Source of the DNA: Bryopsis sp. KO-2023 | Lineage: Eukaryota > Chlorophyta > Ulvophyceae > Bryopsidales > Bryopsidaceae | DNA length: 64,000 nucleotides | Direction: 5' to 3' | Assembly: GCA_030272585.1 (NCBI GenBank) | Contig: BSYQ01000003.1 | Coordinates: 7,998,001 to 8,062,000 of the forward strand | Part shown: one piece after another, positions 1-64,000 of the stretch | Layout of the letters: every line of letters begins with the position of its first letter | Position numbering within the stretch: position 1 is the first letter of the stretch | Made by a program: the position numbers and the translations under genes | The notes under the pieces: model-generated | The model's input: the letters and a program-made list of their open reading frames with translations, nothing else | The model's database searches: none | What the model was told of the DNA's origin: nothing

Positions 1-1
1 G

Positions 2-460
2 AGCGATTTGTGGATTGCTGATGTGTTCAAGGAGTGTGAGAAACTGGTTCAAGATATCAAAGGAAGACATGGGCAAGAGGGTGGATCAGGGGGTTGTGGA
101 AGTGACGAGGGCTCCAACAAGAAAGGGGCGAGACCCAAGTATGATTGGCTCACATCTGTGGATCCTGCTGCTGACCAGTACGGTACTGTAACGGATGAGT
201 GGCACCGGTACTGTGGGATGAGGGCAACCCCCTTGACAAGCGTTCCAGGTTCAGGTCTGGAATGGTGGAGAATAAATCAGGCTCTGTATCCGAATGTTGC
301 AGTTCTGGCAGCAGAATATTTGTGCGTACCTGCCTCCAGTGCCTCGGTGGAACGGATGTTCAGTGTCAACGGCCATCAACTCAATAAACGCCGACGACTG
401 ATTGAACACAGTAAGGTACGGGATCTGACCATGCTGCGGGATAATCTGGATTTGATTTAG
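2..460 (+). CDS. hAT transposase, C-terminal dimerisation domain (partial)
   Basis: This frame is open from the left edge, so only the C-terminal ~150 residues are seen. The last ~65 residues match the hAT dimerisation domain: a WWRINQ..YP start, then LAAEYLCVPASSASVERMFS, a basic stretch NKRRR, and a final helix ending LRDNLDL. These are the hallmark residues of this domain in plant and animal hAT transposases. The part before it is a glycine- and charge-rich linker. The catalytic DDE residues would lie upstream, outside the window. The frame ends in a clean stop, followed at once by a tandem repeat. Whether the whole gene is intact cannot be judged. Confidence 0.85.
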   Translation, partial: SDLWIADVFKECEKLVQDIKGRHGQEGGSGGCGSDEGSNKKGARPKYDWLTSVDPAADQYGTVTDEWHRYCGMRATPLTSVPGSGLEWWRINQALYPNVAVLAAEYLCVPASSASVERMFSVNGHQLNKRRRLIEHSKVRDLTMLRDNLDLI

Positions 461-530
461 TTTCATTTGCTCTCTGCATCTGGTGCACCTTATGTTACCG
501 TTTTTTTTGTTTGGTGGTTTTGGTTTTCAA

Positions 531-964
531 GAAGGGTCTGGTTCAGAGCTGCCTCTGATCAGAGGGATTCGTTTGTTTGTTTTGGTTTTCAAGAAGGGTC
601 TGGTTCAGAGCTGCCTCTGATCAGAGGGATTCGTTTGTTTGTTTTGGTTTTCAAGAAGGGTCTGGTTCAGAGCTGCCTCTGATCAGAGGGATTGGTGTGG
701 TTGTTTTGGTTTTCAAGAAGGGTCTGGTTCAGAGCTGCCTCTGATCAGAGGGATTGGTGTGGTTGTTTTGGTTTTCAAGAAGGGTCTGGTTCAGAGCTGC
801 CTCTGATCAGAGGGATTCGTTTGTTTGTTTTGGTTTTCAAGAAGGGTCTGGTTCAGAGCTGCCTCTGATCAGAGGGATTGGTGTGGTTGTTTTGGTTTTC
901 AAGAAGGGTCTGGTTCAGAGCTGCCTCTGATCAGAGGGATTGGTGTGGTTGTTTTCGGTTTTTG
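531..964. repeat. 62-bp minisatellite, 7 copies, two variants
   Basis: Seven head-to-tail copies of a 62-bp unit begin at 531, 593, 655, 717, 779, 841 and 903. Each contains AGAGCTGCCTCTGATCAG, and the unit differs only after GAGGGATT: variant a continues CGTTTGTTTG, variant b GGTGTGGTTG. The order is a a b b a b b, which suggests block duplication. It lies directly 3' of the hAT transposase stop, inside H1. No spacers separate the copies, so it is not a CRISPR array. Confidence 0.9.
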
Positions 965-1122
965 TTATGTTGTGTAACAGATGATAACATGAACCAGTGT
1001 TAAACTCTCAAGACACAAACTTGCTTTCAAACTCTGTTTAAAAGATCTCCAGCCCCGGTTTATAACCCACAAACCAAAACCTGATCAGATCCCAATCTGA
1101 ATCAGTCTATATAAAAAAAAAA

Positions 1123-1432
1123 CCTGATCAGCATCACTCTGAATCAGGAAAAAAAAATCATTGTTCACCCCCCCTCCCAAAGACAAAGGAACCAAAAAAA
1201 CCTGATCAGCATCACTCTGAATCAGGAAAAAAAAATCATTGTTCACCCCCCCTCCCAAAGACAAAGGAACCAAAAAAACCTGATCAGCATCACTCTGAAC
1301 CAGGAAAAAACAACCATTGTTCACCCCCCCCCCCCAAAGACAAAGGAACCAAAGGAACCTGATCAGCATCACTCTGAACCAGGAAAAAACAACCATTGTT
1401 CACCCCCCTTCCCAAACAAAAAAACTCAAACC
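1123..1432. repeat. 78-bp tandem repeat, 4 copies
   Basis: Four copies start at 1123, 1201, 1279 and 1358 (periods 78, 78 and 79). Each begins CCTGATCAGCATCACTCTGA, followed by an A-rich run, an ATTGTTCACC segment with a C-run, and an AAAGACAAAGGAACC segment. Copies 3 and 4 share variants (GAACCAGG, ACAACC) against copies 1 and 2 (GAATCAGG, ATC). This lies inside H1, between the convergent transposase and the minus-strand gene. Confidence 0.85.
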
Positions 1433-1471
1433 ATTCCCAGAAACCCTCACGACCGAGTGAAGTGTGCTGAA

Positions 1472-3224
1472 TCACCAGGCACTGCGCCCACTCTCATAAC
1501 GCTCCAGTCGCTCCTGCCTATCCTGCTCCCACCTGTCCTGCTCCCGCCTGTCCTGCTCCTGCCTGTCCTGCTCCTGCTCAGCCTGCAGAGTCGGCTCCCG
1601 TCGCTGCTGGTGGTCTGATACCTCCACATGCTCCTCCACATGTTCTCCCACACTTCTGACTCTGATAACGCAAGATATATTTTGTGCATGTTTGGCAAAC
1701 GGGATCAGCTCCTGATTATCAGTTTCCCTGTATACCATATCTGGTCCGATCGCGATTCTGTGAAATTTCAATGCTTCTTTTAGCCTGTGCAGGATCCAGG
1801 AGTTTTCTACCGCAACGTTTTGCAGGAACTGGCATAAGTGCGTCATCGACATGAAACTGATCGGAAACTGGAGCTGGTAGTCTGGTGTGAAACTATAAAA
1901 CGTCCCTGCATTCATCAACCGCCTCTGTTCTTCAAACCTATCCCTTTCAGTGGGTGTACTGATCCTGGTCGGCATCGGTGAATCCCGTCTCTGCAAATTT
2001 CCAAGGTCGTCCAGTTTACAACGCAATCCATCAAAATCACGGGGCCAAGGTGTTGCACCATAGGCTCGCAGGAGTTCCTCCCGGGTCTGGTTCTGCCTCA
2101 TGTTCGGGGGTGGCCCCCTCCCACCGGGTCTGCTCTGGTTCTGCCTCATGTTCGGGGGTGGCCCCCTCCCACCGGGTCTGATCTGGTTCTGCATCATGTT
2201 CGGGGGTGGCCCCCTCCCAGTGGTCCTGAGGACCCTGCCCCTGCCCGGGCCCACACCCATGCCTCCACCAAACGCCCAGGCTGATCCTGATGGCAATCCA
2301 CTTCCAGATGGCAGACCACTTCCAGATGGCAATCCACTTCCAGATGGCAGACCACTTCCAGATGGCAGACCACTTCCAGATCGCCACTCACCTGGTCCAG
2401 CTCCGGTTCTGGGACGTTGCCGGGGTGGCTCCACCTCCCCATCCTCGTATTCTGAATCTGATTCTGGTCCAGGACCAGGTCCGAATTCACCAATGAACTG
2501 GACTTCCTCCTCCTGATCGTGTTCCATTTCACCCCACCTGTCCTGGGGTTCCACCTGCACACACACCATGTTGCGGGTCAGGAATCTATTTTGAGACTGA
2601 TACACTGTGGACTTTGTTACCGAAAGTTTGAAATAATATGCACTCTGGAAATACTGATGGTCATGTTGGTTTAATTCATTGGTATCATTGATTGGACAAA
2701 CCTTGATTTCTGGTCCAGCAGACCTCGACCATGCTGATGCAGTTCCAGGTGGGAGTGTTCCAGGTGGGAGTGTTCCAGGTGCTGAAACTGGTGCAGGTGC
2801 TGAAACTGGTGCAGGTGCTGAAACTGGTTCAGGTGCTGGTAGGGCGAGGACGAAGTCACCGCTGATTTCAGTGTTCATCAGGACCATCATTCGAAGTTCA
2901 TCTCGCAACTGATCAAGACTCTGGTGCAGATCCATGGCTTTAAGCAGAACTGCACCACACAACACTCACAAGTTCAGAGCATGTGAGAAACATGATTGAA
3001 ATGAAGAACACACACATAGATTCCTGACCTGTTTTCACTCCTATTGCCAGATGCTGATCTGAGTACAGTAGGGTAATGTTTTCCTCCTGGATTCCGGGTG
3101 GGCAGCTCTGCAGTTTCCCCAACAAGTGGTCTATCAATCTGAAACTGAACGGGTCGTCTTCTCGGGCCTGATCCCAGTAGGGCTGTCCCAGAACCGAAGC
3201 AATATTCAGAAAGGTACCCTGCAA
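1472..3224 (-). CDS. Unidentified spliced gene carried by H1, proline/glycine repeat-rich
   Basis: I do not recognise this protein. The main exon (about 2965-1472) is open for ~497 codons, and an upstream exon (about 3224-3035) ends at a GT donor (ACAG|GTCAGG). N-terminal part: residues such as FSFRLIDHLLGKLQSCPPGIQ look like an ordinary folded domain. Middle: short tandem repeats encode SAPAPV, a run of GSGLPS hexapeptides (18-bp units, 2290-2390) and PGGRGPPPNM(R/M)QNQ (48-bp units, 2099-2215). An acidic patch (ESDSEYEDGE) is also present. The C-terminal part contains a plausible domain (YSFTPDYQLQFPISFMSMTHL..FLQNVAVENSWILHRLKEAL) and then EQDRQ-type charged repeats. It is convergent with the hAT transposase and inside the same element. 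It may be an accessory transposon protein or a captured host gene; the exact splice structure is uncertain. Confidence 0.4.
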
Positions 3225-3759
3225 GGCCGTCGAAACCCCTCACGTCCGACCTTCGAACCGCAACAGCAACAACAACAGCAAAAGCAAAAGCAAAAGCAAA
3301 AGCAACACCGACCCCTACCTTTTCCAAACCGAAATACCGACGCAGAGTCCGAGCGGCGAAAAAGAGTCTGTCCCTCTGCAAAACCGTATCTGAAGCGAAT
3401 GCCCTGGGTATTTCGCCCCCGATCTGATTCAGGCTGCGGGCGTAGGCCAGGGAAGGAAGGGGGGCTACCATAGCGGAACTGAACGGGAAATGACGGAACG
3501 CAGAGCCTCGAGAAACTGATAACTGGTCGGTGCAGGAACTGATGACGGAACGGAGATCCGCTAGAAACTGAAAACGGCTCGATGCAGGAACTGATGACTT
3601 TCTCGTAGAGCAGCGACAAACTGAACACAACGGCAAGTATGAAAGGCCACAAAAACGAAACGAGCCTGTGCGCAAACCTCCCAGGGCTGTCGATATATTC
3701 GGAGCAGTTCCGTACAGTACGTAATAACTCAGTCATCGATGTGGCCCATAACACGATGG

Positions 3760-4160
3760 TCGGAGTCCAGGTCGGCATCAGATCTGCGTCGCCGATTTCA
3801 TCGGAAACACCGACTTTACGCCTTTCCTACCGATCATGATCGGACGTCGCCGACTATTGCTCCGATCAAAATATGGCGCCGACTTTTTGGTCGGCCGACT
3901 ATGCCGATCCCAGCTTCGAAACCAGATCGGATCGGTGTCGGGATCGGATCTGCCGACCTTTATTCGGGTCGGGCGCCGATCCCGACTAGTCGGTCCGATT
4001 TTGACACCGACTTCCGATTATCGGCCCGACTTTTGAAGATTTCAGAGTATCGGAACAGGACCGACTTTTTTCAACTTTCCGAGAATAATGGATTCGTGAA
4101 AACCGGAATCCGATCCGATCCCGTACAGGTCTGTTTATGTGCGGCCGATATTTGCCGACT
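3760..4160. repeat. GATCGG/CCGATC-rich subterminal region of H1
   Basis: The hexamer CCGATC and close variants (CCGACT, TCGGCC, CCGATT) recur in both orientations across roughly 400 bp up to the terminal repeat. The same motif fills the arms of H2 (25360-25650, 25970-26400) and H3 (37560-38000, 38320-38660). In known hAT elements, subterminal short repeats bind the transposase; applying that role here is inference. Confidence 0.6.
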
Positions 4161-4171
4161 GTATCCCTAGT

Positions 4172-5746
4172 ATGCCGATTAGCCGACCTGCATCACCCCC
4201 AGTCATGATTCCTGGAGTGGGGCGAGGCAGTGCAATCAGCGGACAGGGAAATGTACCTAGGCCGACTGTGAGGCCTAGCGCTGTGTTTGGACAAACACCA
4301 AATACAAGACCACCAGCGGTATTACAGCCAGTACAACCGCCACAGCGTACGCAGGCTTCTCCCGTGGTACAAACTGTTCCGCTGACAACTCCAACAACCA
4401 CGCCACCCGAGCCACCTAGAACATTACCCATGCCACCACCAGCTTCTCAGCCAGTGTTATCACATCCATCAATGATTTCACCACCCGGCTATTATGCCAT
4501 GGGAGCATCATACATTCGGCCTTCTATCTTAGGTCACTCCGTGAATGTATACGGAGCTCCATCATCCGGAAACCCCTATGTGGGATGGGGATCCTATCCG
4601 CGTATTCCTCAACGCGCAGGCGGAGGAGGCGGAGGAGGCGGAGGTGGAGATGATGATGGTTCCGGTGATGGAAGTGGCGGAGGCCCATCGGACAGAAGTG
4701 GCCGTGGGTCTGCACCTGGACCACATATTGGTGGAGGAAGAGAAGGACCATCTAGGAACCCAGGAGGCGGTCCTGGAGATGGTGGTGGTGGAGGTGGCGG
4801 AGGAGGCGGACCTCCTGGTCCCCCAAGTGGGGACCCCGATTTTATGGGCTATGCACGTCCAGAAAATCGTTTGCTTCACATTCCTAATGCGGTCAAATTC
4901 CCGATGCCGAAACCGTATACTGGCGCTGGAGATCGCTGGATTCGGGATTGGCAGGCAGAACTCACCAACTTCTGCAAAGTGTATGATTTGGATGAGTCTG
5001 TTTGGCTTAAAGTATTCCGCACAAATCTCTCTGGTTCAGCCGCCACATGGCGGAATATGCAAGAGATGCGGATTCGGGAAGGAGTTCGTCCGATGTTCCA
5101 GGACTGGATTCAACTTGTGGAGGAACTAGCCATTGCTTTTGAGCCCACAAGGATGTCCGATGTTTCGCGTAGGAAGCTGCGGAAACTTCAACAAACAGGG
5201 AATGTTCGTTCCTACATCAACGCATTTCGGGATCTCATACTCAGAATTCCGAATATGACGGAGGAGGAACAGTACCTACAGTTTGTTGACGGATTGAAAC
5301 CCCAGATCCGACATCAAGTTGTTACAATGGTGACAGAAGGAGTGGAAGCGGCGATAGTCACTGCCGAAAGAATCGATTCGTTGGGTGGCCAATCTCAAAA
5401 CAACCGCGGACGTGGTCGCGGACGAGGGCGATGGAACTGGAATTGGAAAAACAAGCCCAAAGCTGACCAGAACCAGCAGATGCAGGGTCAGCAACCGCAA
5501 CCATCACCTCCACCCCAAGATCAAAATCAGCAAATGGGAGGAGGCAACAGAGGTGGAGGCGGCCGTGGCCGCGGAAGAGGCGGAAGACGAGGTGGCGGAC
5601 GAAATCGAGGTGGTGGCGGAAGGCAGCAACAAGGAGGAGCTAGAGGCGGAGGCGCATGTTACATCTGCGGCGAAGTGGGCCATGGTTTTGGGAAATGTCC
5701 CAAAGGTCCAACTTTTCAAAAGTGGCTAAAAGATCACGCCGCATAG
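4172..5746 (+). CDS. Gag of element A (retrotransposon gag plus zinc knuckle)
   Basis: A proline-rich N-terminus and long glycine stretches (about residues 150-230) are followed by a retrotransposon Gag core near residues 240-420 (motifs such as FRTNLSGSAATWRNM and a YINAFRDLILRIPNM-type segment). An RG/GR-rich basic tail and a CCHC zinc knuckle (CYICGEVGHGFGKC) end the frame. The core is the usual capsid-like region and the knuckle binds RNA. The pol frame overlaps the 3' end of this one, an arrangement this family commonly resolves by translational recoding. The first ATG in the frame is provided by the H1 terminal repeat, so the true N-terminus is not seen. Confidence 0.75.
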   Translation: MPISRPASPPVMIPGVGRGSAISGQGNVPRPTVRPSAVFGQTPNTRPPAVLQPVQPPQRTQASPVVQTVPLTTPTTTPPEPPRTLPMPPPASQPVLSHPSMISPPGYYAMGASYIRPSILGHSVNVYGAPSSGNPYVGWGSYPRIPQRAGGGGGGGGGGDDDGSGDGSGGGPSDRSGRGSAPGPHIGGGREGPSRNPGGGPGDGGGGGGGGGGPPGPPSGDPDFMGYARPENRLLHIPNAVKFPMPKPYTGAGDRWIRDWQAELTNFCKVYDLDESVWLKVFRTNLSGSAATWRNMQEMRIREGVRPMFQDWIQLVEELAIAFEPTRMSDVSRRKLRKLQQTGNVRSYINAFRDLILRIPNMTEEEQYLQFVDGLKPQIRHQVVTMVTEGVEAAIVTAERIDSLGGQSQNNRGRGRGRGRWNWNWKNKPKADQNQQMQGQQPQPSPPPQDQNQQMGGGNRGGGGRGRGRGGRRGGGRNRGGGGRQQQGGARGGGACYICGEVGHGFGKCPKGPTFQKWLKDHAA

Positions 5747-7706
5747 AGGGGACTTCACTCCATGCGGCCAGAAGGAAAAGAGCCAGACGCCGAAGATACA
5801 AGCATCGCAAACGTCAAAAGCTCCGGGAGTCACGAGAACGAGAACGGAAGGGGAAACAGAATAAGAAGCCAGAGAAAGAGTCAAGTAATCCCGCCCAGAG
5901 GGCTGAACATCCGCTAATGAGTACGAAACTTGGGGACAAAGAGCGGATGGACGATTCAAGTACGGTCGCCCAAAGCATTTCCGACAAAGATTTGCCGGAA
6001 AGTGTTGGTTCAGTACGTGAAGACTCTGGAAGTTCCTCCGAAGATAGCAACCTGGAATCTGTCCTACCTTGTGGAGAGAAACAGGCTTCGGAAGGAAGTG
6101 TTAAAAGTTCAAGCCGGACTAGTCCAAGAGTTCCGTTTGACGCCGGTGCAAGAGGGGTACCGGACCGTAGAAAAGGAACAGCGGGAGGAGAAGGGGATTA
6201 CCTCCAAGACAGTTTTAATCCGTTAGTTCAAAATAAACACCTCAAGTTCATGGGATATGAGCTTAGAGGGCGGATAGGGGGAGCGGCAATTTCCGCTTAT
6301 GTAGACTGTGGAGCTACAGAAAATTACGTGGCACAAAAACTGGTGGACAAGTTTGGGTTAGAGTTCTCCTCGTGTAATAAGACAGTTTCGTTAGCGAATG
6401 GGGCTGTTTGCACTGTGGACAAACGATGTGGGAACATCAAGATGCAGCTGGGTGACTACAAAACCCAGTTTTCTGCAGATGTATTCCCTCATCTCACATA
6501 TGACATTGTGTTAGGGTTACCGTGGCTCATCGCTAATAACCCGTCCATAGACTTTGCACAAGGAACCATCAACATCCGTCAGGGAAATCGTTGGATTACA
6601 GTACCGGTTAAAGAGAAGCCGACTGATTATCTCCAACTGACGGAAGAAACTATCCCCATTCTGTCCCACAAGAAAGTATTCCGCCATATAGGCAAACAGG
6701 CCGACAAAGATAGCCTGGCCTATTTGGTGGTGGTTCGTGAATCTGACCCTATGGATAGCAACCATTTGATGCAATATCCATATGAGGGCCTCCAGGTTGA
6801 TAGTCTAAAGACCTCAGCCGACAACCACGCACCAATACAGACGGATCTTCCACGGCTTTTGCATGACAAGATGCATCCGGCAATCCGTTCTGTGGTGGAG
6901 GAATACAGCCATGTTTTTCCCAAGGATCTCCCACCTGGCATACCTCCAGTCCGTAAAGGCCACGAATTCAAGGTGGACCTCGAGGACGAGAGTATGAGCC
7001 CAATCCATCGTCCGTTGTACAAACTTTCTCCAGCAGAATTGGATGAAGTTCGGACACAGGTGGACTACCTACTGGAACAACGGAAGATACGGCCGTCAGA
7101 GAGTCCCTGGGGTGCTCCCATACTCTTCGTTCCAAAGAAAGACGGCGGATTGCGGATGTGTGTTGATTATCGTTGGATCAACAAATACACAATCAAAAAC
7201 CGCTATCCACTTCCACTTCCGGAGGAATTGATGGATCGGCTCGCTAAAGCAAAGATCTACACGAAGATCGACCTACGTTCGGGGTACTGGCAATTTCCAG
7301 TTCGCCCGAAGGATACTGCAAAAACCGCCTTCCGAACAAGATACGGACATTTCGAGTTTCTCGTCTGTCCTTTCGGAATGTCCAACTGTCCAGCCCAGTT
7401 TCAGACAATGGTGCAGGAATTGTTGGGCGAGTTTTTGGACCACTTTGTGGTTGTTTTCATTGACGACATCTTGGTGTTTTCCAACTCAGTGGAGGAACAT
7501 GTCGATCATTTGAAACAAGTATTCGAACGCCTTGCAAAGTATAAATTGTACGCCAAAGCAAGCAAGTGCGAAGTAGGGGTCAGCGAGACCGACTATTTGG
7601 GGTATCATCTGTCAGGAAAAGGCCTGCAGCCAATGAGCGACAAAGTGCGGGCTATACAAGAGTGGAAGGAGCTGAGCTCAGTGACGGATGTGCGAAGTTT
7701 TTTGGG
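5656..7706 (+). CDS. Pol of element A, left part: protease and reverse transcriptase
   Basis: After a charged linker come a retropepsin-like domain (AYVDCGATENYVAQ; the active-site motif reads DCGA where DTGA/DSGA is usual) and a Ty3/gypsy reverse transcriptase. The RT shows a DLPPGIPPVRKGHEF entry, YTKIDLRSGYWQ, PFGMSNCPAQFQ and the catalytic FIDD box. The part ends where element B is inserted (target copy 7707-7712). The RT motifs place it with chromodomain gypsy elements, agreeing with the chromodomain in its right part. Confidence 0.85.
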
Positions 7707-7719
7707 CATGGTTGTAACC

Positions 7720-8249
7720 ACAAATAGGGTAACCTTGACCTCTGGGGTCACCCCTGCAGCCGTACTTAACGGTGGTGATGGCGTTTCTGCAGAACGGGAA
7801 CGGCGGAAGTGGGGACAGCCCCTCTTGAAGTTGATCACACGGCCTTTGCAAGGCACCTTACTCAGGACTCTTCACACAAGCTTTCTTACAATAATCAATA
7901 AAGGTCCAAACTCGAATAAACACAAAAGCCTCACCCAGAATGTCCAATAACCTAAGATCAGCCATTAAATAGGCTGCCGCCTGACTCACCCTAGTCCCAC
8001 TGATCACCTAGGATCCCACCTACTGATGGGGACTACCTAACCTATCAAGCCTAGCTGATCTTCCTAACCTCCCTCAATCCCTTCCCTTAGTCTCTACCCC
8101 TAGGACCGTCCAACCTCGTCATTTCCGCAGCTGGACTGCTACTTCCAGACTGTGGCTGGACTGTCCTAACTACCCCTCCTCTACCCGATAGCACTCTGGC
8201 CTTGACCAGTGTGACGAAAACGGTGGAGGCGACGTGGTTTGGGGTTACA
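7720..8249 (-). repeat. 3' LTR of element B (530 bp)
   Basis: This copy matches 19536-20065 along its length by eye. On the element strand it begins TGTAACCCC and ends CTATTTGT, and it is followed outward by GGTTACA (7713-7719) and then the target duplication. On the internal side it is preceded by a purine-rich tract and GGTTACAGC, so the border reads as the 16-bp palindrome GGTTACAGCTGTAACC. Confidence 0.9.
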
Positions 8250-8258
8250 GCTGTAACC

Positions 8259-9295
8259 ACTCCCCTCCTCCCTGAACTTTTGTCCCCAAAAGTTTTAACA
8301 TCCCCTCCCCTCTTTTCTGAACTGTTTCTGTGTCTAGACTTCCATTTTCAAGATAACTGGGGTCAGAACTGTTGGAGAAGTGGTGAATAGAAAGACCTAA
8401 CTGCCTATTCAACCACTAAGTCCACAGATGCAGTGTCCCCAGGACTACAGAACAAGTGCTAAGTGTCAGTATGTTGGGATCCAAAATAAAAGTTTTTTTT
8501 TTTTTTTTTTTTCAATTATCACTTTCTACACAACAGGAAAAATGTCTGTTAACCTTGATAACACAAGCACAACACAATCCACAGCTGTTCTGTCAGCTTG
8601 TTCACTTCATCCCTGGAAATACTGAGCAACCTGCCTTCTCAACCAGTAGGCTTGGTCTCTTTTTTTTTTTTTTTTTTTCAGGTCCAATAACCAGTGGTTT
8701 ATTTTTTTTTATTCCCCCCCCCCCCCCCTTTTTCATGCCTTCCCCCAAAAAGATACCTAACCCATCAGACACCCACTCCTGCCACAGTGTTTTACTACCG
8801 GCCCACTTCAGCAGCAGACAGTCTGATCTCTAACCCTCATAGCAACTTGAAATCATGTATCAAAAAGATTTAAGAAAGAACCCTGACCTCTGGACTCTTA
8901 CTCCCTCTTCCTCACTTCCTTTTCTTTTCCATTCTTACTGGTCCAATCCAGTTCAGCTACTACTTTTCTTTGAGAAGGCTGTCTCTATAGCCATTCTCAT
9001 GAAAACCAATAAAACAAAAACAAAAACAATAAAAGCAAAAACAAAAAGTCATCAAAAAGAGAGCCCTGAACTCTGAACTCTTACTCTCTCTTTCTCACTT
9101 CCTTTTCTTTTCCATTCTTCCTGATCCAACCCAGTTCAGCTACTACTTTTCGTTGAGAAGGCTGTCTCCATAGCCATTCTCATGAAAACCAATAAAACAA
9201 AAACAAATAAAAACAATAAAAACAAAAACAAACAGTCACCCCTCCCCCATTTTCCTTCCTTTTTCTTTTTTTTTTTTTTTCACCTTCCCCCCTTT
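8259..9295. other. Noncoding 3' interior of element B
   Basis: No convincing gene is visible between the 3' LTR and the integrase-frame stop. The stretch has long T and C runs (near 8490, 8660 and 8710) and a direct duplication of about 183 bp (about 8880-9050 and 9063-9230; both contain CAGTTCAGCTACTACTTTTC). The purine-rich strand next to the LTR (about 8258-8275 on the minus strand) is the likely polypurine tract. Confidence 0.6.
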
Positions 9296-12200
9296 TTAGG
9301 CTGTCGGCGGCGGCGGTGGTGGTGGTGGTGGCGGTCCTCCCTGACCTCCGCGACAGTGCTCCGGCGGCTCTCCTCCTGCTGCTGGATCGTCTGGGCCTTC
9401 GTCTTCTCGGGGCCGCTTGGTTGCGCTGCCTCTCTCCAGGGGGATCTCGTCAGGGAACGGCCGACGGAGCTCGGGGTATCGCCCCCACATCTCCGCCGTC
9501 AGCGTGCGCCAGTATGCCGTCGTTGGGAAGTTCCTGGCTTCCGCTTCGCATCGCCAGCAGCGATTTTGGAAGACCTCGTCGGCGGTGATGCCAGGGCGAT
9601 ACTCCGGGATCCATGAAAGGTCCGCCGCCGGGATGTCCCCCAGCGTGAGTTCGCGTCCGCGGCAGAAGAGGTCGGGGCGCCGCAAGGCCACGAGGATGGC
9701 CAACACATCCTTGGCACACGCTTTCCAGGATTTTCCAAAGCGGTCTCGCGAGCAGTGTCGGTGGTGCCCGGGTGTGTTAGCAAACTTACAGGCGGTTGGG
9801 ATGTACGCGTTGGAGCCGGGCGGTTTTGAACAACGGCTGCAACGCGTACCCATCCCTGGAGTGCCGCCGCCGCTGCTCTGGCCGTGCTGTCCCTTTCCAT
9901 CACCCGGTGCTGTTCCGTCTGGGGGCCCTTCGTCCTCGCCAGTCTCCGTATCCGTTCCTGAAAAATCCATGACGATCTTCTTGAGCTTCCCTTTTCCTGA
10001 GGCGAGTCTAGTGGTTGGGCCCTTCCTTGGCGCTCCCCCCTTCGATGCTGGAGTCCCGCTTGGGCTTAATCCCGGGGTAGTTCCTGTGGGAGTTCCTGCT
10101 CCGAACGCGAATGGGGCTTGGACATTCTGGAACATCTGGAAGGGGCGTGGTGGCCGAGGTCCCGCCATGGGTGGAGCTGGTGGTCTGATTGGCCCTGGTG
10201 GCAGCAAGACGAGTTGGGAGGCTGGAGGCACTTCCTCCGAGGCTGTAGCTTCCTCCAAGTCTTCTGGACCCAACTGAGGAGGTGGCTTTCCTCCTGCCCC
10301 AATGTCCCCAGCCTTGAGGCTTTTCACCGTTTTCTTTCGTGGGTGGCTGCTTCGGGGGTGTAGCGATCCTTTTTCCTTCCCCGTCAGTTCCGCGATCCGA
10401 TCCTTCTGGCGATCCAAGAGGTCCGCCATCTTCTTCATCCGCCTCCGTTGTTGCTCCCATTGATTCCACGGCACCATGTCGCAGGTAGCCTGCGACCCCT
10501 GATCCCGCTGCTCTTCTTCGTCGGTTTGGGTGGCAACATTCTGGGTTTCCGGCTGGGTCATATGGCTCGCAAGGATCGCCGCAAAGTACGCGGCCACTGC
10601 ATCAATTTGCAGCTCCACCGGCAGATTTCGGAAGGTGGCCGGGAGTTCTACTGGTGGAGGTTGTGATGGCCCGGCTGCTGGTAAGGCGATCTCCACCATG
10701 GGCTCGCTGACCAACTCCTCCACTGTCTCCTCCTCCTGCAATCCATATTCCGCCTCCAAATCTGCTGTATCGAGGCTGCCGGATTCAGCCATGGGTGTGT
10801 CGTCATTTCCTTGCCCTGGTTGATTTCCGCCACCCCCTTGCGATGACCCACTGCCCCCTCGCTCTGGCTGATCGCCGCCACCCTCACGTGCGCCACCGAT
10901 TGGCCCTACTCCGCCTCCGCCACTACTCAACACGCCGCATATGATGGCCAGGAAACATACGAATCGGAACATGGTCGCTGGGCTCTCGAAAAGTGCAAAT
11001 TCGTCTAACAATTCGTTGCCGCTGTCGGGTTTTTCTGCACTTCCGCCACGAGACTCCTCCACGTCCGTCCTCTCAATGAGGCGACACTGTACCCTGTCCA
11101 CAGTCCATGTATCCCTTGGGGTCTGACCCACCTTTACCAAATCCCCACGTAATTCCTGGACCATCCATGGCCCCTGATTGAATTCCATCTCCTTGGGGTG
11201 GTAGGGGAACCGAGTTGAGCACAACATCACCATGTCCCCTACTTTCAGTTCTGCTGGAGCTTTACCCCGCCTGATCGTCTCCCAGAGGTGCCCCAGCTGC
11301 TGTTTGACCCTTGCTTTCTGCAAGGCTCTGGCAATACTCCCCTCCTGAGCTTTCCTCTCCTCATTCATAAACCTCAGGGTGACCTGGCGCTGCAGCTCCA
11401 CTGCATCTGCCCGGCGTAACTCCCCTCGCAATTCCGCTAAGCGTTCATTTCGTTTGGTTTTGGTGGAAAACTCCCGGAAAAACAATGCCTTGGCGGGGCT
11501 GAGTCCGGTGGAGGTGTGTTCCCTGGTGTTGATAGCATAAATCACCTCCTGCAGTTTCTCCGGCCATTGGGGCGTGATCCCGCCGCCACACTCCCTCCGC
11601 AATAGTTGTTGTATCTCCCGGTTCATTCTTTCGACCAGCCCATTGGTCTCCGGGTGGTATGGGCGTCCTTTCCTCAACTGGACTCCCCACTGCTGTAGAA
11701 GTTCTGCCACCTCTCCTTCGAATTCACTCCCGTTGTCTGTGATGATGGAGGCGGGCGGTCCATATGGATGGAACACCGAGGCCTTCAGCCACGCCGCCAC
11801 CGCAGAACTCCTCTTACTCGTTAATGCCCCGGCGATCGTCCACTTGGTGAAGTAGTCTACCATGACTATCACATATTTTTCTCCCGTTCCGGTGGTGGGC
11901 AGGGTGATCAAGTCCATACCCAGTCTCTCCCAGGCTCTTAACGGTATATGCTGCCTTAATGGGTGTCGTTCCTTAGGCGCTTTCTGACTTCTTCTGCAGC
12001 TGTGGCACGTCTGCCACACTTGTTCTACCTCTTTCCTTATATATGGCCACCAGTATCTCTGCTGCACTTTCTGGCACAATCCTCTGCCGCCGATGTGCGC
12101 ATTTTCTCTGTGGACTTTTCGGACCACAGTTGGCCTTTGCTCCTCTTTTGGCACCTCTAGCCATTCTCCTTGTTTACTCAAGCACTTGAGTGGGTGTAGA

Positions 12201-12349
12201 TCTCCTCCCACCCATCGATATCTCTGACCCCTTTTTCGCACCCTCGCTTTTGCTCGTTTCTCAGCGGGTAATGCCGTTGTTTTCAAGAATTCCATCAGTT
12301 CCGCATCCGCCCATGGATCCATTCTCCTTTGACCTCCTCCTTTGATCAC
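9296..12349 (-). CDS. Integrase frame of element B with long C-terminal extension
   Basis: The N-terminal half is a retroviral-type integrase: an HHCC-like zinc region (ending CHSCRRSQKAPK), a core with GMDLITLP, ITDNGSEFEG and HPETNGLVERMN (a D,D,E catalytic set), and a chromatin/SH3-like tail. The frame then continues for about 500 more residues: a hydrophobic segment (MFRFVCFLAIICGVLSSG), glycine-rich linkers, a short charged helix, and a cysteine-rich domain (CSRCSKPPGSN..CKFANTPGHHRHCSRD..CWRC). The end is a proline run. A post-integrase domain this large is unusual, and its function is unknown. Confidence 0.75.
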   Translation of the reverse strand: MIKGGGQRRMDPWADAELMEFLKTTALPAEKRAKARVRKRGQRYRWVGGDLHPLKCLSKQGEWLEVPKEEQRPTVVRKVHRENAHIGGRGLCQKVQQRYWWPYIRKEVEQVWQTCHSCRRSQKAPKERHPLRQHIPLRAWERLGMDLITLPTTGTGEKYVIVMVDYFTKWTIAGALTSKRSSAVAAWLKASVFHPYGPPASIITDNGSEFEGEVAELLQQWGVQLRKGRPYHPETNGLVERMNREIQQLLRRECGGGITPQWPEKLQEVIYAINTREHTSTGLSPAKALFFREFSTKTKRNERLAELRGELRRADAVELQRQVTLRFMNEERKAQEGSIARALQKARVKQQLGHLWETIRRGKAPAELKVGDMVMLCSTRFPYHPKEMEFNQGPWMVQELRGDLVKVGQTPRDTWTVDRVQCRLIERTDVEESRGGSAEKPDSGNELLDEFALFESPATMFRFVCFLAIICGVLSSGGGGVGPIGGAREGGGDQPERGGSGSSQGGGGNQPGQGNDDTPMAESGSLDTADLEAEYGLQEEETVEELVSEPMVEIALPAAGPSQPPPVELPATFRNLPVELQIDAVAAYFAAILASHMTQPETQNVATQTDEEEQRDQGSQATCDMVPWNQWEQQRRRMKKMADLLDRQKDRIAELTGKEKGSLHPRSSHPRKKTVKSLKAGDIGAGGKPPPQLGPEDLEEATASEEVPPASQLVLLPPGPIRPPAPPMAGPRPPRPFQMFQNVQAPFAFGAGTPTGTTPGLSPSGTPASKGGAPRKGPTTRLASGKGKLKKIVMDFSGTDTETGEDEGPPDGTAPGDGKGQHGQSSGGGTPGMGTRCSRCSKPPGSNAYIPTACKFANTPGHHRHCSRDRFGKSWKACAKDVLAILVALRRPDLFCRGRELTLGDIPAADLSWIPEYRPGITADEVFQNRCWRCEAEARNFPTTAYWRTLTAEMWGRYPELRRPFPDEIPLERGSATKRPREDEGPDDPAAGGEPPEHCRGGQGGPPPPPPPPPPTA

Positions 12350-12508
12350 GGCAGCAACTGTGGCAAATCACGAAGTCCGAACGGTCACGGTGTTCCACGC
12401 TACTTTTTCGGGGTTCGTGTGGCCTTGCCTTCAGTCTAGAAGTACCCCCATTGGACCAACAATGGTTCCTCTTTTTCCAGCCATGATCTTGAGATCCCCG
12501 GAAGATCC

Positions 12509-14347
12509 TTATGGACGAAGTGCTGTGGATCCACTGACTATCGGATGATCCAGTGGAACTGGAAGTCTGGTCAGTGCATCCGCATTCGCATTGCTTTTTC
12601 CAGCGCGGAACTCAATCCTGAAATCAAACTCCTGTAGGCGGAGTGCCCACCTCATCAGTTTTCCCGTCAGTTTAGTACCTGTCATCAACCACTGTAATGC
12701 CCGCTGGTCTGTCTGCAGCACAAATTCCGTGCCATAGATGTATGGCCTGAATAGGGTGCAAGCCCATACCACTGCCAGGCACTCCCCCTCCACTACCGAA
12801 TAGTTCTTCTCCGCTGGGTTGAGTCTTTTGCTGGCATAGGCTACCACATGCTCTCTCCCTTGCTCATCCTTCTGGCAGAGTACTGCCCCCACAGCCTGGC
12901 TGCTCCAGTCTGTCTGCAGAGTGTATGGTAGGTGTGGCTGTGGTGGAGCCAGGACTGGTTGATCGGTTATGCTTTTCTTCAGCCTCTCAAATGCTTGTTG
13001 TTGTCGTTCCCTCCATTCAAATGGCACATCCTTCTTCAACAACTCCGTCAGAGGTGCAGCGATCCTTGCATAGTCGCGCACAAATCTCCTGTAGTAAGAA
13101 GTAAGGCCAAGGAAGGACCTCAGAGTAGACACATCCACCGGTGGCTCCTGCAGCTCCACTGTGGCTACCTTCTTCGGATTCATCTTGATTTCCCCTTTTC
13201 CCACGATGTGGCCCAAGTAGAGTAGCTCCTCAAACCCGAAGTCCGATTTCCTCGGGCTGATCCTCAGGTTGGCCTCCTTCAGCCGCTGCAGCACCTCTGC
13301 CAAGATCTCCTGATGCTTTTCCCAAGTCTCCGCATAGATGATGATATCATCCAAGTACACGATCACCCCCTTCCACAGCATAGGTCCCAGTACCTCGTTC
13401 ATCATCCTTTGGAATGTCGCTGGGGCGTTACTGAGCCCGAAGGGCATCACCACGAACTCATACAGCCCCTCCTGTGTGATGAAGGCCGTTTTCTCCGCGG
13501 AGGCAGTGCTCATCCTGACCTGCCAATACCCTGATCTCAAATCCAAAGCGGTGAAGAACTTGGCCTCCGAGAACTGGTTGATCGCATCCTCTATCCTCGG
13601 GAGAGGAAAGCTATCTCGGGTGGTCACCTTGTTGAGCTTGCGGTAATCAACACAGAACCGCACCGACCCATCTGGCTTTGGAACCAAGACGATCGGTGAG
13701 GCCCACGGGGACTTTGACTTCCGCACCACTCCATCCAGGAGCATCCTCGCCACCTCCGATTTGACTACCTGGTTCTCCGCAAAACTGAACCGGTAGGGAT
13801 TCTGCCTGATGGGGGGATGATCTCCGGTGGGGATCTCGTGGTATAAAATGTTGGTTTGCCCGACTTGATCCGAGGACCAAGCACAGGCATCGGGGTACTG
13901 CTGCAGAAGCTCCAGCAGCTCTTTTCTTTGGTGGGGGGTAAGATGGGGACTAATTTTCAGTTCTTCCAGTTTTTCTCTAAGTGACACCTTTTTCTCTTCC
14001 CTTTCCTTTTCTGTGGCAAACGTTCTATTTTCTACATCAGAAGTTCCAAGGGGAACCACCCCTGCCCAAATCTGATTTTCCTGCAGCTGAACTGCTGCCT
14101 GTCCCATTTCCCTCAACCCAAACCTTTCTTTTCTTTCTCCTTTTTCTTTTCTTTCCTTTTCTTTTTCTGTTTCTTTGGCTTTCCTTTCCCCTGAATTTTC
14201 TTTTCCCTTTTTTTCTTTTTCTTCTCCCATTCCCTCCCTCATAAGGATTTCTGCCTCCACTGTTCTGCTATGGTTTAAGCATTGCATGGCCCATGAGTCC
14301 GGCCACAGACTCCTGGCCCTTTCCACTTCTTCCGTTTGGCGTTGCAT
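12509..14347 (-). CDS. Reverse transcriptase and RNase H frame of element B
   Basis: A lysine/glutamate-rich leader precedes a Ty3/gypsy reverse transcriptase with HEIPTGDHPPIRQNPYR, FFTALDLRSGYWQV, PFGLSNAPATFQRMM and the catalytic VYLDD box. An RNase H follows, with QTDWSSQAVGAVLCQ, YSVVEGECLAVVWA and TDQRALQWL, and the tether ends RAGKSNANADALTRLP. The frame stops before the separate integrase frame, so the enzyme set is split over three frames. The homopurine coding of the leader (14000-14250) is low complexity. Confidence 0.85.
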   Translation of the reverse strand: MQRQTEEVERARSLWPDSWAMQCLNHSRTVEAEILMREGMGEEKEKKGKENSGERKAKETEKEKERKEKGERKERFGLREMGQAAVQLQENQIWAGVVPLGTSDVENRTFATEKEREEKKVSLREKLEELKISPHLTPHQRKELLELLQQYPDACAWSSDQVGQTNILYHEIPTGDHPPIRQNPYRFSFAENQVVKSEVARMLLDGVVRKSKSPWASPIVLVPKPDGSVRFCVDYRKLNKVTTRDSFPLPRIEDAINQFSEAKFFTALDLRSGYWQVRMSTASAEKTAFITQEGLYEFVVMPFGLSNAPATFQRMMNEVLGPMLWKGVIVYLDDIIIYAETWEKHQEILAEVLQRLKEANLRISPRKSDFGFEELLYLGHIVGKGEIKMNPKKVATVELQEPPVDVSTLRSFLGLTSYYRRFVRDYARIAAPLTELLKKDVPFEWRERQQQAFERLKKSITDQPVLAPPQPHLPYTLQTDWSSQAVGAVLCQKDEQGREHVVAYASKRLNPAEKNYSVVEGECLAVVWACTLFRPYIYGTEFVLQTDQRALQWLMTGTKLTGKLMRWALRLQEFDFRIEFRAGKSNANADALTRLPVPLDHPIVSGSTALRP

Positions 14348-14520
14348 TCTCGCTTCCTGCTCCTTGATCCTCCTGCCTGCTCGACGCCATTGTTCTCGTT
14401 TACCCGCACGCTTGCCACGCCGCCCTCTTCCCCTTTTCCCTTTATTCCCCTTTGTGGGACCGAACCACCTCCGCCACCCCTTCAGGTGTCGCCGAAGAAG
14501 GACGTCGGTGGCCGGCCCAC

Positions 14521-17500
14521 TTAAAAATCCGAGGAGTCGTAGCTCACCACCCTTGGTGGCTCACTCCTCCCCTCCCCGCCAGCTGCGGCTGCTGTGGAGG
14601 TCCCCCCTCCAGTCTCGCCACCCTCCACTGGCCTCCACCTCTGGGCCTCCCTGCGGAAGTGCCCCAACATCTCCTCCGACTCCTCCCTCTGTGCGCTCGT
14701 CACAGCGTCGCACCTTCGGAAATACTCCCTTGTGATAGCATCCCTTTTTCTCGGTTCTCCCTCGCATCTCAACCTTTCGTCGTGGATTTTTTTGAACCCC
14801 CTCTTTGTCCCTCCGTGGTGCCTCCCCCTGGTGTCCAGTATTTCTGCCTCTTGGTGATACAGATGTGTGGCCGCCGCCTCACTCATCCCCTTTCCCCGCC
14901 GAATAGCGCAGCACTCCTGCAGCACTGCCTTCTGGCGCTTGGTGACCCACAGAGGAGGGGGTTGAGGAACGTAGAGGTAGGGCTGGATAAACCCATCTGG
15001 TCGGCGTTCCCCCGGTGGCGTCTGGCTCGTCATTGAATCCTGCTGTGGCTGCTTTCCAGTGGGGGCTGCTGGCGGTTCTGGGGCGGCGCTCGTTTCTTCG
15101 ATCGATCGGAGGGTTTGGTAAACTGCGACGACTGCAGCACTCTCAGGCGTCGTTGTGTGAAGGAACTCGATGGGTACGTGACCTACTCGCCGTCCAGCCA
15201 CACACGGAGTGAGCCGCTTGAAACCAAAGTGGATCTCTGTACCGGTATCCACCAACCACGGGGTCCCAATGATCAGGGATAGATGTTCGTTCTCCACTAC
15301 ATGGCACGGTACGATCTGTTTGCATTGTCCAAGGGCGATGGGCAGGGCAGGGATGTACCCCAGAGCTTGCCTAGTCTCGCCATTGCAATCCCTGTACCTC
15401 CCCTTCGGTGCCTCCATCAGGTGGGTCAACCCTGTCCGTGCTAGGAGTTGGGCCGATATCACACAAGCACTCGCCCCCGTATCAATGATGGCCCCTGGTA
15501 CCTTGGTCTCCATGATCTTGGCTGTGGCGGTAGTGACTGCATATGGGCTGGGCTTGCCCACTCCCTCCACAGTAGTGATTGCAGGTACTTTAGCCATGGG
15601 CACCCTCAGTGCCTTCAACCATGCATCGATCAACTCCGGGTGGTGCTGGCACAGACTCGCCACTGGAACCTCCGTCATCAGACCCTCCACAAACTTTTTG
15701 GCCTCTGCCGCCGTAAACATTCTCTTCTCTTTTGGCTCCCCCGCCGTCTTTTTCCCCATTTTCTTTTTCTTGGTCATGGTATTCCGTGGGGACGGTGGCC
15801 GCATGGGTGGAGATAACATAGGTGGTAACATAACCGGTCTCGATCCTTGTGGCTCATCTCGTGGCCTCGGCACATCTTCTGGTTCAGGCACAGACTTTGT
15901 CTTCTCCTCCGGCTCCCGTGGGGGTTCTGGTTCCTTCTTTGGTTCCTCCATCACAATTTCCTCCCCAGCATCTGCTCGAGGTTCTGAAGGTATTGGGCTC
16001 GTGTCCATGGGGGTTCCTCCACTGCCTCCCTGGTCCCCGTCCAAGCCTCCGTGGTCAATATCCATTTCAGAGTACCAGATTGGTGCCAGAACCTCCTCGG
16101 GTCCTTCTGTGGTGGTTGCCCCAGGGTCCGTTTGCTCAAAGTCCATCACCAGGTGGTCCCCCATTTCCGCCTGGAAGAAGTTTAAATGTTCAGGACACTG
16201 GCTGGCATAATGGCCAAGGCGCGAGCAGTGCCAACATCTGACTTTGTTCACATCATAACGCCCTCCTCCCCAGCCTCTTCCTCCATTGCCATTGTTCCGA
16301 GTTCCCCGTCCTCTGCCTCCTCCATTTCCCCAGCCATTGCCTCTGTAGGCCCCTTGCCCTCTGCCTCCATTGATTGGCACTTGGTTTGCTCCGGTACCCC
16401 CAGTATTTCCATAGTTCCCTCCTCCTGGCTCTGGCACATTAGGCTGTCTCACATCCGCCACCATTCCTGATAGAGTGGAGATCATACTTTTGAGTTCGCC
16501 AAACTGCTGCCCAGAGGTTCTCACATGCTGCTCCACTCCTCTGAGTCGCGAGTCCGTGGTGGTTTGGTGTTCGCGCACCTCCTTCCTCAAATTCTCGATT
16601 TGTTCGTTCACCCGCTGATCCATAATATTTACTTCCGCCAGGACTGGCTCCATCACTGCTTGGTCCTGCAGTTCCTCCAGTGTGTTGATCGTTGTCTTTC
16701 GCTTTGGCCCCGGCCGCACTTGTCTCTCTTCGATCTGTCTGGCTCTTGCCACTGCTTCATCCAGGGTATCTCCTGTAAAACCCAGCAGGATGGGGGCAAG
16801 ATCCTCCCGCACTCCGTTCTTAAACAATTGCAGTAGAAGTTCGTCGGCCACGGCGGGACTGCCTGGGGCTCGACTCGCATTGAGTTGTTGCTGCATCTGG
16901 GAGAGTGCAGAAGCGTATTCCCCCACAGTTTCGTCATTCTTTTGTTTCCGTTCCAAGATACGGGCCACCAACGTCGCTGGCGCCACTCCAAACCTTGCCA
17001 ACATGCCCATTTGTAACTCCTGCCATGTCCTTTCTGGGTTCGGCAGCCCTCCCACATGTGTAGGGTGTCTGGCCGTCCAATTGTCCACCCATGATCGCGC
17101 TTTCCCCGTCGTATACAGGACGAGTCTCTCAATTCTCTGATCCTCATGGTCCGGCACCGCTGGTGGTACACTCCACCCTGAGCCTGTGGCGAGAATCTCG
17201 TATGACCGTATCCAGGTGGCCACATCTTCCTTCTCTGCCCCAGTGAAGGCGGTTAACTGACTGTTGATCAGCCTGTTTGGAGGTCCTCTGGGGTGGGCCA
17301 TGGCACCGACTCCGCCTGGTGGGTGTGGTGGAGGAGGTGGTGGAGGAGGTGGTGGAGGGACTGGTGGTGGACCAGGTGGTACAGGTGGAACGGGTGGAGG
17401 AACAGGTGGGACTGGTGGTTGGAGATAGGGAAGTCCAACCTCAAAGGCAAATGGGTTCAGCGGGGGCTGGTCCGGTAACGGTTCTTCTTCAGCACTGGAG

Positions 17501-19500
17501 GATGATCCACTCTCGCCTTCTTCTTCGTCAAAGGCAAAAAATGGGTTCAGCGGGGGCTGATCTGGGGGTAACGATCCTTCCCCAGAACTGGAGGTCGACT
17601 CTCTTTCGCCTTCTCCTTCGTGGGACTCTTCCTCGTCTGAAGTGGTACTCGATGGCTCAGAAGGGTCCTCTGGAAACCCTGGCTCGATACGATAGGCTCT
17701 TCCTTCCGCCCAACTAGCGGCGCTGTGGTACTCAGTTCCTCCGCCTGATCCCGCTCCGTTGGTCTCTCCGCTACTCCCTGGAACGGCCGCACTTCCTCCT
17801 TCCTCAACTGGTTCAACACCGGCTTCCTCGTGGTCAGTGGTTCCAACAAGATCTCCTTCAGAGGCTCCTTCTTCAACAGGTTCGACTCCGACTTCTTCCA
17901 CAACAACCTCGGCTTCCTCTTGGTCAGTGGCTCCAACAAGATCTCCTTCAGAGGCTCCTTCTCCAACAGGTTCGACTCCGACTTCTTCCACAACAACCTC
18001 GGCTTCCTCTTGGTCAGTGGCTCCAACAAGATCTCCTTCGGAGGCTCCTTCTTCAACAGGTTCGACTTCGACTTCTTCCACAACAACCTCGGCTTCCTCT
18101 TGGTCAGTGGCTCCAACAAGATCTCCTTCGGAGGCTCCTTCTTCAACAGGTTCGACTTCGACTTCTTCCACAACAACCTCGGCTTTCTCTTGGTCAGTGG
18201 CTCCAACAAGATCTCCTTCAGAGGCTCCTTCTTCAACAGGTTCGACTCCGACTTCTTCCACAACAACCTCGGCTTCCTCTTGGTCAGTGGCTCCAACAAG
18301 ATCTCCTTCGGAGGCTCCTTCTTCAACAGGTTCGACTTCGACTTCTTCCACAACAACCTCGGCTTCCTCTTGGTCAGTGGCTCCAACAAGATCTCCTTCG
18401 GAGGCTCCTTCTTCAACAGGTTCGACTTCGACTTCTTCCACAACAACCTCGGCTTCCTCTTGGTCAGTGGCTCCAACAAGATCTCCTTCGGAGGCTCCTT
18501 CTTCAACAGGTTCGACTTCGACTTCTTCCACAACAACCTCGGCTTCCTCTTGGTCAGTGGCTCCAACAAGATCTCCTTCAGAGGCTCCTTCTTCAACAGG
18601 TTCGACTTCGACTTCTTCCACAACAACCTCGGCTTTCTCTTGGTCAGTGGCTCCAACAAGATCTCCTTCAGAGGCTCCTTCTTCAACAGGTTCGACTTCG
18701 ACTTCTTCTACAACAACCTCGGCTTCCCAATCACGGGGAAAGTCTTCGTGGCTCTCTCTTTCCTCGTCCTCCGACTCAACCCTGGGCTGCTCTCTCGCGC
18801 TGCCTTGCTCAGTCTCGTCGTGCACTGTCTCCGCGCTGCCACCAAGGCTCTCTTCACCGATCTCGCCGTCCGGTTTTTCCTCAGGTTCTCCAACTCCTCC
18901 AACTTCTCCTGCGCCGCCACTCAGATCTGGGGAATTTCTGCTTGCCGGGCGTGATCCCTCGGCGTCTCCCTCCGTTCTTTGGTGGTACTCGTCTTCAAGA
19001 CCCTTGAGGAACTTCGTTTTCCACTGCTGCTCGGCTTTTTGCAGTTCCTCCGATACTCGTTCTTCCACTCGCTCTGTACCCAGCCGTGCTGCCTCGTGCT
19101 CTCCCCAGAACAGCCGTGAGACCTCGTGATCACGCGCTCTGTCTCGGGCTAGCTTGAAAAGACCAGATAAGTCGTTACTGAACAGCTCACGAGTTTGTGA
19201 GTCCCCCTCTTCCTTGGTTAACAGGCCTGTGAGTACACTCTGATATATCCACCAAAAACTCTTCGCGCGGAAACGATGGCACCACACAGCAACCCACTCG
19301 TCCTCAAATATGGCAGGTATGGGTCCGATAAACTCAGGGTGTATTGTCAGGGGTGGTCTATAAGCTACTTCCTCTGCAACCTGTTCCCGTTCCTGCCAAT
19401 GGTATAGGCGCAGGCGAAAGCCAGCCGCCTTTAACTCCTGATCGTCCAGACTGCCTTCCTGCACGTTTTCCCAGAATGTGTAGCACGCCTGCTGCAGCAC
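14521..19500 (-). CDS. Gag-protease frame of element B with 30-residue repeats
   Basis: This is an extremely long gag frame (about 1650 codons). In order: an N-terminal unknown region; an acidic block with about ten 30-residue repeats (EEAEVVVEEVEVEPVEEGAS-type); a proline-rich stretch; a retrotransposon Gag core (TAFTGAEKEDVATWIRSYE.., ARSWVDNW.., LFKNGVREDLAPILLG); a coiled region; an RG-rich basic region; a CCHC knuckle (CWHCSRLGHYASQC); another low-complexity linker; and a retropepsin domain (AIIDTGASACVIS) near the C-terminus. The start codon is not certain. The acidic repeats double the usual size of a Ty3/gypsy Gag. Confidence 0.75.
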   Translation of the reverse strand: MLQQACYTFWENVQEGSLDDQELKAAGFRLRLYHWQEREQVAEEVAYRPPLTIHPEFIGPIPAIFEDEWVAVWCHRFRAKSFWWIYQSVLTGLLTKEEGDSQTRELFSNDLSGLFKLARDRARDHEVSRLFWGEHEAARLGTERVEERVSEELQKAEQQWKTKFLKGLEDEYHQRTEGDAEGSRPASRNSPDLSGGAGEVGGVGEPEEKPDGEIGEESLGGSAETVHDETEQGSAREQPRVESEDEERESHEDFPRDWEAEVVVEEVEVEPVEEGASEGDLVGATDQEKAEVVVEEVEVEPVEEGASEGDLVGATDQEEAEVVVEEVEVEPVEEGASEGDLVGATDQEEAEVVVEEVEVEPVEEGASEGDLVGATDQEEAEVVVEEVEVEPVEEGASEGDLVGATDQEEAEVVVEEVGVEPVEEGASEGDLVGATDQEKAEVVVEEVEVEPVEEGASEGDLVGATDQEEAEVVVEEVEVEPVEEGASEGDLVGATDQEEAEVVVEEVGVEPVGEGASEGDLVGATDQEEAEVVVEEVGVEPVEEGASEGDLVGTTDHEEAGVEPVEEGGSAAVPGSSGETNGAGSGGGTEYHSAASWAEGRAYRIEPGFPEDPSEPSSTTSDEEESHEGEGERESTSSSGEGSLPPDQPPLNPFFAFDEEEGESGSSSSAEEEPLPDQPPLNPFAFEVGLPYLQPPVPPVPPPVPPVPPGPPPVPPPPPPPPPPPHPPGGVGAMAHPRGPPNRLINSQLTAFTGAEKEDVATWIRSYEILATGSGWSVPPAVPDHEDQRIERLVLYTTGKARSWVDNWTARHPTHVGGLPNPERTWQELQMGMLARFGVAPATLVARILERKQKNDETVGEYASALSQMQQQLNASRAPGSPAVADELLLQLFKNGVREDLAPILLGFTGDTLDEAVARARQIEERQVRPGPKRKTTINTLEELQDQAVMEPVLAEVNIMDQRVNEQIENLRKEVREHQTTTDSRLRGVEQHVRTSGQQFGELKSMISTLSGMVADVRQPNVPEPGGGNYGNTGGTGANQVPINGGRGQGAYRGNGWGNGGGRGRGTRNNGNGGRGWGGGRYDVNKVRCWHCSRLGHYASQCPEHLNFFQAEMGDHLVMDFEQTDPGATTTEGPEEVLAPIWYSEMDIDHGGLDGDQGGSGGTPMDTSPIPSEPRADAGEEIVMEEPKKEPEPPREPEEKTKSVPEPEDVPRPRDEPQGSRPVMLPPMLSPPMRPPSPRNTMTKKKKMGKKTAGEPKEKRMFTAAEAKKFVEGLMTEVPVASLCQHHPELIDAWLKALRVPMAKVPAITTVEGVGKPSPYAVTTATAKIMETKVPGAIIDTGASACVISAQLLARTGLTHLMEAPKGRYRDCNGETRQALGYIPALPIALGQCKQIVPCHVVENEHLSLIIGTPWLVDTGTEIHFGFKRLTPCVAGRRVGHVPIEFLHTTTPESAAVVAVYQTLRSIEETSAAPEPPAAPTGKQPQQDSMTSQTPPGERRPDGFIQPYLYVPQPPPLWVTKRQKAVLQECCAIRRGKGMSEAAATHLYHQEAEILDTRGRHHGGTKRGFKKIHDERLRCEGEPRKRDAITREYFRRCDAVTSAQREESEEMLGHFRREAQRWRPVEGGETGGGTSTAAAAGGEGRSEPPRVVSYDSSDF
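17840..18725. repeat. 90-bp coding tandem repeat in gag of B (about 10 copies)
   Basis: The unit is exactly 90 bp; for example, ACTTCTTCCACAACAACCTC recurs at 17891, 17981, 18071 and onward. Copies are almost identical, with small alternations (TTCAGAGG or TTCGGAGG; ACTCCGAC or ACTTCGAC). Because 90 is a multiple of three and no stop lies in several frames of one unit, it creates long open frames on both strands; only the minus-strand gag frame is meaningful. Confidence 0.9.
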
Positions 19501-19535
19501 AGCTCAAAAGTGTGCGCAACCTGGCTCCGAAACCA

Positions 19536-20065
19536 ACAAATAGGGTAACCTTGACCTCTGGGGTCACCCCTGCAGCCGTACTTAACGGTGGTGATGGCGT
19601 TTCTGCAGAACGGGAACGGCGGAAGTGGGGACAGCCCCTCTTGAAGTTGATCACACGGCCTTTGCAAGGCACCTTACTCAGGACTCTTCACACAAGCTTT
19701 CTTACAATAATCAATAAAGGTCCAAACTCGAATAAACACAAAAGCCTCACCCAGAATGTCCAATAACCTAAGATCAGCCATTAAATAGGCTGCCGCCTGA
19801 CTCACCCTAGTCCCACTGATCACCTAGGATCCCACCTACTGATGGGGACTACCTAACCTATCAAGCCTAGCTGATCTTCCTAACCTCCCTCAATCCCTTC
19901 CCTTAGTCTCTACCCCTAGGACCGTCCAACCTCGTCATTTCCGCAGCTGGACTGCTACTTCCAGACTGTGGCTGGACTGTCCTAACTACCCCTCCTCTAC
20001 CCGATAGCACTCTGGCCTTGACCAGTGTGACGAAAACGGTGGAGGCGACGTGGTTTGGGGTTACA
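19536..20065 (-). repeat. 5' LTR of element B, followed by primer-binding site
   Basis: On the minus strand it runs from TGTAACCCC to CTATTTGT. The next bases (19535 downward to about 19518) are TGGTTTCGGAGCCAGGTT, close to the initiator-methionine tRNA primer site TGGTATCAGAGCCAGGTT used by many plant LTR elements. Notably, GGTTACA does not stand between this LTR and the primer site, although it closes the outer 3' end of the element. Confidence 0.85.
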
Positions 20066-20285
20066 CATGGTATCTTACTATCGTAAGTTTATACCAGAGT
20101 TTGCTCGAATTGCAGGACCCTTGCATGATCTCATCAAAAAGAATCATGTGTGGACGTGGGGACCTCTGCAACGGGAAGCTTTCGGCAAACTCAAGGAAAA
20201 GATTACCCGCACACCGATCCTTCTCCTACCCGATTCGCTGCTCAAGTACACCGTAATAACGGACGCATCAGGGACTGCATATGGA

Positions 20286-20749
20286 CAGTGATAGGACTTT
20301 ACGGTTACGGTCACCGTAACCGTACCGTAACGCCGTAACCGGACCGTAACCGGAGTACAATTTTCGTCGGAAAATCGTACTTTTACGGCCGTAACCGTAG
20401 CTCCGTACCGCTCCGTACCGCTCCGTACCGGACCGTAATGACCGTAACGGCCGTACCAACCGTAAACCGTAGAAAGTGACCCCCGCGGGGTCCCGCGATT
20501 CCAAAGGAACCCAGGGGGATTCGAACCTGCGACCCTACAGACTGCAGCCTAACGCTTTAGCACTGAACCACACTACTTCACGATGATTTAGGGCCTGCCG
20601 TAGCTATACCGTACCTGTTCCGTACCGTAAAAACAGCATATTACTCCGGTTACGGTACGGAATTACGGCCGTAGTACGGTGACCGTAACCCGACCGTAAC
20701 CGGACCGGACCGGAGCCGGACCAAAAAATCGGCCCAAGTCCTATCTCTG
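20286..20749. mobile_element. hAT-like non-autonomous element H4 (464 bp) with a tRNA-like core
   Basis: It is flanked by the 8-bp target duplication CATATGGA (20278-20285 and 20750-20757). Terminal inverted repeats are CAGTGATAGGACTT at the left and AAGTCCTATCTCTG at the right (13 of 14 pairs). Both size and ends fit the hAT superfamily. The arms are arrays of CCGTAAC/GTTACGG and CGGACC motifs rather than GATCGG. The core holds one tRNA-like cassette on the minus strand (about 20510-20590) followed by a GC hairpin (about 20480-20496). It is inserted in the RNase H region of element A. There is no transposase, so it must be moved in trans. Confidence 0.8.
20510..20585 (-). other. tRNA-like cassette in H4 (Cys-GCA-like)
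   Basis: Read on the minus strand: an A-box-like GTGGTTCAGTGCTAAAGCG, a seven-base anticodon-like loop CTGCAGT (T33 then GCA, as in tRNA-Cys), and a B box in GCAGGTTCGAATCCC. About 25-45 bp upstream is GGTATAGC, a TATA-like element, and the leader contains AATCATCGTG, also found before the cassettes of H2 and H3. A hairpin (CCCCCGCGGGG on the plus strand) follows the 3' end. It is more likely a Pol III-derived (SINE-like) module than a working host tRNA. Confidence 0.55.
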
Positions 20750-20757
20750 CATATGGA

Positions 20758-22662
20758 GCAGTTTTGTGTCAGGACCATGGAAAGGGGCTACAGCCAATAG
20801 CTTACCTTTCAAGACGACTAAAACCAGCTGAGACACGATATTCCGCTTACGAGCGAGAGCTGGGGGCTATAGCATATGCGCTTAGCCAATGGCGACATTA
20901 TCTCGAAGGAGCGCCTGGGGAGGTTACGGTTATGACGGACCATCAGCCGTTAACCTACTTCATGACCCAAGCAACAATGTCGCGGACCCAAGCCCGATGG
21001 TGGAGGTCAGGGTTTTTTGATTCCATAGGTCCAACAATCGTCTATGTTCCTGGCAAAGCCAACGTTTTGGCGGATGCGTTATCCCGAAGCCTTCCTGATG
21101 CTAAGGATCAAATTCATGCTTTGTCGACCTGGGTGGTAGATGAAGCGGATGCATGGAAGACCGCTATTGCAGAAGATCAGAAACTGCAAGCGGAAGTCAA
21201 GAAAATCCAAGAGGGTAAACCCACGAAACTTTCTCTAGAGGATGGCTGGTTGTATTACCAAGCAACTCCCACCTCAGACAAAGTATTAGTGGTACCGAAT
21301 GGATACCGAGAAAAGGTGATGGGGGAATTCCATGATGTGCCGAGTGCCGGCCATGCAGGCGCGGCCCGCACCATGGATGTGCTGAAGCGATACTATTGGT
21401 GGAAAGGAGTTGGCAAGGATGTTCAAGCATATGTGCGGACATGTCCTGTCTGTCAGCGGACGAAAGCTGATACGACAAAGCAAAAAGGACTTTTGCAGCC
21501 ACTCCCAATTCCGTCAGCAAAGTGGGAACAGATTACCACTGACCTCGTGACTGATTTACCAAAGTCACATGGGTTTACCGCCATTGCGGTATTTGTTGAT
21601 CGGTTAACCAAGTACGTTCGCTTTGCACCGTGCACCAAGGAAATAACCGCCCCAGAATATGCGAAGTTGTTTGTGGACAAAATCTACAAACACTATGGCC
21701 TTCCCAAAGTGATCATCTCAGATCGTGACCCCAGATTCACAAGTTCCTTCTGGAGGTCGATGTTTTCACTGTTGGGAACCCAACTCCGAATGAGCACCGC
21801 CTATCATCCACAAACGGATGGGCAGTCTGAAGTAACAATTCGGGTGTTGGAGGATTTCTTGCGGCCTTTTGTGGAACGGTACCCAGATCGTTGGGTAGAG
21901 TTTTTGGCGACAGCAGAATTCGCTGCCAATAACTCCCGCAATGTATCCACAGGCTATGCCCCAGCGCATTTGTTGTATGGGCAGCATATGGGCCAGATTA
22001 CTGTGCATAGGAAGTTGACGGCAAAAGAGGAGTCCGAAATGGCAACCGAAATGGTCAAGAGGATGGACGAACAACTGCAGCAGGCAAAGCAGCAGTATGC
22101 AACCGCACAAGAGCGGATGTGTGTCCAGGCCAACAAAAAGCGACGAGAAGTGACGTTTAAAACGGGGGATGAAGTATTGGTGAAGAGTGCCTTCATACCA
22201 TTGCACTCCCTACAAAAGATCCCACCTAAACTTCGTCGACGTTTTGTCGGACCATTCGTTGTGGACAAGGTCATATCCACAGTGGCCTACCGTCTCAAAC
22301 TTCCACCCCATTGGACTATACATGCCACCTTCCATGTTTCCAAGCTGAAGGCATACAACCGCTTGTCGGAAGATGATAAGCGGGAGGTGGAACTTCCCGA
22401 AGGGGAATTGGTGGATGGCACCATCGAATACGAGGTGGAGCGTATTCTGCGGGACCGAGGAGCCTCCAACCGTAAGGAGTACTTGGTTCTGTGGAAGGGC
22501 TTTGATTTGATGGAAGCCACCTGGGAGCCAGAAGCCCACCTGGCCAATGCCAGCGACCTTTTGGCTGAGTACTTGAAGAACCGCACGCGCTTGCCGACTA
22601 AAGAAGAAGTCCGATCAGAACGGGCAAAGAGACGGACAAGGCGGCGGGGGTTAGCTCTCTAG
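20758..22662 (+). CDS. Pol of element A, right part: RNase H, integrase, chromodomain
   Basis: RNase H features (YSAYERELGAIAYALSQWRHY, MTDHQPLTYF, VPGKANVLADALSR) precede an integrase with a zinc-binding motif ending CPVCQRTKAD, DLVTDLPKS, ISDRDPRFTSSFW and YHPQTDGQSE. A chromodomain (YEVERILRDRGASNRKEYLV, LWKGFDLMEATWEPE) closes the frame. In chromoviruses this domain steers integration to chromatin marks. It is contiguous with the RT-RNase H fragment at 20072-20277 except for H4. Confidence 0.85.
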   Translation, partial: AVLCQDHGKGLQPIAYLSRRLKPAETRYSAYERELGAIAYALSQWRHYLEGAPGEVTVMTDHQPLTYFMTQATMSRTQARWWRSGFFDSIGPTIVYVPGKANVLADALSRSLPDAKDQIHALSTWVVDEADAWKTAIAEDQKLQAEVKKIQEGKPTKLSLEDGWLYYQATPTSDKVLVVPNGYREKVMGEFHDVPSAGHAGAARTMDVLKRYYWWKGVGKDVQAYVRTCPVCQRTKADTTKQKGLLQPLPIPSAKWEQITTDLVTDLPKSHGFTAIAVFVDRLTKYVRFAPCTKEITAPEYAKLFVDKIYKHYGLPKVIISDRDPRFTSSFWRSMFSLLGTQLRMSTAYHPQTDGQSEVTIRVLEDFLRPFVERYPDRWVEFLATAEFAANNSRNVSTGYAPAHLLYGQHMGQITVHRKLTAKEESEMATEMVKRMDEQLQQAKQQYATAQERMCVQANKKRREVTFKTGDEVLVKSAFIPLHSLQKIPPKLRRRFVGPFVVDKVISTVAYRLKLPPHWTIHATFHVSKLKAYNRLSEDDKREVELPEGELVDGTIEYEVERILRDRGASNRKEYLVLWKGFDLMEATWEPEAHLANASDLLAEYLKNRTRLPTKEEVRSERAKRRTRRRGLAL

Positions 22663-22991
22663 ATGACACAGATTGATGTGGGGATGGGAACGATGGTGAG
22701 AGGATGGTATCAGTTCACCCACAATCAAATACATCTGGAGGAGCAAGCTAATCAGTACACAGTCAAGGGGTTGAGGGTAATTACAAAGCGGGCTAGAATC
22801 TGACTGAGGCGACGCTCAATAGAGGAGGTCAGCCATCGGTGACAAGTGGGTGACTCTACCACTTGTATATATACCCACTTCTTCAACCCTCCGCACCATT
22901 TTTCACTTTCGAGCAACCCAGTAAACGGAGCCGAGTTCAGCAAAGAGCGAAGTGTGCGTGTGTGTGTTTGCGGAGAGACCGTCCAGCAGCT

Positions 22992-24755
22992 ATGTCTTCC
23001 AAAGGCAACCGTGAAAGCAAAGATGAACAAATCACGCGTTTGCGGATGGAACGAGACAAATATGGAAAGGAATTAGCGGAAGCTGTGGAAGTAAGCAACA
23101 AGGCTTTGACGGCAAACACAGCATTGCTCCAGCAATTGACGGAAGTAAACAAACTCGCTCAAGAAGGAGTAGGCCATCGAGATGAACTGGCCGACAAACT
23201 TGCCGAACAAGAAGCACTGATGAGGGAAGCGGCTCAAAAACATGCGGAAGAGCGGGCTAAAGAGGAGGCCGACTACCACCAGAAATTTCGGACATTCCAA
23301 CAAGCAATCAGTGATGCCAAAGTGAATGCACGGGGATTAGCTTCTGAGTTGAAGGAAGCCCGGACAACAATCAAAACGCTGGAAGAGGAAAACCAGGCTG
23401 TCCGACAAGAGAAAATCTGCATCACTTCGGAGTTGGGATCCGTGAAAAACAACCTCCAAACTGCGCTGAAGGATCAGTCCTTCTATATCAAAGAAAACAA
23501 GGAATTGCGGGAAGTGCAGACAAAACGCTTCCAAGCGCTGCAGCAGTTGGAGAAAGAGGTGGCGGCCCTCAAAGCGGAAAAAGCGGCGGACAAACGTGGT
23601 GAGCGCGTCGCGCTCGAGACCAAGATCATGATGACGGAGCTGCTAGCATCCAGAGCAGAGGCGGCCAGGCTTCGTCAAATCTTGGAAAAATTCCCACAAG
23701 ATTTGGCGGCCATGGCAACTGGAGTCGTCCAAGGGAAGCTCCACACTCTGTCCGATCAAATGTCGTTGTTGCATAAGGGGAAATTTCAAGATGTGGTAGA
23801 CATCCACAAGATAAAAGAAATCACCCTGACGCATACAAGCTTGCCGCCCGCGAGTGAACTGAAGCATGTCCGAGACTGGGATGGGAGACTCACAAGGGAG
23901 GCCACGAAGATTGCAAGAATGATGGGCCAACCACCATCGCAGCCGACAAACGAGGACGACAGCAGCGATGACGACAGTGATTCCTCGGAAGATGAACAAC
24001 ACCGAAAAGAAAAGGAAGCTGCGGAGGCAGCCAAGGCAGCGGCCGACATTCTGAAGGCCGACAAATTGAGGTCCGACAAAGCTAAGGCCGACAAGGCTAA
24101 GTCCGACAAAGCTGCAGCCGACAAGTTGAAATCCGACAAAGCTGCAGCCGACAAAGCAGCAGCCGCCAAAGCTAAGACGGACACGATCAAGCCCAAGCCC
24201 AAGCCAATCAAGACGACAACACCGACCCGCAAGAGAATGCGTCCATCAAAGATTGCAAAGGAGCTGGAGGAGACACTGCTCAAACGTCACAAGGCAAATG
24301 GTGATCCTCGGTTGTTGGGCCGCACATGTTATCATTGTGCAGGACGACAACTGCATGTAGGAATTCCTGCAGATTGTCAGTCCCACTTTGTGTGCCCCAA
24401 ACATTGGACCAGACACCAAGTGACGGAAAGAATGATCCAGCGATGGAAGGACGACAAGTCTGTGGTTCCGCTTAACATGACTGTGACGGAACTGCATCTC
24501 GGCAAGCGAATGCCGGACTTCCTTCCCCTTGCACCACCACCACCAGCCGACGCCATCGACAATTTGGTTGTTCCATGCCAAATCTGTAATATCCGCAAAT
24601 GTGGATTTCCGTCCGGCTCGAGCACAAAGGCTCTCCGGTCGACGATGACGACAATCCTTCATGAGATGTGGGATCCAGAGCAGGACATTGATTCCGACAT
24701 TGACTCTGATGTTGCTGGTGGCGGCGGTACTGTTGGACCAAGCCAAGCCGACTAG
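22992..24755 (+). CDS. Extra ORF downstream of integrase in element A: coiled-coil plus Cys-rich
   Basis: From the ATG at 22992 the frame codes ~587 residues. Residues ~10-300 are strongly coiled-coil (heptads rich in A, E, K, L; for example LADKLAEQEALMREAAQKHA). Next come an acidic patch (SSDDDSDSSEDE), lysine/alanine repeats (LKADKLRSDKAKADKAK), a basic PKPKPIKTTTPTRKRMRPSK segment, and a cysteine/histidine cluster (CYHCAGRQ..CQSHFVCPKHWTRH, then CQICNIRKCG) resembling plant 4CXXC-type zinc domains. It lies where retroelements may carry accessory genes. It has no signal peptide or membrane segment, so it is not an envelope. Its role is unknown. Confidence 0.55.
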   Translation: MSSKGNRESKDEQITRLRMERDKYGKELAEAVEVSNKALTANTALLQQLTEVNKLAQEGVGHRDELADKLAEQEALMREAAQKHAEERAKEEADYHQKFRTFQQAISDAKVNARGLASELKEARTTIKTLEEENQAVRQEKICITSELGSVKNNLQTALKDQSFYIKENKELREVQTKRFQALQQLEKEVAALKAEKAADKRGERVALETKIMMTELLASRAEAARLRQILEKFPQDLAAMATGVVQGKLHTLSDQMSLLHKGKFQDVVDIHKIKEITLTHTSLPPASELKHVRDWDGRLTREATKIARMMGQPPSQPTNEDDSSDDDSDSSEDEQHRKEKEAAEAAKAAADILKADKLRSDKAKADKAKSDKAAADKLKSDKAAADKAAAAKAKTDTIKPKPKPIKTTTPTRKRMRPSKIAKELEETLLKRHKANGDPRLLGRTCYHCAGRQLHVGIPADCQSHFVCPKHWTRHQVTERMIQRWKDDKSVVPLNMTVTELHLGKRMPDFLPLAPPPPADAIDNLVVPCQICNIRKCGFPSGSSTKALRSTMTTILHEMWDPEQDIDSDIDSDVAGGGGTVGPSQAD

Positions 24756-24901
24756 AGACTGACCAAGCGAGAGACAGTGGTTTCGGGAGTTGGTAGTGGG
24801 CTGAGTGTTAGTTGGACTTTTTGCTTTTATTCTTTTTCTGTTGATTGACTTTTGGGGTTTTCTTTTTCGTGTGTTCACGCACAAGGGTGAGGGCACCCTT
24901 T

Positions 24902-25140
24902 GGGGGGGGGGGGGGGAGTAGTTGATACGAACGTTTGAATTGTAGTACAGTCGTGGTACGGGTATTCGGGTTCTAGGGTGATAAGTTCAGAGAGAACTTG
25001 TAAAACTTAATTATCTCTGAGTGTCGAGTTTCACCCCTGTTCACTCGTTTCTCAAACTCAAGTGTGCACACAACCTCCCAGTGAAAGCCTAGCTAAACAG
25101 GGCCTAACACACAGGCAAACCAGTAGAGACTGGAATTTCG
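24902..25140 (+). other. Polypurine tract and presumed 3' LTR region of element A
   Basis: A run of 15 Gs followed by AG (24902-24918) is a typical polypurine tract. The next bases, TAGTTGATACGAACG, may start the 3' LTR. No second copy is in the window for comparison, so the LTR limits and the border with element E are unresolved. Confidence 0.35.
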
Positions 25141-25689
25141 ACTGATGAGTTGAATGAAGGTCCAGTGGCAGCTCTAAAACCACCTAAGAGTGAGGGAAAG
25201 TCCAAGAAAGAAGTGAGGATTAATCCACAAGCAACTGAGTTGAAATGTTGGTCTTCTGGAGAGGAATCTGATGGGATCCCTGAGAAGTTAAGACCACTTG
25301 GACAGCGACTGGTAAATGATGCAGACAGTTGCAGAATGGAGGCAAATATCATACTAGGGATCCGATGCCGACATGTCGGTCATCGATCAAACCGATCTCC
25401 GATCAAGATCGGCACCTGCAATTTCCGATCAAACCGATCATCGATCAGATCGGTCCGATCAAACCGATCACCGATCAAAATCGGACCGATCACAAAAATC
25501 GGTCCGACTTTTCCGATCAAAATCGACCGATCACCCAATTATGCCTCGGAAACCAGATCGGATCGGGATCGGGATCGGCGTTTTCCGATCAGATCGGATC
25601 TGCCGATCACCCACCGATCCCGATCCGATCATGATCGGAAATCGGGTGACGCACAAAGTAACCCCCGCAGGGTCCCCAGAACCCAAGGG

Positions 25690-25775
25690 AACCGAGTGGG
25701 ATTCGAACACCATACCGCACGATACCGAGTCATCTACACTGAGCACTAAGCCAAGTGGACCACGATGATTTTGTG
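25690..25775 (-). other. tRNA-like cassette, left arm of H2 (Pro-CGG-like)
   Basis: On the minus strand: ATCATCGTGGTCCACTTGGC, an A-box-like TTGGCTTAGTGCTCAGTG, a short stem ATGA/TCGT around a seven-base loop CTCGGTA (T33, then CGG), and a B box GTGTTCGAATCCCACT. About 30 bp upstream is GGTATATC (in reverse) with CAACA, an arrangement like plant tRNA promoters (TATA-like plus CAA). A GC hairpin follows (25660-25676). Function is unproven. Confidence 0.5.
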
Positions 25776-25849
25776 GTTGTTGCAGTGATATACCCTAATT
25801 TCACAGAATTACAAACAGATTAAGGTATATCATCGCAACAGCCACAAAA

Positions 25850-25935
25850 TCATCGTGGTCCACTTGGCTTAGTGCTCAGTGTAGATGACTCGACATCGTG
25901 CGGTATGGTGTTCGAATTCCACTCGGTTCCCTTGG
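25850..25935 (+). other. tRNA-like cassette, right arm of H2
   Basis: This is the inverted partner of the left-arm cassette, with a few differences (loop CTCGACA instead of CTCGGTA; B box GTTCGAATTCC). Preceding it at 25825-25850 are GGTATATC and CAACAGCCAC. The two cassettes are divergent from a shared centre. The base differences mean the arms are diverging copies and not maintained as a perfect palindrome. Confidence 0.5.
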
Positions 25936-26412
25936 GTTCTGGGGATCCTGCGGGGGTTACTTTGTGCGTCACCCGATTTCCGATCATGATCGGATCGGGA
26001 TCGGTGGGTGATCGGCAGATCCGATCTGATCGGAAATTTACCAAATTCACCGACTTCGCGCCTTTCATACCGATCATGATCGGTTCTCTCCGATCATTGT
26101 ACCGATCAAAAAAAAAACGCCGACTTTGATCGGCCGACTATTCCGATCACAGCTCCGCGCCTTGATCGGATCGGGATCGGGATCGGCCGACGCCGTTCTT
26201 TGATCGGATCGGTCGCCGATCCCGATTAATCGGTCCGATCAAGACACCGATCACCGATGATCGGCACCGATCATGATCGGTAAAAAAAAAAAAAAAAAAA
26301 ACCGACTATTTTTGTATCACCCTATAATAGACATTAGTGAAAATCCGATCCCGATCCGACCCCGTTTAGACCTATTTTTAGCAGGCCGATCATTGCCTAT
26401 CATATCCCTAGT

Positions 26413-28002
26413 ATGGCAAATATGGCACAGAATCAAACTATGGATGGAGGAGCCCCATCCCTGAATGTGTTGACAAGAAGTCAAGTGGAACAAGTGAAGA
26501 TACCAAGAGAAAAGATCAGAACTGAGCAAGGAAAGGATGGATATTGCATCAACATCAAGGAACTACTAGAGAAACAGGATGCAAATGTCATCAAACAATT
26601 CAAGTTACAGGAAGGAATTCTCATGAAGAATACTGGGCAATTAGTCATCCCCACATCCATCAGACATGATGTCCTGAAAGAGGCACATGACTCAGCCGTG
26701 GCAGGCCACAAGGGCAGAGAAAGGACTCTTGATCTAATCAAGAGATATTTTTACTGGAGAAGATTGGATAAGGATGTGGCTGAATATTGTAGGACCTGTC
26801 CAAAATGTCAGAAATCTAAGGCAGAAGCGAAGCTTCCAGCTGGGAAGCTGCAGCCGCTCTCGATACCGGAACGACGCTGGGAGTCGGTCAGTCTCGACTT
26901 GATCGTGCAGCTTCCAGAAACGGAACGAGGACATTCGGCGATTGTGGTGTTCGTCGACCGGCTGAGCAAAATGACGCACTTCATACCGACGTCGACGAGC
27001 GCGTCTGCCAGGGATTTGGCGGACATATTCTTCAGAGAGGTGTGGCGACACCACGGGATGCCGACGAGTTTGGTGTCGGACCGCGACAGTCGATTCGTCT
27101 CAGCATTCTGGCGACGACTAATGGAGCTGAGTGGGACGTCTTTAAAGATGAGTTCGGCGTTCCACCCGCAGACCGACGGACAAACAGAAAGGATGAACCG
27201 CGTGCTTGAAGAGACGCTACGCTGTTATGTCGACGCACGGCGGCGCGACTGGGACGAAAGATTGCCGGCGGCAGAATTCGCGTATAACAATGGGAAACAT
27301 GCGTCGACGGGTCACACGCCGTTCTATTTGAACTCAGGGGAGCATCCGTTAGTGCCGATGGCGCTTATCGGAGGTCGACGCGTCGAGAGCGAGATTCGCG
27401 GCGTGCACGACATTCTGTCGAATATGAAGAATGACTTGGATTTGGCTAAACAACTGTGGAAACAAGCTCAGGAGAGGCAACGGAAGTATGCCGACAAGTC
27501 GCGACGTGAAGAAGAGTTCGCGGTTGGAGAACGAGTTTTGCTGACGACCCAGAATCTGTCATTTGCTGGCAGCGGGATTTCGCCGAAGCTCGGACCACGT
27601 TTCGTGGGACCGTTTGAGGTGGTCGCAAGAGTCGGAAAGGTTGCCTACAAGCTCAAGTTACCAGAGACGTGGAAAATTCACGACGTTTTCCATATTGTGA
27701 GATTGCGGAGATTTAAGGAGTCGTCAGACTTTCGACGACCTGAGCCAGAGCCGCCAGCACCGGTGATTAATGAAGAGGAACTCGAATACGAAGTCGAGAG
27801 GGTGCTGGATCACAAGGAAACGAAACGAGGACGGAAGGTGACGAGGAGATATCTGATTCGCTGGGTCGGCTATGGAATCGAACACGATTCCTGGGAGCCG
27901 TGGAAGCACTTGGTTAACGCGTCAGAAAGGGTGGCGGCATACCACCAACTGGTCGGACTCCAGCCTACGAAGGAAGAAGCTATCCTTCGGGGGCGGACGT
28001 GA
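26413..28002 (+). CDS. Integrase-chromodomain frame of element E
   Basis: The frame encodes an integrase zinc region (HDSAVAGHKGRERTLDLIKR..CRTCPKCQKSKAE), a catalytic core (SLDLIVQLPETERG, VSDRDSRFVSAFW, FHPQTDGQTERMN) and a C-terminal chromodomain (YEVERVLDHKETKRGRKVTR, IRWVGYGIEHDSWEPW). The start codon used here comes from the H2 terminal repeat, so the true N-terminus is upstream of the insertion. Base composition changes near 26830: CpG-poor before, CpG-dense after. Confidence 0.8.
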   Translation: MANMAQNQTMDGGAPSLNVLTRSQVEQVKIPREKIRTEQGKDGYCINIKELLEKQDANVIKQFKLQEGILMKNTGQLVIPTSIRHDVLKEAHDSAVAGHKGRERTLDLIKRYFYWRRLDKDVAEYCRTCPKCQKSKAEAKLPAGKLQPLSIPERRWESVSLDLIVQLPETERGHSAIVVFVDRLSKMTHFIPTSTSASARDLADIFFREVWRHHGMPTSLVSDRDSRFVSAFWRRLMELSGTSLKMSSAFHPQTDGQTERMNRVLEETLRCYVDARRRDWDERLPAAEFAYNNGKHASTGHTPFYLNSGEHPLVPMALIGGRRVESEIRGVHDILSNMKNDLDLAKQLWKQAQERQRKYADKSRREEEFAVGERVLLTTQNLSFAGSGISPKLGPRFVGPFEVVARVGKVAYKLKLPETWKIHDVFHIVRLRRFKESSDFRRPEPEPPAPVINEEELEYEVERVLDHKETKRGRKVTRRYLIRWVGYGIEHDSWEPWKHLVNASERVAAYHQLVGLQPTKEEAILRGRT

Positions 28003-28738
28003 TTGGTGGTGACGACTTTACGACGATCGAGGCGAAGGACGACCGGAATACCTACAGACTGACGGATCGCGAGGGGGCGGTTATCGGATTGCGTGATGGG
28101 TACTACCGCTAGGCGACCGCAGACTGCTTTGGGTAAGTCGCTGGAAACCGATCGAAGTCGAAGTGGAAGTTTTTAGAAAAGAGGATTCGAAAAGGAAGTG
28201 AAAAGAAAATCGAATTTGGGTAGCCTGGGAAGAGGCTAGTGTTTTGAAACCTGAATGACCTGATTGTTTATTGACTGGGGATTTCTTATTTTTACTGGAA
28301 CATTTGGGATTCTAGGGACTGGATTCCTGTGTTTTGATTTTCCTGTACTCCCTAGCACTTCCTGGACTTTGAATGTTTTGATTATGTTTCTGGAGGGGAG
28401 TTTGCTAGAGTGCTGGCTGTGAACTGTTTATTTGCTAGCTGGAGGTCAGTGGGACATTGATTGATTGACTGTTTAGTGAACTGACTTGGGCTGGATTCGA
28501 ACTCGAGTGGGCTAGAATGAAATGAGCTGAGCTTTGCCTTTTGGAATTGGCTCGCTTGAGAGAACGAGATAGTGGGACGTTTTTCTTTCTATTCTCGGAT
28601 TGATTCGGATTCGGACTTTGACGGACTTTGGACTGATTTTGGGATACGATCCTGAGTTGCTCTTTTGGATTTTGATAGATGTGACCTCACTCGCCTGACT
28701 GGAGTTTAGTCGGTGAGGTGGAGGGGATTGTAGTCGGG

Positions 28739-29205
28739 TGTAACCCCAAACCACGTCGCCTTAACCGATTTGGTCACCTCCACGGGAGGAGTGCTGCCAC
28801 AGAACTGGGACTGTGGCAGCAGTGCGGTAATGATTGTGGTGAAGGAGCAGTCCTGCCACAGCAGGGTTTTTTATCATAATTTGTCAAGGTTTCTAAGGGC
28901 AGTTGGGTAGTAGTTAGACCGTCCATTTGTTAGGTTCAATAAGGGTTAGTAAGGGTTATTATAGGTCAAAGAGGTAGCTAGGTTGTAGCTGAAGTCCATT
29001 GGGGCTGAAGCTACAGTTTTTGTATTTATAAAGCACCTCTGAACATATTCGATGTAAGCTCTCTTTTTGTTCGAGTGTTTGTCTTCCCCTATCCGACCTT
29101 TGCACACTACCACGTTCAACCACGAGCCCTTAGGCTCTTTTCCGTTCTCCCCACGATCAGTCCCTCCGCAGGGGTGACCCAATAGGGAGAGACGACGTCA
29201 TTTGT
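28739..29205 (+). repeat. 5' LTR of C, with primer-binding site after it
   Basis: It begins TGTAACCCC and ends GTCATTTGT. The following TGGTTTCGGAGCTTGGTT (29206-29223) is the initiator-Met-like primer site. A TATAAAG-type box (in TTTATAAAGC, near 29025) and a downstream T-rich stretch suggest the promoter. A 78-codon open frame on the minus strand repeats in all four LTRs of C and D and is not a gene. Confidence 0.85.
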
Positions 29206-29282
29206 TGGTTTCGGAGCTTGGTTACAGCGTTCTGGAGAACTTAAGTTTTCGTGGGAGACTACTCCAAAGACTACAAGGAAGA

Positions 29283-31244
29283 ATGGCGGGGATACCATCA
29301 CCATCTCTAGATAAGATATGTCGATATGAGACTATCACTTCCAGAAATTTCCGGTATGCGTTTCAGCGCTCAAGGATCTACGCGACATATCAGCAGTTCT
29401 GCGCATCAGTGGTGGACCACTATGTCCCAGAAGGACCCGGAGAGAATATTTTGGCAATACTGTACGAAGTTAACAATGTTCTGATGGCCGACTTCGACGC
29501 AGCGTATCCTCCAGGATCACACGGGAGGCCCGCAGCTTCTCCAGCAGCAGTGGCTGGAAATATTGATGCGTTAAAGATGAACGTGGCAGGATTTCTCGTA
29601 ACGGAAAGAGCTATCTTGGAGAGTCCTTCAGAAAAGGAAGCAGTCCTTCGCAAATGTGTCAAGAAAAAGGGGCAAACGTGGCTGCAGTGGATCGAGCAGT
29701 TTCGCCAAGAAGCAATGGCAGTGGAACAGGATGTGGATGATGCGAAAATAAAAGAAATTTTCTTCAAACTACTTCCAAAGGATTGCAGAGTCGGAACGGC
29801 AGCAATGGTGACCGCCACATATGTAGACGCTATCGCAAACGCAAAGGAATGGATCATCAACGTGTTTCGCCTCGAAGATACAACAGCGAAACTCCAAGGG
29901 GACGCAATGGACATTGGAGCGGTAGGCGAGACTACAGCACCTGCAGAAAAGGAATCGCCGGTGAGACAAGGAGAACTTCCGCAGACCGATTGGCAACAAA
30001 AGCTGAAAGAGGTACCGTTTGGCTCTCTCAAGTTTTTCATCACTCAATTGAGTAAGAGAGATCGAAGATTCAAAGGGTTTTTGAGCTGGTTGGCAAAGAG
30101 CGGCGGCGGCGGAAGCGGAGGCAACAGCGGATTCAGGAACAACGGAGGTGGATTCAGAAGAGGAGGAACGCCGTATCGTGGAATGCCTACGAGAACCGTT
30201 CAATTCGACGAACCCCAATTCGAAGACAACAACGAGTTTGAAGGATTGGAAGAAGAAGATCTCTATCAGCCCGAGACAAACTATGTCGGGACCATTTCTG
30301 CCGTGCCTGTGGCAAAAGTGCCGACGAGGAAATGGAAGAAGTCCGAGAGAACCCAGTACCGCCGTGGGAACCCAACCAGTGGACCAAAGCAAACAAGGAG
30401 TTCCAAGAGTCCTGAAACCGGAGGGATTTTGAAGACCAAAACTTACAAGGAAGTTTTGACTGTGGGAAAATCAGCAGGACTCCTGACAACCAAGATGTCT
30501 CTCGTGTCTACAGCCGCAGAAAGTGTGGAAGAATTCGCTATTATCGACACGGGAGCAGCCGTCAATGTGATTTCCACGGATCTGGCAAAAAGATTGGGGG
30601 TGTCGCCAAAGCAAGAAGGAGCACCCAGTAAAATTCGAACGGCTGATGGCAGGACTGTGGACACTGAAGGCAGCATTTCTTCCATCAAGATAGGAACCGA
30701 GGGGAAGAAGGTTTCCGCGGATTTTTACGTGATGAAGGAGCCCGGATACGAGCTGTTGGTCGGCATGCCTATTCTCAACTCGTTGAACGCCGTGATCGAT
30801 GTTCGAAGGAAGAAGATCCACATAGGATCTGGAAAAACTCTCCAATGCATGGTCACAAGATTGCCTGAGGAAGTAGTGCTTCCAGAAAGGGAGAAAACGG
30901 ACGAAGAGAGTGTGGAGCTGACTTCTGCCAAACGACATCTCAAGATTGTCAACGTTGCAAAGGATCGCTATTCCGTACCTCTGGGGAGAAACTTGGTGCT
31001 CAAGCCGCATTCACTCTCCACGATTTGGATACCGATCAAGACATCCAAGGAGATCGAGCTCAGTCCAGTCGTTCCGAATGGCAGTATCGCCATTCATGCA
31101 GGATTGAATTATAAGGGTCAGTACCTCCGCGTCCAAATCAGCAATTGGAATGACCTGCCCGTCCAATTGCCGAGCAACTACAAGGTTGCGACTTTCGTGC
31201 ACGAGGGACCCGTCAAGTTCAATGACCGGGAGGTATCAAACTAG
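29283..31244 (+). CDS. Gag-protease frame of element C
   Basis: From the ATG at 29283 the product is about 653 residues. The N-terminal ~250 residues are a Gag-like helical domain (for example NVAGFLVTERAILESPSEKE, WLQWIEQFRQEAMAVEQDVD). A glycine-rich RGG-like basic region follows, then a retropepsin domain with AIIDTGAAVNVIS, the flap-side TADGRTVDTEG and LLVGMPILNSLNAVID. No zinc knuckle was seen. The frame ends before a separate RT frame. Confidence 0.75.
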   Translation: MAGIPSPSLDKICRYETITSRNFRYAFQRSRIYATYQQFCASVVDHYVPEGPGENILAILYEVNNVLMADFDAAYPPGSHGRPAASPAAVAGNIDALKMNVAGFLVTERAILESPSEKEAVLRKCVKKKGQTWLQWIEQFRQEAMAVEQDVDDAKIKEIFFKLLPKDCRVGTAAMVTATYVDAIANAKEWIINVFRLEDTTAKLQGDAMDIGAVGETTAPAEKESPVRQGELPQTDWQQKLKEVPFGSLKFFITQLSKRDRRFKGFLSWLAKSGGGGSGGNSGFRNNGGGFRRGGTPYRGMPTRTVQFDEPQFEDNNEFEGLEEEDLYQPETNYVGTISAVPVAKVPTRKWKKSERTQYRRGNPTSGPKQTRSSKSPETGGILKTKTYKEVLTVGKSAGLLTTKMSLVSTAAESVEEFAIIDTGAAVNVISTDLAKRLGVSPKQEGAPSKIRTADGRTVDTEGSISSIKIGTEGKKVSADFYVMKEPGYELLVGMPILNSLNAVIDVRRKKIHIGSGKTLQCMVTRLPEEVVLPEREKTDEESVELTSAKRHLKIVNVAKDRYSVPLGRNLVLKPHSLSTIWIPIKTSKEIELSPVVPNGSIAIHAGLNYKGQYLRVQISNWNDLPVQLPSNYKVATFVHEGPVKFNDREVSN

Positions 31245-31306
31245 AAAGGCCCGTCGAAAGGGGACTTCGGACGGGCCTAACTAGATCCGAACAAGACAAA
31301 GAAGCC

Positions 31307-32809
31307 ATGGCAGAAGCACTAAAGGATATGGTGAGGAAACACCCGGAGGTATTCGGCCCGATCATACCTCCGCAGCAAACGAAAATGGAGGAACTAGCGG
31401 TATCGATGGAGGAGTGCGGCTATAGGAGAGAGCCGCCAAAATCGAACGTCCCCCAAAGGAGCATCCAAGACCAGAGATTGTCCGAGGAACAAGTGAAGGA
31501 GTGGTTAAAGGAACAGGTGGAACTCGGGTTCATAGAACCTTTGCAACGGAAGGACTATCCTCGCGGCGTATACTGGAATCCATCCCAGATAAGCTACTGC
31601 GAAAGGAGAAAGGGACCGAGGCCGATAATAGACTTCAGGAAGCTCAACACCTACGGCAGCGATGAGCACCAACCGGGCATTCAAGACGCAAGAAGACTGG
31701 TGCGATCTATCCCGGGCAAGTGGAAGTACTTCATCGTCGTGGACATAGCCAAGGCATACAATAAAGTGCCGATCAAGAAGGAGGTCAAGGCATTGACGGC
31801 GTTCAAAGTGGGGAGCAAAGAGTTTGTCAACAGCACCATTCCCCACGGCACTTCGTGGTCCGTGAGGGTATTCAACGACAAGATGTGCCGGGTATTCGAA
31901 GGTTTGGAGGAGTTCCGCCGCTACATGGATGATCTGCTCATTGGCGGCGCTACTGTGGAGGAGTGCTTCCAGAACTTCGGTAGAATAGTTTCTCGATGCA
32001 AGGAATACGGACTTCAAATCAACCAAAGGAAAATCGTCAGTGGAACTGAGGTGAAGTTTCTCGGATTCCACATTCAACAAGGAAAGTTTCATCCGGATAT
32101 ACCTTGGGAAAAAGTGAATGAAACTATTGCTAAACTGGTTGGAACGGCGGAACTGAGGGAAATTCAGCAGCTCCGCGGTCTGCTGAACGCCTTCAAGAAC
32201 TCGACTCTGGAATGGGACATGCAACATTTGCTATCCAGGATGGAAACCAATCAAGTACCGCCACAGGAGATAAAGGCGGAACTACAAAGTAAGGTATCGC
32301 AATGGCTGAGTCGTTGCTATTGCCGTGCATTTTCTGCCGGCGATACTCAACGGAAGTTGTTTGTTGATTGGGCTTCTATTGATACATCAGAGTATTTTGG
32401 ATATATTTTGACAGATGGATCGGGGAGGATTTTATACCTCGGACACGGAAAAATAAGTGGACAACATTCAAGTTTCTTGGGGGAAGTATTGGCAGCTATG
32501 AGCGCCGTTAAGGAAATACCCACAGATTTGTGGAGGGGAACTGCCGTTCAGATTTTTTCCGATAATTGGGCGGCAGTGAAAAGTCTATGGGCTCACCTCA
32601 CCCAAGAGGGGAAAGAAGCAGCACCTATTAAGGATTTGAGAACTTTGAGAGCGGTAACGGGAATCAAAGAAATTTTGCAGTTCAGCGGTTGTTCGAGTAT
32701 CTCCGTACAACACATAGATGGGAAAGCCAATTTTGTGGCTGATCATTTGAGTAGATGGTATGAAATTCGGAGTACTTCACAGTGGAAACGAAGTGGGTTA
32801 CAGCTGTAA
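31307..32809 (+). CDS. Reverse transcriptase and RNase H frame of element C
   Basis: About 500 residues. RT motifs: FRKLNTYGSDEHQPG, YFIVVDIAKAYNKVP (catalytic D), STIPHGTSWSVRVFN and the catalytic YMDD box, then LGFHIQQGKFHPD. The RNase H part has ILTDGSGRILYLG, SSFLGEVLAAMSAV and FSDNWAAVKSLW, and ends HIDGKANFVADHLSRWYEI, a tail reminiscent of DIRS-like and pararetroviral RNase H. The frame stops at the 3' LTR, without integrase or chromodomain. The RT is clearly different from those in A, B and E. Confidence 0.75.
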   Translation: MAEALKDMVRKHPEVFGPIIPPQQTKMEELAVSMEECGYRREPPKSNVPQRSIQDQRLSEEQVKEWLKEQVELGFIEPLQRKDYPRGVYWNPSQISYCERRKGPRPIIDFRKLNTYGSDEHQPGIQDARRLVRSIPGKWKYFIVVDIAKAYNKVPIKKEVKALTAFKVGSKEFVNSTIPHGTSWSVRVFNDKMCRVFEGLEEFRRYMDDLLIGGATVEECFQNFGRIVSRCKEYGLQINQRKIVSGTEVKFLGFHIQQGKFHPDIPWEKVNETIAKLVGTAELREIQQLRGLLNAFKNSTLEWDMQHLLSRMETNQVPPQEIKAELQSKVSQWLSRCYCRAFSAGDTQRKLFVDWASIDTSEYFGYILTDGSGRILYLGHGKISGQHSSFLGEVLAAMSAVKEIPTDLWRGTAVQIFSDNWAAVKSLWAHLTQEGKEAAPIKDLRTLRAVTGIKEILQFSGCSSISVQHIDGKANFVADHLSRWYEIRSTSQWKRSGLQL

Positions 32810-33271
32810 CCCCAAACCACGTCGCCTTAACCGATTTGGTCACCTCCACGGGAGGAGTGCTGCCACAGAACTGGGACTGTGGCAGCAGTGCGGTAATGAT
32901 TGTGGTGAAGGAGCAGTCCTGCCACAGCAGGGTTTTTTATCATAATTTGTCAAGGTTTCTAAGGGCAGTTGGGTAGTAGTTAGACCGTCCATTTGTTAGG
33001 TTCAATAAGGGTTAGTAAGGGTTATTATAGGTCAAAGAGGTAGCTAGGTTGTAGCTGAAGTCCATTGGGGCTGAAGCTACAGTTTTTGTATTTATAAAGC
33101 ACCTCTGAACATATTCGATGTAAGCTCTCTTTTTGTTCGAGTGTTTGTCTTCCCCTATCCGACCTTTGCACACTACCACGTTCAACCACGAGCCCTTAGG
33201 CTCTTTTCCGTTCTCCCCACGATCAGTCCCTCCGCAGGGGTGACCCAATAGGGAGAGACGACGTCATTTGT
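32805..33271 (+). repeat. 3' LTR of element C (467 bp)
   Basis: It reads as identical to 28739-29205. The internal border is GGTTACAGC|TGTAACC (32796-32811), and the outer side continues GGTTACA (33272-33278), then GTCGGG. A purine-rich stretch (about 32780-32796) precedes it and probably primes plus-strand synthesis. Confidence 0.9.
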
Positions 33272-33284
33272 GGTTACAGTCGGG

Positions 33285-33428
33285 TTACTGATTATCGGGC
33301 TAGTTAGAGCCACGTGATTGACTTTCTCGGTGTCCGACATAGAGTTAGGATAAAGGGCACTATTGGGATTGTATCGAGGACCATATTTTGACCTGTGTAA
33401 GACATTGACGCTCGATAGAGCTTGTGAC
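33285..33428. other. Spacer between elements C and D (144 bp)
   Basis: No gene is seen. It lies between GTCGGG (right target copy of C) and CCCGAC (left target copy of D), so the original locus had GTCGGG and its reverse complement about 150 bp apart. It may be a remainder of element E or host DNA. Confidence 0.5.
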
Positions 33429-33441
33429 CCCGACTGTAACC

Positions 33442-33908
33442 ACAAATGACGTCGTCTCTCCCTATTGGGTCACCCCTGCGGAGGGACTGATCGTGGGGAG
33501 AACGGAAAAGAGCCTAAGGGCTCGTGGTTGAGCGTGGTAGTGTGCAAAGGTCGGATAGGGGAAGACAAACACTCGAACAAAAAGAGAGCTTACATCGAAT
33601 ATGTTCAGAGGTGCTTTATAAATACAAAAACTGTAGCTTCAGCCCCAATGGACTTCAGCTACAACCTAGCTACCTCTTTGACCTATAATAACCCTTACTA
33701 ACCCTTATTGAACCTAACAAATGGACGGTCTAACTACTACCCAACTGCCCTTAGAAACCTTGACAAATTATTATAAAAAACCCTGCTGTGGCAGGACTGC
33801 TCCTTCACCACAATCATTACTGCACTGCTGCCACAGTCCCAGTTCTGTGGCAGCACTCCTCCCGTGGAGGTGACCAAATCGGTTAAGGCGACGTGGTTTG
33901 GGGTTACA
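33442..33908 (-). repeat. 3' LTR of element D
   Basis: It is in reverse orientation. The outer end GGTTACA appears on the plus strand as TGTAACC at 33435-33441. The inner border reads GGTTACAGCTGTAACC at about 33902-33917. It differs from the LTRs of C at only a few bases. Confidence 0.9.
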
Positions 33909-34908
33909 GCTGTAACCCACTTCGTTTCCACTGTGAAGTACTCCGAATTTCATACCATCTACTCAAATGATCAGCCACAAAATTGGCTTTCCCATCTATG
34001 TGTTGTACGGAGATACTCGAACAACCGCTGAACTGCAAAATTTCTTTGATTCCCGTTACCGCTCTCAAAGTTCTCAAATCCTTAATAGGTGCTGCTTCTT
34101 TCCCCTCTTGGGTGAGGTGAGCCCATAGACTTTTCACTGCCGCCCAATTATCGGAAAAAATCTGAACGGCAGTTCCCCTCCACAAATCTGTGGGTATTTC
34201 CTTAACGGCGCTCATAGCTGCCAATACTTCCCCCAAGAAACTTGAATGTTGTCCACTTATTTTTCCGTGTCCGAGGGTTGAATACCCTCACGGACCACGA
34301 AGTGCCGTGGGGAATGGTGCTGTTGACAAACTCTTTGCTCCCCACTTTGAACGCCGTCAATGCCTTGACCTCCTTCTTGATCGGCACTTTATTGTATGCC
34401 TTGGCTATGTCCACGACGATGAAGTACTTCCACTTGCCCGGGATAGATCGCACCAGTCTTCTTGCGTCTTGAATGCCCGGTTGGTGCTCATCGCTGCCGT
34501 AGGTGTTGAGCTTCCTGAAGTCTATTATCGGCCTCGGTCCCTTTCTCCTTTCGCAGTAGCTTATCTGGGATGGATTCCAGTATACGCCGCGAGGATAGTC
34601 CTTCCGTTGCAAAGGTTCTATGAACCCGAGTTCCACCTGTTCCTTTAACCACTCCTTCACTTGTTCCTCGGACAATCTCTGGTCTTGGATGCTCCTTTGG
34701 GGGACGTTCGACTTTGGCGGCTCTCTCCTATAGCCGCACTCCTCCATCGATACCGCTAGTTCCTCCATTTTCGTTTGCTGCGGAGGTATGATCGGGCCGA
34801 ATACCTCCGGGTGTTTCCTCACCATATCCTTTAGTGCTTCTGCCATGGCTTCTTTGTCTTGTTCGGATCTAGTTAGGCCCGTCCGAAGTCCCCTTTCGAC
34901 GGGCCTTT

Positions 34909-36870
34909 CTAGTTTGATACCTCCCGGTCATTGAACTTGACGGGTCCCTCGTGCACGAAAGTCGCAACCTTGTAGTTGCTCGGCAATTGGACGGGCAGGT
35001 CATTCCAATTGCTGATTTGGACGCGGAGGTACTGACCCTTATAATTCAATCCTGCATGAATGGCGATACTGCCATTCGGAACGACTGGACTGAGCTCGAT
35101 CTCCTTGGATGTCTTGATCGGTATCCAAATCGTGGAGAGTGAATGCGGCTTGAGCACCAAGTTTCTCCCCAGAGGTACAGAATAGCGATCCTTTGCAACG
35201 TTGACAATCTTGAGATGTCGTTTGGCAGAAGTCAGCTCCACACTCTCTTCGTCCGTTTTCTCCCTTTCTGGAAGCACTACTTCCTCAGGCAATCTTGTGA
35301 CCATGCATTGGAGAGTTTTTCCAGATCCTATGTGGATCTTCTTCCTTCGAACATCGATCACGGCGTTCAACGAGTTGAGAATAGGCATGCCGACCAACAG
35401 CTCGTATCCGGGCTCCTTCATCACGTAAAAATCCGCGGAAACCTTCTTCCCCTCGGTTCCTATCTTGATGGAAGAAATGCTGCCTTCAGTGTCCACAGTC
35501 CTGCCATCAGCCGTTCGAATTTTACTGGGTGCTCCTTCTTGCTTTGGCGACACCCCCAATCTTTTTGCCAGATCCGTGGAAATCACATTGACGGCTGCTC
35601 CCGTGTCGATAATAGCGAATTCTTCCACACTTTCTGCGGCTGTAGACACGAGAGACATCTTGGTTGTCAGGAGTCCTGCTGATTTTCCCACAGTCAAAAC
35701 TTCCTTGTAAGTTTTGGTCTTCAAAATCCCTCCGGTTTCAGGACTCTTGGAACTCCTTGTTTGCTTTGGTCCACTGGTTGGGTTCCCACGGCGGTACTGG
35801 GTTCTCTCGGACTTCTTCCATTTCCTCGTCGGCACTTTTGCCACAGGCACGGCAGAAATGGTCCCGACATAGTTTGTCTCGGGCTGATAGAGATCTTCTT
35901 CTTCCAATCCTTCAAACTCGTTGTTGTCTTCGAATTGGGGTTCATCGAATTGAACGGTTCTCGTAGGCATTCCACGATACGGCGTTCCTCCTCTTCTGAA
36001 TCCACCTCCGTTGTTCCTGAATCCGCTGTTGCCTCCGCTTCCGCCGCCGCCGCTCTTTGCCAACCAGCTCAAAAACCCTTTGAATCTTCGATCTCTCTTA
36101 CTCAATTGAGTGATGAAAAACTTGAGAGAGCCAAACGGTACCTCTTTCAGCTTTTGTTGCCAATCGGTCTGCGGAAGTTCTCCTTGTCTCACCGGCGATT
36201 CCTTTTCTGCAGGTGCTGTAGTCTCGCCTACCGCTCCAATGTCCATTGCGTCCCCTTGGAGTTTCGCTGTTGTATCTTCGAGGCGAAACACGTTGATGAT
36301 CCATTCCTTTGCGTTTGCGATAGCGTCTACATATGTGGCGGTCACCATTGCTGCCGTTCCGACTCTGCAATCCTTTGGAAGTAGTTTGAAGAAAATTTCT
36401 TTTATTTTCGCATCATCCACATCCTGTTCCACTGCCATTGCTTCTTGGCGAAACTGCTCGATCCACTGCAGCCACGTTTGCCCCTTTTTCTTGACACATT
36501 TGCGAAGGACTGCTTCCTTTTCTGAAGGACTCTCCAAGATAGCTCTTTCCGTTACGAGAAATCCTGCCACGTTCATCTTTAACGCATCAATATTTCCAGC
36601 CACTGCTGCTGGAGAAGCTGCGGGCCTCCCGTGTGATCCTGGAGGATACGCTGCGTCGAAGTCGGCCATCAGAACATTGTTAACTTCGTACAGTATTGCC
36701 AAAATATTCTCTCCGGGTCCTTCTGGGACATAGTGGTCCACCACTGATGCGCAGAACTGCTGATATGTCGCGTAGATCCTTGAGCGCTGAAACGCATACC
36801 GAAAATTTCTGGAAGTGATAGTCTCATATCGACATATCTTATCCAGAGATGGTGATGGTATCCCCGCCAT
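34909..36870 (-). CDS. Gag-protease frame of element D
   Basis: Same product as in C, beginning at the equivalent ATG (36870), with Gag-like helical domain, RGG-like region and retropepsin motif AIIDTGAAVNVIS. Only a handful of amino-acid differences from the C copy are visible. An RT remnant lies downstream at about 34846-34260 and an RNase H remnant at about 34236-33904. Confidence 0.75.
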   Translation of the reverse strand: MAGIPSPSLDKICRYETITSRNFRYAFQRSRIYATYQQFCASVVDHYVPEGPGENILAILYEVNNVLMADFDAAYPPGSHGRPAASPAAVAGNIDALKMNVAGFLVTERAILESPSEKEAVLRKCVKKKGQTWLQWIEQFRQEAMAVEQDVDDAKIKEIFFKLLPKDCRVGTAAMVTATYVDAIANAKEWIINVFRLEDTTAKLQGDAMDIGAVGETTAPAEKESPVRQGELPQTDWQQKLKEVPFGSLKFFITQLSKRDRRFKGFLSWLAKSGGGGSGGNSGFRNNGGGFRRGGTPYRGMPTRTVQFDEPQFEDNNEFEGLEEEDLYQPETNYVGTISAVPVAKVPTRKWKKSERTQYRRGNPTSGPKQTRSSKSPETGGILKTKTYKEVLTVGKSAGLLTTKMSLVSTAAESVEEFAIIDTGAAVNVISTDLAKRLGVSPKQEGAPSKIRTADGRTVDTEGSISSIKIGTEGKKVSADFYVMKEPGYELLVGMPILNSLNAVIDVRRKKIHIGSGKTLQCMVTRLPEEVVLPEREKTDEESVELTSAKRHLKIVNVAKDRYSVPLGRNLVLKPHSLSTIWIPIKTSKEIELSPVVPNGSIAIHAGLNYKGQYLRVQISNWNDLPVQLPSNYKVATFVHEGPVKFNDREVSN

Positions 36871-36947
36871 TCTTCCTTGTAGTCTTTGGAGTAGTCTCCC
36901 ACGAAAACTTAAGTTCTCCAGAACGCTGTAACCTGGCTCCGAAACCA

Positions 36948-37414
36948 ACAAATGACGTCGTCTCTCCCTATTGGGTCACCCCTGCGGAGGGACTGATCGT
37001 GGGGAGAACGGAAAAGAGCCTAAGGGCTCGTGGTTGAGCGTGGTAGTGTGCAAAGGTCGGATAGGGGAAGACAAACACTCGAACAAAAAGAGAGCTTACA
37101 TCGAATATGTTCAGAGGTGCTTTATAAATACAAAAACTGTAGCTTCAGCCCCAATGGACTTCAGCTACAACCTAGCTACCTCTTTGACCTATAATAACCC
37201 TTACTAACCCTTATTGAACCTAACAAATGGACGGTCTAACTACTACCCAACTGCCCTTAGAAACCTTGACAAATTATTATAAAAAACCCTGCTGTGGCAG
37301 GACTGCTCCTTCACCACAATCATTACTGCACTGCTGCCACAGTCCCAGTTCTGTGGCAGCACTCCTCCCGTGGAGGTGACCAAATCGGTTAAGGCGACGT
37401 GGTTTGGGGTTACA
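36948..37414 (-). repeat. 5' LTR of element D, with primer-binding site
   Basis: On the minus strand it runs from TGTAACCCC to GTCATTTGT and is followed by TGGTTTCGGAGCCAGGTT (36947 down to 36930). This primer site matches the one in B exactly and differs by two bases from that of C. Confidence 0.85.
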
Positions 37415-37469
37415 CCCGACCACCTCTCTCTCTCACGACCACTCCCTCTCATCAACAACGTGACCCTCT

Positions 37470-37554
37470 ACACGGGGGGTCAAAGTGTAAGAAGTTCAAC
37501 TTGTGTATTGCCCTTCCAGTTCTACATCTTTGTTTATGTTTTTCCAGCTGTAAT
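37470..37554 (-). repeat. Dispersed repeat R, part left of H3
   Basis: On the minus strand this matches 61014-61090 with few differences (for example the shared AACTGGAAGGGCAATACACA and AACTTCTTACACTTTGACCC). It ends in the H3 target copy GCTGTAAT (37547-37554). The other half of the same repeat is right of H3 (38673-38790). Confidence 0.8.
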
Positions 37555-38672
37555 CATACTATGGACGTGATCGGAAATGATCGGCCGTCCATTTTCGATG
37601 TCAGGACAGGTCGTTTCACTGATCTGACCTGACACGATCTCGTTCCACATGATTCTAAAAATGATCGGGTTTTTTTTTTTTTACCGATCATGATCGATGA
37701 TCGTGATCGTGATCGGCCGATTAAAACCTGATCGATGATCGTGGTCGGCCGATCAAAGCTTGATCGTAATCGGGATCGGGCTTCCGATTATCGATCTAAT
37801 CGGTTGCTCCGATCACGATCAAGCGTTGCGACATGCAGACGCCTAATCGGCCGATCAAGATCGGTGAAACGCCGATTAATCGGATGTTGATCCGATCACC
37901 TCCAACCATGATCGGCCATGGATCAATTGATCGGAATTTAATTTAAGATTCCGATCATGATCGGTCCCATGATCAATTGATCGGTCAATTGATCGGTCTC
38001 ACGAAAATGCCCACAAGTCACCACCCGAAGGTGTTTCTGGAGGTGTAAGGACTCCAACCTAGGACCTCACTGACTGGAATCAAGCAAATCAACGCTTGGA
38101 CCACTCTGAGCCACGATTAGAGTGTGCTCCGTGTCATTATATACCTGATCACTCAGTGCGACAAACTGAGGTATATAATAACACGGATGACCTAGTGATC
38201 GTGGCACAGAGTGGTCCAAGCGTTGATTTGCTTGATTCCAGTCAGTGAGGTCCTAGGTTCGAGTCCTTACACCTCCAAAAACACCTTCGGGTGGTGACTT
38301 GTGGGCATTTTCGTGAGACCGATCAATTGACCGATCAATTGATCATGGGACCGATCATGATCGGAATCAATTGATCATGATACCGATCTGATCGGCAGCT
38401 CCGATCCCGATCACGATCTCGATCAAGCGTCGCACCCTGTCGGCACCTGATCGGCAGTTTTTGATCGGCCGATCACGATCAGGCCGATCAAAAACTGCCG
38501 ATCAGGTTGGGCGACCGATCAGATCGATGATCGGCCGATCGTGATCGATGATCGGCCGATCGTGATCGATGATCGGCCGATCGTGATCGATGATCGGCCG
38601 ATCGTGATCGATGATCGGCCCTGCCAGACCTGATCGGCGACCGATCAGATCGGTGATCGGATCCATAGTATG
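37555..38672. mobile_element. hAT-like foldback element H3 (1118 bp) with two tRNA-like cassettes
   Basis: Target duplication GCTGTAAT (37547-37554 and 38673-38680); terminal inverted repeats CATACTATGGA..TCCATAGTATG, one base different from H2 in the first eleven. The arms are packed with GATCGG/CCGATC, including a near-perfect 27-bp-period array near 38520-38620. The centre (about 38160) is an inverted repeat with outward-facing tRNA-like cassettes (minus about 38040-38118; plus about 38198-38275). It is inserted in dispersed repeat R, whose uninterrupted paralogue is at 60.9-61.1 kb. There is no transposase. Confidence 0.85.
38198..38275 (+). other. tRNA-like cassette, right arm of H3 (Ser-like, class II shape)
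   Basis: It shows an A-box-like GTGGCACAGAGTGGTCCAAG, a degenerate anticodon region with the loop TTGCTTG (GCT would be Ser), a long variable-arm-like stretch, and a B box AGGTTCGAGTCC. Upstream is GGTATATAATAACAC, a TATA-like element, and the leader has TGATCGTGG. A hairpin CACCTTCGGGTGGTGACTT follows. The left-arm copy (about 38040-38118, minus) has a B box reading GGTTGGAGTCC. Confidence 0.5.
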
Positions 38673-38792
38673 GCTGTAATCCATTAATCCGCCAGATAAC
38701 TCTGCCAAAATCATGAATGATCGCAACATTATGATCGCGTCTGTGCAAAGACACGATAACATAAGCAAGAAAAAACACTTTCAATGCTAAGC
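38673..38792 (-). repeat. Dispersed repeat R, part right of H3
   Basis: On the minus strand it matches 60909-61021, starting at TTGAAAGTGTTTTTTCTTGC. Together with the left part it corresponds to one copy of R with H3 inserted at ATTACAGC. This marks the edge of the transposon-rich half. Confidence 0.8.
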
Positions 38793-40266
38793 CTTGGTGC
38801 TCCTTGGATTACCAAGGGGGAAGCTGGGCTTCATGTGTCTGTGGATTCACTGATGAACTTTTGGACGGATTGGCTTTTACGTTACTTGGGGGGAGATGTT
38901 CTACGAGTAGATTTACTTGTTTTGAATTTTGGACAAGCATCATGGGTCTTGATGTGGAAGATGGTGGAGTTGTTGCGATTGTATGTGTTTGAGTTCCCTA
39001 GAATACACCTACAAACTACCAGCAACTGCCCAACTTAATCACTCCTTTCCACGAGTTCTTGTTGTTAACAGGCTCGTCATTTCCTGAACAGTGCTAATGT
39101 CTTATCTACGATTGCGGCACCATGTGCAAGTGGAGGATCATTGTCTGCCATGATATCGCTTCTCATGACCTGTGAAACTAAACTGGGGAAAAATCACAAG
39201 GTGATTAGCAAGTGAATCGACATCATTAAATATGGATGTTTCCAATCCAACCAAAGTCCTTATTGGTAGACACTCCTGATGAGAATCATTTTATATAGGA
39301 AAAAAACAGTCAGGACATCCCTGTCCCACAGAACACCTCCAACGACTCCCAGCAAATCCATATCATATATGCATGACAAAAGAGGAAAAAGAAAAACCTA
39401 AAACTAAAAAGAATCAAGCCCCCTTCATTGAATTGACGTCACCCATTTTTTCAACAGAGGAAAATGGAATATCAACTTGCAGCTTCCGTCACTTTGTGGA
39501 CACACCAAATGCAAGCGATAAAAATTCTACCTGGTATATTCGCCTCCATTTTTTTTCTTTTTTTAATGCTGATCTCCATGGCATGTACACCTGACCTTTT
39601 TTTTTTGCTTTTCATGACCCCCCCCCCCTTACAAATCTCTTTCCCTCTTTTTTTTTGCAAACTCAATTTTTTCAATGCACCCGTCTCCTATCCCTATAAA
39701 GTGAGCTTCAAAATGGAGGCCTTGTCAGTGCTTTTTCATTTCTTGTATTCTTTTTAAATTATCCGACAGACATTATTACTCTGGTGGCTACAACGAAACT
39801 CAAGCACCAGACCGTACCCCTTTCCTTCATATCCCCCTTCCAAGCCAAAAAATTTAACCAAACATAAAAACACCTTTTCTTTCCCTTGTCATCCATTACA
39901 ATCCTTTTTCTCTCTGAATTTTTTTGGTTGGAACCCCCCACCGAGCTCCCCTCTCTTCTTCTCATTCACCCAGGAATTCTTCTCAGTCAGACTTGGTAGG
40001 CCTTTCCAAACATTTCTTTAAAAATATATGTTTGCATTGTTGATTGAACCCCTCCAATGATCGTAACTTCTTCGTGCATTCCACCCAGAGAAAAACCTCC
40101 AAGAATCCGTACGAAAATTTCCACAAAAATACAGTCGTCGGCTTTCCCTCCCACACAACCTCCAACAATTTAAAAAAAAACGCTCTTCAAAAATCTGAGA
40201 GAAACCACTTCTGACAAGGCAAAAACCCAGAGCTCTTCCAAGGACCCATACGAGAAGGAAAAAATC
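38793..40266. other. Intergenic stretch, no gene seen
   Basis: It contains an 84-codon open frame (38784-39038) without recognisable features, poly-T and poly-C tracts near 39550-39660, and AT-rich DNA. It may include 3'-UTR sequence of the EDR2-like gene, which ends at 40267 on the minus strand. Confidence 0.5.
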
Positions 40267-43200
40267 TCAACCATCTTTCTTGGGAGAGGCCATTTCCTCA
40301 TCTTTCTTCTCTTTCGCCCCATCCTGCGACGGTGGTAGTGATTTTTTCGGTGTGGACACTTCTCTTGGTTCAATCTCTTTGGAGGTATCCAAGTACACTG
40401 CTTCGGTGAGGTCCAGTCTGTCAAACCGAACGGTGCCCAGAAGAGCTTCAGGGAGGGTTTCCACCGAATTCCCTTCCGTAAGGATGGCAAGATCGACACA
40501 CAAACTCCTGGTCGCTCCAGAAACAAGACCCACAACTGAAGCCGCTGTGTATGAGGAGCCCACATCGATGTCCACTTCAATATACCTGCGGTTTTCAAAG
40601 ACAAAATCAGAGGATTTTGATTCACTAAAAACAGTTGATGCAACATCTGGTATTTCTGATTCTCTTGATTATGCATAACTTGGTTGGGATCCCAGGCTTT
40701 CTTTAATACTATTCACAAAGATTGTTCCCAGAGAAATCGAATTCAAAAAAATACAAAGATACAGGCATACCCCATCCTGCAACCCTTGTGAAATCTTATG
40801 CAAACTCAACCGACCTGGGTCCACGATGATAATATTGCTTCAGCTTGTTTCCCAGCAAGACAGGTGTGCTACCGACACTTTGACGAATTATCCAGCTGCC
40901 TTTAACGATGTGAGGGATAAGCTTAAAGGTGTCGTTCCGGAAACCATCATCACCACTCACAAACCTACAAATCCAAAACACACAAAATTTCCACACACGC
41001 CGAAACATCTAATCTTCCACTTTACGTTGCACGCAACACAACCACCAATATATTCAGATTGACACAGAAAATGAATGGAAAAAGTGAAAAGTGTGGACAA
41101 CTGTTGTCCACTGTTAGGATACTTTCGCCATTTGGAAATCCAAATAGGCCTGGTAGACCAAATCTCCTACTCATGACAACCACTATCTAGCAAAAAACTG
41201 CACCATTATCTAATAAAAAACTGCACCTCATCAGTGCAACTTCAAAGGGTGTGAGCTCTGAGTCCAGGCCGCTGTCTATCGGTGACCCATCTGAGCTGGT
41301 TTCGTTCCTATTCATTGAAGCGTCGTCTTTCGAGCTCCATGCCATGACTAATCCCAAATGAGGCGGCCCAGGCACCATGATTTGCACAACATATGTGAAG
41401 CCAGCGGTACTGCACCTGTTTTTTCCCCAACAGAACAGCAATTAACATACGTGCTAAGATTTGCTGAGTGGGTGTGCTATGTATAGATTCAGACAAGTCG
41501 CTGGGTGGACAAAGGTGCACTCTAAGATACAAGGGAAACCAAGCACTAATAATACTGATTATCCAAAACCTGCTAAATACAAACACTTTAATCCTCGACA
41601 GAGTAGGGTTTCCTTTGCTGGAATTCGAGAAGTTCCTGTCTGATTCAATTTCTTGTGCCAGAAAAGGGAAAAAGCAAGACACATGGAGAAAAATGCTGGC
41701 ACAAAATCAGACTCACTCTTTCGAGAGTCGTAAGACTGAGTAACACAGTTTCTTGGGACAGACTTGGAGACACTTTCTCATCCGGTAAGATCAAGGGAAA
41801 ATACACTGCACCATTAAGGGGGAAGAAAAATAGAAATCGCTGCACATGCAGTGCTCTATCGATTCCAATCCAATTGGCAAGAACAGAGAATCCCATTATT
41901 CACCTGACAGATTCGAGATATCTTGAAACATGGGGAGTTGGCTTGTCTAGCTTGACCAAGTCCACAGATTTTAGGTCAAACTCCGGTTCAGGGGCCAGAA
42001 TTTTCTTCCTGTCCTGTAAGTAGTTCTTTCCTCGCAATTTGAATCCAGCAGCACCGGGACAAGAGTAATACCGCTGACTGAGCGTGCCGCTTTCCCAATT
42101 TTGACGGCGACCCTGGTGCACCGGCGACCCAGGGGCACTCTCTGATTGGTGATCCTCTTTATGGTCAAGGGTGGAATTCGATTCTGGGGTGGGTTTGGCG
42201 TCAGACTGGTCAAACTCACGACCAGCCTGGGTGGAGGTTTCTTGATGGGGCTGTTGGCTTCCCCCCATGCTGCTGCCAATAGTGAAGGGGAGAGTCTGGA
42301 GTTGGGTCCAAAAAGACAAACACAGCAGAACACGCGGAATCAGCCAAGATTAGAATGCGATACCACTGGGTCGCATTGTGAAGCAATACCAGAGGTTGAC
42401 TTGATTCAACAACTTCCCTGTGAAGACGACCTCTAAATGAATTTGAATATTCCAGTAACAGCCGAAAAGATTATGAAGAGAAAAGAAAATAAGGGGACAA
42501 TTAATATGAGTCGACTGCATCATTCCACATTCTCGTGGTGGCAAGCTGTCGAGACAAAAGAGATAAGCTCTAACAAACATAATTCCTACCACGAATCTTG
42601 ACTGCTCCACTCTATCCTTCAAACATACAACAGTCATAAGCATGGATTCTATCCAAGCCTCTCGGATCCCGAGAATGCTGCTGGCGCTTCCCAACCATGA
42701 ATTCGATGAGCAAATTCCCCCTAGATCAATTTTCAGCACCATTGTCACTAGAGACTCCGGCGATTTTGTTGGATCAGGGCAATATTTTTCTTGCAGAGGG
42801 GCAATTGTGAATCCAGCAGCTTGTACCTATCAGGAAGCAAGAAATATATATATCGAAAACATACTAAGACAAAGAATTGCATCGGAATTTTGTGGGGGGG
42901 AATATCTCATCAAGACTATCCAAGCTGGGATGTTCATTGATTGTCAAAATAACCGTTTTTCTAGATCTGTAATGACAAAATGCATTATACTACAACCCAC
43001 GATCTTTTTTGAATTTTCCACAGTGACCCAAACAACATAGAACTACCACAAATGTCTGAATGGGCCCACCAACACCATGACTGATGTGGGCAATACCAAG
43101 ATCAAAATGCACCCATGAAAAGGTTGGTCTTCCCTCCAAATTTACTCACTTGTGCCTCAACTGGAGAATATGCCCATCCCAAAAATCCACCAGGTTTATC

Positions 43201-45572
43201 TTGCTCTGAGTTGACCACACGTTTGTTCGTGCTCTGGAGCAAAACAACGTAGGTACCGTCTTCCTCCTCCAATCGCCAGCTCCTTTCCGCTGTGATTTCA
43301 CGGGGAGCCAGCATTCGCCCAGCCCACCCTGTGGCTTCTATTTGTGCGTGCACAATCTACACACGTCAAACACATTGATTTCTTCAGAAACACAATCCTC
43401 TCAAACTATATTTTTCGTCTGTTTCCTCTTCGAAAATATTTTCTTGTCCATCCATATTTAAAGACATGGGAACCCAAACTCCATCGATGATCAATTGATA
43501 GAGTTGGGTAGGTGAACCCAACAAGGCTCCCTACAAACGATAATCTACTGTTTTTGCTCAGAAATATCGTTATGATGATTTCTATGACATGGCCATCCCA
43601 AAGAAAATTGACCCACGCAATTAAGATTTCACCACTGAAAATTCCATGCACCTGCATATCATCGGCCAGTTCTTCCAGGACCTCCATGTCAAAGAACCCA
43701 CTGGTTAAATTCGATCTCGTTGCACTTCTGCTCATTAGAGCTTTGAAACACATTGAGGGAGGTGCCCGAACTATTGTAGAAACCATGAAAGCCCCATCTC
43801 GGCCATTCCCAACATCCTCTCGATAAACTGCCACTCCATTCACATGCTTCCAAGGGCACCAATAACACTCCGATTCGTTTCCTGAATTAGCACCTAATTT
43901 CAAAAAAAGACCATTCTCCATGGAGCACTTGAAATGGATTGAACAGGGTCATAAGCCTTCAATCATTCAAGGCAATCAAAAATCAAGGTTGCGTTTTTTT
44001 CTTCCTAATCCCCCCCCATAAAAGTAACCAAATAAATGAAAACAAAAATCAGCAGACTTGATTTCAGGCCTTCAGACCTGATGTACATTAGTCCAGTTCA
44101 AGAGAATACAGAACAACTGTGCAGCAAGGACATAGATTTATATTGAACATCAACACCACAGATTATTTATTTTTATTTTATTTTATTTATTTTTATTTTA
44201 TTTGGGGGGGTGTCATGGTTGCATGGCTCCTGATTTTATTTGGAGACACAACTGCATTCTACCTTGTGTTTGTGGGTGTCGATCGTGAATGTCTGAGGTT
44301 GTGCATGTTGACGAGGAAGCCACTCTCAAGTCCTGGCATAGGAAATTTCAACTATTCAATGAATCCTCTTTTTTTTTTTTTTGCTAATGGCTTTTCTTCC
44401 TCAATTCTGATATGAAAATACTTTATTCAAAGAAACATCCACCGTCAGGGTTGGAAAAGGGAACCACTGCAAATTTAGCTTCAAAATTTGACTTTCTTTA
44501 CTTGAAAATAAAATAGTCGACTAATCTAGGAATATCACGATTCATCCTCCTACACAAGAAAGAAAGATTTATATCTTTGCATTTGCTTTTTTGTATTTCA
44601 CTTTCCAGGTGCTAGCAAATCCTCCATCGAATCCAATTCATTCCAAAAATAAGTGATCCACATACCCTTGTTGGCTGGAAGGTCTTTGGAGCGGCTTCCT
44701 TGACAGATTCACCCCTCATGGAGGTTTCAGCATCGCTATCTATGGGCAGGATTGGCAAAGGCAAGGACCTCTCCGCCACCTTGTCAAGACGTAAATCACA
44801 AAACAGCTCCGGATTTTCCAATTCGGTGCTTACCACTGTTTCTGAGGTGGACCTCGCGATTGGTTTGTACTCGCTCCTGGGAATGACCCCCAAATTTTGG
44901 ATGGCCTCCAGGAAACAGGTCTGCCAGCGGGCTGCCGTGGTTTCCTCCTCGAACCCCAGCACCACCCTCGAAGTTTTGGTGGCATGGCTAGCTGGCCAAA
45001 GTACTGAAAAGGAATACTGAAGCAAACCAAAAAAAAACAAAACCCCTTGAGAAAAACTTCAACTTGGCTGGTGGTGTTTGCAGGACAATTTGAGAATGGG
45101 GGAGTGTCTCGAGTTTTGCTGTGTATGGCCAGGGGCATCTATGTCAAACTGCAGGAACTGGTGGTTACTTTAAGTGGGGTTAGGGGCGGCAAGATTCTGC
45201 AAGAGTGAGACGGAGCACTGCCCAACGCAACGCCTGGTGGAAAAACTCTAGAATTATTTGCGTGTTTCTTTTCGTCGAAATCCTCACCCCATCCAGCTTC
45301 TCGTACTTCCCTGCAACCAGTGCAACGATTGTACTCCGCCCCTTGGCTCGAATGGTCAATTCTTTCCTGTCAAGGGGGGTCACCTCGCACTTGGGGTGCA
45401 GGGGCCAGACGGAAGATGGTTTGGGATCTGACTCTTGACGGTATGTCTCGAACGAGTCTTTGGACAACACGCCATATCGACGACAAGTCACCCCGTTCAC
45501 TATGTCGCTCCCCTTCAATAACCATCCTTCTCGCTTCGTGTTGGCAGACCGAACTTCTTCAGAAACCGTCAT
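40267..45572 (-). CDS. EDR2-like protein: PH, START and DUF1336 (EDR2_C) domains
   Basis: A multi-exon gene. Start chosen at the ATG at 45572 (MTVSEEV); an in-frame ATG at 45629 is possible. Exon 1 and exon 2 (about 45020-44666, donor CAAG|GGTATGT) form a PH domain (REGWLLKGSDIVNGVTCRRYGVL.., then EEETTAARWQTCFLEAI). The START domain spans exons near 43920-43640 (CWCPWKHVNG.., VSTIVRAPPSMCFKALM), 43350-43140 and 42820-42620 (FTIAPLQEKY.., VLKIDLGG). DUF1336 begins near 42080 (RYYSCPGAAGFKLRGKNYLQ) and continues near 41420-41190 (FTYVVQIMVPGPPHLGLVM), 40985-40815 (GDDGFRNDTFKLIPHIVKGS, WIIRQSVGSTPVLLGNK) and 40590-40267 (DIDVGSSYTAASVVGLVSG). In Arabidopsis, EDR2 binds phosphoinositides through its PH and START domains and restrains defence-linked cell death. 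Some middle exons are not placed. Confidence 0.85.
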
Positions 45573-46079
45573 ATCGCGCTTTGCACCCAAACAGCGACCT
45601 CCACTCTCGCTTCCCTTTCCCACACGCACGCTCTCTCTCCTCCTGTCTCTTTCTGTGAACAGCCCCTTCGCGGTTTCGTTTCCGCTTTCCTGCGCTGTGT
45701 GACGGAAACCACACAGGAAGGAGTTTTTTCTTTTCTTTCCCCTTTCTTTTCAGTAAGTATCAAAAAGTCTCCCCACTTCTTTTCCTTTCGAGACTTCGTG
45801 ATGCGGGGCCAGATTTCGGCAGGGGGCCCTGGGCGTTCCTTTTCTTTGTTGTCTTGTCCAATCCGTGAGTGCATTCCATGAATATGCTGGCCAACTTGGT
45901 TGTGGAAGTTGCGCAACCATTTCCCCCATCTGGACCACCCACTCCGGAATTTACTCAATTCCTTGATTTTCGCAGCCCATTTTTTTCCAACTTTTTCGCG
46001 CGCGTTCAGGAGCTGGAAATCTGAATGAGACTGGGCCATGCTTCTCATATATCGATTGGATACCATCCATTCATTCACT

Positions 46080-47054
46080 CACAAACCAAATCACTCTTTT
46101 GAGACATGCAGTTTCTACAGAGTTGATGTGTGGGAATACATTCGAGAAGTGCATGGGGAAAACACCACAGAATCACCAGGGAATCTCAGAGAGATTCAGC
46201 AACAAAGGTTTCGATCAGGTATCCAGTTTAAATCGTGCTAACGCTTGTGTTTTCCTGAAAAAGAATAACCTGCTATTATAATCAACAGACAGCCCCATAA
46301 ATTTGCTGAGTCAGAAACGCACAACAATGAAAATCATCAATTCTTAAATAATAACCCCCGCAGTCCATCCAAACCAGACCAAGGGGGGTTCTGCCAGATT
46401 CAAAAGAAACCCAGACACAGAACCAACACTTTCCCCATATCTAAATTCCCACCTTTTCAGTATTGTTTTTAATTTTTTTTTCCTCCTCCAAACCCCACCC
46501 CATCCCCCCTTCCCCGAAATTTCATATAGTTTTTGTTACCGGCTTTTTTATTCCTTGGCCAGACATTCGTTGTTGTGAATCAAATCCTCCCCCCAAAAAC
46601 AACAACGTTTTTTTTTCCCCACTACGTGCCTGTAATAACTTGCACATGATGTGATCGAAAAAATATATTTCATGACCATTTGATTCGTATCTATTACACC
46701 AAAATTTGGTGCTCCTCTTCTACAATTTTTTTCCACTTCCACTTTCCCATCTGAAGATTGTTTTCTTTTTTTTTTGTCTCTTCTTTTTTTCTGAGGCTTG
46801 CAAATTGTTTTTGTTTTCTGGACAAAACCCAGTGAGAAACCTAGGGACGTTTTCTCAATTTCTAATTTCATATCGGGCATTGGAGGGATGGCCCATTTCC
46901 CTCACAACATCCACCAGAGCAAGGGCTATTATGAGAAACGAACCCAACCGACACACCCTCTCTTTGATTTCTTGTTTTCGCCCCTTTTCTCTCCCTTGCC
47001 CTTGCAGCCATGGTGACCCTTGGCCACCAAACTAATCTGTGGAGTCTGCCCACA
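46080..47054. other. Intergenic region between IPK2 and the EDR2-like gene
   Basis: AT-rich DNA with long T, A and C runs. No coding exon is convincing. It should hold the 3' UTR of the IPK2 gene and the promoter of the EDR2-like gene; a pyrimidine-rich stretch at 45640-45760 is on the promoter side. Confidence 0.4.
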
Positions 47055-48137
47055 TCATGTTTCTCCACCACTGGATATTGGAGTTGGGACTCCATCGCCC
47101 ATAATTCTATCATTAGTCATACTTGCAGGCCTGCCCAGCCACCCTGACAACCCCACCGATTCCCCATTACTTAAGGACCGCTTTCTGTATACTCGTTTTT
47201 GCTGGCGAGCATTTCTGTCCTCTGAAATGGCTTGCAACTTCCCGATCAATGATGTTAAGCCTCCCAGGAAATTATCGTCCCAATTGCCTTCAACTGGGAA
47301 GGTGTGGGCAAAATCCACCATGGACACCCTCACGTTCAGGTCCCCAGGGCAGGTCGCCAGCCCTTCATAGAAAATGAGAATTGAGCTCGAGTAGAAGTGA
47401 AACAAGGTTTGGTGCTGAAACCATTTTCGTAGGTCCAACAGTTGGGGGAGAGCGCCCGACGTCATCCCCAACACGGATTCAGATCGAATCCCCCGTTCGT
47501 TGTCGGCGAAGTCCAAGAAAGCCCCGTCCACTTGAGCCTCCGACATCGTTTTACAGTACGACTTCGAGGCTCGACAGATTTTACCTTTCGAGTGTTTATA
47601 AACCTGCCACCCGCAAATCTTGAACCCTAGGGAGGCCTGGGTGGTGGCTTGGTCCTTCGCACGGGCCCGAGCGATGTACCGTTCGTCGGCGGATGCGTAC
47701 CAAGTTCTGTATCCAATTTTGATGTCGATCACGCAGGGCTTCGAGTAGCTTGCTCCGACGTCTTTGAGCATCAGCAATGTCCTCCCTCCGGTCTCAATCG
47801 TTCCCGAAAACCTGGGAACGAACTCAAGAATGGCATCAGTTCGCTGAGACTCTCCACCCTCCCCTCGGCAGCTGAACTCTTCCTGGTCGTCCGCGCTCGA
47901 CGAATCAGCGCCCGCGTGCTGGACTCCAGTTCGCGACGACGACCTGAACATTCGAAACAGTCGCTTGTAGAAAGCGAGCTCTCTTTCTCCGCGCGGACCG
48001 GGCTGTAGCGGCTTGTAGAAGTGGCCAAGGTCGTCGACAAGGGAGCCCTCTTTGCCGGCCTCGAACAAGTGACCCGCGACTTGATGCTGACAAGGTCGCA
48101 ACGTTAAGGAACTCGACACCTCCTTCCGCGAGTCCAT
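47055..48137 (-). CDS. IPK2: Inositol polyphosphate multikinase (IPK2/IPMK), single exon
   Basis: Phosphorylates inositol phosphates (Ins(1,4,5)P3 to InsP5 in plants), acting in nucleus and cytosol. Start chosen at the ATG at 48137 (MDSRKEVSSSLTLRPCQ), because the family's N-terminal HQVAGH motif follows at residue ~18 and the longer frame adds only unconserved sequence. About 360 residues; Arabidopsis IPK2s have ~290-300 and the excess is a Ser/Asp-rich insert at residues ~85-115. Visible motifs: LVDDLGHFYKPLQPGPRGER, the catalytic PxxxDxKxG as PCVIDIKIG, TTQASLGFKICGWQVY, SSSILIFYEG and the metal-binding MVDFAHT. It is intronless, as in Arabidopsis. It lies upstream of the EDR2-like gene in the same orientation. 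Confidence 0.92.
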   Translation of the reverse strand: MDSRKEVSSSLTLRPCQHQVAGHLFEAGKEGSLVDDLGHFYKPLQPGPRGERELAFYKRLFRMFRSSSRTGVQHAGADSSSADDQEEFSCRGEGGESQRTDAILEFVPRFSGTIETGGRTLLMLKDVGASYSKPCVIDIKIGYRTWYASADERYIARARAKDQATTQASLGFKICGWQVYKHSKGKICRASKSYCKTMSEAQVDGAFLDFADNERGIRSESVLGMTSGALPQLLDLRKWFQHQTLFHFYSSSILIFYEGLATCPGDLNVRVSMVDFAHTFPVEGNWDDNFLGGLTSLIGKLQAISEDRNARQQKRVYRKRSLSNGESVGLSGWLGRPASMTNDRIMGDGVPTPISSGGET

Positions 48138-49296
48138 TCGAATCAAGTTCCAAAAGTTGAGAGGGGAGGGAAAAATAAGAGCCCAGTGCCGCTCCCTTGG
48201 CAATCTCCCCTCCTTGGGCCGAATTAGCTTCGCTACACTTCGCCAAAGCAAAACACAACAACGTGAAAAAAAGACGACCTCGTCACGTACAGACTCAGAC
48301 GGTGTCCAAACTCTCTAGCCACACGGAAGTCTCGCCTTCGTGTGCGTTTTTTTCTTTTGTTTCTTTTTGTTTCAGCGCGTCGTTGGATACTTTTGAAACG
48401 AGGCACTCCTTCCTTCTGGCCAACACGGAAAGCAGCTTGCGGAATATACGACCGAAAAATGCTGTCTGTCTGCCTGGCGTTGGTGACGTCATGAATGACT
48501 CATCGACGCAGGCAGGAAACGGAAACGAATTCGCACACGACAGAAAACCTGCAAAACGTCTTGCAGGAACAAGACGTCTGCAAGGCGTGTATTTATTTAA
48601 GGGAAGTAAAGGGGGGAAACGATGGTTGCATGCAAATTATGCTCGTATAAAACCTTGCCCTCCCTGTGTCGTTCAAAGTTTCGGACTGGTCGCTTGTCGG
48701 CCATCAAACAGGAGCATGCAAAGAAACAAACAGCAGAAAAAAGGTCAGTTATCTTGTGGATAGGGCTCTGGAAATAAAAACAACAGTGAAAATTGTTTGG
48801 GGGTGTTCTTTCAGTATGATATATTTTTGATGTATTTTTTTCCCTTGTTCCAGTTGGTTTTTTATGAGTGTGTTGATTTTCGATAATTATTCAGGTCAGC
48901 CTGGGGGAGGGTGGAGAACAGAATTTGCACTGGAAGCAAAAAAGAAGATCTGGGGTGGGATTCATGCGGAAAACTGGTAATGGCCGCAAGAATTTGGCAG
49001 AAAATTTGAATTGAAATGCTGCACAAGATATATCAATGTTGTGGGCACTGTTTTTGGAACAATCACCCCAAGCAGAACACATGTCAAAATATAATTTTTC
49101 TCGAACAGAGCCAAAACCATGTGCAATCAAGCATTGTAAGATTTTCAGAAAGTGCTATGTTTTAAACACAGGTTTTGACCTTTGAGAGCATATTGCAACG
49201 GCATTTCTGGAATGACACTTCTTTCAAGGCCGATTGCTGTCAAATGTATGGAACATGCTTTTTGCCCATTTCTTTCCTTTTTCGTCGTGTTTGCAG
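48138..49296. other. Region between IPK2 and CtpA; probable divergent promoters
   Basis: It should contain the IPK2 promoter and 5' exon(s) of the CtpA gene, including a plastid transit peptide, but I cannot place them. A plus-strand open frame (48197-48763) is basic and Ser/Arg-rich; its last part could be a transit-peptide exon because AAAAAAG|GTCAGT at about 48743 resembles a donor, but support is weak. The rest is AT-rich. Confidence 0.35.
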
Positions 49297-52200
49297 TTTG
49301 GCATGTTCGTTGCTACATGTGGTGCAGCTGCCCTGTTGAGTCAACCTGTCTCGGCCATCACTGCCAATAATCTATTGTTCCTGGAGGTGACTTCGGATCA
49401 TGACCAATGCTTATTTCTTATTTCTTTCAATTTTTGCGGTTGAAAAGATTCTTTGTAAATGGAGGCTGAAAGCTTGACATTCTTTGACCACTGTGTGAAA
49501 GAGCGATTTTGGCCCATAACTGATCCCGTTTTTTGACTAATGCTTATCAGTTTGGCTTTCCTTCGCAAAATACCAGGCATGGCGAGCTGTGGATCGTGCT
49601 TATGTCGACAAGGAATTTAATGGTCAAAACTGGTTCAAGGTGTGCAGTTTGTTGTAGGTGGAAAGAAAATATTGTGAAGGCTCTGATGCATTGTTTTGGT
49701 TATTTTCCTTCTTGTCAAATCTAAAACGTCAGGGGGCATGAATTTGCATAAAGATTTGGAGGTTTTTTCGATTTCTGTTATTTTGAATGCACTACTGTAC
49801 TGTAGATTAACTTCACAGAATACCACCACAAAACAAGGCGGACCATAGGACTTGAAGGTTCAGTGGCAGTGATCTGGTTACAAATATCGATCATGAGTAT
49901 ATGGTATGGGCTGTGAAAATGGAGTTTGAGGTCAGTGTTCTGTAGGTTCGTGAACAAGCCTTGCGAAATGTCAAAATGGACACCCAAGAGGAAACCTACA
50001 AGGCTATAAAGGATACGTTGGCCTTGCTGGATGATCCTTTCACCAACTTTTTTGAGCCAGCACGATTCTCAGCCTTGAAAGGGGGAACAGCAGGTAATGA
50101 AAACTAGGAACTCTGGAAAACCCTTTTCTGTGGCATTAGGCATCTCTTGCTGATTAAACAAATTCAAACAAACAAATTCCTAGGGCATGCAAGCACCCAT
50201 CAGGGGTCAATGAAGCCACTTCTTAACATTCACCCCTCTAATACGTCTGTCGAGGCACTGACAGTGATCCAGTCTTTGAATTTTCTGAGAATACCTGTAG
50301 GTGCTGTTACTGGTGTTGGAATTGAGGTTGGTTATGAAACCAATTCGTCAAGCTCCAAGCAACAGATGGCGGTAAGGACAAAAATGCACACTATCAGCTA
50401 CCAAAACATTAATGACAGTAACTCAGATTACATTTCGCTGACTAATAGGAACAACAAATCTGCACTGTGGTAGGAAATTGGTGAAATTCAGTGCAGTCAT
50501 GGGGCAAGTTTCATTCTTCGTTTTTTACTATATCCAGGCTGAAAAAGATTTGTTGAAATTTGGACCCTGAGAGGTGATTGAAATCTACTTACAGGTAATC
50601 ACTCCAGTTCCCAATAGCCCTGCCGCACAGGCAGGGGTGTTGGCCGGAGATGCCCTGTTGGCTGTTGATGGTGTGTCCACATCAAAATTGACTCTCTATG
50701 AAGCTGGTGAGAAGCTGCAAGGCATTGCAGGTACTGAGGTGAGCTTGAAGGAACCCTCTTGAGTGAGGAATGAGTGACGAGGAGTGAGGTGTAGCTGAAT
50801 AACATCGATTTAATTCGCAGGTGGGTCTGACACTGAAAACTCGATCCGAGCCGCCCAGGGATGTTGTCTTGAAAAGGTACGATAGGAGTTTCGTATGTTG
50901 TTCCTCTTCTTATTCGGCATTTGTACGTGCGTCCAAGTCGACATTGTTGATCCGGTCTTTTCCTTTCATTTTCTCACAAGAATATTTTTTTTTTTGGGGG
51001 GGGGCATGTTGCCAAAATTACAACTCATATCATGAGTTTCGCTTTTCGTCGATTTGTTCATCAGGGAGAGAGTCTTGTTCAATCCAGTTTCATACGGAAT
51101 CTGTAATGGAGTTAATCCGAAGGTGGACCCCAACGGCAGTCGAAAAATTGGATACCTTCACATCGCGAGGTATTGGATTTTTTTTTCCCCTTTGAACGGG
51201 TTGGAAAAAAAGTGGCAGAGATTTCCCTGAAAAGTTTAGTTTTCCCAAATGCTTTTACAAGAAGGCTGAGAATCCCATTCAAGGATTGATATGGGCTTCC
51301 ATCTGTTTCAAATGTTTGCCGTTTTTTTAGGTTCACCAGCCAAACAGCTAAAGATGTGAAGGAAGCAATTCTCGACCTTCAGGTACCACCACATTACATT
51401 CAAGAATGAGAACGGTTTCCAGCCTGTCAACTGGTCTCTTTTTGAGTATGTGTTTTTATTCCAAGTGTAACGTGCATTGTTGAGACATCGGGAAAAGAAA
51501 CACTCGCCATGCTCTGAAAGAAAAAAAACTGCCTGCGACCAGGAAAAGAAGGTGGAATCTTTATTGATCGACATCAGAAACAATGGCGGTGGGTCATTTC
51601 CTGCAGGTATGCATCGTGGATCTCACCATTGCCACAGCTGCTGGGATGACTTTCGTCAAACAATAAAGAAGCAACAGTGTAACACCTGTTTCCTTGATGT
51701 AACGTTTAAAAAGGGAGAGTGAAAGGCAGTCATTGTTTGGCAACATTTTTTGCTCGTTCTTCTTGTCTTGGTTTTTTTGTCCTGGATTTACTATGGCTTG
51801 TCGTTGGATCAGGTGTGACTGTTGCCAGGATGCTGTTGGGGTCTGGAGATGTGGTTTGGATCGCGGATAGCCAGGGCGTTCGAGATATCGTTTCTGTCGA
51901 TGGGACCCAAATCGATGAAGCAACCCCTATGTCTGTCCTGGTGAATAGAGGAACAGCAAGTGCATCTGAGGTTTGTATTTAGTTGCTGAACTTCTGGTGG
52001 TCAGGTTTTTATTACAGATTCGGTTGGTGAAACTACCTCTGTGGTGCACTTGATGTTTTTCAATCGCACGAGAATCCCTTTTATTGCTTTTGTGGTTTTG
52101 TCTAATTCTTAAAAATAATGTTTTTTGATAATCTCTCAGGTGTTTTCTGGTGCTATGCAAGACAATGCTCGTGGAACGATTGTGGGCGAGAGAACTTTTG

Positions 52201-52424
52201 GAAAAGGCCTGATTCAAACACTTATTCCACTTTCGGACGGCTCAGGGGTTACTGTGACCGCTTCGAAATATCAAACCCCCAGTGGCAGAGACATCAACAA
52301 AGTTGGGATTTTGCCAGATATCGGCCTTCCATCTGGATTGTTACCAGATATTGGCAACTCTGATAAAATTTGCCGAGCATTGACAATGGAGGAAGCCCCT
52401 GCATTGTTCGTGAAGGGTCGATGA
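49297..52424 (+). CDS. ctpA: Carboxyl-terminal processing protease CtpA, thylakoid lumen (5' end missing)
   Basis: A serine protease (S41 family) that trims the C-terminus of the photosystem II D1 precursor. Eleven exons with GT..AG borders are readable: about 49297-49386, 49577-49639, 49946-50093, 50301-50371, 50595-50738, 50821-50876, 51065-51169, 51331-51382, 51543-51606, 51813-51970 and 52140-52424. The first has a hydrophobic lumen-targeting segment ending PVSA, then ITANNLLFLEAWRAVDRAYV. A PDZ domain spans exons 4-5 (GAVTGVGIEVGYETN, SPAAQAGVLAGDALLAVDGV). The catalytic Ser lies in NRGTASASEVFSGAMQD and the catalytic Lys in GERTFGKGLIQ; both are present. The core is full length (~410 residues). 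Upstream exons for the chloroplast transit peptide were not found. Confidence 0.9.
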
Positions 52425-53490
52425 GGGGATGTGGATTTAAGAACTAAATTCTTTGTGGTTGTCAAGAGAATATCTTGTTTTAAAATTTTGATCTTTTTTG
52501 TCTTCTCATGAAGTGGCTGTTGACCTGAACCTTAACCATCCTGTTGTATCTGTTGCTGATGGCACTCATCGCATATCTGTGGCTTAGTCTGACTGGCATC
52601 AATCGACAGTAAACCGTATTCGTAGGAAAAAATATATGGTTGGAATTCCATATGGCTAGGACTTACGGCTGGGAGCCTTATTGCTGCCTGTAATAAAATC
52701 TACAATCAACAATCCACAATCATTGGGGTTGTTTTCCGCCTGCTCAATAATTCGAAAAGACCATGCACCTTTCAGCACAAATTGAAAGAACACCAACGCA
52801 TTCACAACAGACTTCATTCTCTGGAGGTGTCATAAGGTTTGAAAGGGGCTTGGAAACAAACAAATAACAGCTATGTAAATCAATCCTTGGAGGACCAGGA
52901 CTGGGGCGACTGATGGTGGAACTTCAAACTCCTTCCCACCCCTTCAGAGATGTGCCAAGAAACCCACCAAACCAAGCTCTCTACAAAATACCAGCTAGAT
53001 ATAAATCAAACAAATCGGACCAAAGCAAAACAGTCCCAACAACCCCAGGGTTGAGTTACACCATCCTCCCTATCAGATCTGATTTTTCAAAATCAACAGC
53101 AACGTCCCCTCCCCAAAACTGGTTTGAAACACCATGCATGCCTTCCACCACAAATACACACCCTATCCCCAATAATATGTGGAAATCAGAATTCTTTTCC
53201 ATCATCAGAAAGTTGAAAAAAAAAAACACCAAACCACCAGTGCCCTCCCTGAGAGCTTCCTTCTCATTTTTCATGGACCCATCAGAAATTATACACACGC
53301 ATGCTAGCGTCACATTCTGCCACGATCCCAGTGACAATTATTGATTTTTTTCAAGCCCTTTGGAAAACTCCAAACACACACACACATATTTCCCCTCTGA
53401 TGTACGGACCTATTCAAATTTCTTCCTTCGTTGATTCTTTCAGCTGATTTGAGTCTACTTTTTTTTTTCAAAACGAAGAGAGAAAAACAC
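52425..53490. other. Intergenic stretch, no gene seen
   Basis: This follows the CtpA stop and presumably includes its 3' UTR (TAATAAAAT near 52690 is a possible polyadenylation signal). A 143-codon open frame at 52913-53344 is A/C-rich low complexity and is not convincing. Confidence 0.4.
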
Positions 53491-53494
53491 CAGC

Positions 53495-53695
53495 TCAGCA
53501 AGTGCATCGGGTCATTGCTGCGTGCATGAGACCCAGGAGCAGCAAAACCAAAGTGACCATTCCGGCGCCCATATCTTGACCGAAAAAGTCAAAAACTTCG
53601 TGGGCAGCCTGATTTAGCTGGCTTCCGCTGGACTGACCCTTTCCTGGGGGGGTCCCAGAAGGTCCAGGAGGAGGTGGAGGTGCACTGGATACCAT
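53495..53695 (-). CDS. Possible small single-pass membrane protein
   Basis: Starts at a clear ATG (53695) and codes 66 residues: a proline/glycine-rich cytosolic-type head (SSAPPPPPGPSGTPPGKGQ), then NQAAHEVFDFFGQDMGAG and a C-terminal hydrophobic helix (MVTLVLLLLGLMHAAM) with three residues after TRC. This is the shape of a small tail-anchored protein. No family is recognised. It might instead be the last exon of a larger gene with exons near 54288-54090 (MASQSFAQRVVLGG.., with hydrophobic helices) or 54395-54310 (MSEHIPTGAAPARST.., donor GC|GTGAGT). Confidence 0.3.
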   Translation of the reverse strand: MVSSAPPPPPGPSGTPPGKGQSSGSQLNQAAHEVFDFFGQDMGAGMVTLVLLLLGLMHAAMTRCTC

Positions 53696-54419
53696 GGTTG
53701 TCCTGGTGATTAACCTATCCCCAAAACAAGGATGGTCTGAGCCAAACCACAGACTGAGCTGACCTGAGTCACTGTGATTTGTTCAGCTAGAAGAGCAACT
53801 CGATGCAGAAGATTTTTTTTTCAGACAAAACAATGAACTCTGTTGGAAAATGGAGCTAGCTGAAACTGGAACGTTAGGAAGCTGAAAAATTGAAGCAAAG
53901 ATTTCATTGGTTCTTACAGGATTCATTGAATTCTTGAATTCTTCAACTACACAGGATCACTTTAGAGTTTTGTTGATGACCAAAGGTTTTCAAGCAAGGG
54001 CTTAACCATTCTAATGGTCAACCAGGAAGTAGACCAGCTGAACTGCTCAGAGCAACTCAAATTCTTTCGTCAGCAGGCAAAGAGTTGTCAGAGCGAACTC
54101 TTTTCCCTGCTCCCTTCGTCGAACCAAAACGATCGAATAGACTGACAGACGAAAATGACAGCCAGGGAATAGCTGGGAAGATTGCCAAGGAGCCCAAGAA
54201 CCGCGAGGTTTCTCCTGAGCAACTGGTGCACTGTCCTGACTAAACAACCCCCTAGCACAACACGTTGCGCAAAAGATTGACTCGCCATCCCACCTCCTTG
54301 AACTCACGCCAGAAGCAAGACAGCCTGTGTCAAGGGAAATTCTCGGACCGTTGAGCGGGCAGGTGCTGCTCCGGTTGGAATATGTTCTGACATTTTAGTG
54401 CCAGAGCGCTCCTTTCTCA

Positions 54420-55408
54420 CGTAATCATCTGTGCCAAGGAAACACACGTCACTTCATCCATTCCAATCCACATTGATTTCACAGAATTGGGCTTTGTGAA
54501 TATGGCAAACAAACAAACAAACAAAACAAACAAACACAGGTTGAGCGTGGCCCCCCAGCCACATGGGTTGGAGCAGGAAATGAACTTGACAGTCAGGATT
54601 GATAGATTCCAGACTAAAACAAAAAAATATAAAAATTGCATTTGTTGCAAGCCCGAGAATGACCAAGACAGTTCAGGCGTTATAAGTTGAACAGTTGTGG
54701 AAGTTATGGGAGTTATGACACAGAGTCAACTGGGTTGTGGAAGGATAAAAAGAAACAAGCTGAAGGATTGAATGTTTTTTGAAAAGTTTTCGCAATCGAT
54801 GCTGTGCTCAGTTGACTCCGTTCTCCGCTGATTTTTAAACTTCGTAACTTTATATTTTTCTTCCTGGTTCACACAATCAACACAATTTTTTATTCAGGGG
54901 CGATACTGTTTTAAGAAGAGGCTGCAGAATCATTGCAAGAAGATAAATTCGAGCACCCCAGCTTGTGCTCAAATGAAGTAAAAGAAAAACCAACACCCAA
55001 GAAAAAAAGCACTGAATGTTACAGTGATGGTGGAGATGTGGTTAGATGAACAGGGGTATTCCATCAGTTAGGATGTTCTCATGTCGGACAACAGTTGGGA
55101 AACAGTTCAGGGACGGTTAGCCTGAGTTACTCTTGTGGACTGAACCACATTCATTGAATGCAACACTCACCATTTTGTAAGACATCAGCGTCTTGAGCAG
55201 TCTTGTCACAAGAATCCAAGCAAAACTGGAGAACGGCATTCCAGGGCAATATAATCCGAAGTAATTGGATAAAATTAATCTGCTGTCAGTCAGGCGCCAC
55301 TGTCCAGAATCCAGAAACCCGCACCTCCAGACGACCCTCAACGCTTTCTGCTCATGCATTGGTCGAGTTAGGTCGTGAAGGTTGTCGTGAAGCGTTTTAT
55401 GAGTGTAG
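54420..55408. other. Intergenic stretch, no gene seen
   Basis: AT-rich, with short A-rich tracts (for example ACAAACAAACAAAACAAAC near 54510). No exon is convincing. It should hold the promoter of the gene starting at 55409. Confidence 0.4.
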
Positions 55409-57911
55409 ATGTCCTTCAACCCGCCGTTGTTCTCGGTGCACGTCGTCGAAGCCGACCGTGACGCCACGTTTCCCCACATTGACTCCACCGTCGTTGGCCT
55501 GCACGACGTCGCTTACAACGTCGTAGTTTCGTGGAATGCGCACTCCTACATCGGACCTTGCCAGGTTAGCCCGGTTTTCTGTTTGGATTTCGTGCTTTTC
55601 CGTTTCGAAACGAGACGGATGTTTCGTCCTCTGTTGAGGATGGTGGCTAACCGTCCGAGCGCCATTCTCAGTTCCGCCTGCATATCGATGGTCGATTTGT
55701 GGGCTACACACGAGTGCGAGACGTCGGGGAGTGCGAAATCACCCAAGTGGTGTTTGATGGGTTCCTGATTACAAAAGGTTAGCATTTCTCGCGCGCTTTT
55801 TCGCCTCTACATATCAGTGCTTGCTTTGAGAATCCGCATTTGCTTGAGCTGCTGCTCGTCATCTTCCCAGGCACCACCGAGAATAGCAGAGCCGTCCTGG
55901 AGTACAGGAAGTTCAAGTTTGTCGACGGCCACACTCTGAAGCGAACAGCGAACGCGGAGTATGTGGAGCACACCGGCAGAATCCAAGTCGACGTACGCCA
56001 TCGTTTTCCTACTGATCTCGTTTTCCCTTTTCTGCCTCTTTTCTGCTCTGCAATGCTCAGAACAAAATAAAGATGGGAAACCCCAACAGTCGAGTTTTCC
56101 CCTGAAAGTTTCTGTACTTGTTGCAGGTGTATCATTTCGAGCGAGGAAGCCAGTTGCAGCGACATCAATCTCGACCCCAGAGGAAGTTGTTCGGCGACTT
56201 AGCGTGGGGCGGTGTTGGGTTCGGGGACGGGAAAAAGACGTCGCAGTGCTTGACGACTGGCTGCGGGGAGACGTTCTACAAAACCGAGAATTTCGTGACG
56301 AAATTCCGCAAGCCTGGCAGAGCGGTAAGCGCTGTGATCTCGATTGACGATGTGGATTTGTCTTTTACGCTTCTAAAAAAGATGAACCCCCTCCCCAGCC
56401 ATTACAAATTAACCTGCCCACACTTTGACATTTTTCTTTAAAAATAAGATTTTTTTTTTCCCCAAAGGCCTGCTGTTAACACAAGCAGCAGAAAGGAAAA
56501 TTCATACACCTGTTTTCCACAAGACAAGTGCAACGAGTGTACAACAAGGGCACAATCCGCTCAGTCAAAAAGATATGATTTCATTCTGTTCTCATTTCCA
56601 AGTGGAAGTTTTTTTCATTCTCTGGTCTGGCAAAGCTTCCCCTCATTTACTTTTCGCAGAATGCACCTGATTTTGTTTTTTCAAGTTTTTAACAATTAAA
56701 CTGACGAGACGGCATCAATTCAGACTGACACACAGGACATCCAATTGAACCTCTTTGTCCGTGTTGGCTTTGTTTCAAGCGTTTCCAATTTTAAAAAAGA
56801 AACTTTCCTGCAGCTTTTCATAATCGTTTTCCCTCCCTCCTCTTCTGTCTTTCTTTTTGAAATCTGTCTGAAATAGTCTGTTGCTTTTTTTTCCGATATA
56901 GGTTGGACCCGCCATATTTTCTAGCACCATAAGATACGACTTGGCATCATCGTTAGTTTTGGCGGGAATTCTGAAACCAAGTCGACACAAGGATATCATC
57001 CAGTGGGGCCTTTCAAAAATAGGTAGACATCAGATTTCTCTTTCTATAAAAATTTTAAACGGAAATTTCAGAAATCAAAGTCTAAAACTTTTTTATTAAA
57101 AAAAAAAAACTGATTGCAATAAGCAAATTGTGTGCAATTGTGTGTAGGACACTCGTACACACGCTAACAAATACAAAATGAAGCAAATATTGACTAAAAG
57201 GAAATGTTTCATATTTCCACAAGATCTATTCTATACGGAGCAAACATCAACTTTTGTTTTGCTTGCACAGGCAAAGGGATCGAACCAGGTGAAGTAAAGG
57301 AGGAGCCACGGAGTGTTGTATCAATCAAGAAAGAGGAAGAAAGCAATGTGGTGGAAGTCATCGATTTATCGGGGGTGAGCTTCACAAATTGCCTGCTGAG
57401 AGGAATTGAACTATGAAATCAAATGATCTGTTTCTAGAACTTAAGCGAGTTTGCTGTGAGTGTGTGTGATTCAAGTCTATATGTATCTATCTATATATAT
57501 ACCCCTCCCAAGTTGACCTTGTCAGTTGGTGAAAAAACTGTGTTTCTGAAGGATTTTGTCCATTTTTTCTTTTTTTCCCCCTTTCTGCTCTTTATTCCCA
57601 GATATGTGTGTTTGTCGGCCCTGCATATGCATAACCCAACAATTTTTATTTTCTGTTTCTGTGTTCTTTTTCAGCCATCGCCTGTCTTGTACACATACCC
57701 CAAAAATCGAGCCCACGAAGTCTGCGATTTGACTGGGGAAACGGCAATGTGGTTTGAAGACTGTGTGAACGATCCCGAAGTGATCGACTTGACAAGGCCA
57801 AACCATTCCCTGGCCAGCAGAGATGACATCACATCCAGCCTAGCAAATTTCAATCTGGGGTCCCCCAGCCCGAGGCAAATCGAATACATGGAAATAGACA
57901 GTGACTACTGA
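55409..57911 (+). CDS. Unidentified ~350-residue protein with SUMO-interaction motifs
   Basis: Seven exons are readable: about 55409-55564, 55672-55777, 55871-55992, 56127-56325, 56902-57022, 57271-57374 and 57674-57911. The N-terminal ~130 residues look like a beta-rich domain (FSVHVVEADRDATFPH.., FRLHIDGRFVGYTRVRDVGE, YRKFKFVDGHTLKRT.., GRIQVDVYHFERGSQ) loosely resembling the DUF7918 domain of fungi and algae; that match is tentative. The middle has a basic stretch and IRYDLASSLVLAGILKPSRH. The C-terminus carries VVEVIDLSG, VCDLTG and VIDLTR, close to SUMO-interaction motifs with flanking acidic residues, and VKEEP and IKKEEE, which fit the psi-K-x-E SUMO-acceptor consensus. A nuclear SUMO-linked adaptor is inference. 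Confidence 0.65.
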
Positions 57912-58931
57912 CGGATGATTTCTGTACTGAAGAATTGTTTGGTTAATTTATGAGAAGAGGCACAGCCAACAAATTTCGAAAGGATAGGGTGCTTAAATCA
58001 GACTACACTTATTAATTAAACTTTGCATGGATGAGTCAAATTCTGGCGGTGGTGCTGGTGTCAACACTCGATGGGTTTTAGTTTTCCTTTCATGATTTTT
58101 TTTGTGGCATCCAGTCACTGCTGCCCAATAAATACTCAAAAAAAGAAGAGAATGAAAATTTTTCCTTTTTTTTGTTCAGAAAGAAGAAACAGCATCAGGA
58201 ATGTAGTGTATAGATCGCATGAGTACAGTTTTTTTTGTTTTTTTTTTTTAATCCATGCATATGGATTACAAATGCAATGAAATGACCGTTTTTTTTGCAA
58301 GATGGAAAGACATCGACGGGTTTTGTTGAAGTGCAAATTGTATGAGGTTTATGTTTGTAAATTTGTGCAAGACTGCAAATCGTCTTTGCTGTCGAAGCAT
58401 ATGGCAATTACAGAGCGACTTCTACTGTATTTGGAAATTGTGTTTCCAAGCAATGCATTTTCACCAGAAAAACTTGAACCTCCATGCAAAAAATTAATTT
58501 ACAGCCCAGGCCCGAGCCTGTTTTTTAGCATCAATTGTGTTTGACTAATAAAACACTACAACGTGCTTTCTTTTTGGATATAAGCAGAGCCGATGGGCCC
58601 ACCAGACATACTTGCCATTAACTTCCCACTTGTTTATTACCCTGAATAGAAAAGTGCTAATCTTCCCCCAAAACAATATATCCAAGAAAATCAGATTCGA
58701 CAAAAACAAATCAAAATCCTGGATGAGACCCCAAAAATCCAGAGCAAAAGTTGCGAGCCACTCCCAAAAGTTTTGTGAAGGGCTCTCCTTGGCCAAAGAA
58801 AACAAAGAACCACCGAGAAGCGGACAGGAAACAGATGAGCATTTCTTCCTAAAATAAAAAACCTTCAGGAAATAGATAGGCATATCTTTCTAAAAAAAAG
58901 CCTTCATTTGATTATTATTCCCCTTGCGAGT
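57912..58931. other. Intergenic stretch between convergent genes
   Basis: No gene is seen. Two AATAAA/AATAAT-like signals (about 58129, 58548) and poly-T runs suggest 3' UTRs of the neighbours. A 112-codon minus frame (58545-58883) lacks recognisable features. Confidence 0.4.
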
Positions 58932-60200
58932 TCAAGATGACTCAGGCATCCTGCTGCCAAACCCAAACCAGGACAAAAACAGCGGAATCACAAGACAACA
59001 AGACCAACCTATCAAAGGCAGCAAGCTTTCCACCCCCTCAAATTCAGCCACTTTGGTCACCATCAAAATCCCAGCATCCACCCCAAACCAACAAACCACC
59101 ATGATCACTGGCACTACCAAAACCGCCTTGAATATGGAGGATATTTTGTAGCCCCTGATCATTTTCCGGCTTGCCTGGTCATTCGGAGCTAGGGATTCCA
59201 GATAGGCTGCCCTGGACCACACCTCCGTGACGTACAGCAATGCAGAGGGAAAAACGTAGCCTACGGTCAGCTGGAAATAAAGGGCGAGAAAAACACAAGG
59301 ATACAGCGATCCCCCAGACGCAAGCTTTTCTCCAGGGTTTCCTATCATGCTTATCATTGACACGACAAGCTCCATCTTTCCCTCTATGGCTTTGATCGAG
59401 CTACGGACATCAGGGTCAGACATGCAAGCTTGTTGTAGGCCCATTATCCACCCGGAACTGAAAGTGGCACCCAGGAAATGCAGGGCTATGTGGTGCTGGA
59501 AGGGAACGCGTAGCCCCAAGGTGGACATCAGCAGATCCATAATGGTGCTTCTCGTAATTAACCTTATTTTTCCGACAAAAGATTAAAGGCATCAACATCC
59601 TATCGGTCAGAAATCACAAGATCCCAAGTTCAAATTATCGCATGACAATTCCAAACATGCATCTCGCTCTGGGGGGCGGGGGAAAGGAAAATTTTAAGTA
59701 TATCTTCGTGAACATCGATTTCTACAAAAAAAAACTCATGATTCTCTTATCATACCCCTGGCCAGGAGTGCTTTTCTAGAGGAGGGGCTCCCTTTTGGAA
59801 AGGTAAGCTGGACTCACCTGGCAAACAACTGTCCTGGATCCTGATTGGTCCACACATCCTCCAGGAGCACCACCACCATGCAGCCCATCGGAATCAAGAA
59901 CCGAAAGAAAGAAACGATAGCCAGTCTGTTCCTCATGTAAAATTCGTGATGCTTTATGTGCAGGTAAAGTATGGTCAATGGGATGCACAGCCACGCAAGG
60001 AAAGTGGCCACATAGTATGACAGCCCGATGGGGTCCCCTTGCAAGAGCTTGATCGGAAACATGACCACCACCATTGCACCGGCTAGCAAATCGAATCGAG
60101 ACCATGCTTGGGTGATGTAGGTCATAAAGTTGGCCTCCAATTGCTCATCACGAAATTTGAGCAAGTGGCCCCATGGGCAGAGCCCCAAATGGAAGGTCAT
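58932..60200 (-). CDS. Multi-pass membrane protein, family not recognised
   Basis: Two exons: about 60200-59817 (donor CCAG|GTGAGT) and about 59560-58932. Start chosen at the first in-frame ATG (60200, MTFHLGLCPWG); the frame is open a little further up without another ATG. Hydrophobic helices: FDLLAGAMVVVMFPIKLL, SYYVATFLAWLCIPLTILYL, FRFLIPMGCMVVVLL, HHIALHFLGATFSSGWIMGL, VFLALYFQLTVGYVFPSALL, IFKAVLVVPVIMVVCWFGV and LPLIGWSCCLVIPLFLSWFG, so about seven passes. Loops contain YLHIKHHEFYMRNR and a charged MSDPDVRSSIKAIEGKMEL. A 5' untranslated exon may lie near 60500-60417 (TCAG|GTACGT). The function is unknown. Confidence 0.65.
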
Positions 60201-60908
60201 CCCCCTGTGTGTGGATATGGTCAGCTGTATGGACTCATATGTTGAGGCGAAGTTCAGTTGTGGTTGCTTAGTCACTTGTGCAGCCCCAGCATCGGAATCT
60301 CATGGTCGATTTCTGACAGAGAATTGGATAGCAACCCGATGGTTTGGAATCTTACGGCAGGTGTGCATCCATTGCGTTCGATGCATGTTCTTCCGATAGG
60401 ATTCGATCGCACACGTACCTGAACAAGCGGTCGCTTTTTGGACAGGGGTATATGAGCCGAGCGAGGGGCAAGTCGAGTATTCCGAGCCTGCACTTACGAT
60501 TTACCGCTATTTATAAAGAGGCACATAACTAATTTTCACACCCCACAAACGCAGACGTCACCTCGAGGTCGATTTGGGATGGATTCTGTTTGAAGTTCGT
60601 ATTCTGGCCCAATGTACTTTGTCGACAGCAGCCCGTCTGGAATTTTCTCCAATCGACGGACAGGGTGTCAATCCCCACTCCTCCAAGATTTGACGTCCCT
60701 ATGTTTCCGCGCTTGCAATATTCTTCTTACAGTTTCGACTTCATGTCGCTTGCTCTGTGCTCATTGTGATAGTCTGCCAGTAGGGTTTAGAGTTTAGAGT
60801 GCTTTTGTAGTTACAGGAAACGGGGAAAATATGTTGTGCTCACTGTCCTGTGTCAATAATGTATTGATTGTCATCTTAATGATGTAATAACAGTACATCA
60901 ATTCAAGT
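60201..60908. other. Upstream region of the membrane-protein gene
   Basis: This should hold its promoter; a TTTATAAAGAG box at about 60509 on the plus strand reads TTATAAA on the minus strand and fits a TATA box. No other gene is seen. Confidence 0.35.
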
Positions 60909-61090
60909 TTGAAAGTGTTTTTTCTTGCTTATGTTATCGTGTCTTTGCACAGACGCGATCATAATGTTGCGATCATTCATGATTTTGGCAGAGTTATCAG
61001 GCGGATTATTGGATTACAGCTGGAAAAACGTAAACAAAGGTGTAGAACTGGAAGGGCAATACACAAGTTGAACTTCTTACACTTTGACCC
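60909..61090 (+). repeat. Dispersed repeat R, uninterrupted copy (empty site of H3)
   Basis: It matches, on the opposite strand, the two halves of R that flank H3 (37470-37554 and 38673-38792). Here ATTACAGC occurs once (about 61013-61020), exactly where the other copy has H3 and a duplicated GCTGTAAT. Boundaries are where similarity ends by eye. Its nature is unknown. Confidence 0.8.
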
Positions 61091-61228
61091 CCCCTATCAG
61101 TCCGCCTTTCATGTGCATCTTAGTCTTGATGCTACAAAAAATGTACTAAAGCCTTCATCTATTTACAAAAGCAATTGAGCTTTTCGAAAAAAAACTACTA
61201 AATTATATTCCAAACCTGCCTAAAAATT

Positions 61229-61452
61229 CATACAAAAGAAGCAAAAAATTTACCATTCACTCGGCTCCGAACGGATCTTCCCTCCCTCCAAGCCTTTGGC
61301 AATATTCACCAAGCTGGGTTGACTCTCGATACTAAAAATTCATACAAAAGAAGCAAAAAATTCACCATTTACTCGGCTCCGAACGGATCTTCCCTCCCTC
61401 CAAGCCTTTGGCAATATTCACCAAGCTGGGTTGATTCTCGATATTTACCATT
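61229..61452. repeat. 112-bp tandem duplication near the 3' end of the kinase-like gene
   Basis: CATACAAAAGAAGCAAAAAA recurs at 61229 and 61341, and the rest of the unit (including GGCTCCGAACGGATCTTCC) follows with three to four differences. On the minus strand, each copy reads ..TQLGEYCQRLGGREDPFGAE followed by a stop, so it could be a duplicated terminal exon. Confidence 0.75.
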
Positions 61453-61538
61453 CTCTGTTAAAAATCACAAGCTTCATTCGACATTATCAATTGTATTAAC
61501 CCTCTAAAATGAATCGCTGAGGAAATGAGATGGATAAC

Positions 61539-62946
61539 TCAAGCAAACATAAATTCAACATGACAACTCACCAATATCAATTCCCTTATTCCTGGAGATA
61601 GCGTCGGAGTTGGCCCAACCGAATCCTCCGCCACCTGTTTCAAAGCTTTCTCTTTCTTACAGCCCAGGGCCAATTGAAGGGCACATACTCCCAAAGCGTA
61701 GACATCCCAGTCAGCTGAGCGAGCTGAGTCATTGGTTGGAGCAGGGGGGTCGTAGGATGGAGAGGATCTAAGCAACAATACTTGACCTCATATATTGCTG
61801 CTATTTTTATTTTTAATTTTTTATTTTTCAAATATTGGTGTATACACATGAACAAACCAACAAAGTCATGTTTTGCCTATCATTGCGAGCCACGAAAGCC
61901 AAAAAGTAAAATCTCAAAATAACTTTCCCCAAAAAACCATATGTCTGGAAGAATCTGCCCCAAGGTTCACTCTACAGTATGCAAAACAGAAAAAAAAAGG
62001 TCTTATTGTTCTGATTTTTCCCTTACTTGGATTCGAAAGACAAACGCCGCAAATCTCGTCTCTGGATCTTGTCAAAGCTCCCTCCCAGCTTGAACACCAC
62101 CAAACCAGGAAAGCTATGTTGTTGAATGGTAGCGGTCGTGACATCCCAATGAACAACACCTTTAAAATGCATCCATGCCAATCCCCATCCAATCTGAACA
62201 CGAAACGCACAACCAACCGAATTAAATCCAACTGTCAGTCAAACTGAAATCGGGGAAACACAAGCTATTATATACCATCAGAACATTTGAATCCACTCGG
62301 CTTTCCCCGTTATACTTACATTTTGCAAAACTTGGCAAATGGTCGTCTCTGCAACACCGCCAGGTTCACTTTCGATCAACTCGTCTAAAGTTGAGATGGG
62401 TACCATGGGGCAAGGAGCTTTCCACACAATGAATTCAACCTGATATTTTCCCTTTTCCATTCCGAAGCCTGTTGGGAGCTCGATGTGACCATTGGATTGA
62501 CAGATCCTCCACACTTGAATTTTCTACATGTTCAAATACACATTTGTTAAAATTTTATTGAGAACTGGCATCACAGAACAAGCACAAAACCATTCAACCA
62601 TTAATTTCAATTGAAGTTGTATATGGGAGCTGAGGTTACCTTGAGAAATCTGACTTTACAGTTGCTCCTAGCATTTTTGTCGCTCCTTAGCTGGCCGCCA
62701 GGCCACTTCAGTATGGACGCGTGCACCTTCCCAGAAGTCAGTTTGTGCATTCCAGGTCCAGAGGGGGGAACCTTCAGCTTAAATCCATAGTCCCTGAAAC
62801 AAGGGACAAACGAATAAATGGCGCGAAAATAAAGCTTACTCCTTCCGCGACACTCTTAGTTCCGTTGGATTTTTCCTCACGCGAGACAGTGCATGTTCAA
62901 GAATTCTGCCTTCTCCTCCCCGAGTTTTTCCCAGCGGGTGCGCCAT
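61539..62946 (-). CDS. Protein-kinase-like protein with altered catalytic motifs (possible pseudokinase)
   Basis: Start at the ATG at 62946 (MAHPLGKTRGGEGRILEHAL), donor GGA|GTAAGC. Further exons: about 62797-62640 (DYGFKLKVPPSGPGMHKLTS..), 62525-62325 (KIQVWRICQSNGHIELPTG.., hinge-like YQVEFIVWKAPCPMV), 62175-62025 (WGLAWMHFKGVVHWDVTTAT.., VVFKLGGSFD) and 61770-61575 (SADWDVYALGVCALQLALG, the kinase helix-F motif). A further exon toward 61250-61440 is likely. The catalytic loop reads HWDVTTATI where HRDxKxxN is usual (Asp kept, Lys and Asn lost), and DFG is replaced by GGSF. Family placement is by overall pattern only. It is divergent from the gene entering at 63.3 kb. Confidence 0.6.
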
Positions 62947-63871
62947 AGTGAAGGTTCGATTTCTGTATCGAAATAATTCTGCGAAGGAACACGCCGATAC
63001 TCAAACGAACGCCGCCCAAGGAAAAATGACGCTCAGCAAAATCAGTGATGAAGAAAACGCAGAAGACAAGAGTCGTCACCGAGACAAACATCGGAGTTTC
63101 ATCGCAAGGACAGAGCTACTGAAACAAACGTGTTACCGGTAGTATGCTACTCCGATCAAGAGCGACCTTCAGAGTTGGTGCCATATTTCAAAAACAACAG
63201 AGAGAGGTTCTCTTCCTCGCGTTCGCGCCACCTTCTTGCTCTCCTGGCCAGCTAAAAACCGAGCACGTCACGTTTGAAAAAAAAAAGTGTGATGAACTTG
63301 AAATGTAAGGGAATCTACTCGGCACAGAACTCCTGTCATAAAGTACAACATGTCGACGTTCATAAAACGATCCCAGCAAAGCGCCAAAATGACCAGTTGC
63401 ATAGGTGTGTTTCCGCCAACCAATCCCATCCGGGTTTGAAGAGGTTTTCCAGTTTGGTTGGTGTGGCGAGAGAAAAAACTGACGCTGTGTATGCGCGCGT
63501 GTGTGTTTCCCCAAGGCCACTCGTTCCACGTGCTGAGCAATGGCAGAATTGGTCCAGCTCTACGCCCAACGGCCCTCAGTCCCTTGCCACGATTGCAGGG
63601 TGGGCCCATGAGGAGATCGCCCCCGATTGCCAGGGTCTGTTGCTGTTGTTACCGATACCGAATTCTGCTAATCATCAGTAAATCTTATAAATTTTATACC
63701 TTCAACTGCAATTTTCTCACTCACTTCTCAAGTTTTCATAGGAAAAAATGATATCCCCAGGGAATGTAGGCCTGATGATGCTCCTGCCTACCCTCCTACA
63801 CAATATCAATCCAAAAGTTCAAACAACAATTCTGTGAGATTGATGCCAAATCATGAACCATTTTTCAACAG

Positions 63872-64000
63872 GTTGTGAAAAGGAATGCTGCCGCAAAGGA
63901 TACAGTGATTCCTGCCCCTGCGTTTGGTGTGCAGCTGGGGTTGTTGGGATTGGCTGGAACGTCGGCCTATTTTGACAACTACATTTTGGCTGGACTGCTT
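63872..64000 (+). CDS. Plastid-type membrane protein, partial (runs off right edge)
   Basis: An exon after CAACAG (63871) reads VVKRNAAAKDTVIPAPAFGV, then QLGLLGLAGTSAYFDNYILA GLL, with a hydrophobic helix. This resembles a conserved cyanobacterial/plastid membrane protein family (possibly DUF3119, where the helix is followed by an RVRFVFD-type strand), but only 43 residues are seen. Earlier exons probably lie between 63300 and 63700; MSTFIKRSQQSAKMTS at 63349 with CATAG|GTGTG is a candidate first exon. The expected plastid transit peptide is not confirmed. Confidence 0.5.

What the first reader, a model, noticed from the sequence alone, without database searches (positions are those of the whole stretch)
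20286..38672. hAT-like elements with tRNA-like, Pol III-style cassettes at their core
H2, H3 and H4 share one plan: 8-bp target duplication, CA..TG terminal repeats, arrays of a short motif and a tRNA-like cassette. Each cassette has a GGTATA-type TATA element upstream, an ATCGTG leader, A box, B box (GTTCGA) and a GC hairpin starting a few bases after the tRNA-like 3' end. The tRNA identity differs: Cys-GCA-like in H4, Pro-CGG-like in H2, Ser-like in H3. H2 and H3 hold two cassettes facing outward from a palindromic centre. The shared leader and hairpin suggest one module fitted with different tRNA-like bodies. Seen: motifs, repeats and target copies. Inferred: Pol III transcription, and exchange of tRNA-like bodies.
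Basis: partly seen in the sequence, partly recalled or inferred. Interest (0 to 1): 0.85.

Follow-up and report, generated by a model that had tools for sequence, protein, structure and literature searches.

The report
hAT transposons carrying tRNA-like promoter cassettes
Small non-coding hAT transposons of three different families in this genome carry related, tRNA-like sequences that look like RNA polymerase III promoters at their core, absent from the parts of their full-length relatives that were examined; transposons may share a helper module, although no transcription has been measured.

Summary
H2 (25350-26415), H3 (37555-38672) and H4 (20286-20749) are non-autonomous hAT elements with perfect 8-bp target duplications. 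Their ends match transposase-bearing hATs elsewhere in the genome (94%, 91%, 99%), from three transposase groups. Each carries a tRNA-like cassette: GGTATA, ATCGTG leader, A box, B box, hairpin. H2 and H3 hold two, facing outward from a palindrome. The architecture occurs 380 times genome-wide, 3 in a reversed control. One-family profiles find the other families' cassettes (E 3e-18 to 7e-4); H2 and H4 also match host tRNA genes weakly, H3 does not. Boxes vary less than spacer plus middle in H2 and H3, but the H2 TATA and the H3 leader do not stand out. Of 41 exact 3' modules on contig C1, 31 sit at H4 tips and 9 in H2-type cassettes, so free SINE-like copies look rare. H5, a fourth family, repeats the plan; homology was not shown. 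Not supported: the Cys, Pro and Ser identities, a short RNA ending at the hairpin in H2 or H4, an invariant ATCGTG. Body exchange is plausible, unproven. Most likely: tRNA-derived Pol III-type promoters captured by hAT derivatives and kept for a cis effect.

The parts
20278..20285 (.). H4 left target-site duplication CATATGGA (right copy 20750-20757)
20286..20749 (-). H4: 464-bp non-autonomous hAT element, tips CAGTGATAGGAC / GTCCTATCTCTG; it seems to interrupt Gypsy-like coding sequence (read by eye, not searched)
   Evidence: right 106 bp 99% to hAT-bearing L062 and L067
20473..20610 (-). H4 cassette: TATA 20604-20610, ATCGTG 20579-20584, box A 20559-20573, box B 20517-20527, hairpin part 20473-20512
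25350..26415 (+). H2: 1066-bp non-autonomous hAT element, tips CATACTAGGGAT, duplication GCAAATAT at 25342-25349 and 26416-26423
   Evidence: left 250 bp 94% to hAT-bearing L066
25582..26036 (.). H2 palindromic centre, arms 25582-25799 and 25819-26036 (96%), 19 nt between
25655..25794 (-). H2 left cassette: TATA 25788-25794, ATCGTGG 25760-25766, box A 25742-25754, box B 25698-25708, hairpin part 25655-25693
25824..25963 (+). H2 right cassette: TATA 25824-25830, ATCGTGG 25852-25858, box A 25864-25876, box B 25910-25920, hairpin part 25925-25963
37555..38672 (+). H3: 1118-bp non-autonomous hAT element, tips CATACTATGGA, duplication GCTGTAAT at 37547-37554 and 38673-38680
   Evidence: right arm 91% to hAT-bearing L063
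37947..38368 (.). H3 palindromic centre, arms 37947-38146 and 38169-38368 (95%), 22 nt between
38015..38145 (-). H3 left cassette: TATA 38137-38145, ATCGTGG 38111-38117, box A 38094-38107, altered box B (GTTGGA) 38049-38059, hairpin part 38015-38035
38170..38300 (+). H3 right cassette: TATA 38170-38178, ATCGTGG 38198-38204, box A 38208-38221, box B 38256-38266, hairpin part 38280-38300, TTTT at 38308
1..4174 (+). 3' part of H1, a complete 6732-bp hAT (C3:7995443-8002174, duplication CCGATTAG) whose 774-aa open frame holds the hAT dimerisation domain; no cassette match

Best explanation
H2, H3 and H4 are internally deleted derivatives of three different hAT transposons that carry, where the full-length relatives carry a transposase gene, a tRNA-derived, Pol III-type promoter cassette, single in H4 and doubled as a palindrome in H2 and H3. 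The transposases of the full-length relatives presumably move them by their shared ends. The cassette most likely acts in cis: TFIIIC and TFIIIB bound at box A, box B and the TATA element would keep the element's core free of nucleosomes and resistant to silencing, and may drive outward transcripts into the arms. Shown: hAT identity of the ends, homology of the cassette across three families, conserved A and B boxes around a variable middle, scarcity of free copies on the contig checked. Inferred: factor binding, transcription, the benefit to the element, and capture from a tRNA-like source.
For: Ends shared with hAT-bearing elements. Profiles built from one family find the others: H4 finds H2 at 3e-18 and H3 at 2e-7, H3 finds H4 at 2e-6 and H2 at 1e-4, H2 finds H4 at 7e-18 and H3 at 7e-4; best reversed-sequence control 0.21; a host tRNA profile finds H4 at 5e-4, H2 finds a tRNA-Lys gene at 8e-4 and H4 a tRNA-Ile gene at 5e-3. 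Without pattern-selected loci the boxes vary about 2.7-2.9 times less than spacer plus middle: H2 0.037 against 0.109 (p 0.004), H3 0.043 against 0.115 (p 0.004). 380 architectures against 3; 451 exact 3' modules against 0. In the window, TATA to leader is 26-28 nt, leader to box A 10-12, box A to box B 46-48, start to start. H5, met by chance in a flank, repeats the plan.
Against: No expression or binding data. The H3 profile finds no tRNA gene at E up to 10, and the tRNA profile reaches H2 and H3 only at E 1.1 and 3.0. The profiles include pattern-selected members, whose motifs are intact by choice. H3 boxes are not better conserved than its arms; the H2 TATA (0.086) is about as variable as the H2 middle (0.091), and at the looser thinning the H3 leader (0.139) varies more than the H3 middle (0.072); the H4 sample without pattern-selected loci was too small (3 sequences at the looser cut, p 0.26). 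The part after box B is as conserved as the boxes, so selection may lie elsewhere. H2 and H4 lack a T4 near the hairpin. The complete hAT H1 and the examined parts of L062-L067 have no cassette match.
Confidence: 0.5

Rival explanations
1. Passenger: a tRNA-derived SINE once inserted into non-autonomous hAT elements and has been copied along with them, without any benefit.
For: A printed precedent: Heliconius Metulj SINE subfamilies inside a non-autonomous Mariner and inside an unidentified repeat with a Helitron-like part (PMC4016481, passages read). A tRNA-like head followed by a non-tRNA hairpin part.
Against: Box conservation above spacer plus middle in H2 and H3; three hAT groups carry it. 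On C1, 31 of 41 exact modules sit 221-223 nt from an H4 tip, 9 coincide with H2-type cassettes and 1 is unassigned; 25 of 25 H4-type cassettes listed on C1 and on C2 up to 2.44 Mb have a tip 139-140 nt away. An extinct SINE would look the same.
Confidence: 0.27
2. The cassette makes a functional RNA, either a hairpin-ended small RNA or longer arm transcripts that feed or escape RNA silencing.
For: H3 has TTTT about 110 nt after the leader start (46 of 70 H3-type cassettes have their first T4 at 100-119 nt); T5 runs lie in the arms of the window H2 at 268 and 457 nt. The B-box/hairpin part is among the best conserved stretches and pairs in about 88% of cells.
Against: No two-sided compensatory change among 27 distinct modules, which a pattern had selected; no T4 after the hairpin in the window H2 or H4; no RNA data.
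Confidence: 0.12
3. The conserved parts are DNA-level features for transposition (palindrome, hairpin, transposase sites) and the tRNA resemblance is incidental.
For: The palindrome recurs in H2, H3 and H5; the part after box B is as conserved as the boxes; H3 shows no profile match to tRNA genes.
Against: H4 has one cassette and no palindromic centre, only a 44-nt inverted match of its arrays at 73%; profile matches between H2 or H4 and host tRNA genes; the complete element H1 has no cassette match.
Confidence: 0.06
4. Captured tRNA genes that are still, or were recently, working tRNAs of different identity.
For: Box A, box B and tRNA-like spacing; weak profile matches to tRNA-Lys and tRNA-Ile. 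With ARAGORN loosened to 95%, 5 of 9 calls overlap cassettes or their 3' part: tRNA-Tyr in L072 and tRNA-Thr in L023 and L024. A tmRNA match, same clan as tRNA, overlaps the H3-type cassettes of L037 at 17.6 bits, cut-off 47.
Against: RF00005 is not listed for any cassette at E up to 10 in window 19800-39200 or in 15 loci, while two host tRNAs score 77 and 71 bits (a weaker tRNA match under the tmRNA one in L037 would be hidden). Default ARAGORN calls none in cassettes, and the loosened calls do not agree with Cys, Pro or Ser.
Confidence: 0.05

Closest known systems
Composite elements: Metulj SINE in Heliconius (PMC4016481, passages read)
   Same: A tRNA-like Pol III head lies inside a non-autonomous Mariner, and in another subfamily inside an unidentified repeat with a Helitron-like part, and is multiplied with them.
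   Different: There the SINE family also exists as a SINE; here homologous cassettes sit in three hAT families, doubled in a palindrome in two, with few or no free copies on the contig checked.
Non-autonomous hAT elements (MITE-like)
   Same: 8-bp duplications, short inverted tips, ends shared with full-length hATs, many similar copies.
   Different: They carry a Pol III-type cassette and motif arrays in place of the transposase gene.
tRNA-derived SINEs (general knowledge)
   Same: Box A and box B, followed by a non-tRNA 3' part.
   Different: No free copy was confirmed here; ends and duplications are those of hAT.
tDNA insulators and extra TFIIIC sites (general knowledge)
   Same: The proposed mode of action: TFIIIC-bound DNA opens or bounds chromatin.
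   Different: Those are host loci; binding here is untested.

Membership tests
hAT superfamily (non-autonomous) | 8-bp target-site duplication | tested here: met
   45 of 50 H2/H3-type loci with a tip pair (60 examined) perfect; window H4 perfect; 11 of 12 fetched H4-type copies with enough flank perfect, L072 7 of 8 bases
hAT superfamily (non-autonomous) | short terminal inverted repeats beginning CA and ending TG | tested here: met
hAT superfamily (non-autonomous) | ends shared with elements that encode a hAT transposase | tested here: met
   H2-L066 94%, H3-L063 91%, H4-L062/L067 99%; PF05699 in five open frames, those of L062-L066
hAT superfamily (non-autonomous) | mobilised by that transposase | not testable with these tools
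   needs an excision assay
tRNA-derived SINE | box A and box B of tRNA type | tested here: met
   motifs in the window; H2 and H4 matched with host tRNAs at 8e-4 and 5e-4, H3 not
tRNA-derived SINE | independent retroposed copies | tested here: not met
   of 41 exact modules on C1, 31 sit at H4 tips, 9 coincide with H2-type cassettes (element ends seen only for those on L009 and L026), 1 unassigned; other contigs not checked this way
tRNA gene | cloverleaf recognised by the tRNA model | tested here: not met
Pol III transcription unit | TATA, box A and box B in order with tRNA-like spacing | tested here: met
Pol III transcription unit | T4 or longer terminator just after the unit | tested here: inconclusive
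   H3 has TTTT; H2 and H4 do not. One of three host tRNA genes viewed (L093) also has no T4 in the 39 nt seen after it
Pol III transcription unit | transcript and factor binding | not testable with these tools
   no expression data held

The most novel reading that the evidence does not exclude
A Pol III-type promoter cassette acts as a shared accessory module that passes between unrelated DNA transposon families, keeps its A and B boxes and hairpin, exchanges its tRNA-like body, and gives its carriers an advantage in chromatin; H5 and an LTR retrotransposon family would be further carriers.
Probability: 0.3. Interest if true: 0.82.

Novelty: new variant of a known kind. Interest (0 to 1): 0.62.

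Why it matters
My ten searches of an open-access library found nothing on hAT elements with Pol III-type cassettes; the nearest is a SINE carried inside a Mariner and a repeat with a Helitron-like part. If the cassette works in cis, hundreds of copies in one genome, many nearly identical, make it testable whether Pol III factors protect or help DNA transposons, and whether such cassettes spread as modules.

Tried and rejected
KDZ transposases as the source of the 8-bp duplications: no PF18758 match in the genome (the control genomes did not ring either, so absence is not shown). A transposase gene inside one interrupted H2 copy: the 9.2-kb insert L061 is a Gypsy-type LTR element with 415-bp repeats. 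A named tRNA identity for each cassette: rejected; ARAGORN loosened to 85% gave 308 calls, which I take for background. The microRNA-family names are below their gathering scores and many lie on palindromes; I treat them as chance. Covariation of the hairpin: none two-sided. Homogenisation of the two palindrome arms: own-arm similarity exceeds any other copy in three H2-type elements (L074, L025, L073) of 31 and ties in L070; the 14 of 35 H3-type elements shown do not exceed; undecided. A first 3'-module pattern had the wrong gap and gave 2 hits; corrected. A pattern search for host tRNAs with an H4-like box A did not complete, so the source of the bodies was not tested. Literature: ten searches listed no paper that I recognised as on hAT elements with tRNA-like cassettes; I judged by listings, the library lacks most subscription journals, and only PMC4016481 was opened, in passages.

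Rows dropped before counts: in the conservation test, sequences were thinned to less than 94% mutual identity, then L068-L076 were removed because a pattern holding the tested motifs had selected most of them. In one search, 3 of 15 chosen cassettes were dropped for lack of an exact leader or B box. Cassette extraction kept only alignments from reference position 25 or before to 140 or beyond.
Full report
What is there. H2, H3 and H4 are bounded elements with perfect 8-bp target duplications and inverted tips. Own-genome searches, each scoring only its best 40 candidates, found many copies: for H2, 21 further near-full-length copies at 97-99% and diverged ones at 80-88%; for H3, mostly 89-96%; for H4, 98-100% in all 40 scored. 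Duplications are perfect in 45 of 50 H2/H3-type loci with a tip pair, of 60 examined.

Why hAT. The genome holds at least 150 matches to the hAT dimerisation domain PF05699. Five stretches around such matches were fetched first, a sixth later. L063-L066 carry a CATACTA tip, GATCGG motifs behind it and open frames of 774-839 aa; L062 and L067 carry the H4 tip, GTTACGG-type arrays and a 350-aa frame. PF05699 was confirmed in the five frames of L062-L066. H2's left 250 bp are 94% identical to L066, H3's right arm 91% to L063, H4's right 106 bp 99% to L062 and L067. The H2-type and H3-type transposases are 52-53% identical; the H4-type frame aligns with the others mostly at 28-45% over parts only. 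H1, which runs into the window, is a complete 6732-bp hAT with duplication CCGATTAG. No cassette match was found in H1 or in L062-L067. L062 and L067 are interrupted or incomplete and L063, L064 and L066 were seen without their 3' ends, so only H1 was checked whole.

The cassette. In the window, TATA to leader is 26-28 nt, leader to box A 10-12, box A to box B 46-48, start to start, followed by a hairpin part. The loose architecture occurs 380 times, 3 in the control; of the 100 places listed, 99 are of the H2, H3 or H4 type by eye. The 3' module occurs 451 times, 0 in the control. Profiles built from one family find each of the others with E between 3e-18 and 7e-4, best reversed control 0.21. 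Against host tRNA genes the result is mixed: H2 8e-4, H4 5e-3, a tRNA-Lys/Ile profile finds H4 at 5e-4 but H2 and H3 only at 1.1 and 3.0, and the H3 profile finds none. A combined profile reached a tRNA-Lys gene at 1.5e-7, without a reversed control. The sequence searched is the window plus fetched loci, about 350 kb of my own choosing.

Selection. On sequences not chosen by pattern, the boxes vary less than spacer plus middle in H2 (10 sequences, p 0.004) and H3 (15 sequences, p 0.004); against the arms only H2 differs (p 0.004; H3 p 0.29). At a looser thinning H3 weakens to p 0.03 (40 sequences). Not all boxes contribute: the H2 TATA is about as variable as the middle, and at the looser thinning the H3 leader varies more than the middle. 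The part after box B is as conserved as the boxes. Related copies are not independent, so these p values are indicative only.

Mosaic or divergence. An H2 and an H4-type cassette share 89% in the 54 nt from box B onward (0 of 500 shuffles) but 57% in the body (125 of 500 shuffles reach it). Within H4, copies 89% alike in the 3' part are 75% or 92% alike in the body. This fits exchange of bodies or conversion of the 3' part. But the bodies have the same length (51 nt, 52 in H3) and align through in profiles, which fits fast divergence.

Free copies. On C1, 31 of 41 exact 3' modules lie 221-223 nt from an H4 tip, 9 coincide with H2-type cassettes (element ends seen for those on L009 and L026 only), 1 is unassigned. 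All 25 H4-type cassettes listed on C1 and on C2 up to 2.44 Mb have a tip 139-140 nt away. Six H4 tips without an exact cassette match, fetched as a test, are all H4-type elements with a cassette whose leader reads ACCGTG.

A fourth family. The combined profile met H5 in a flank (E 0.27-0.61): L037:148-1452, 1305 bp, tips CAGACCTGGG 10 of 10, duplication GTCAGCAC, its own array motif, a long palindrome and two outward tRNA-like cassettes. Ends were seen in this copy only; L011 and L058 are cut by the locus ends and gave no such pair. A genome search gave 71 matches from 40 scored candidates, most at 98-100% and many in outward pairs. Homology to the other cassettes is not shown (E about 1 or worse in one-family profiles).

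Terminators and fold. In the window, T4 follows the hairpin in H3 but not in H2 or H4. The tRNA model lists no cassette but does hit two host tRNAs; a tmRNA match of the same clan, far below its cut-off, overlaps the H3-type cassettes of L037. The hairpin pairs well, without compensatory change.

Host. Probably a green-lineage alga: among the best 120 listed matches of the Gypsy reverse transcriptase the named eukaryotes are plants, Closterium and Chara, besides an 89% match in a bacterial MAG that I take for contamination, and a plant SRP RNA scores 99.7 bits, just under its cut-off of 105. This is inference.

Reading. Tested steps are hAT identity, cassette homology in three families, box conservation and scarcity of free copies on C1. 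Pol III factor binding, transcription, benefit and origin are inferred. A passenger SINE as with Metulj (PMC4016481) is the main rival.

Noticed in passing
L037:148-1452 (also L011, L058, part of L052; a relative at L055:2828-3735): H5, a fourth hAT-like family with a long palindrome and two outward tRNA-like cassettes.
   Followed up: partly
L003:3965-4069, minus strand: A weak tRNA-like match with an ACCGTGG start (E 8e-4); its copies (40 matches, 81-100%) include 11 same-strand pairs 6.4-7.1 kb apart, which suggests the long terminal repeat of a retrotransposon.
   Followed up: partly
window 28730-31876 and 34277-37423: Inverted arms of 3147 nt reported as 100% complementary, 2400 nt apart, with further nested repeats.
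   Followed up: no
window 1-4174 with L065: Complete hAT H1, 6732 bp, perfect duplication CCGATTAG.
   Followed up: yes
G000:C5 about 2.78-3.14 Mb and 3.67-3.77 Mb: Most of the 63 scored tRNA matches lie on C5, many in repeats about 3.0-3.5 kb apart; one copy read is tRNA-Ile(TAT).
   Followed up: partly
L023:79-362: Plant-type SRP RNA match, 99.7 bits, just under its gathering score of 105.
   Followed up: no
window 17820-18727: Tandem array of a 90-bp unit, about 10 copies, 98% alike.
   Followed up: no
L061; G000:C9:4614188-4621969: A Gypsy-type element lies near the palindrome centre of one H2 copy; a second H2 copy shows a similar 7.8-kb gap that was not fetched.
   Followed up: partly
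L008, L026, L043, L056: H4-type elements nested in or beside H2- and H3-type copies, all four with perfect duplications.
   Followed up: partly
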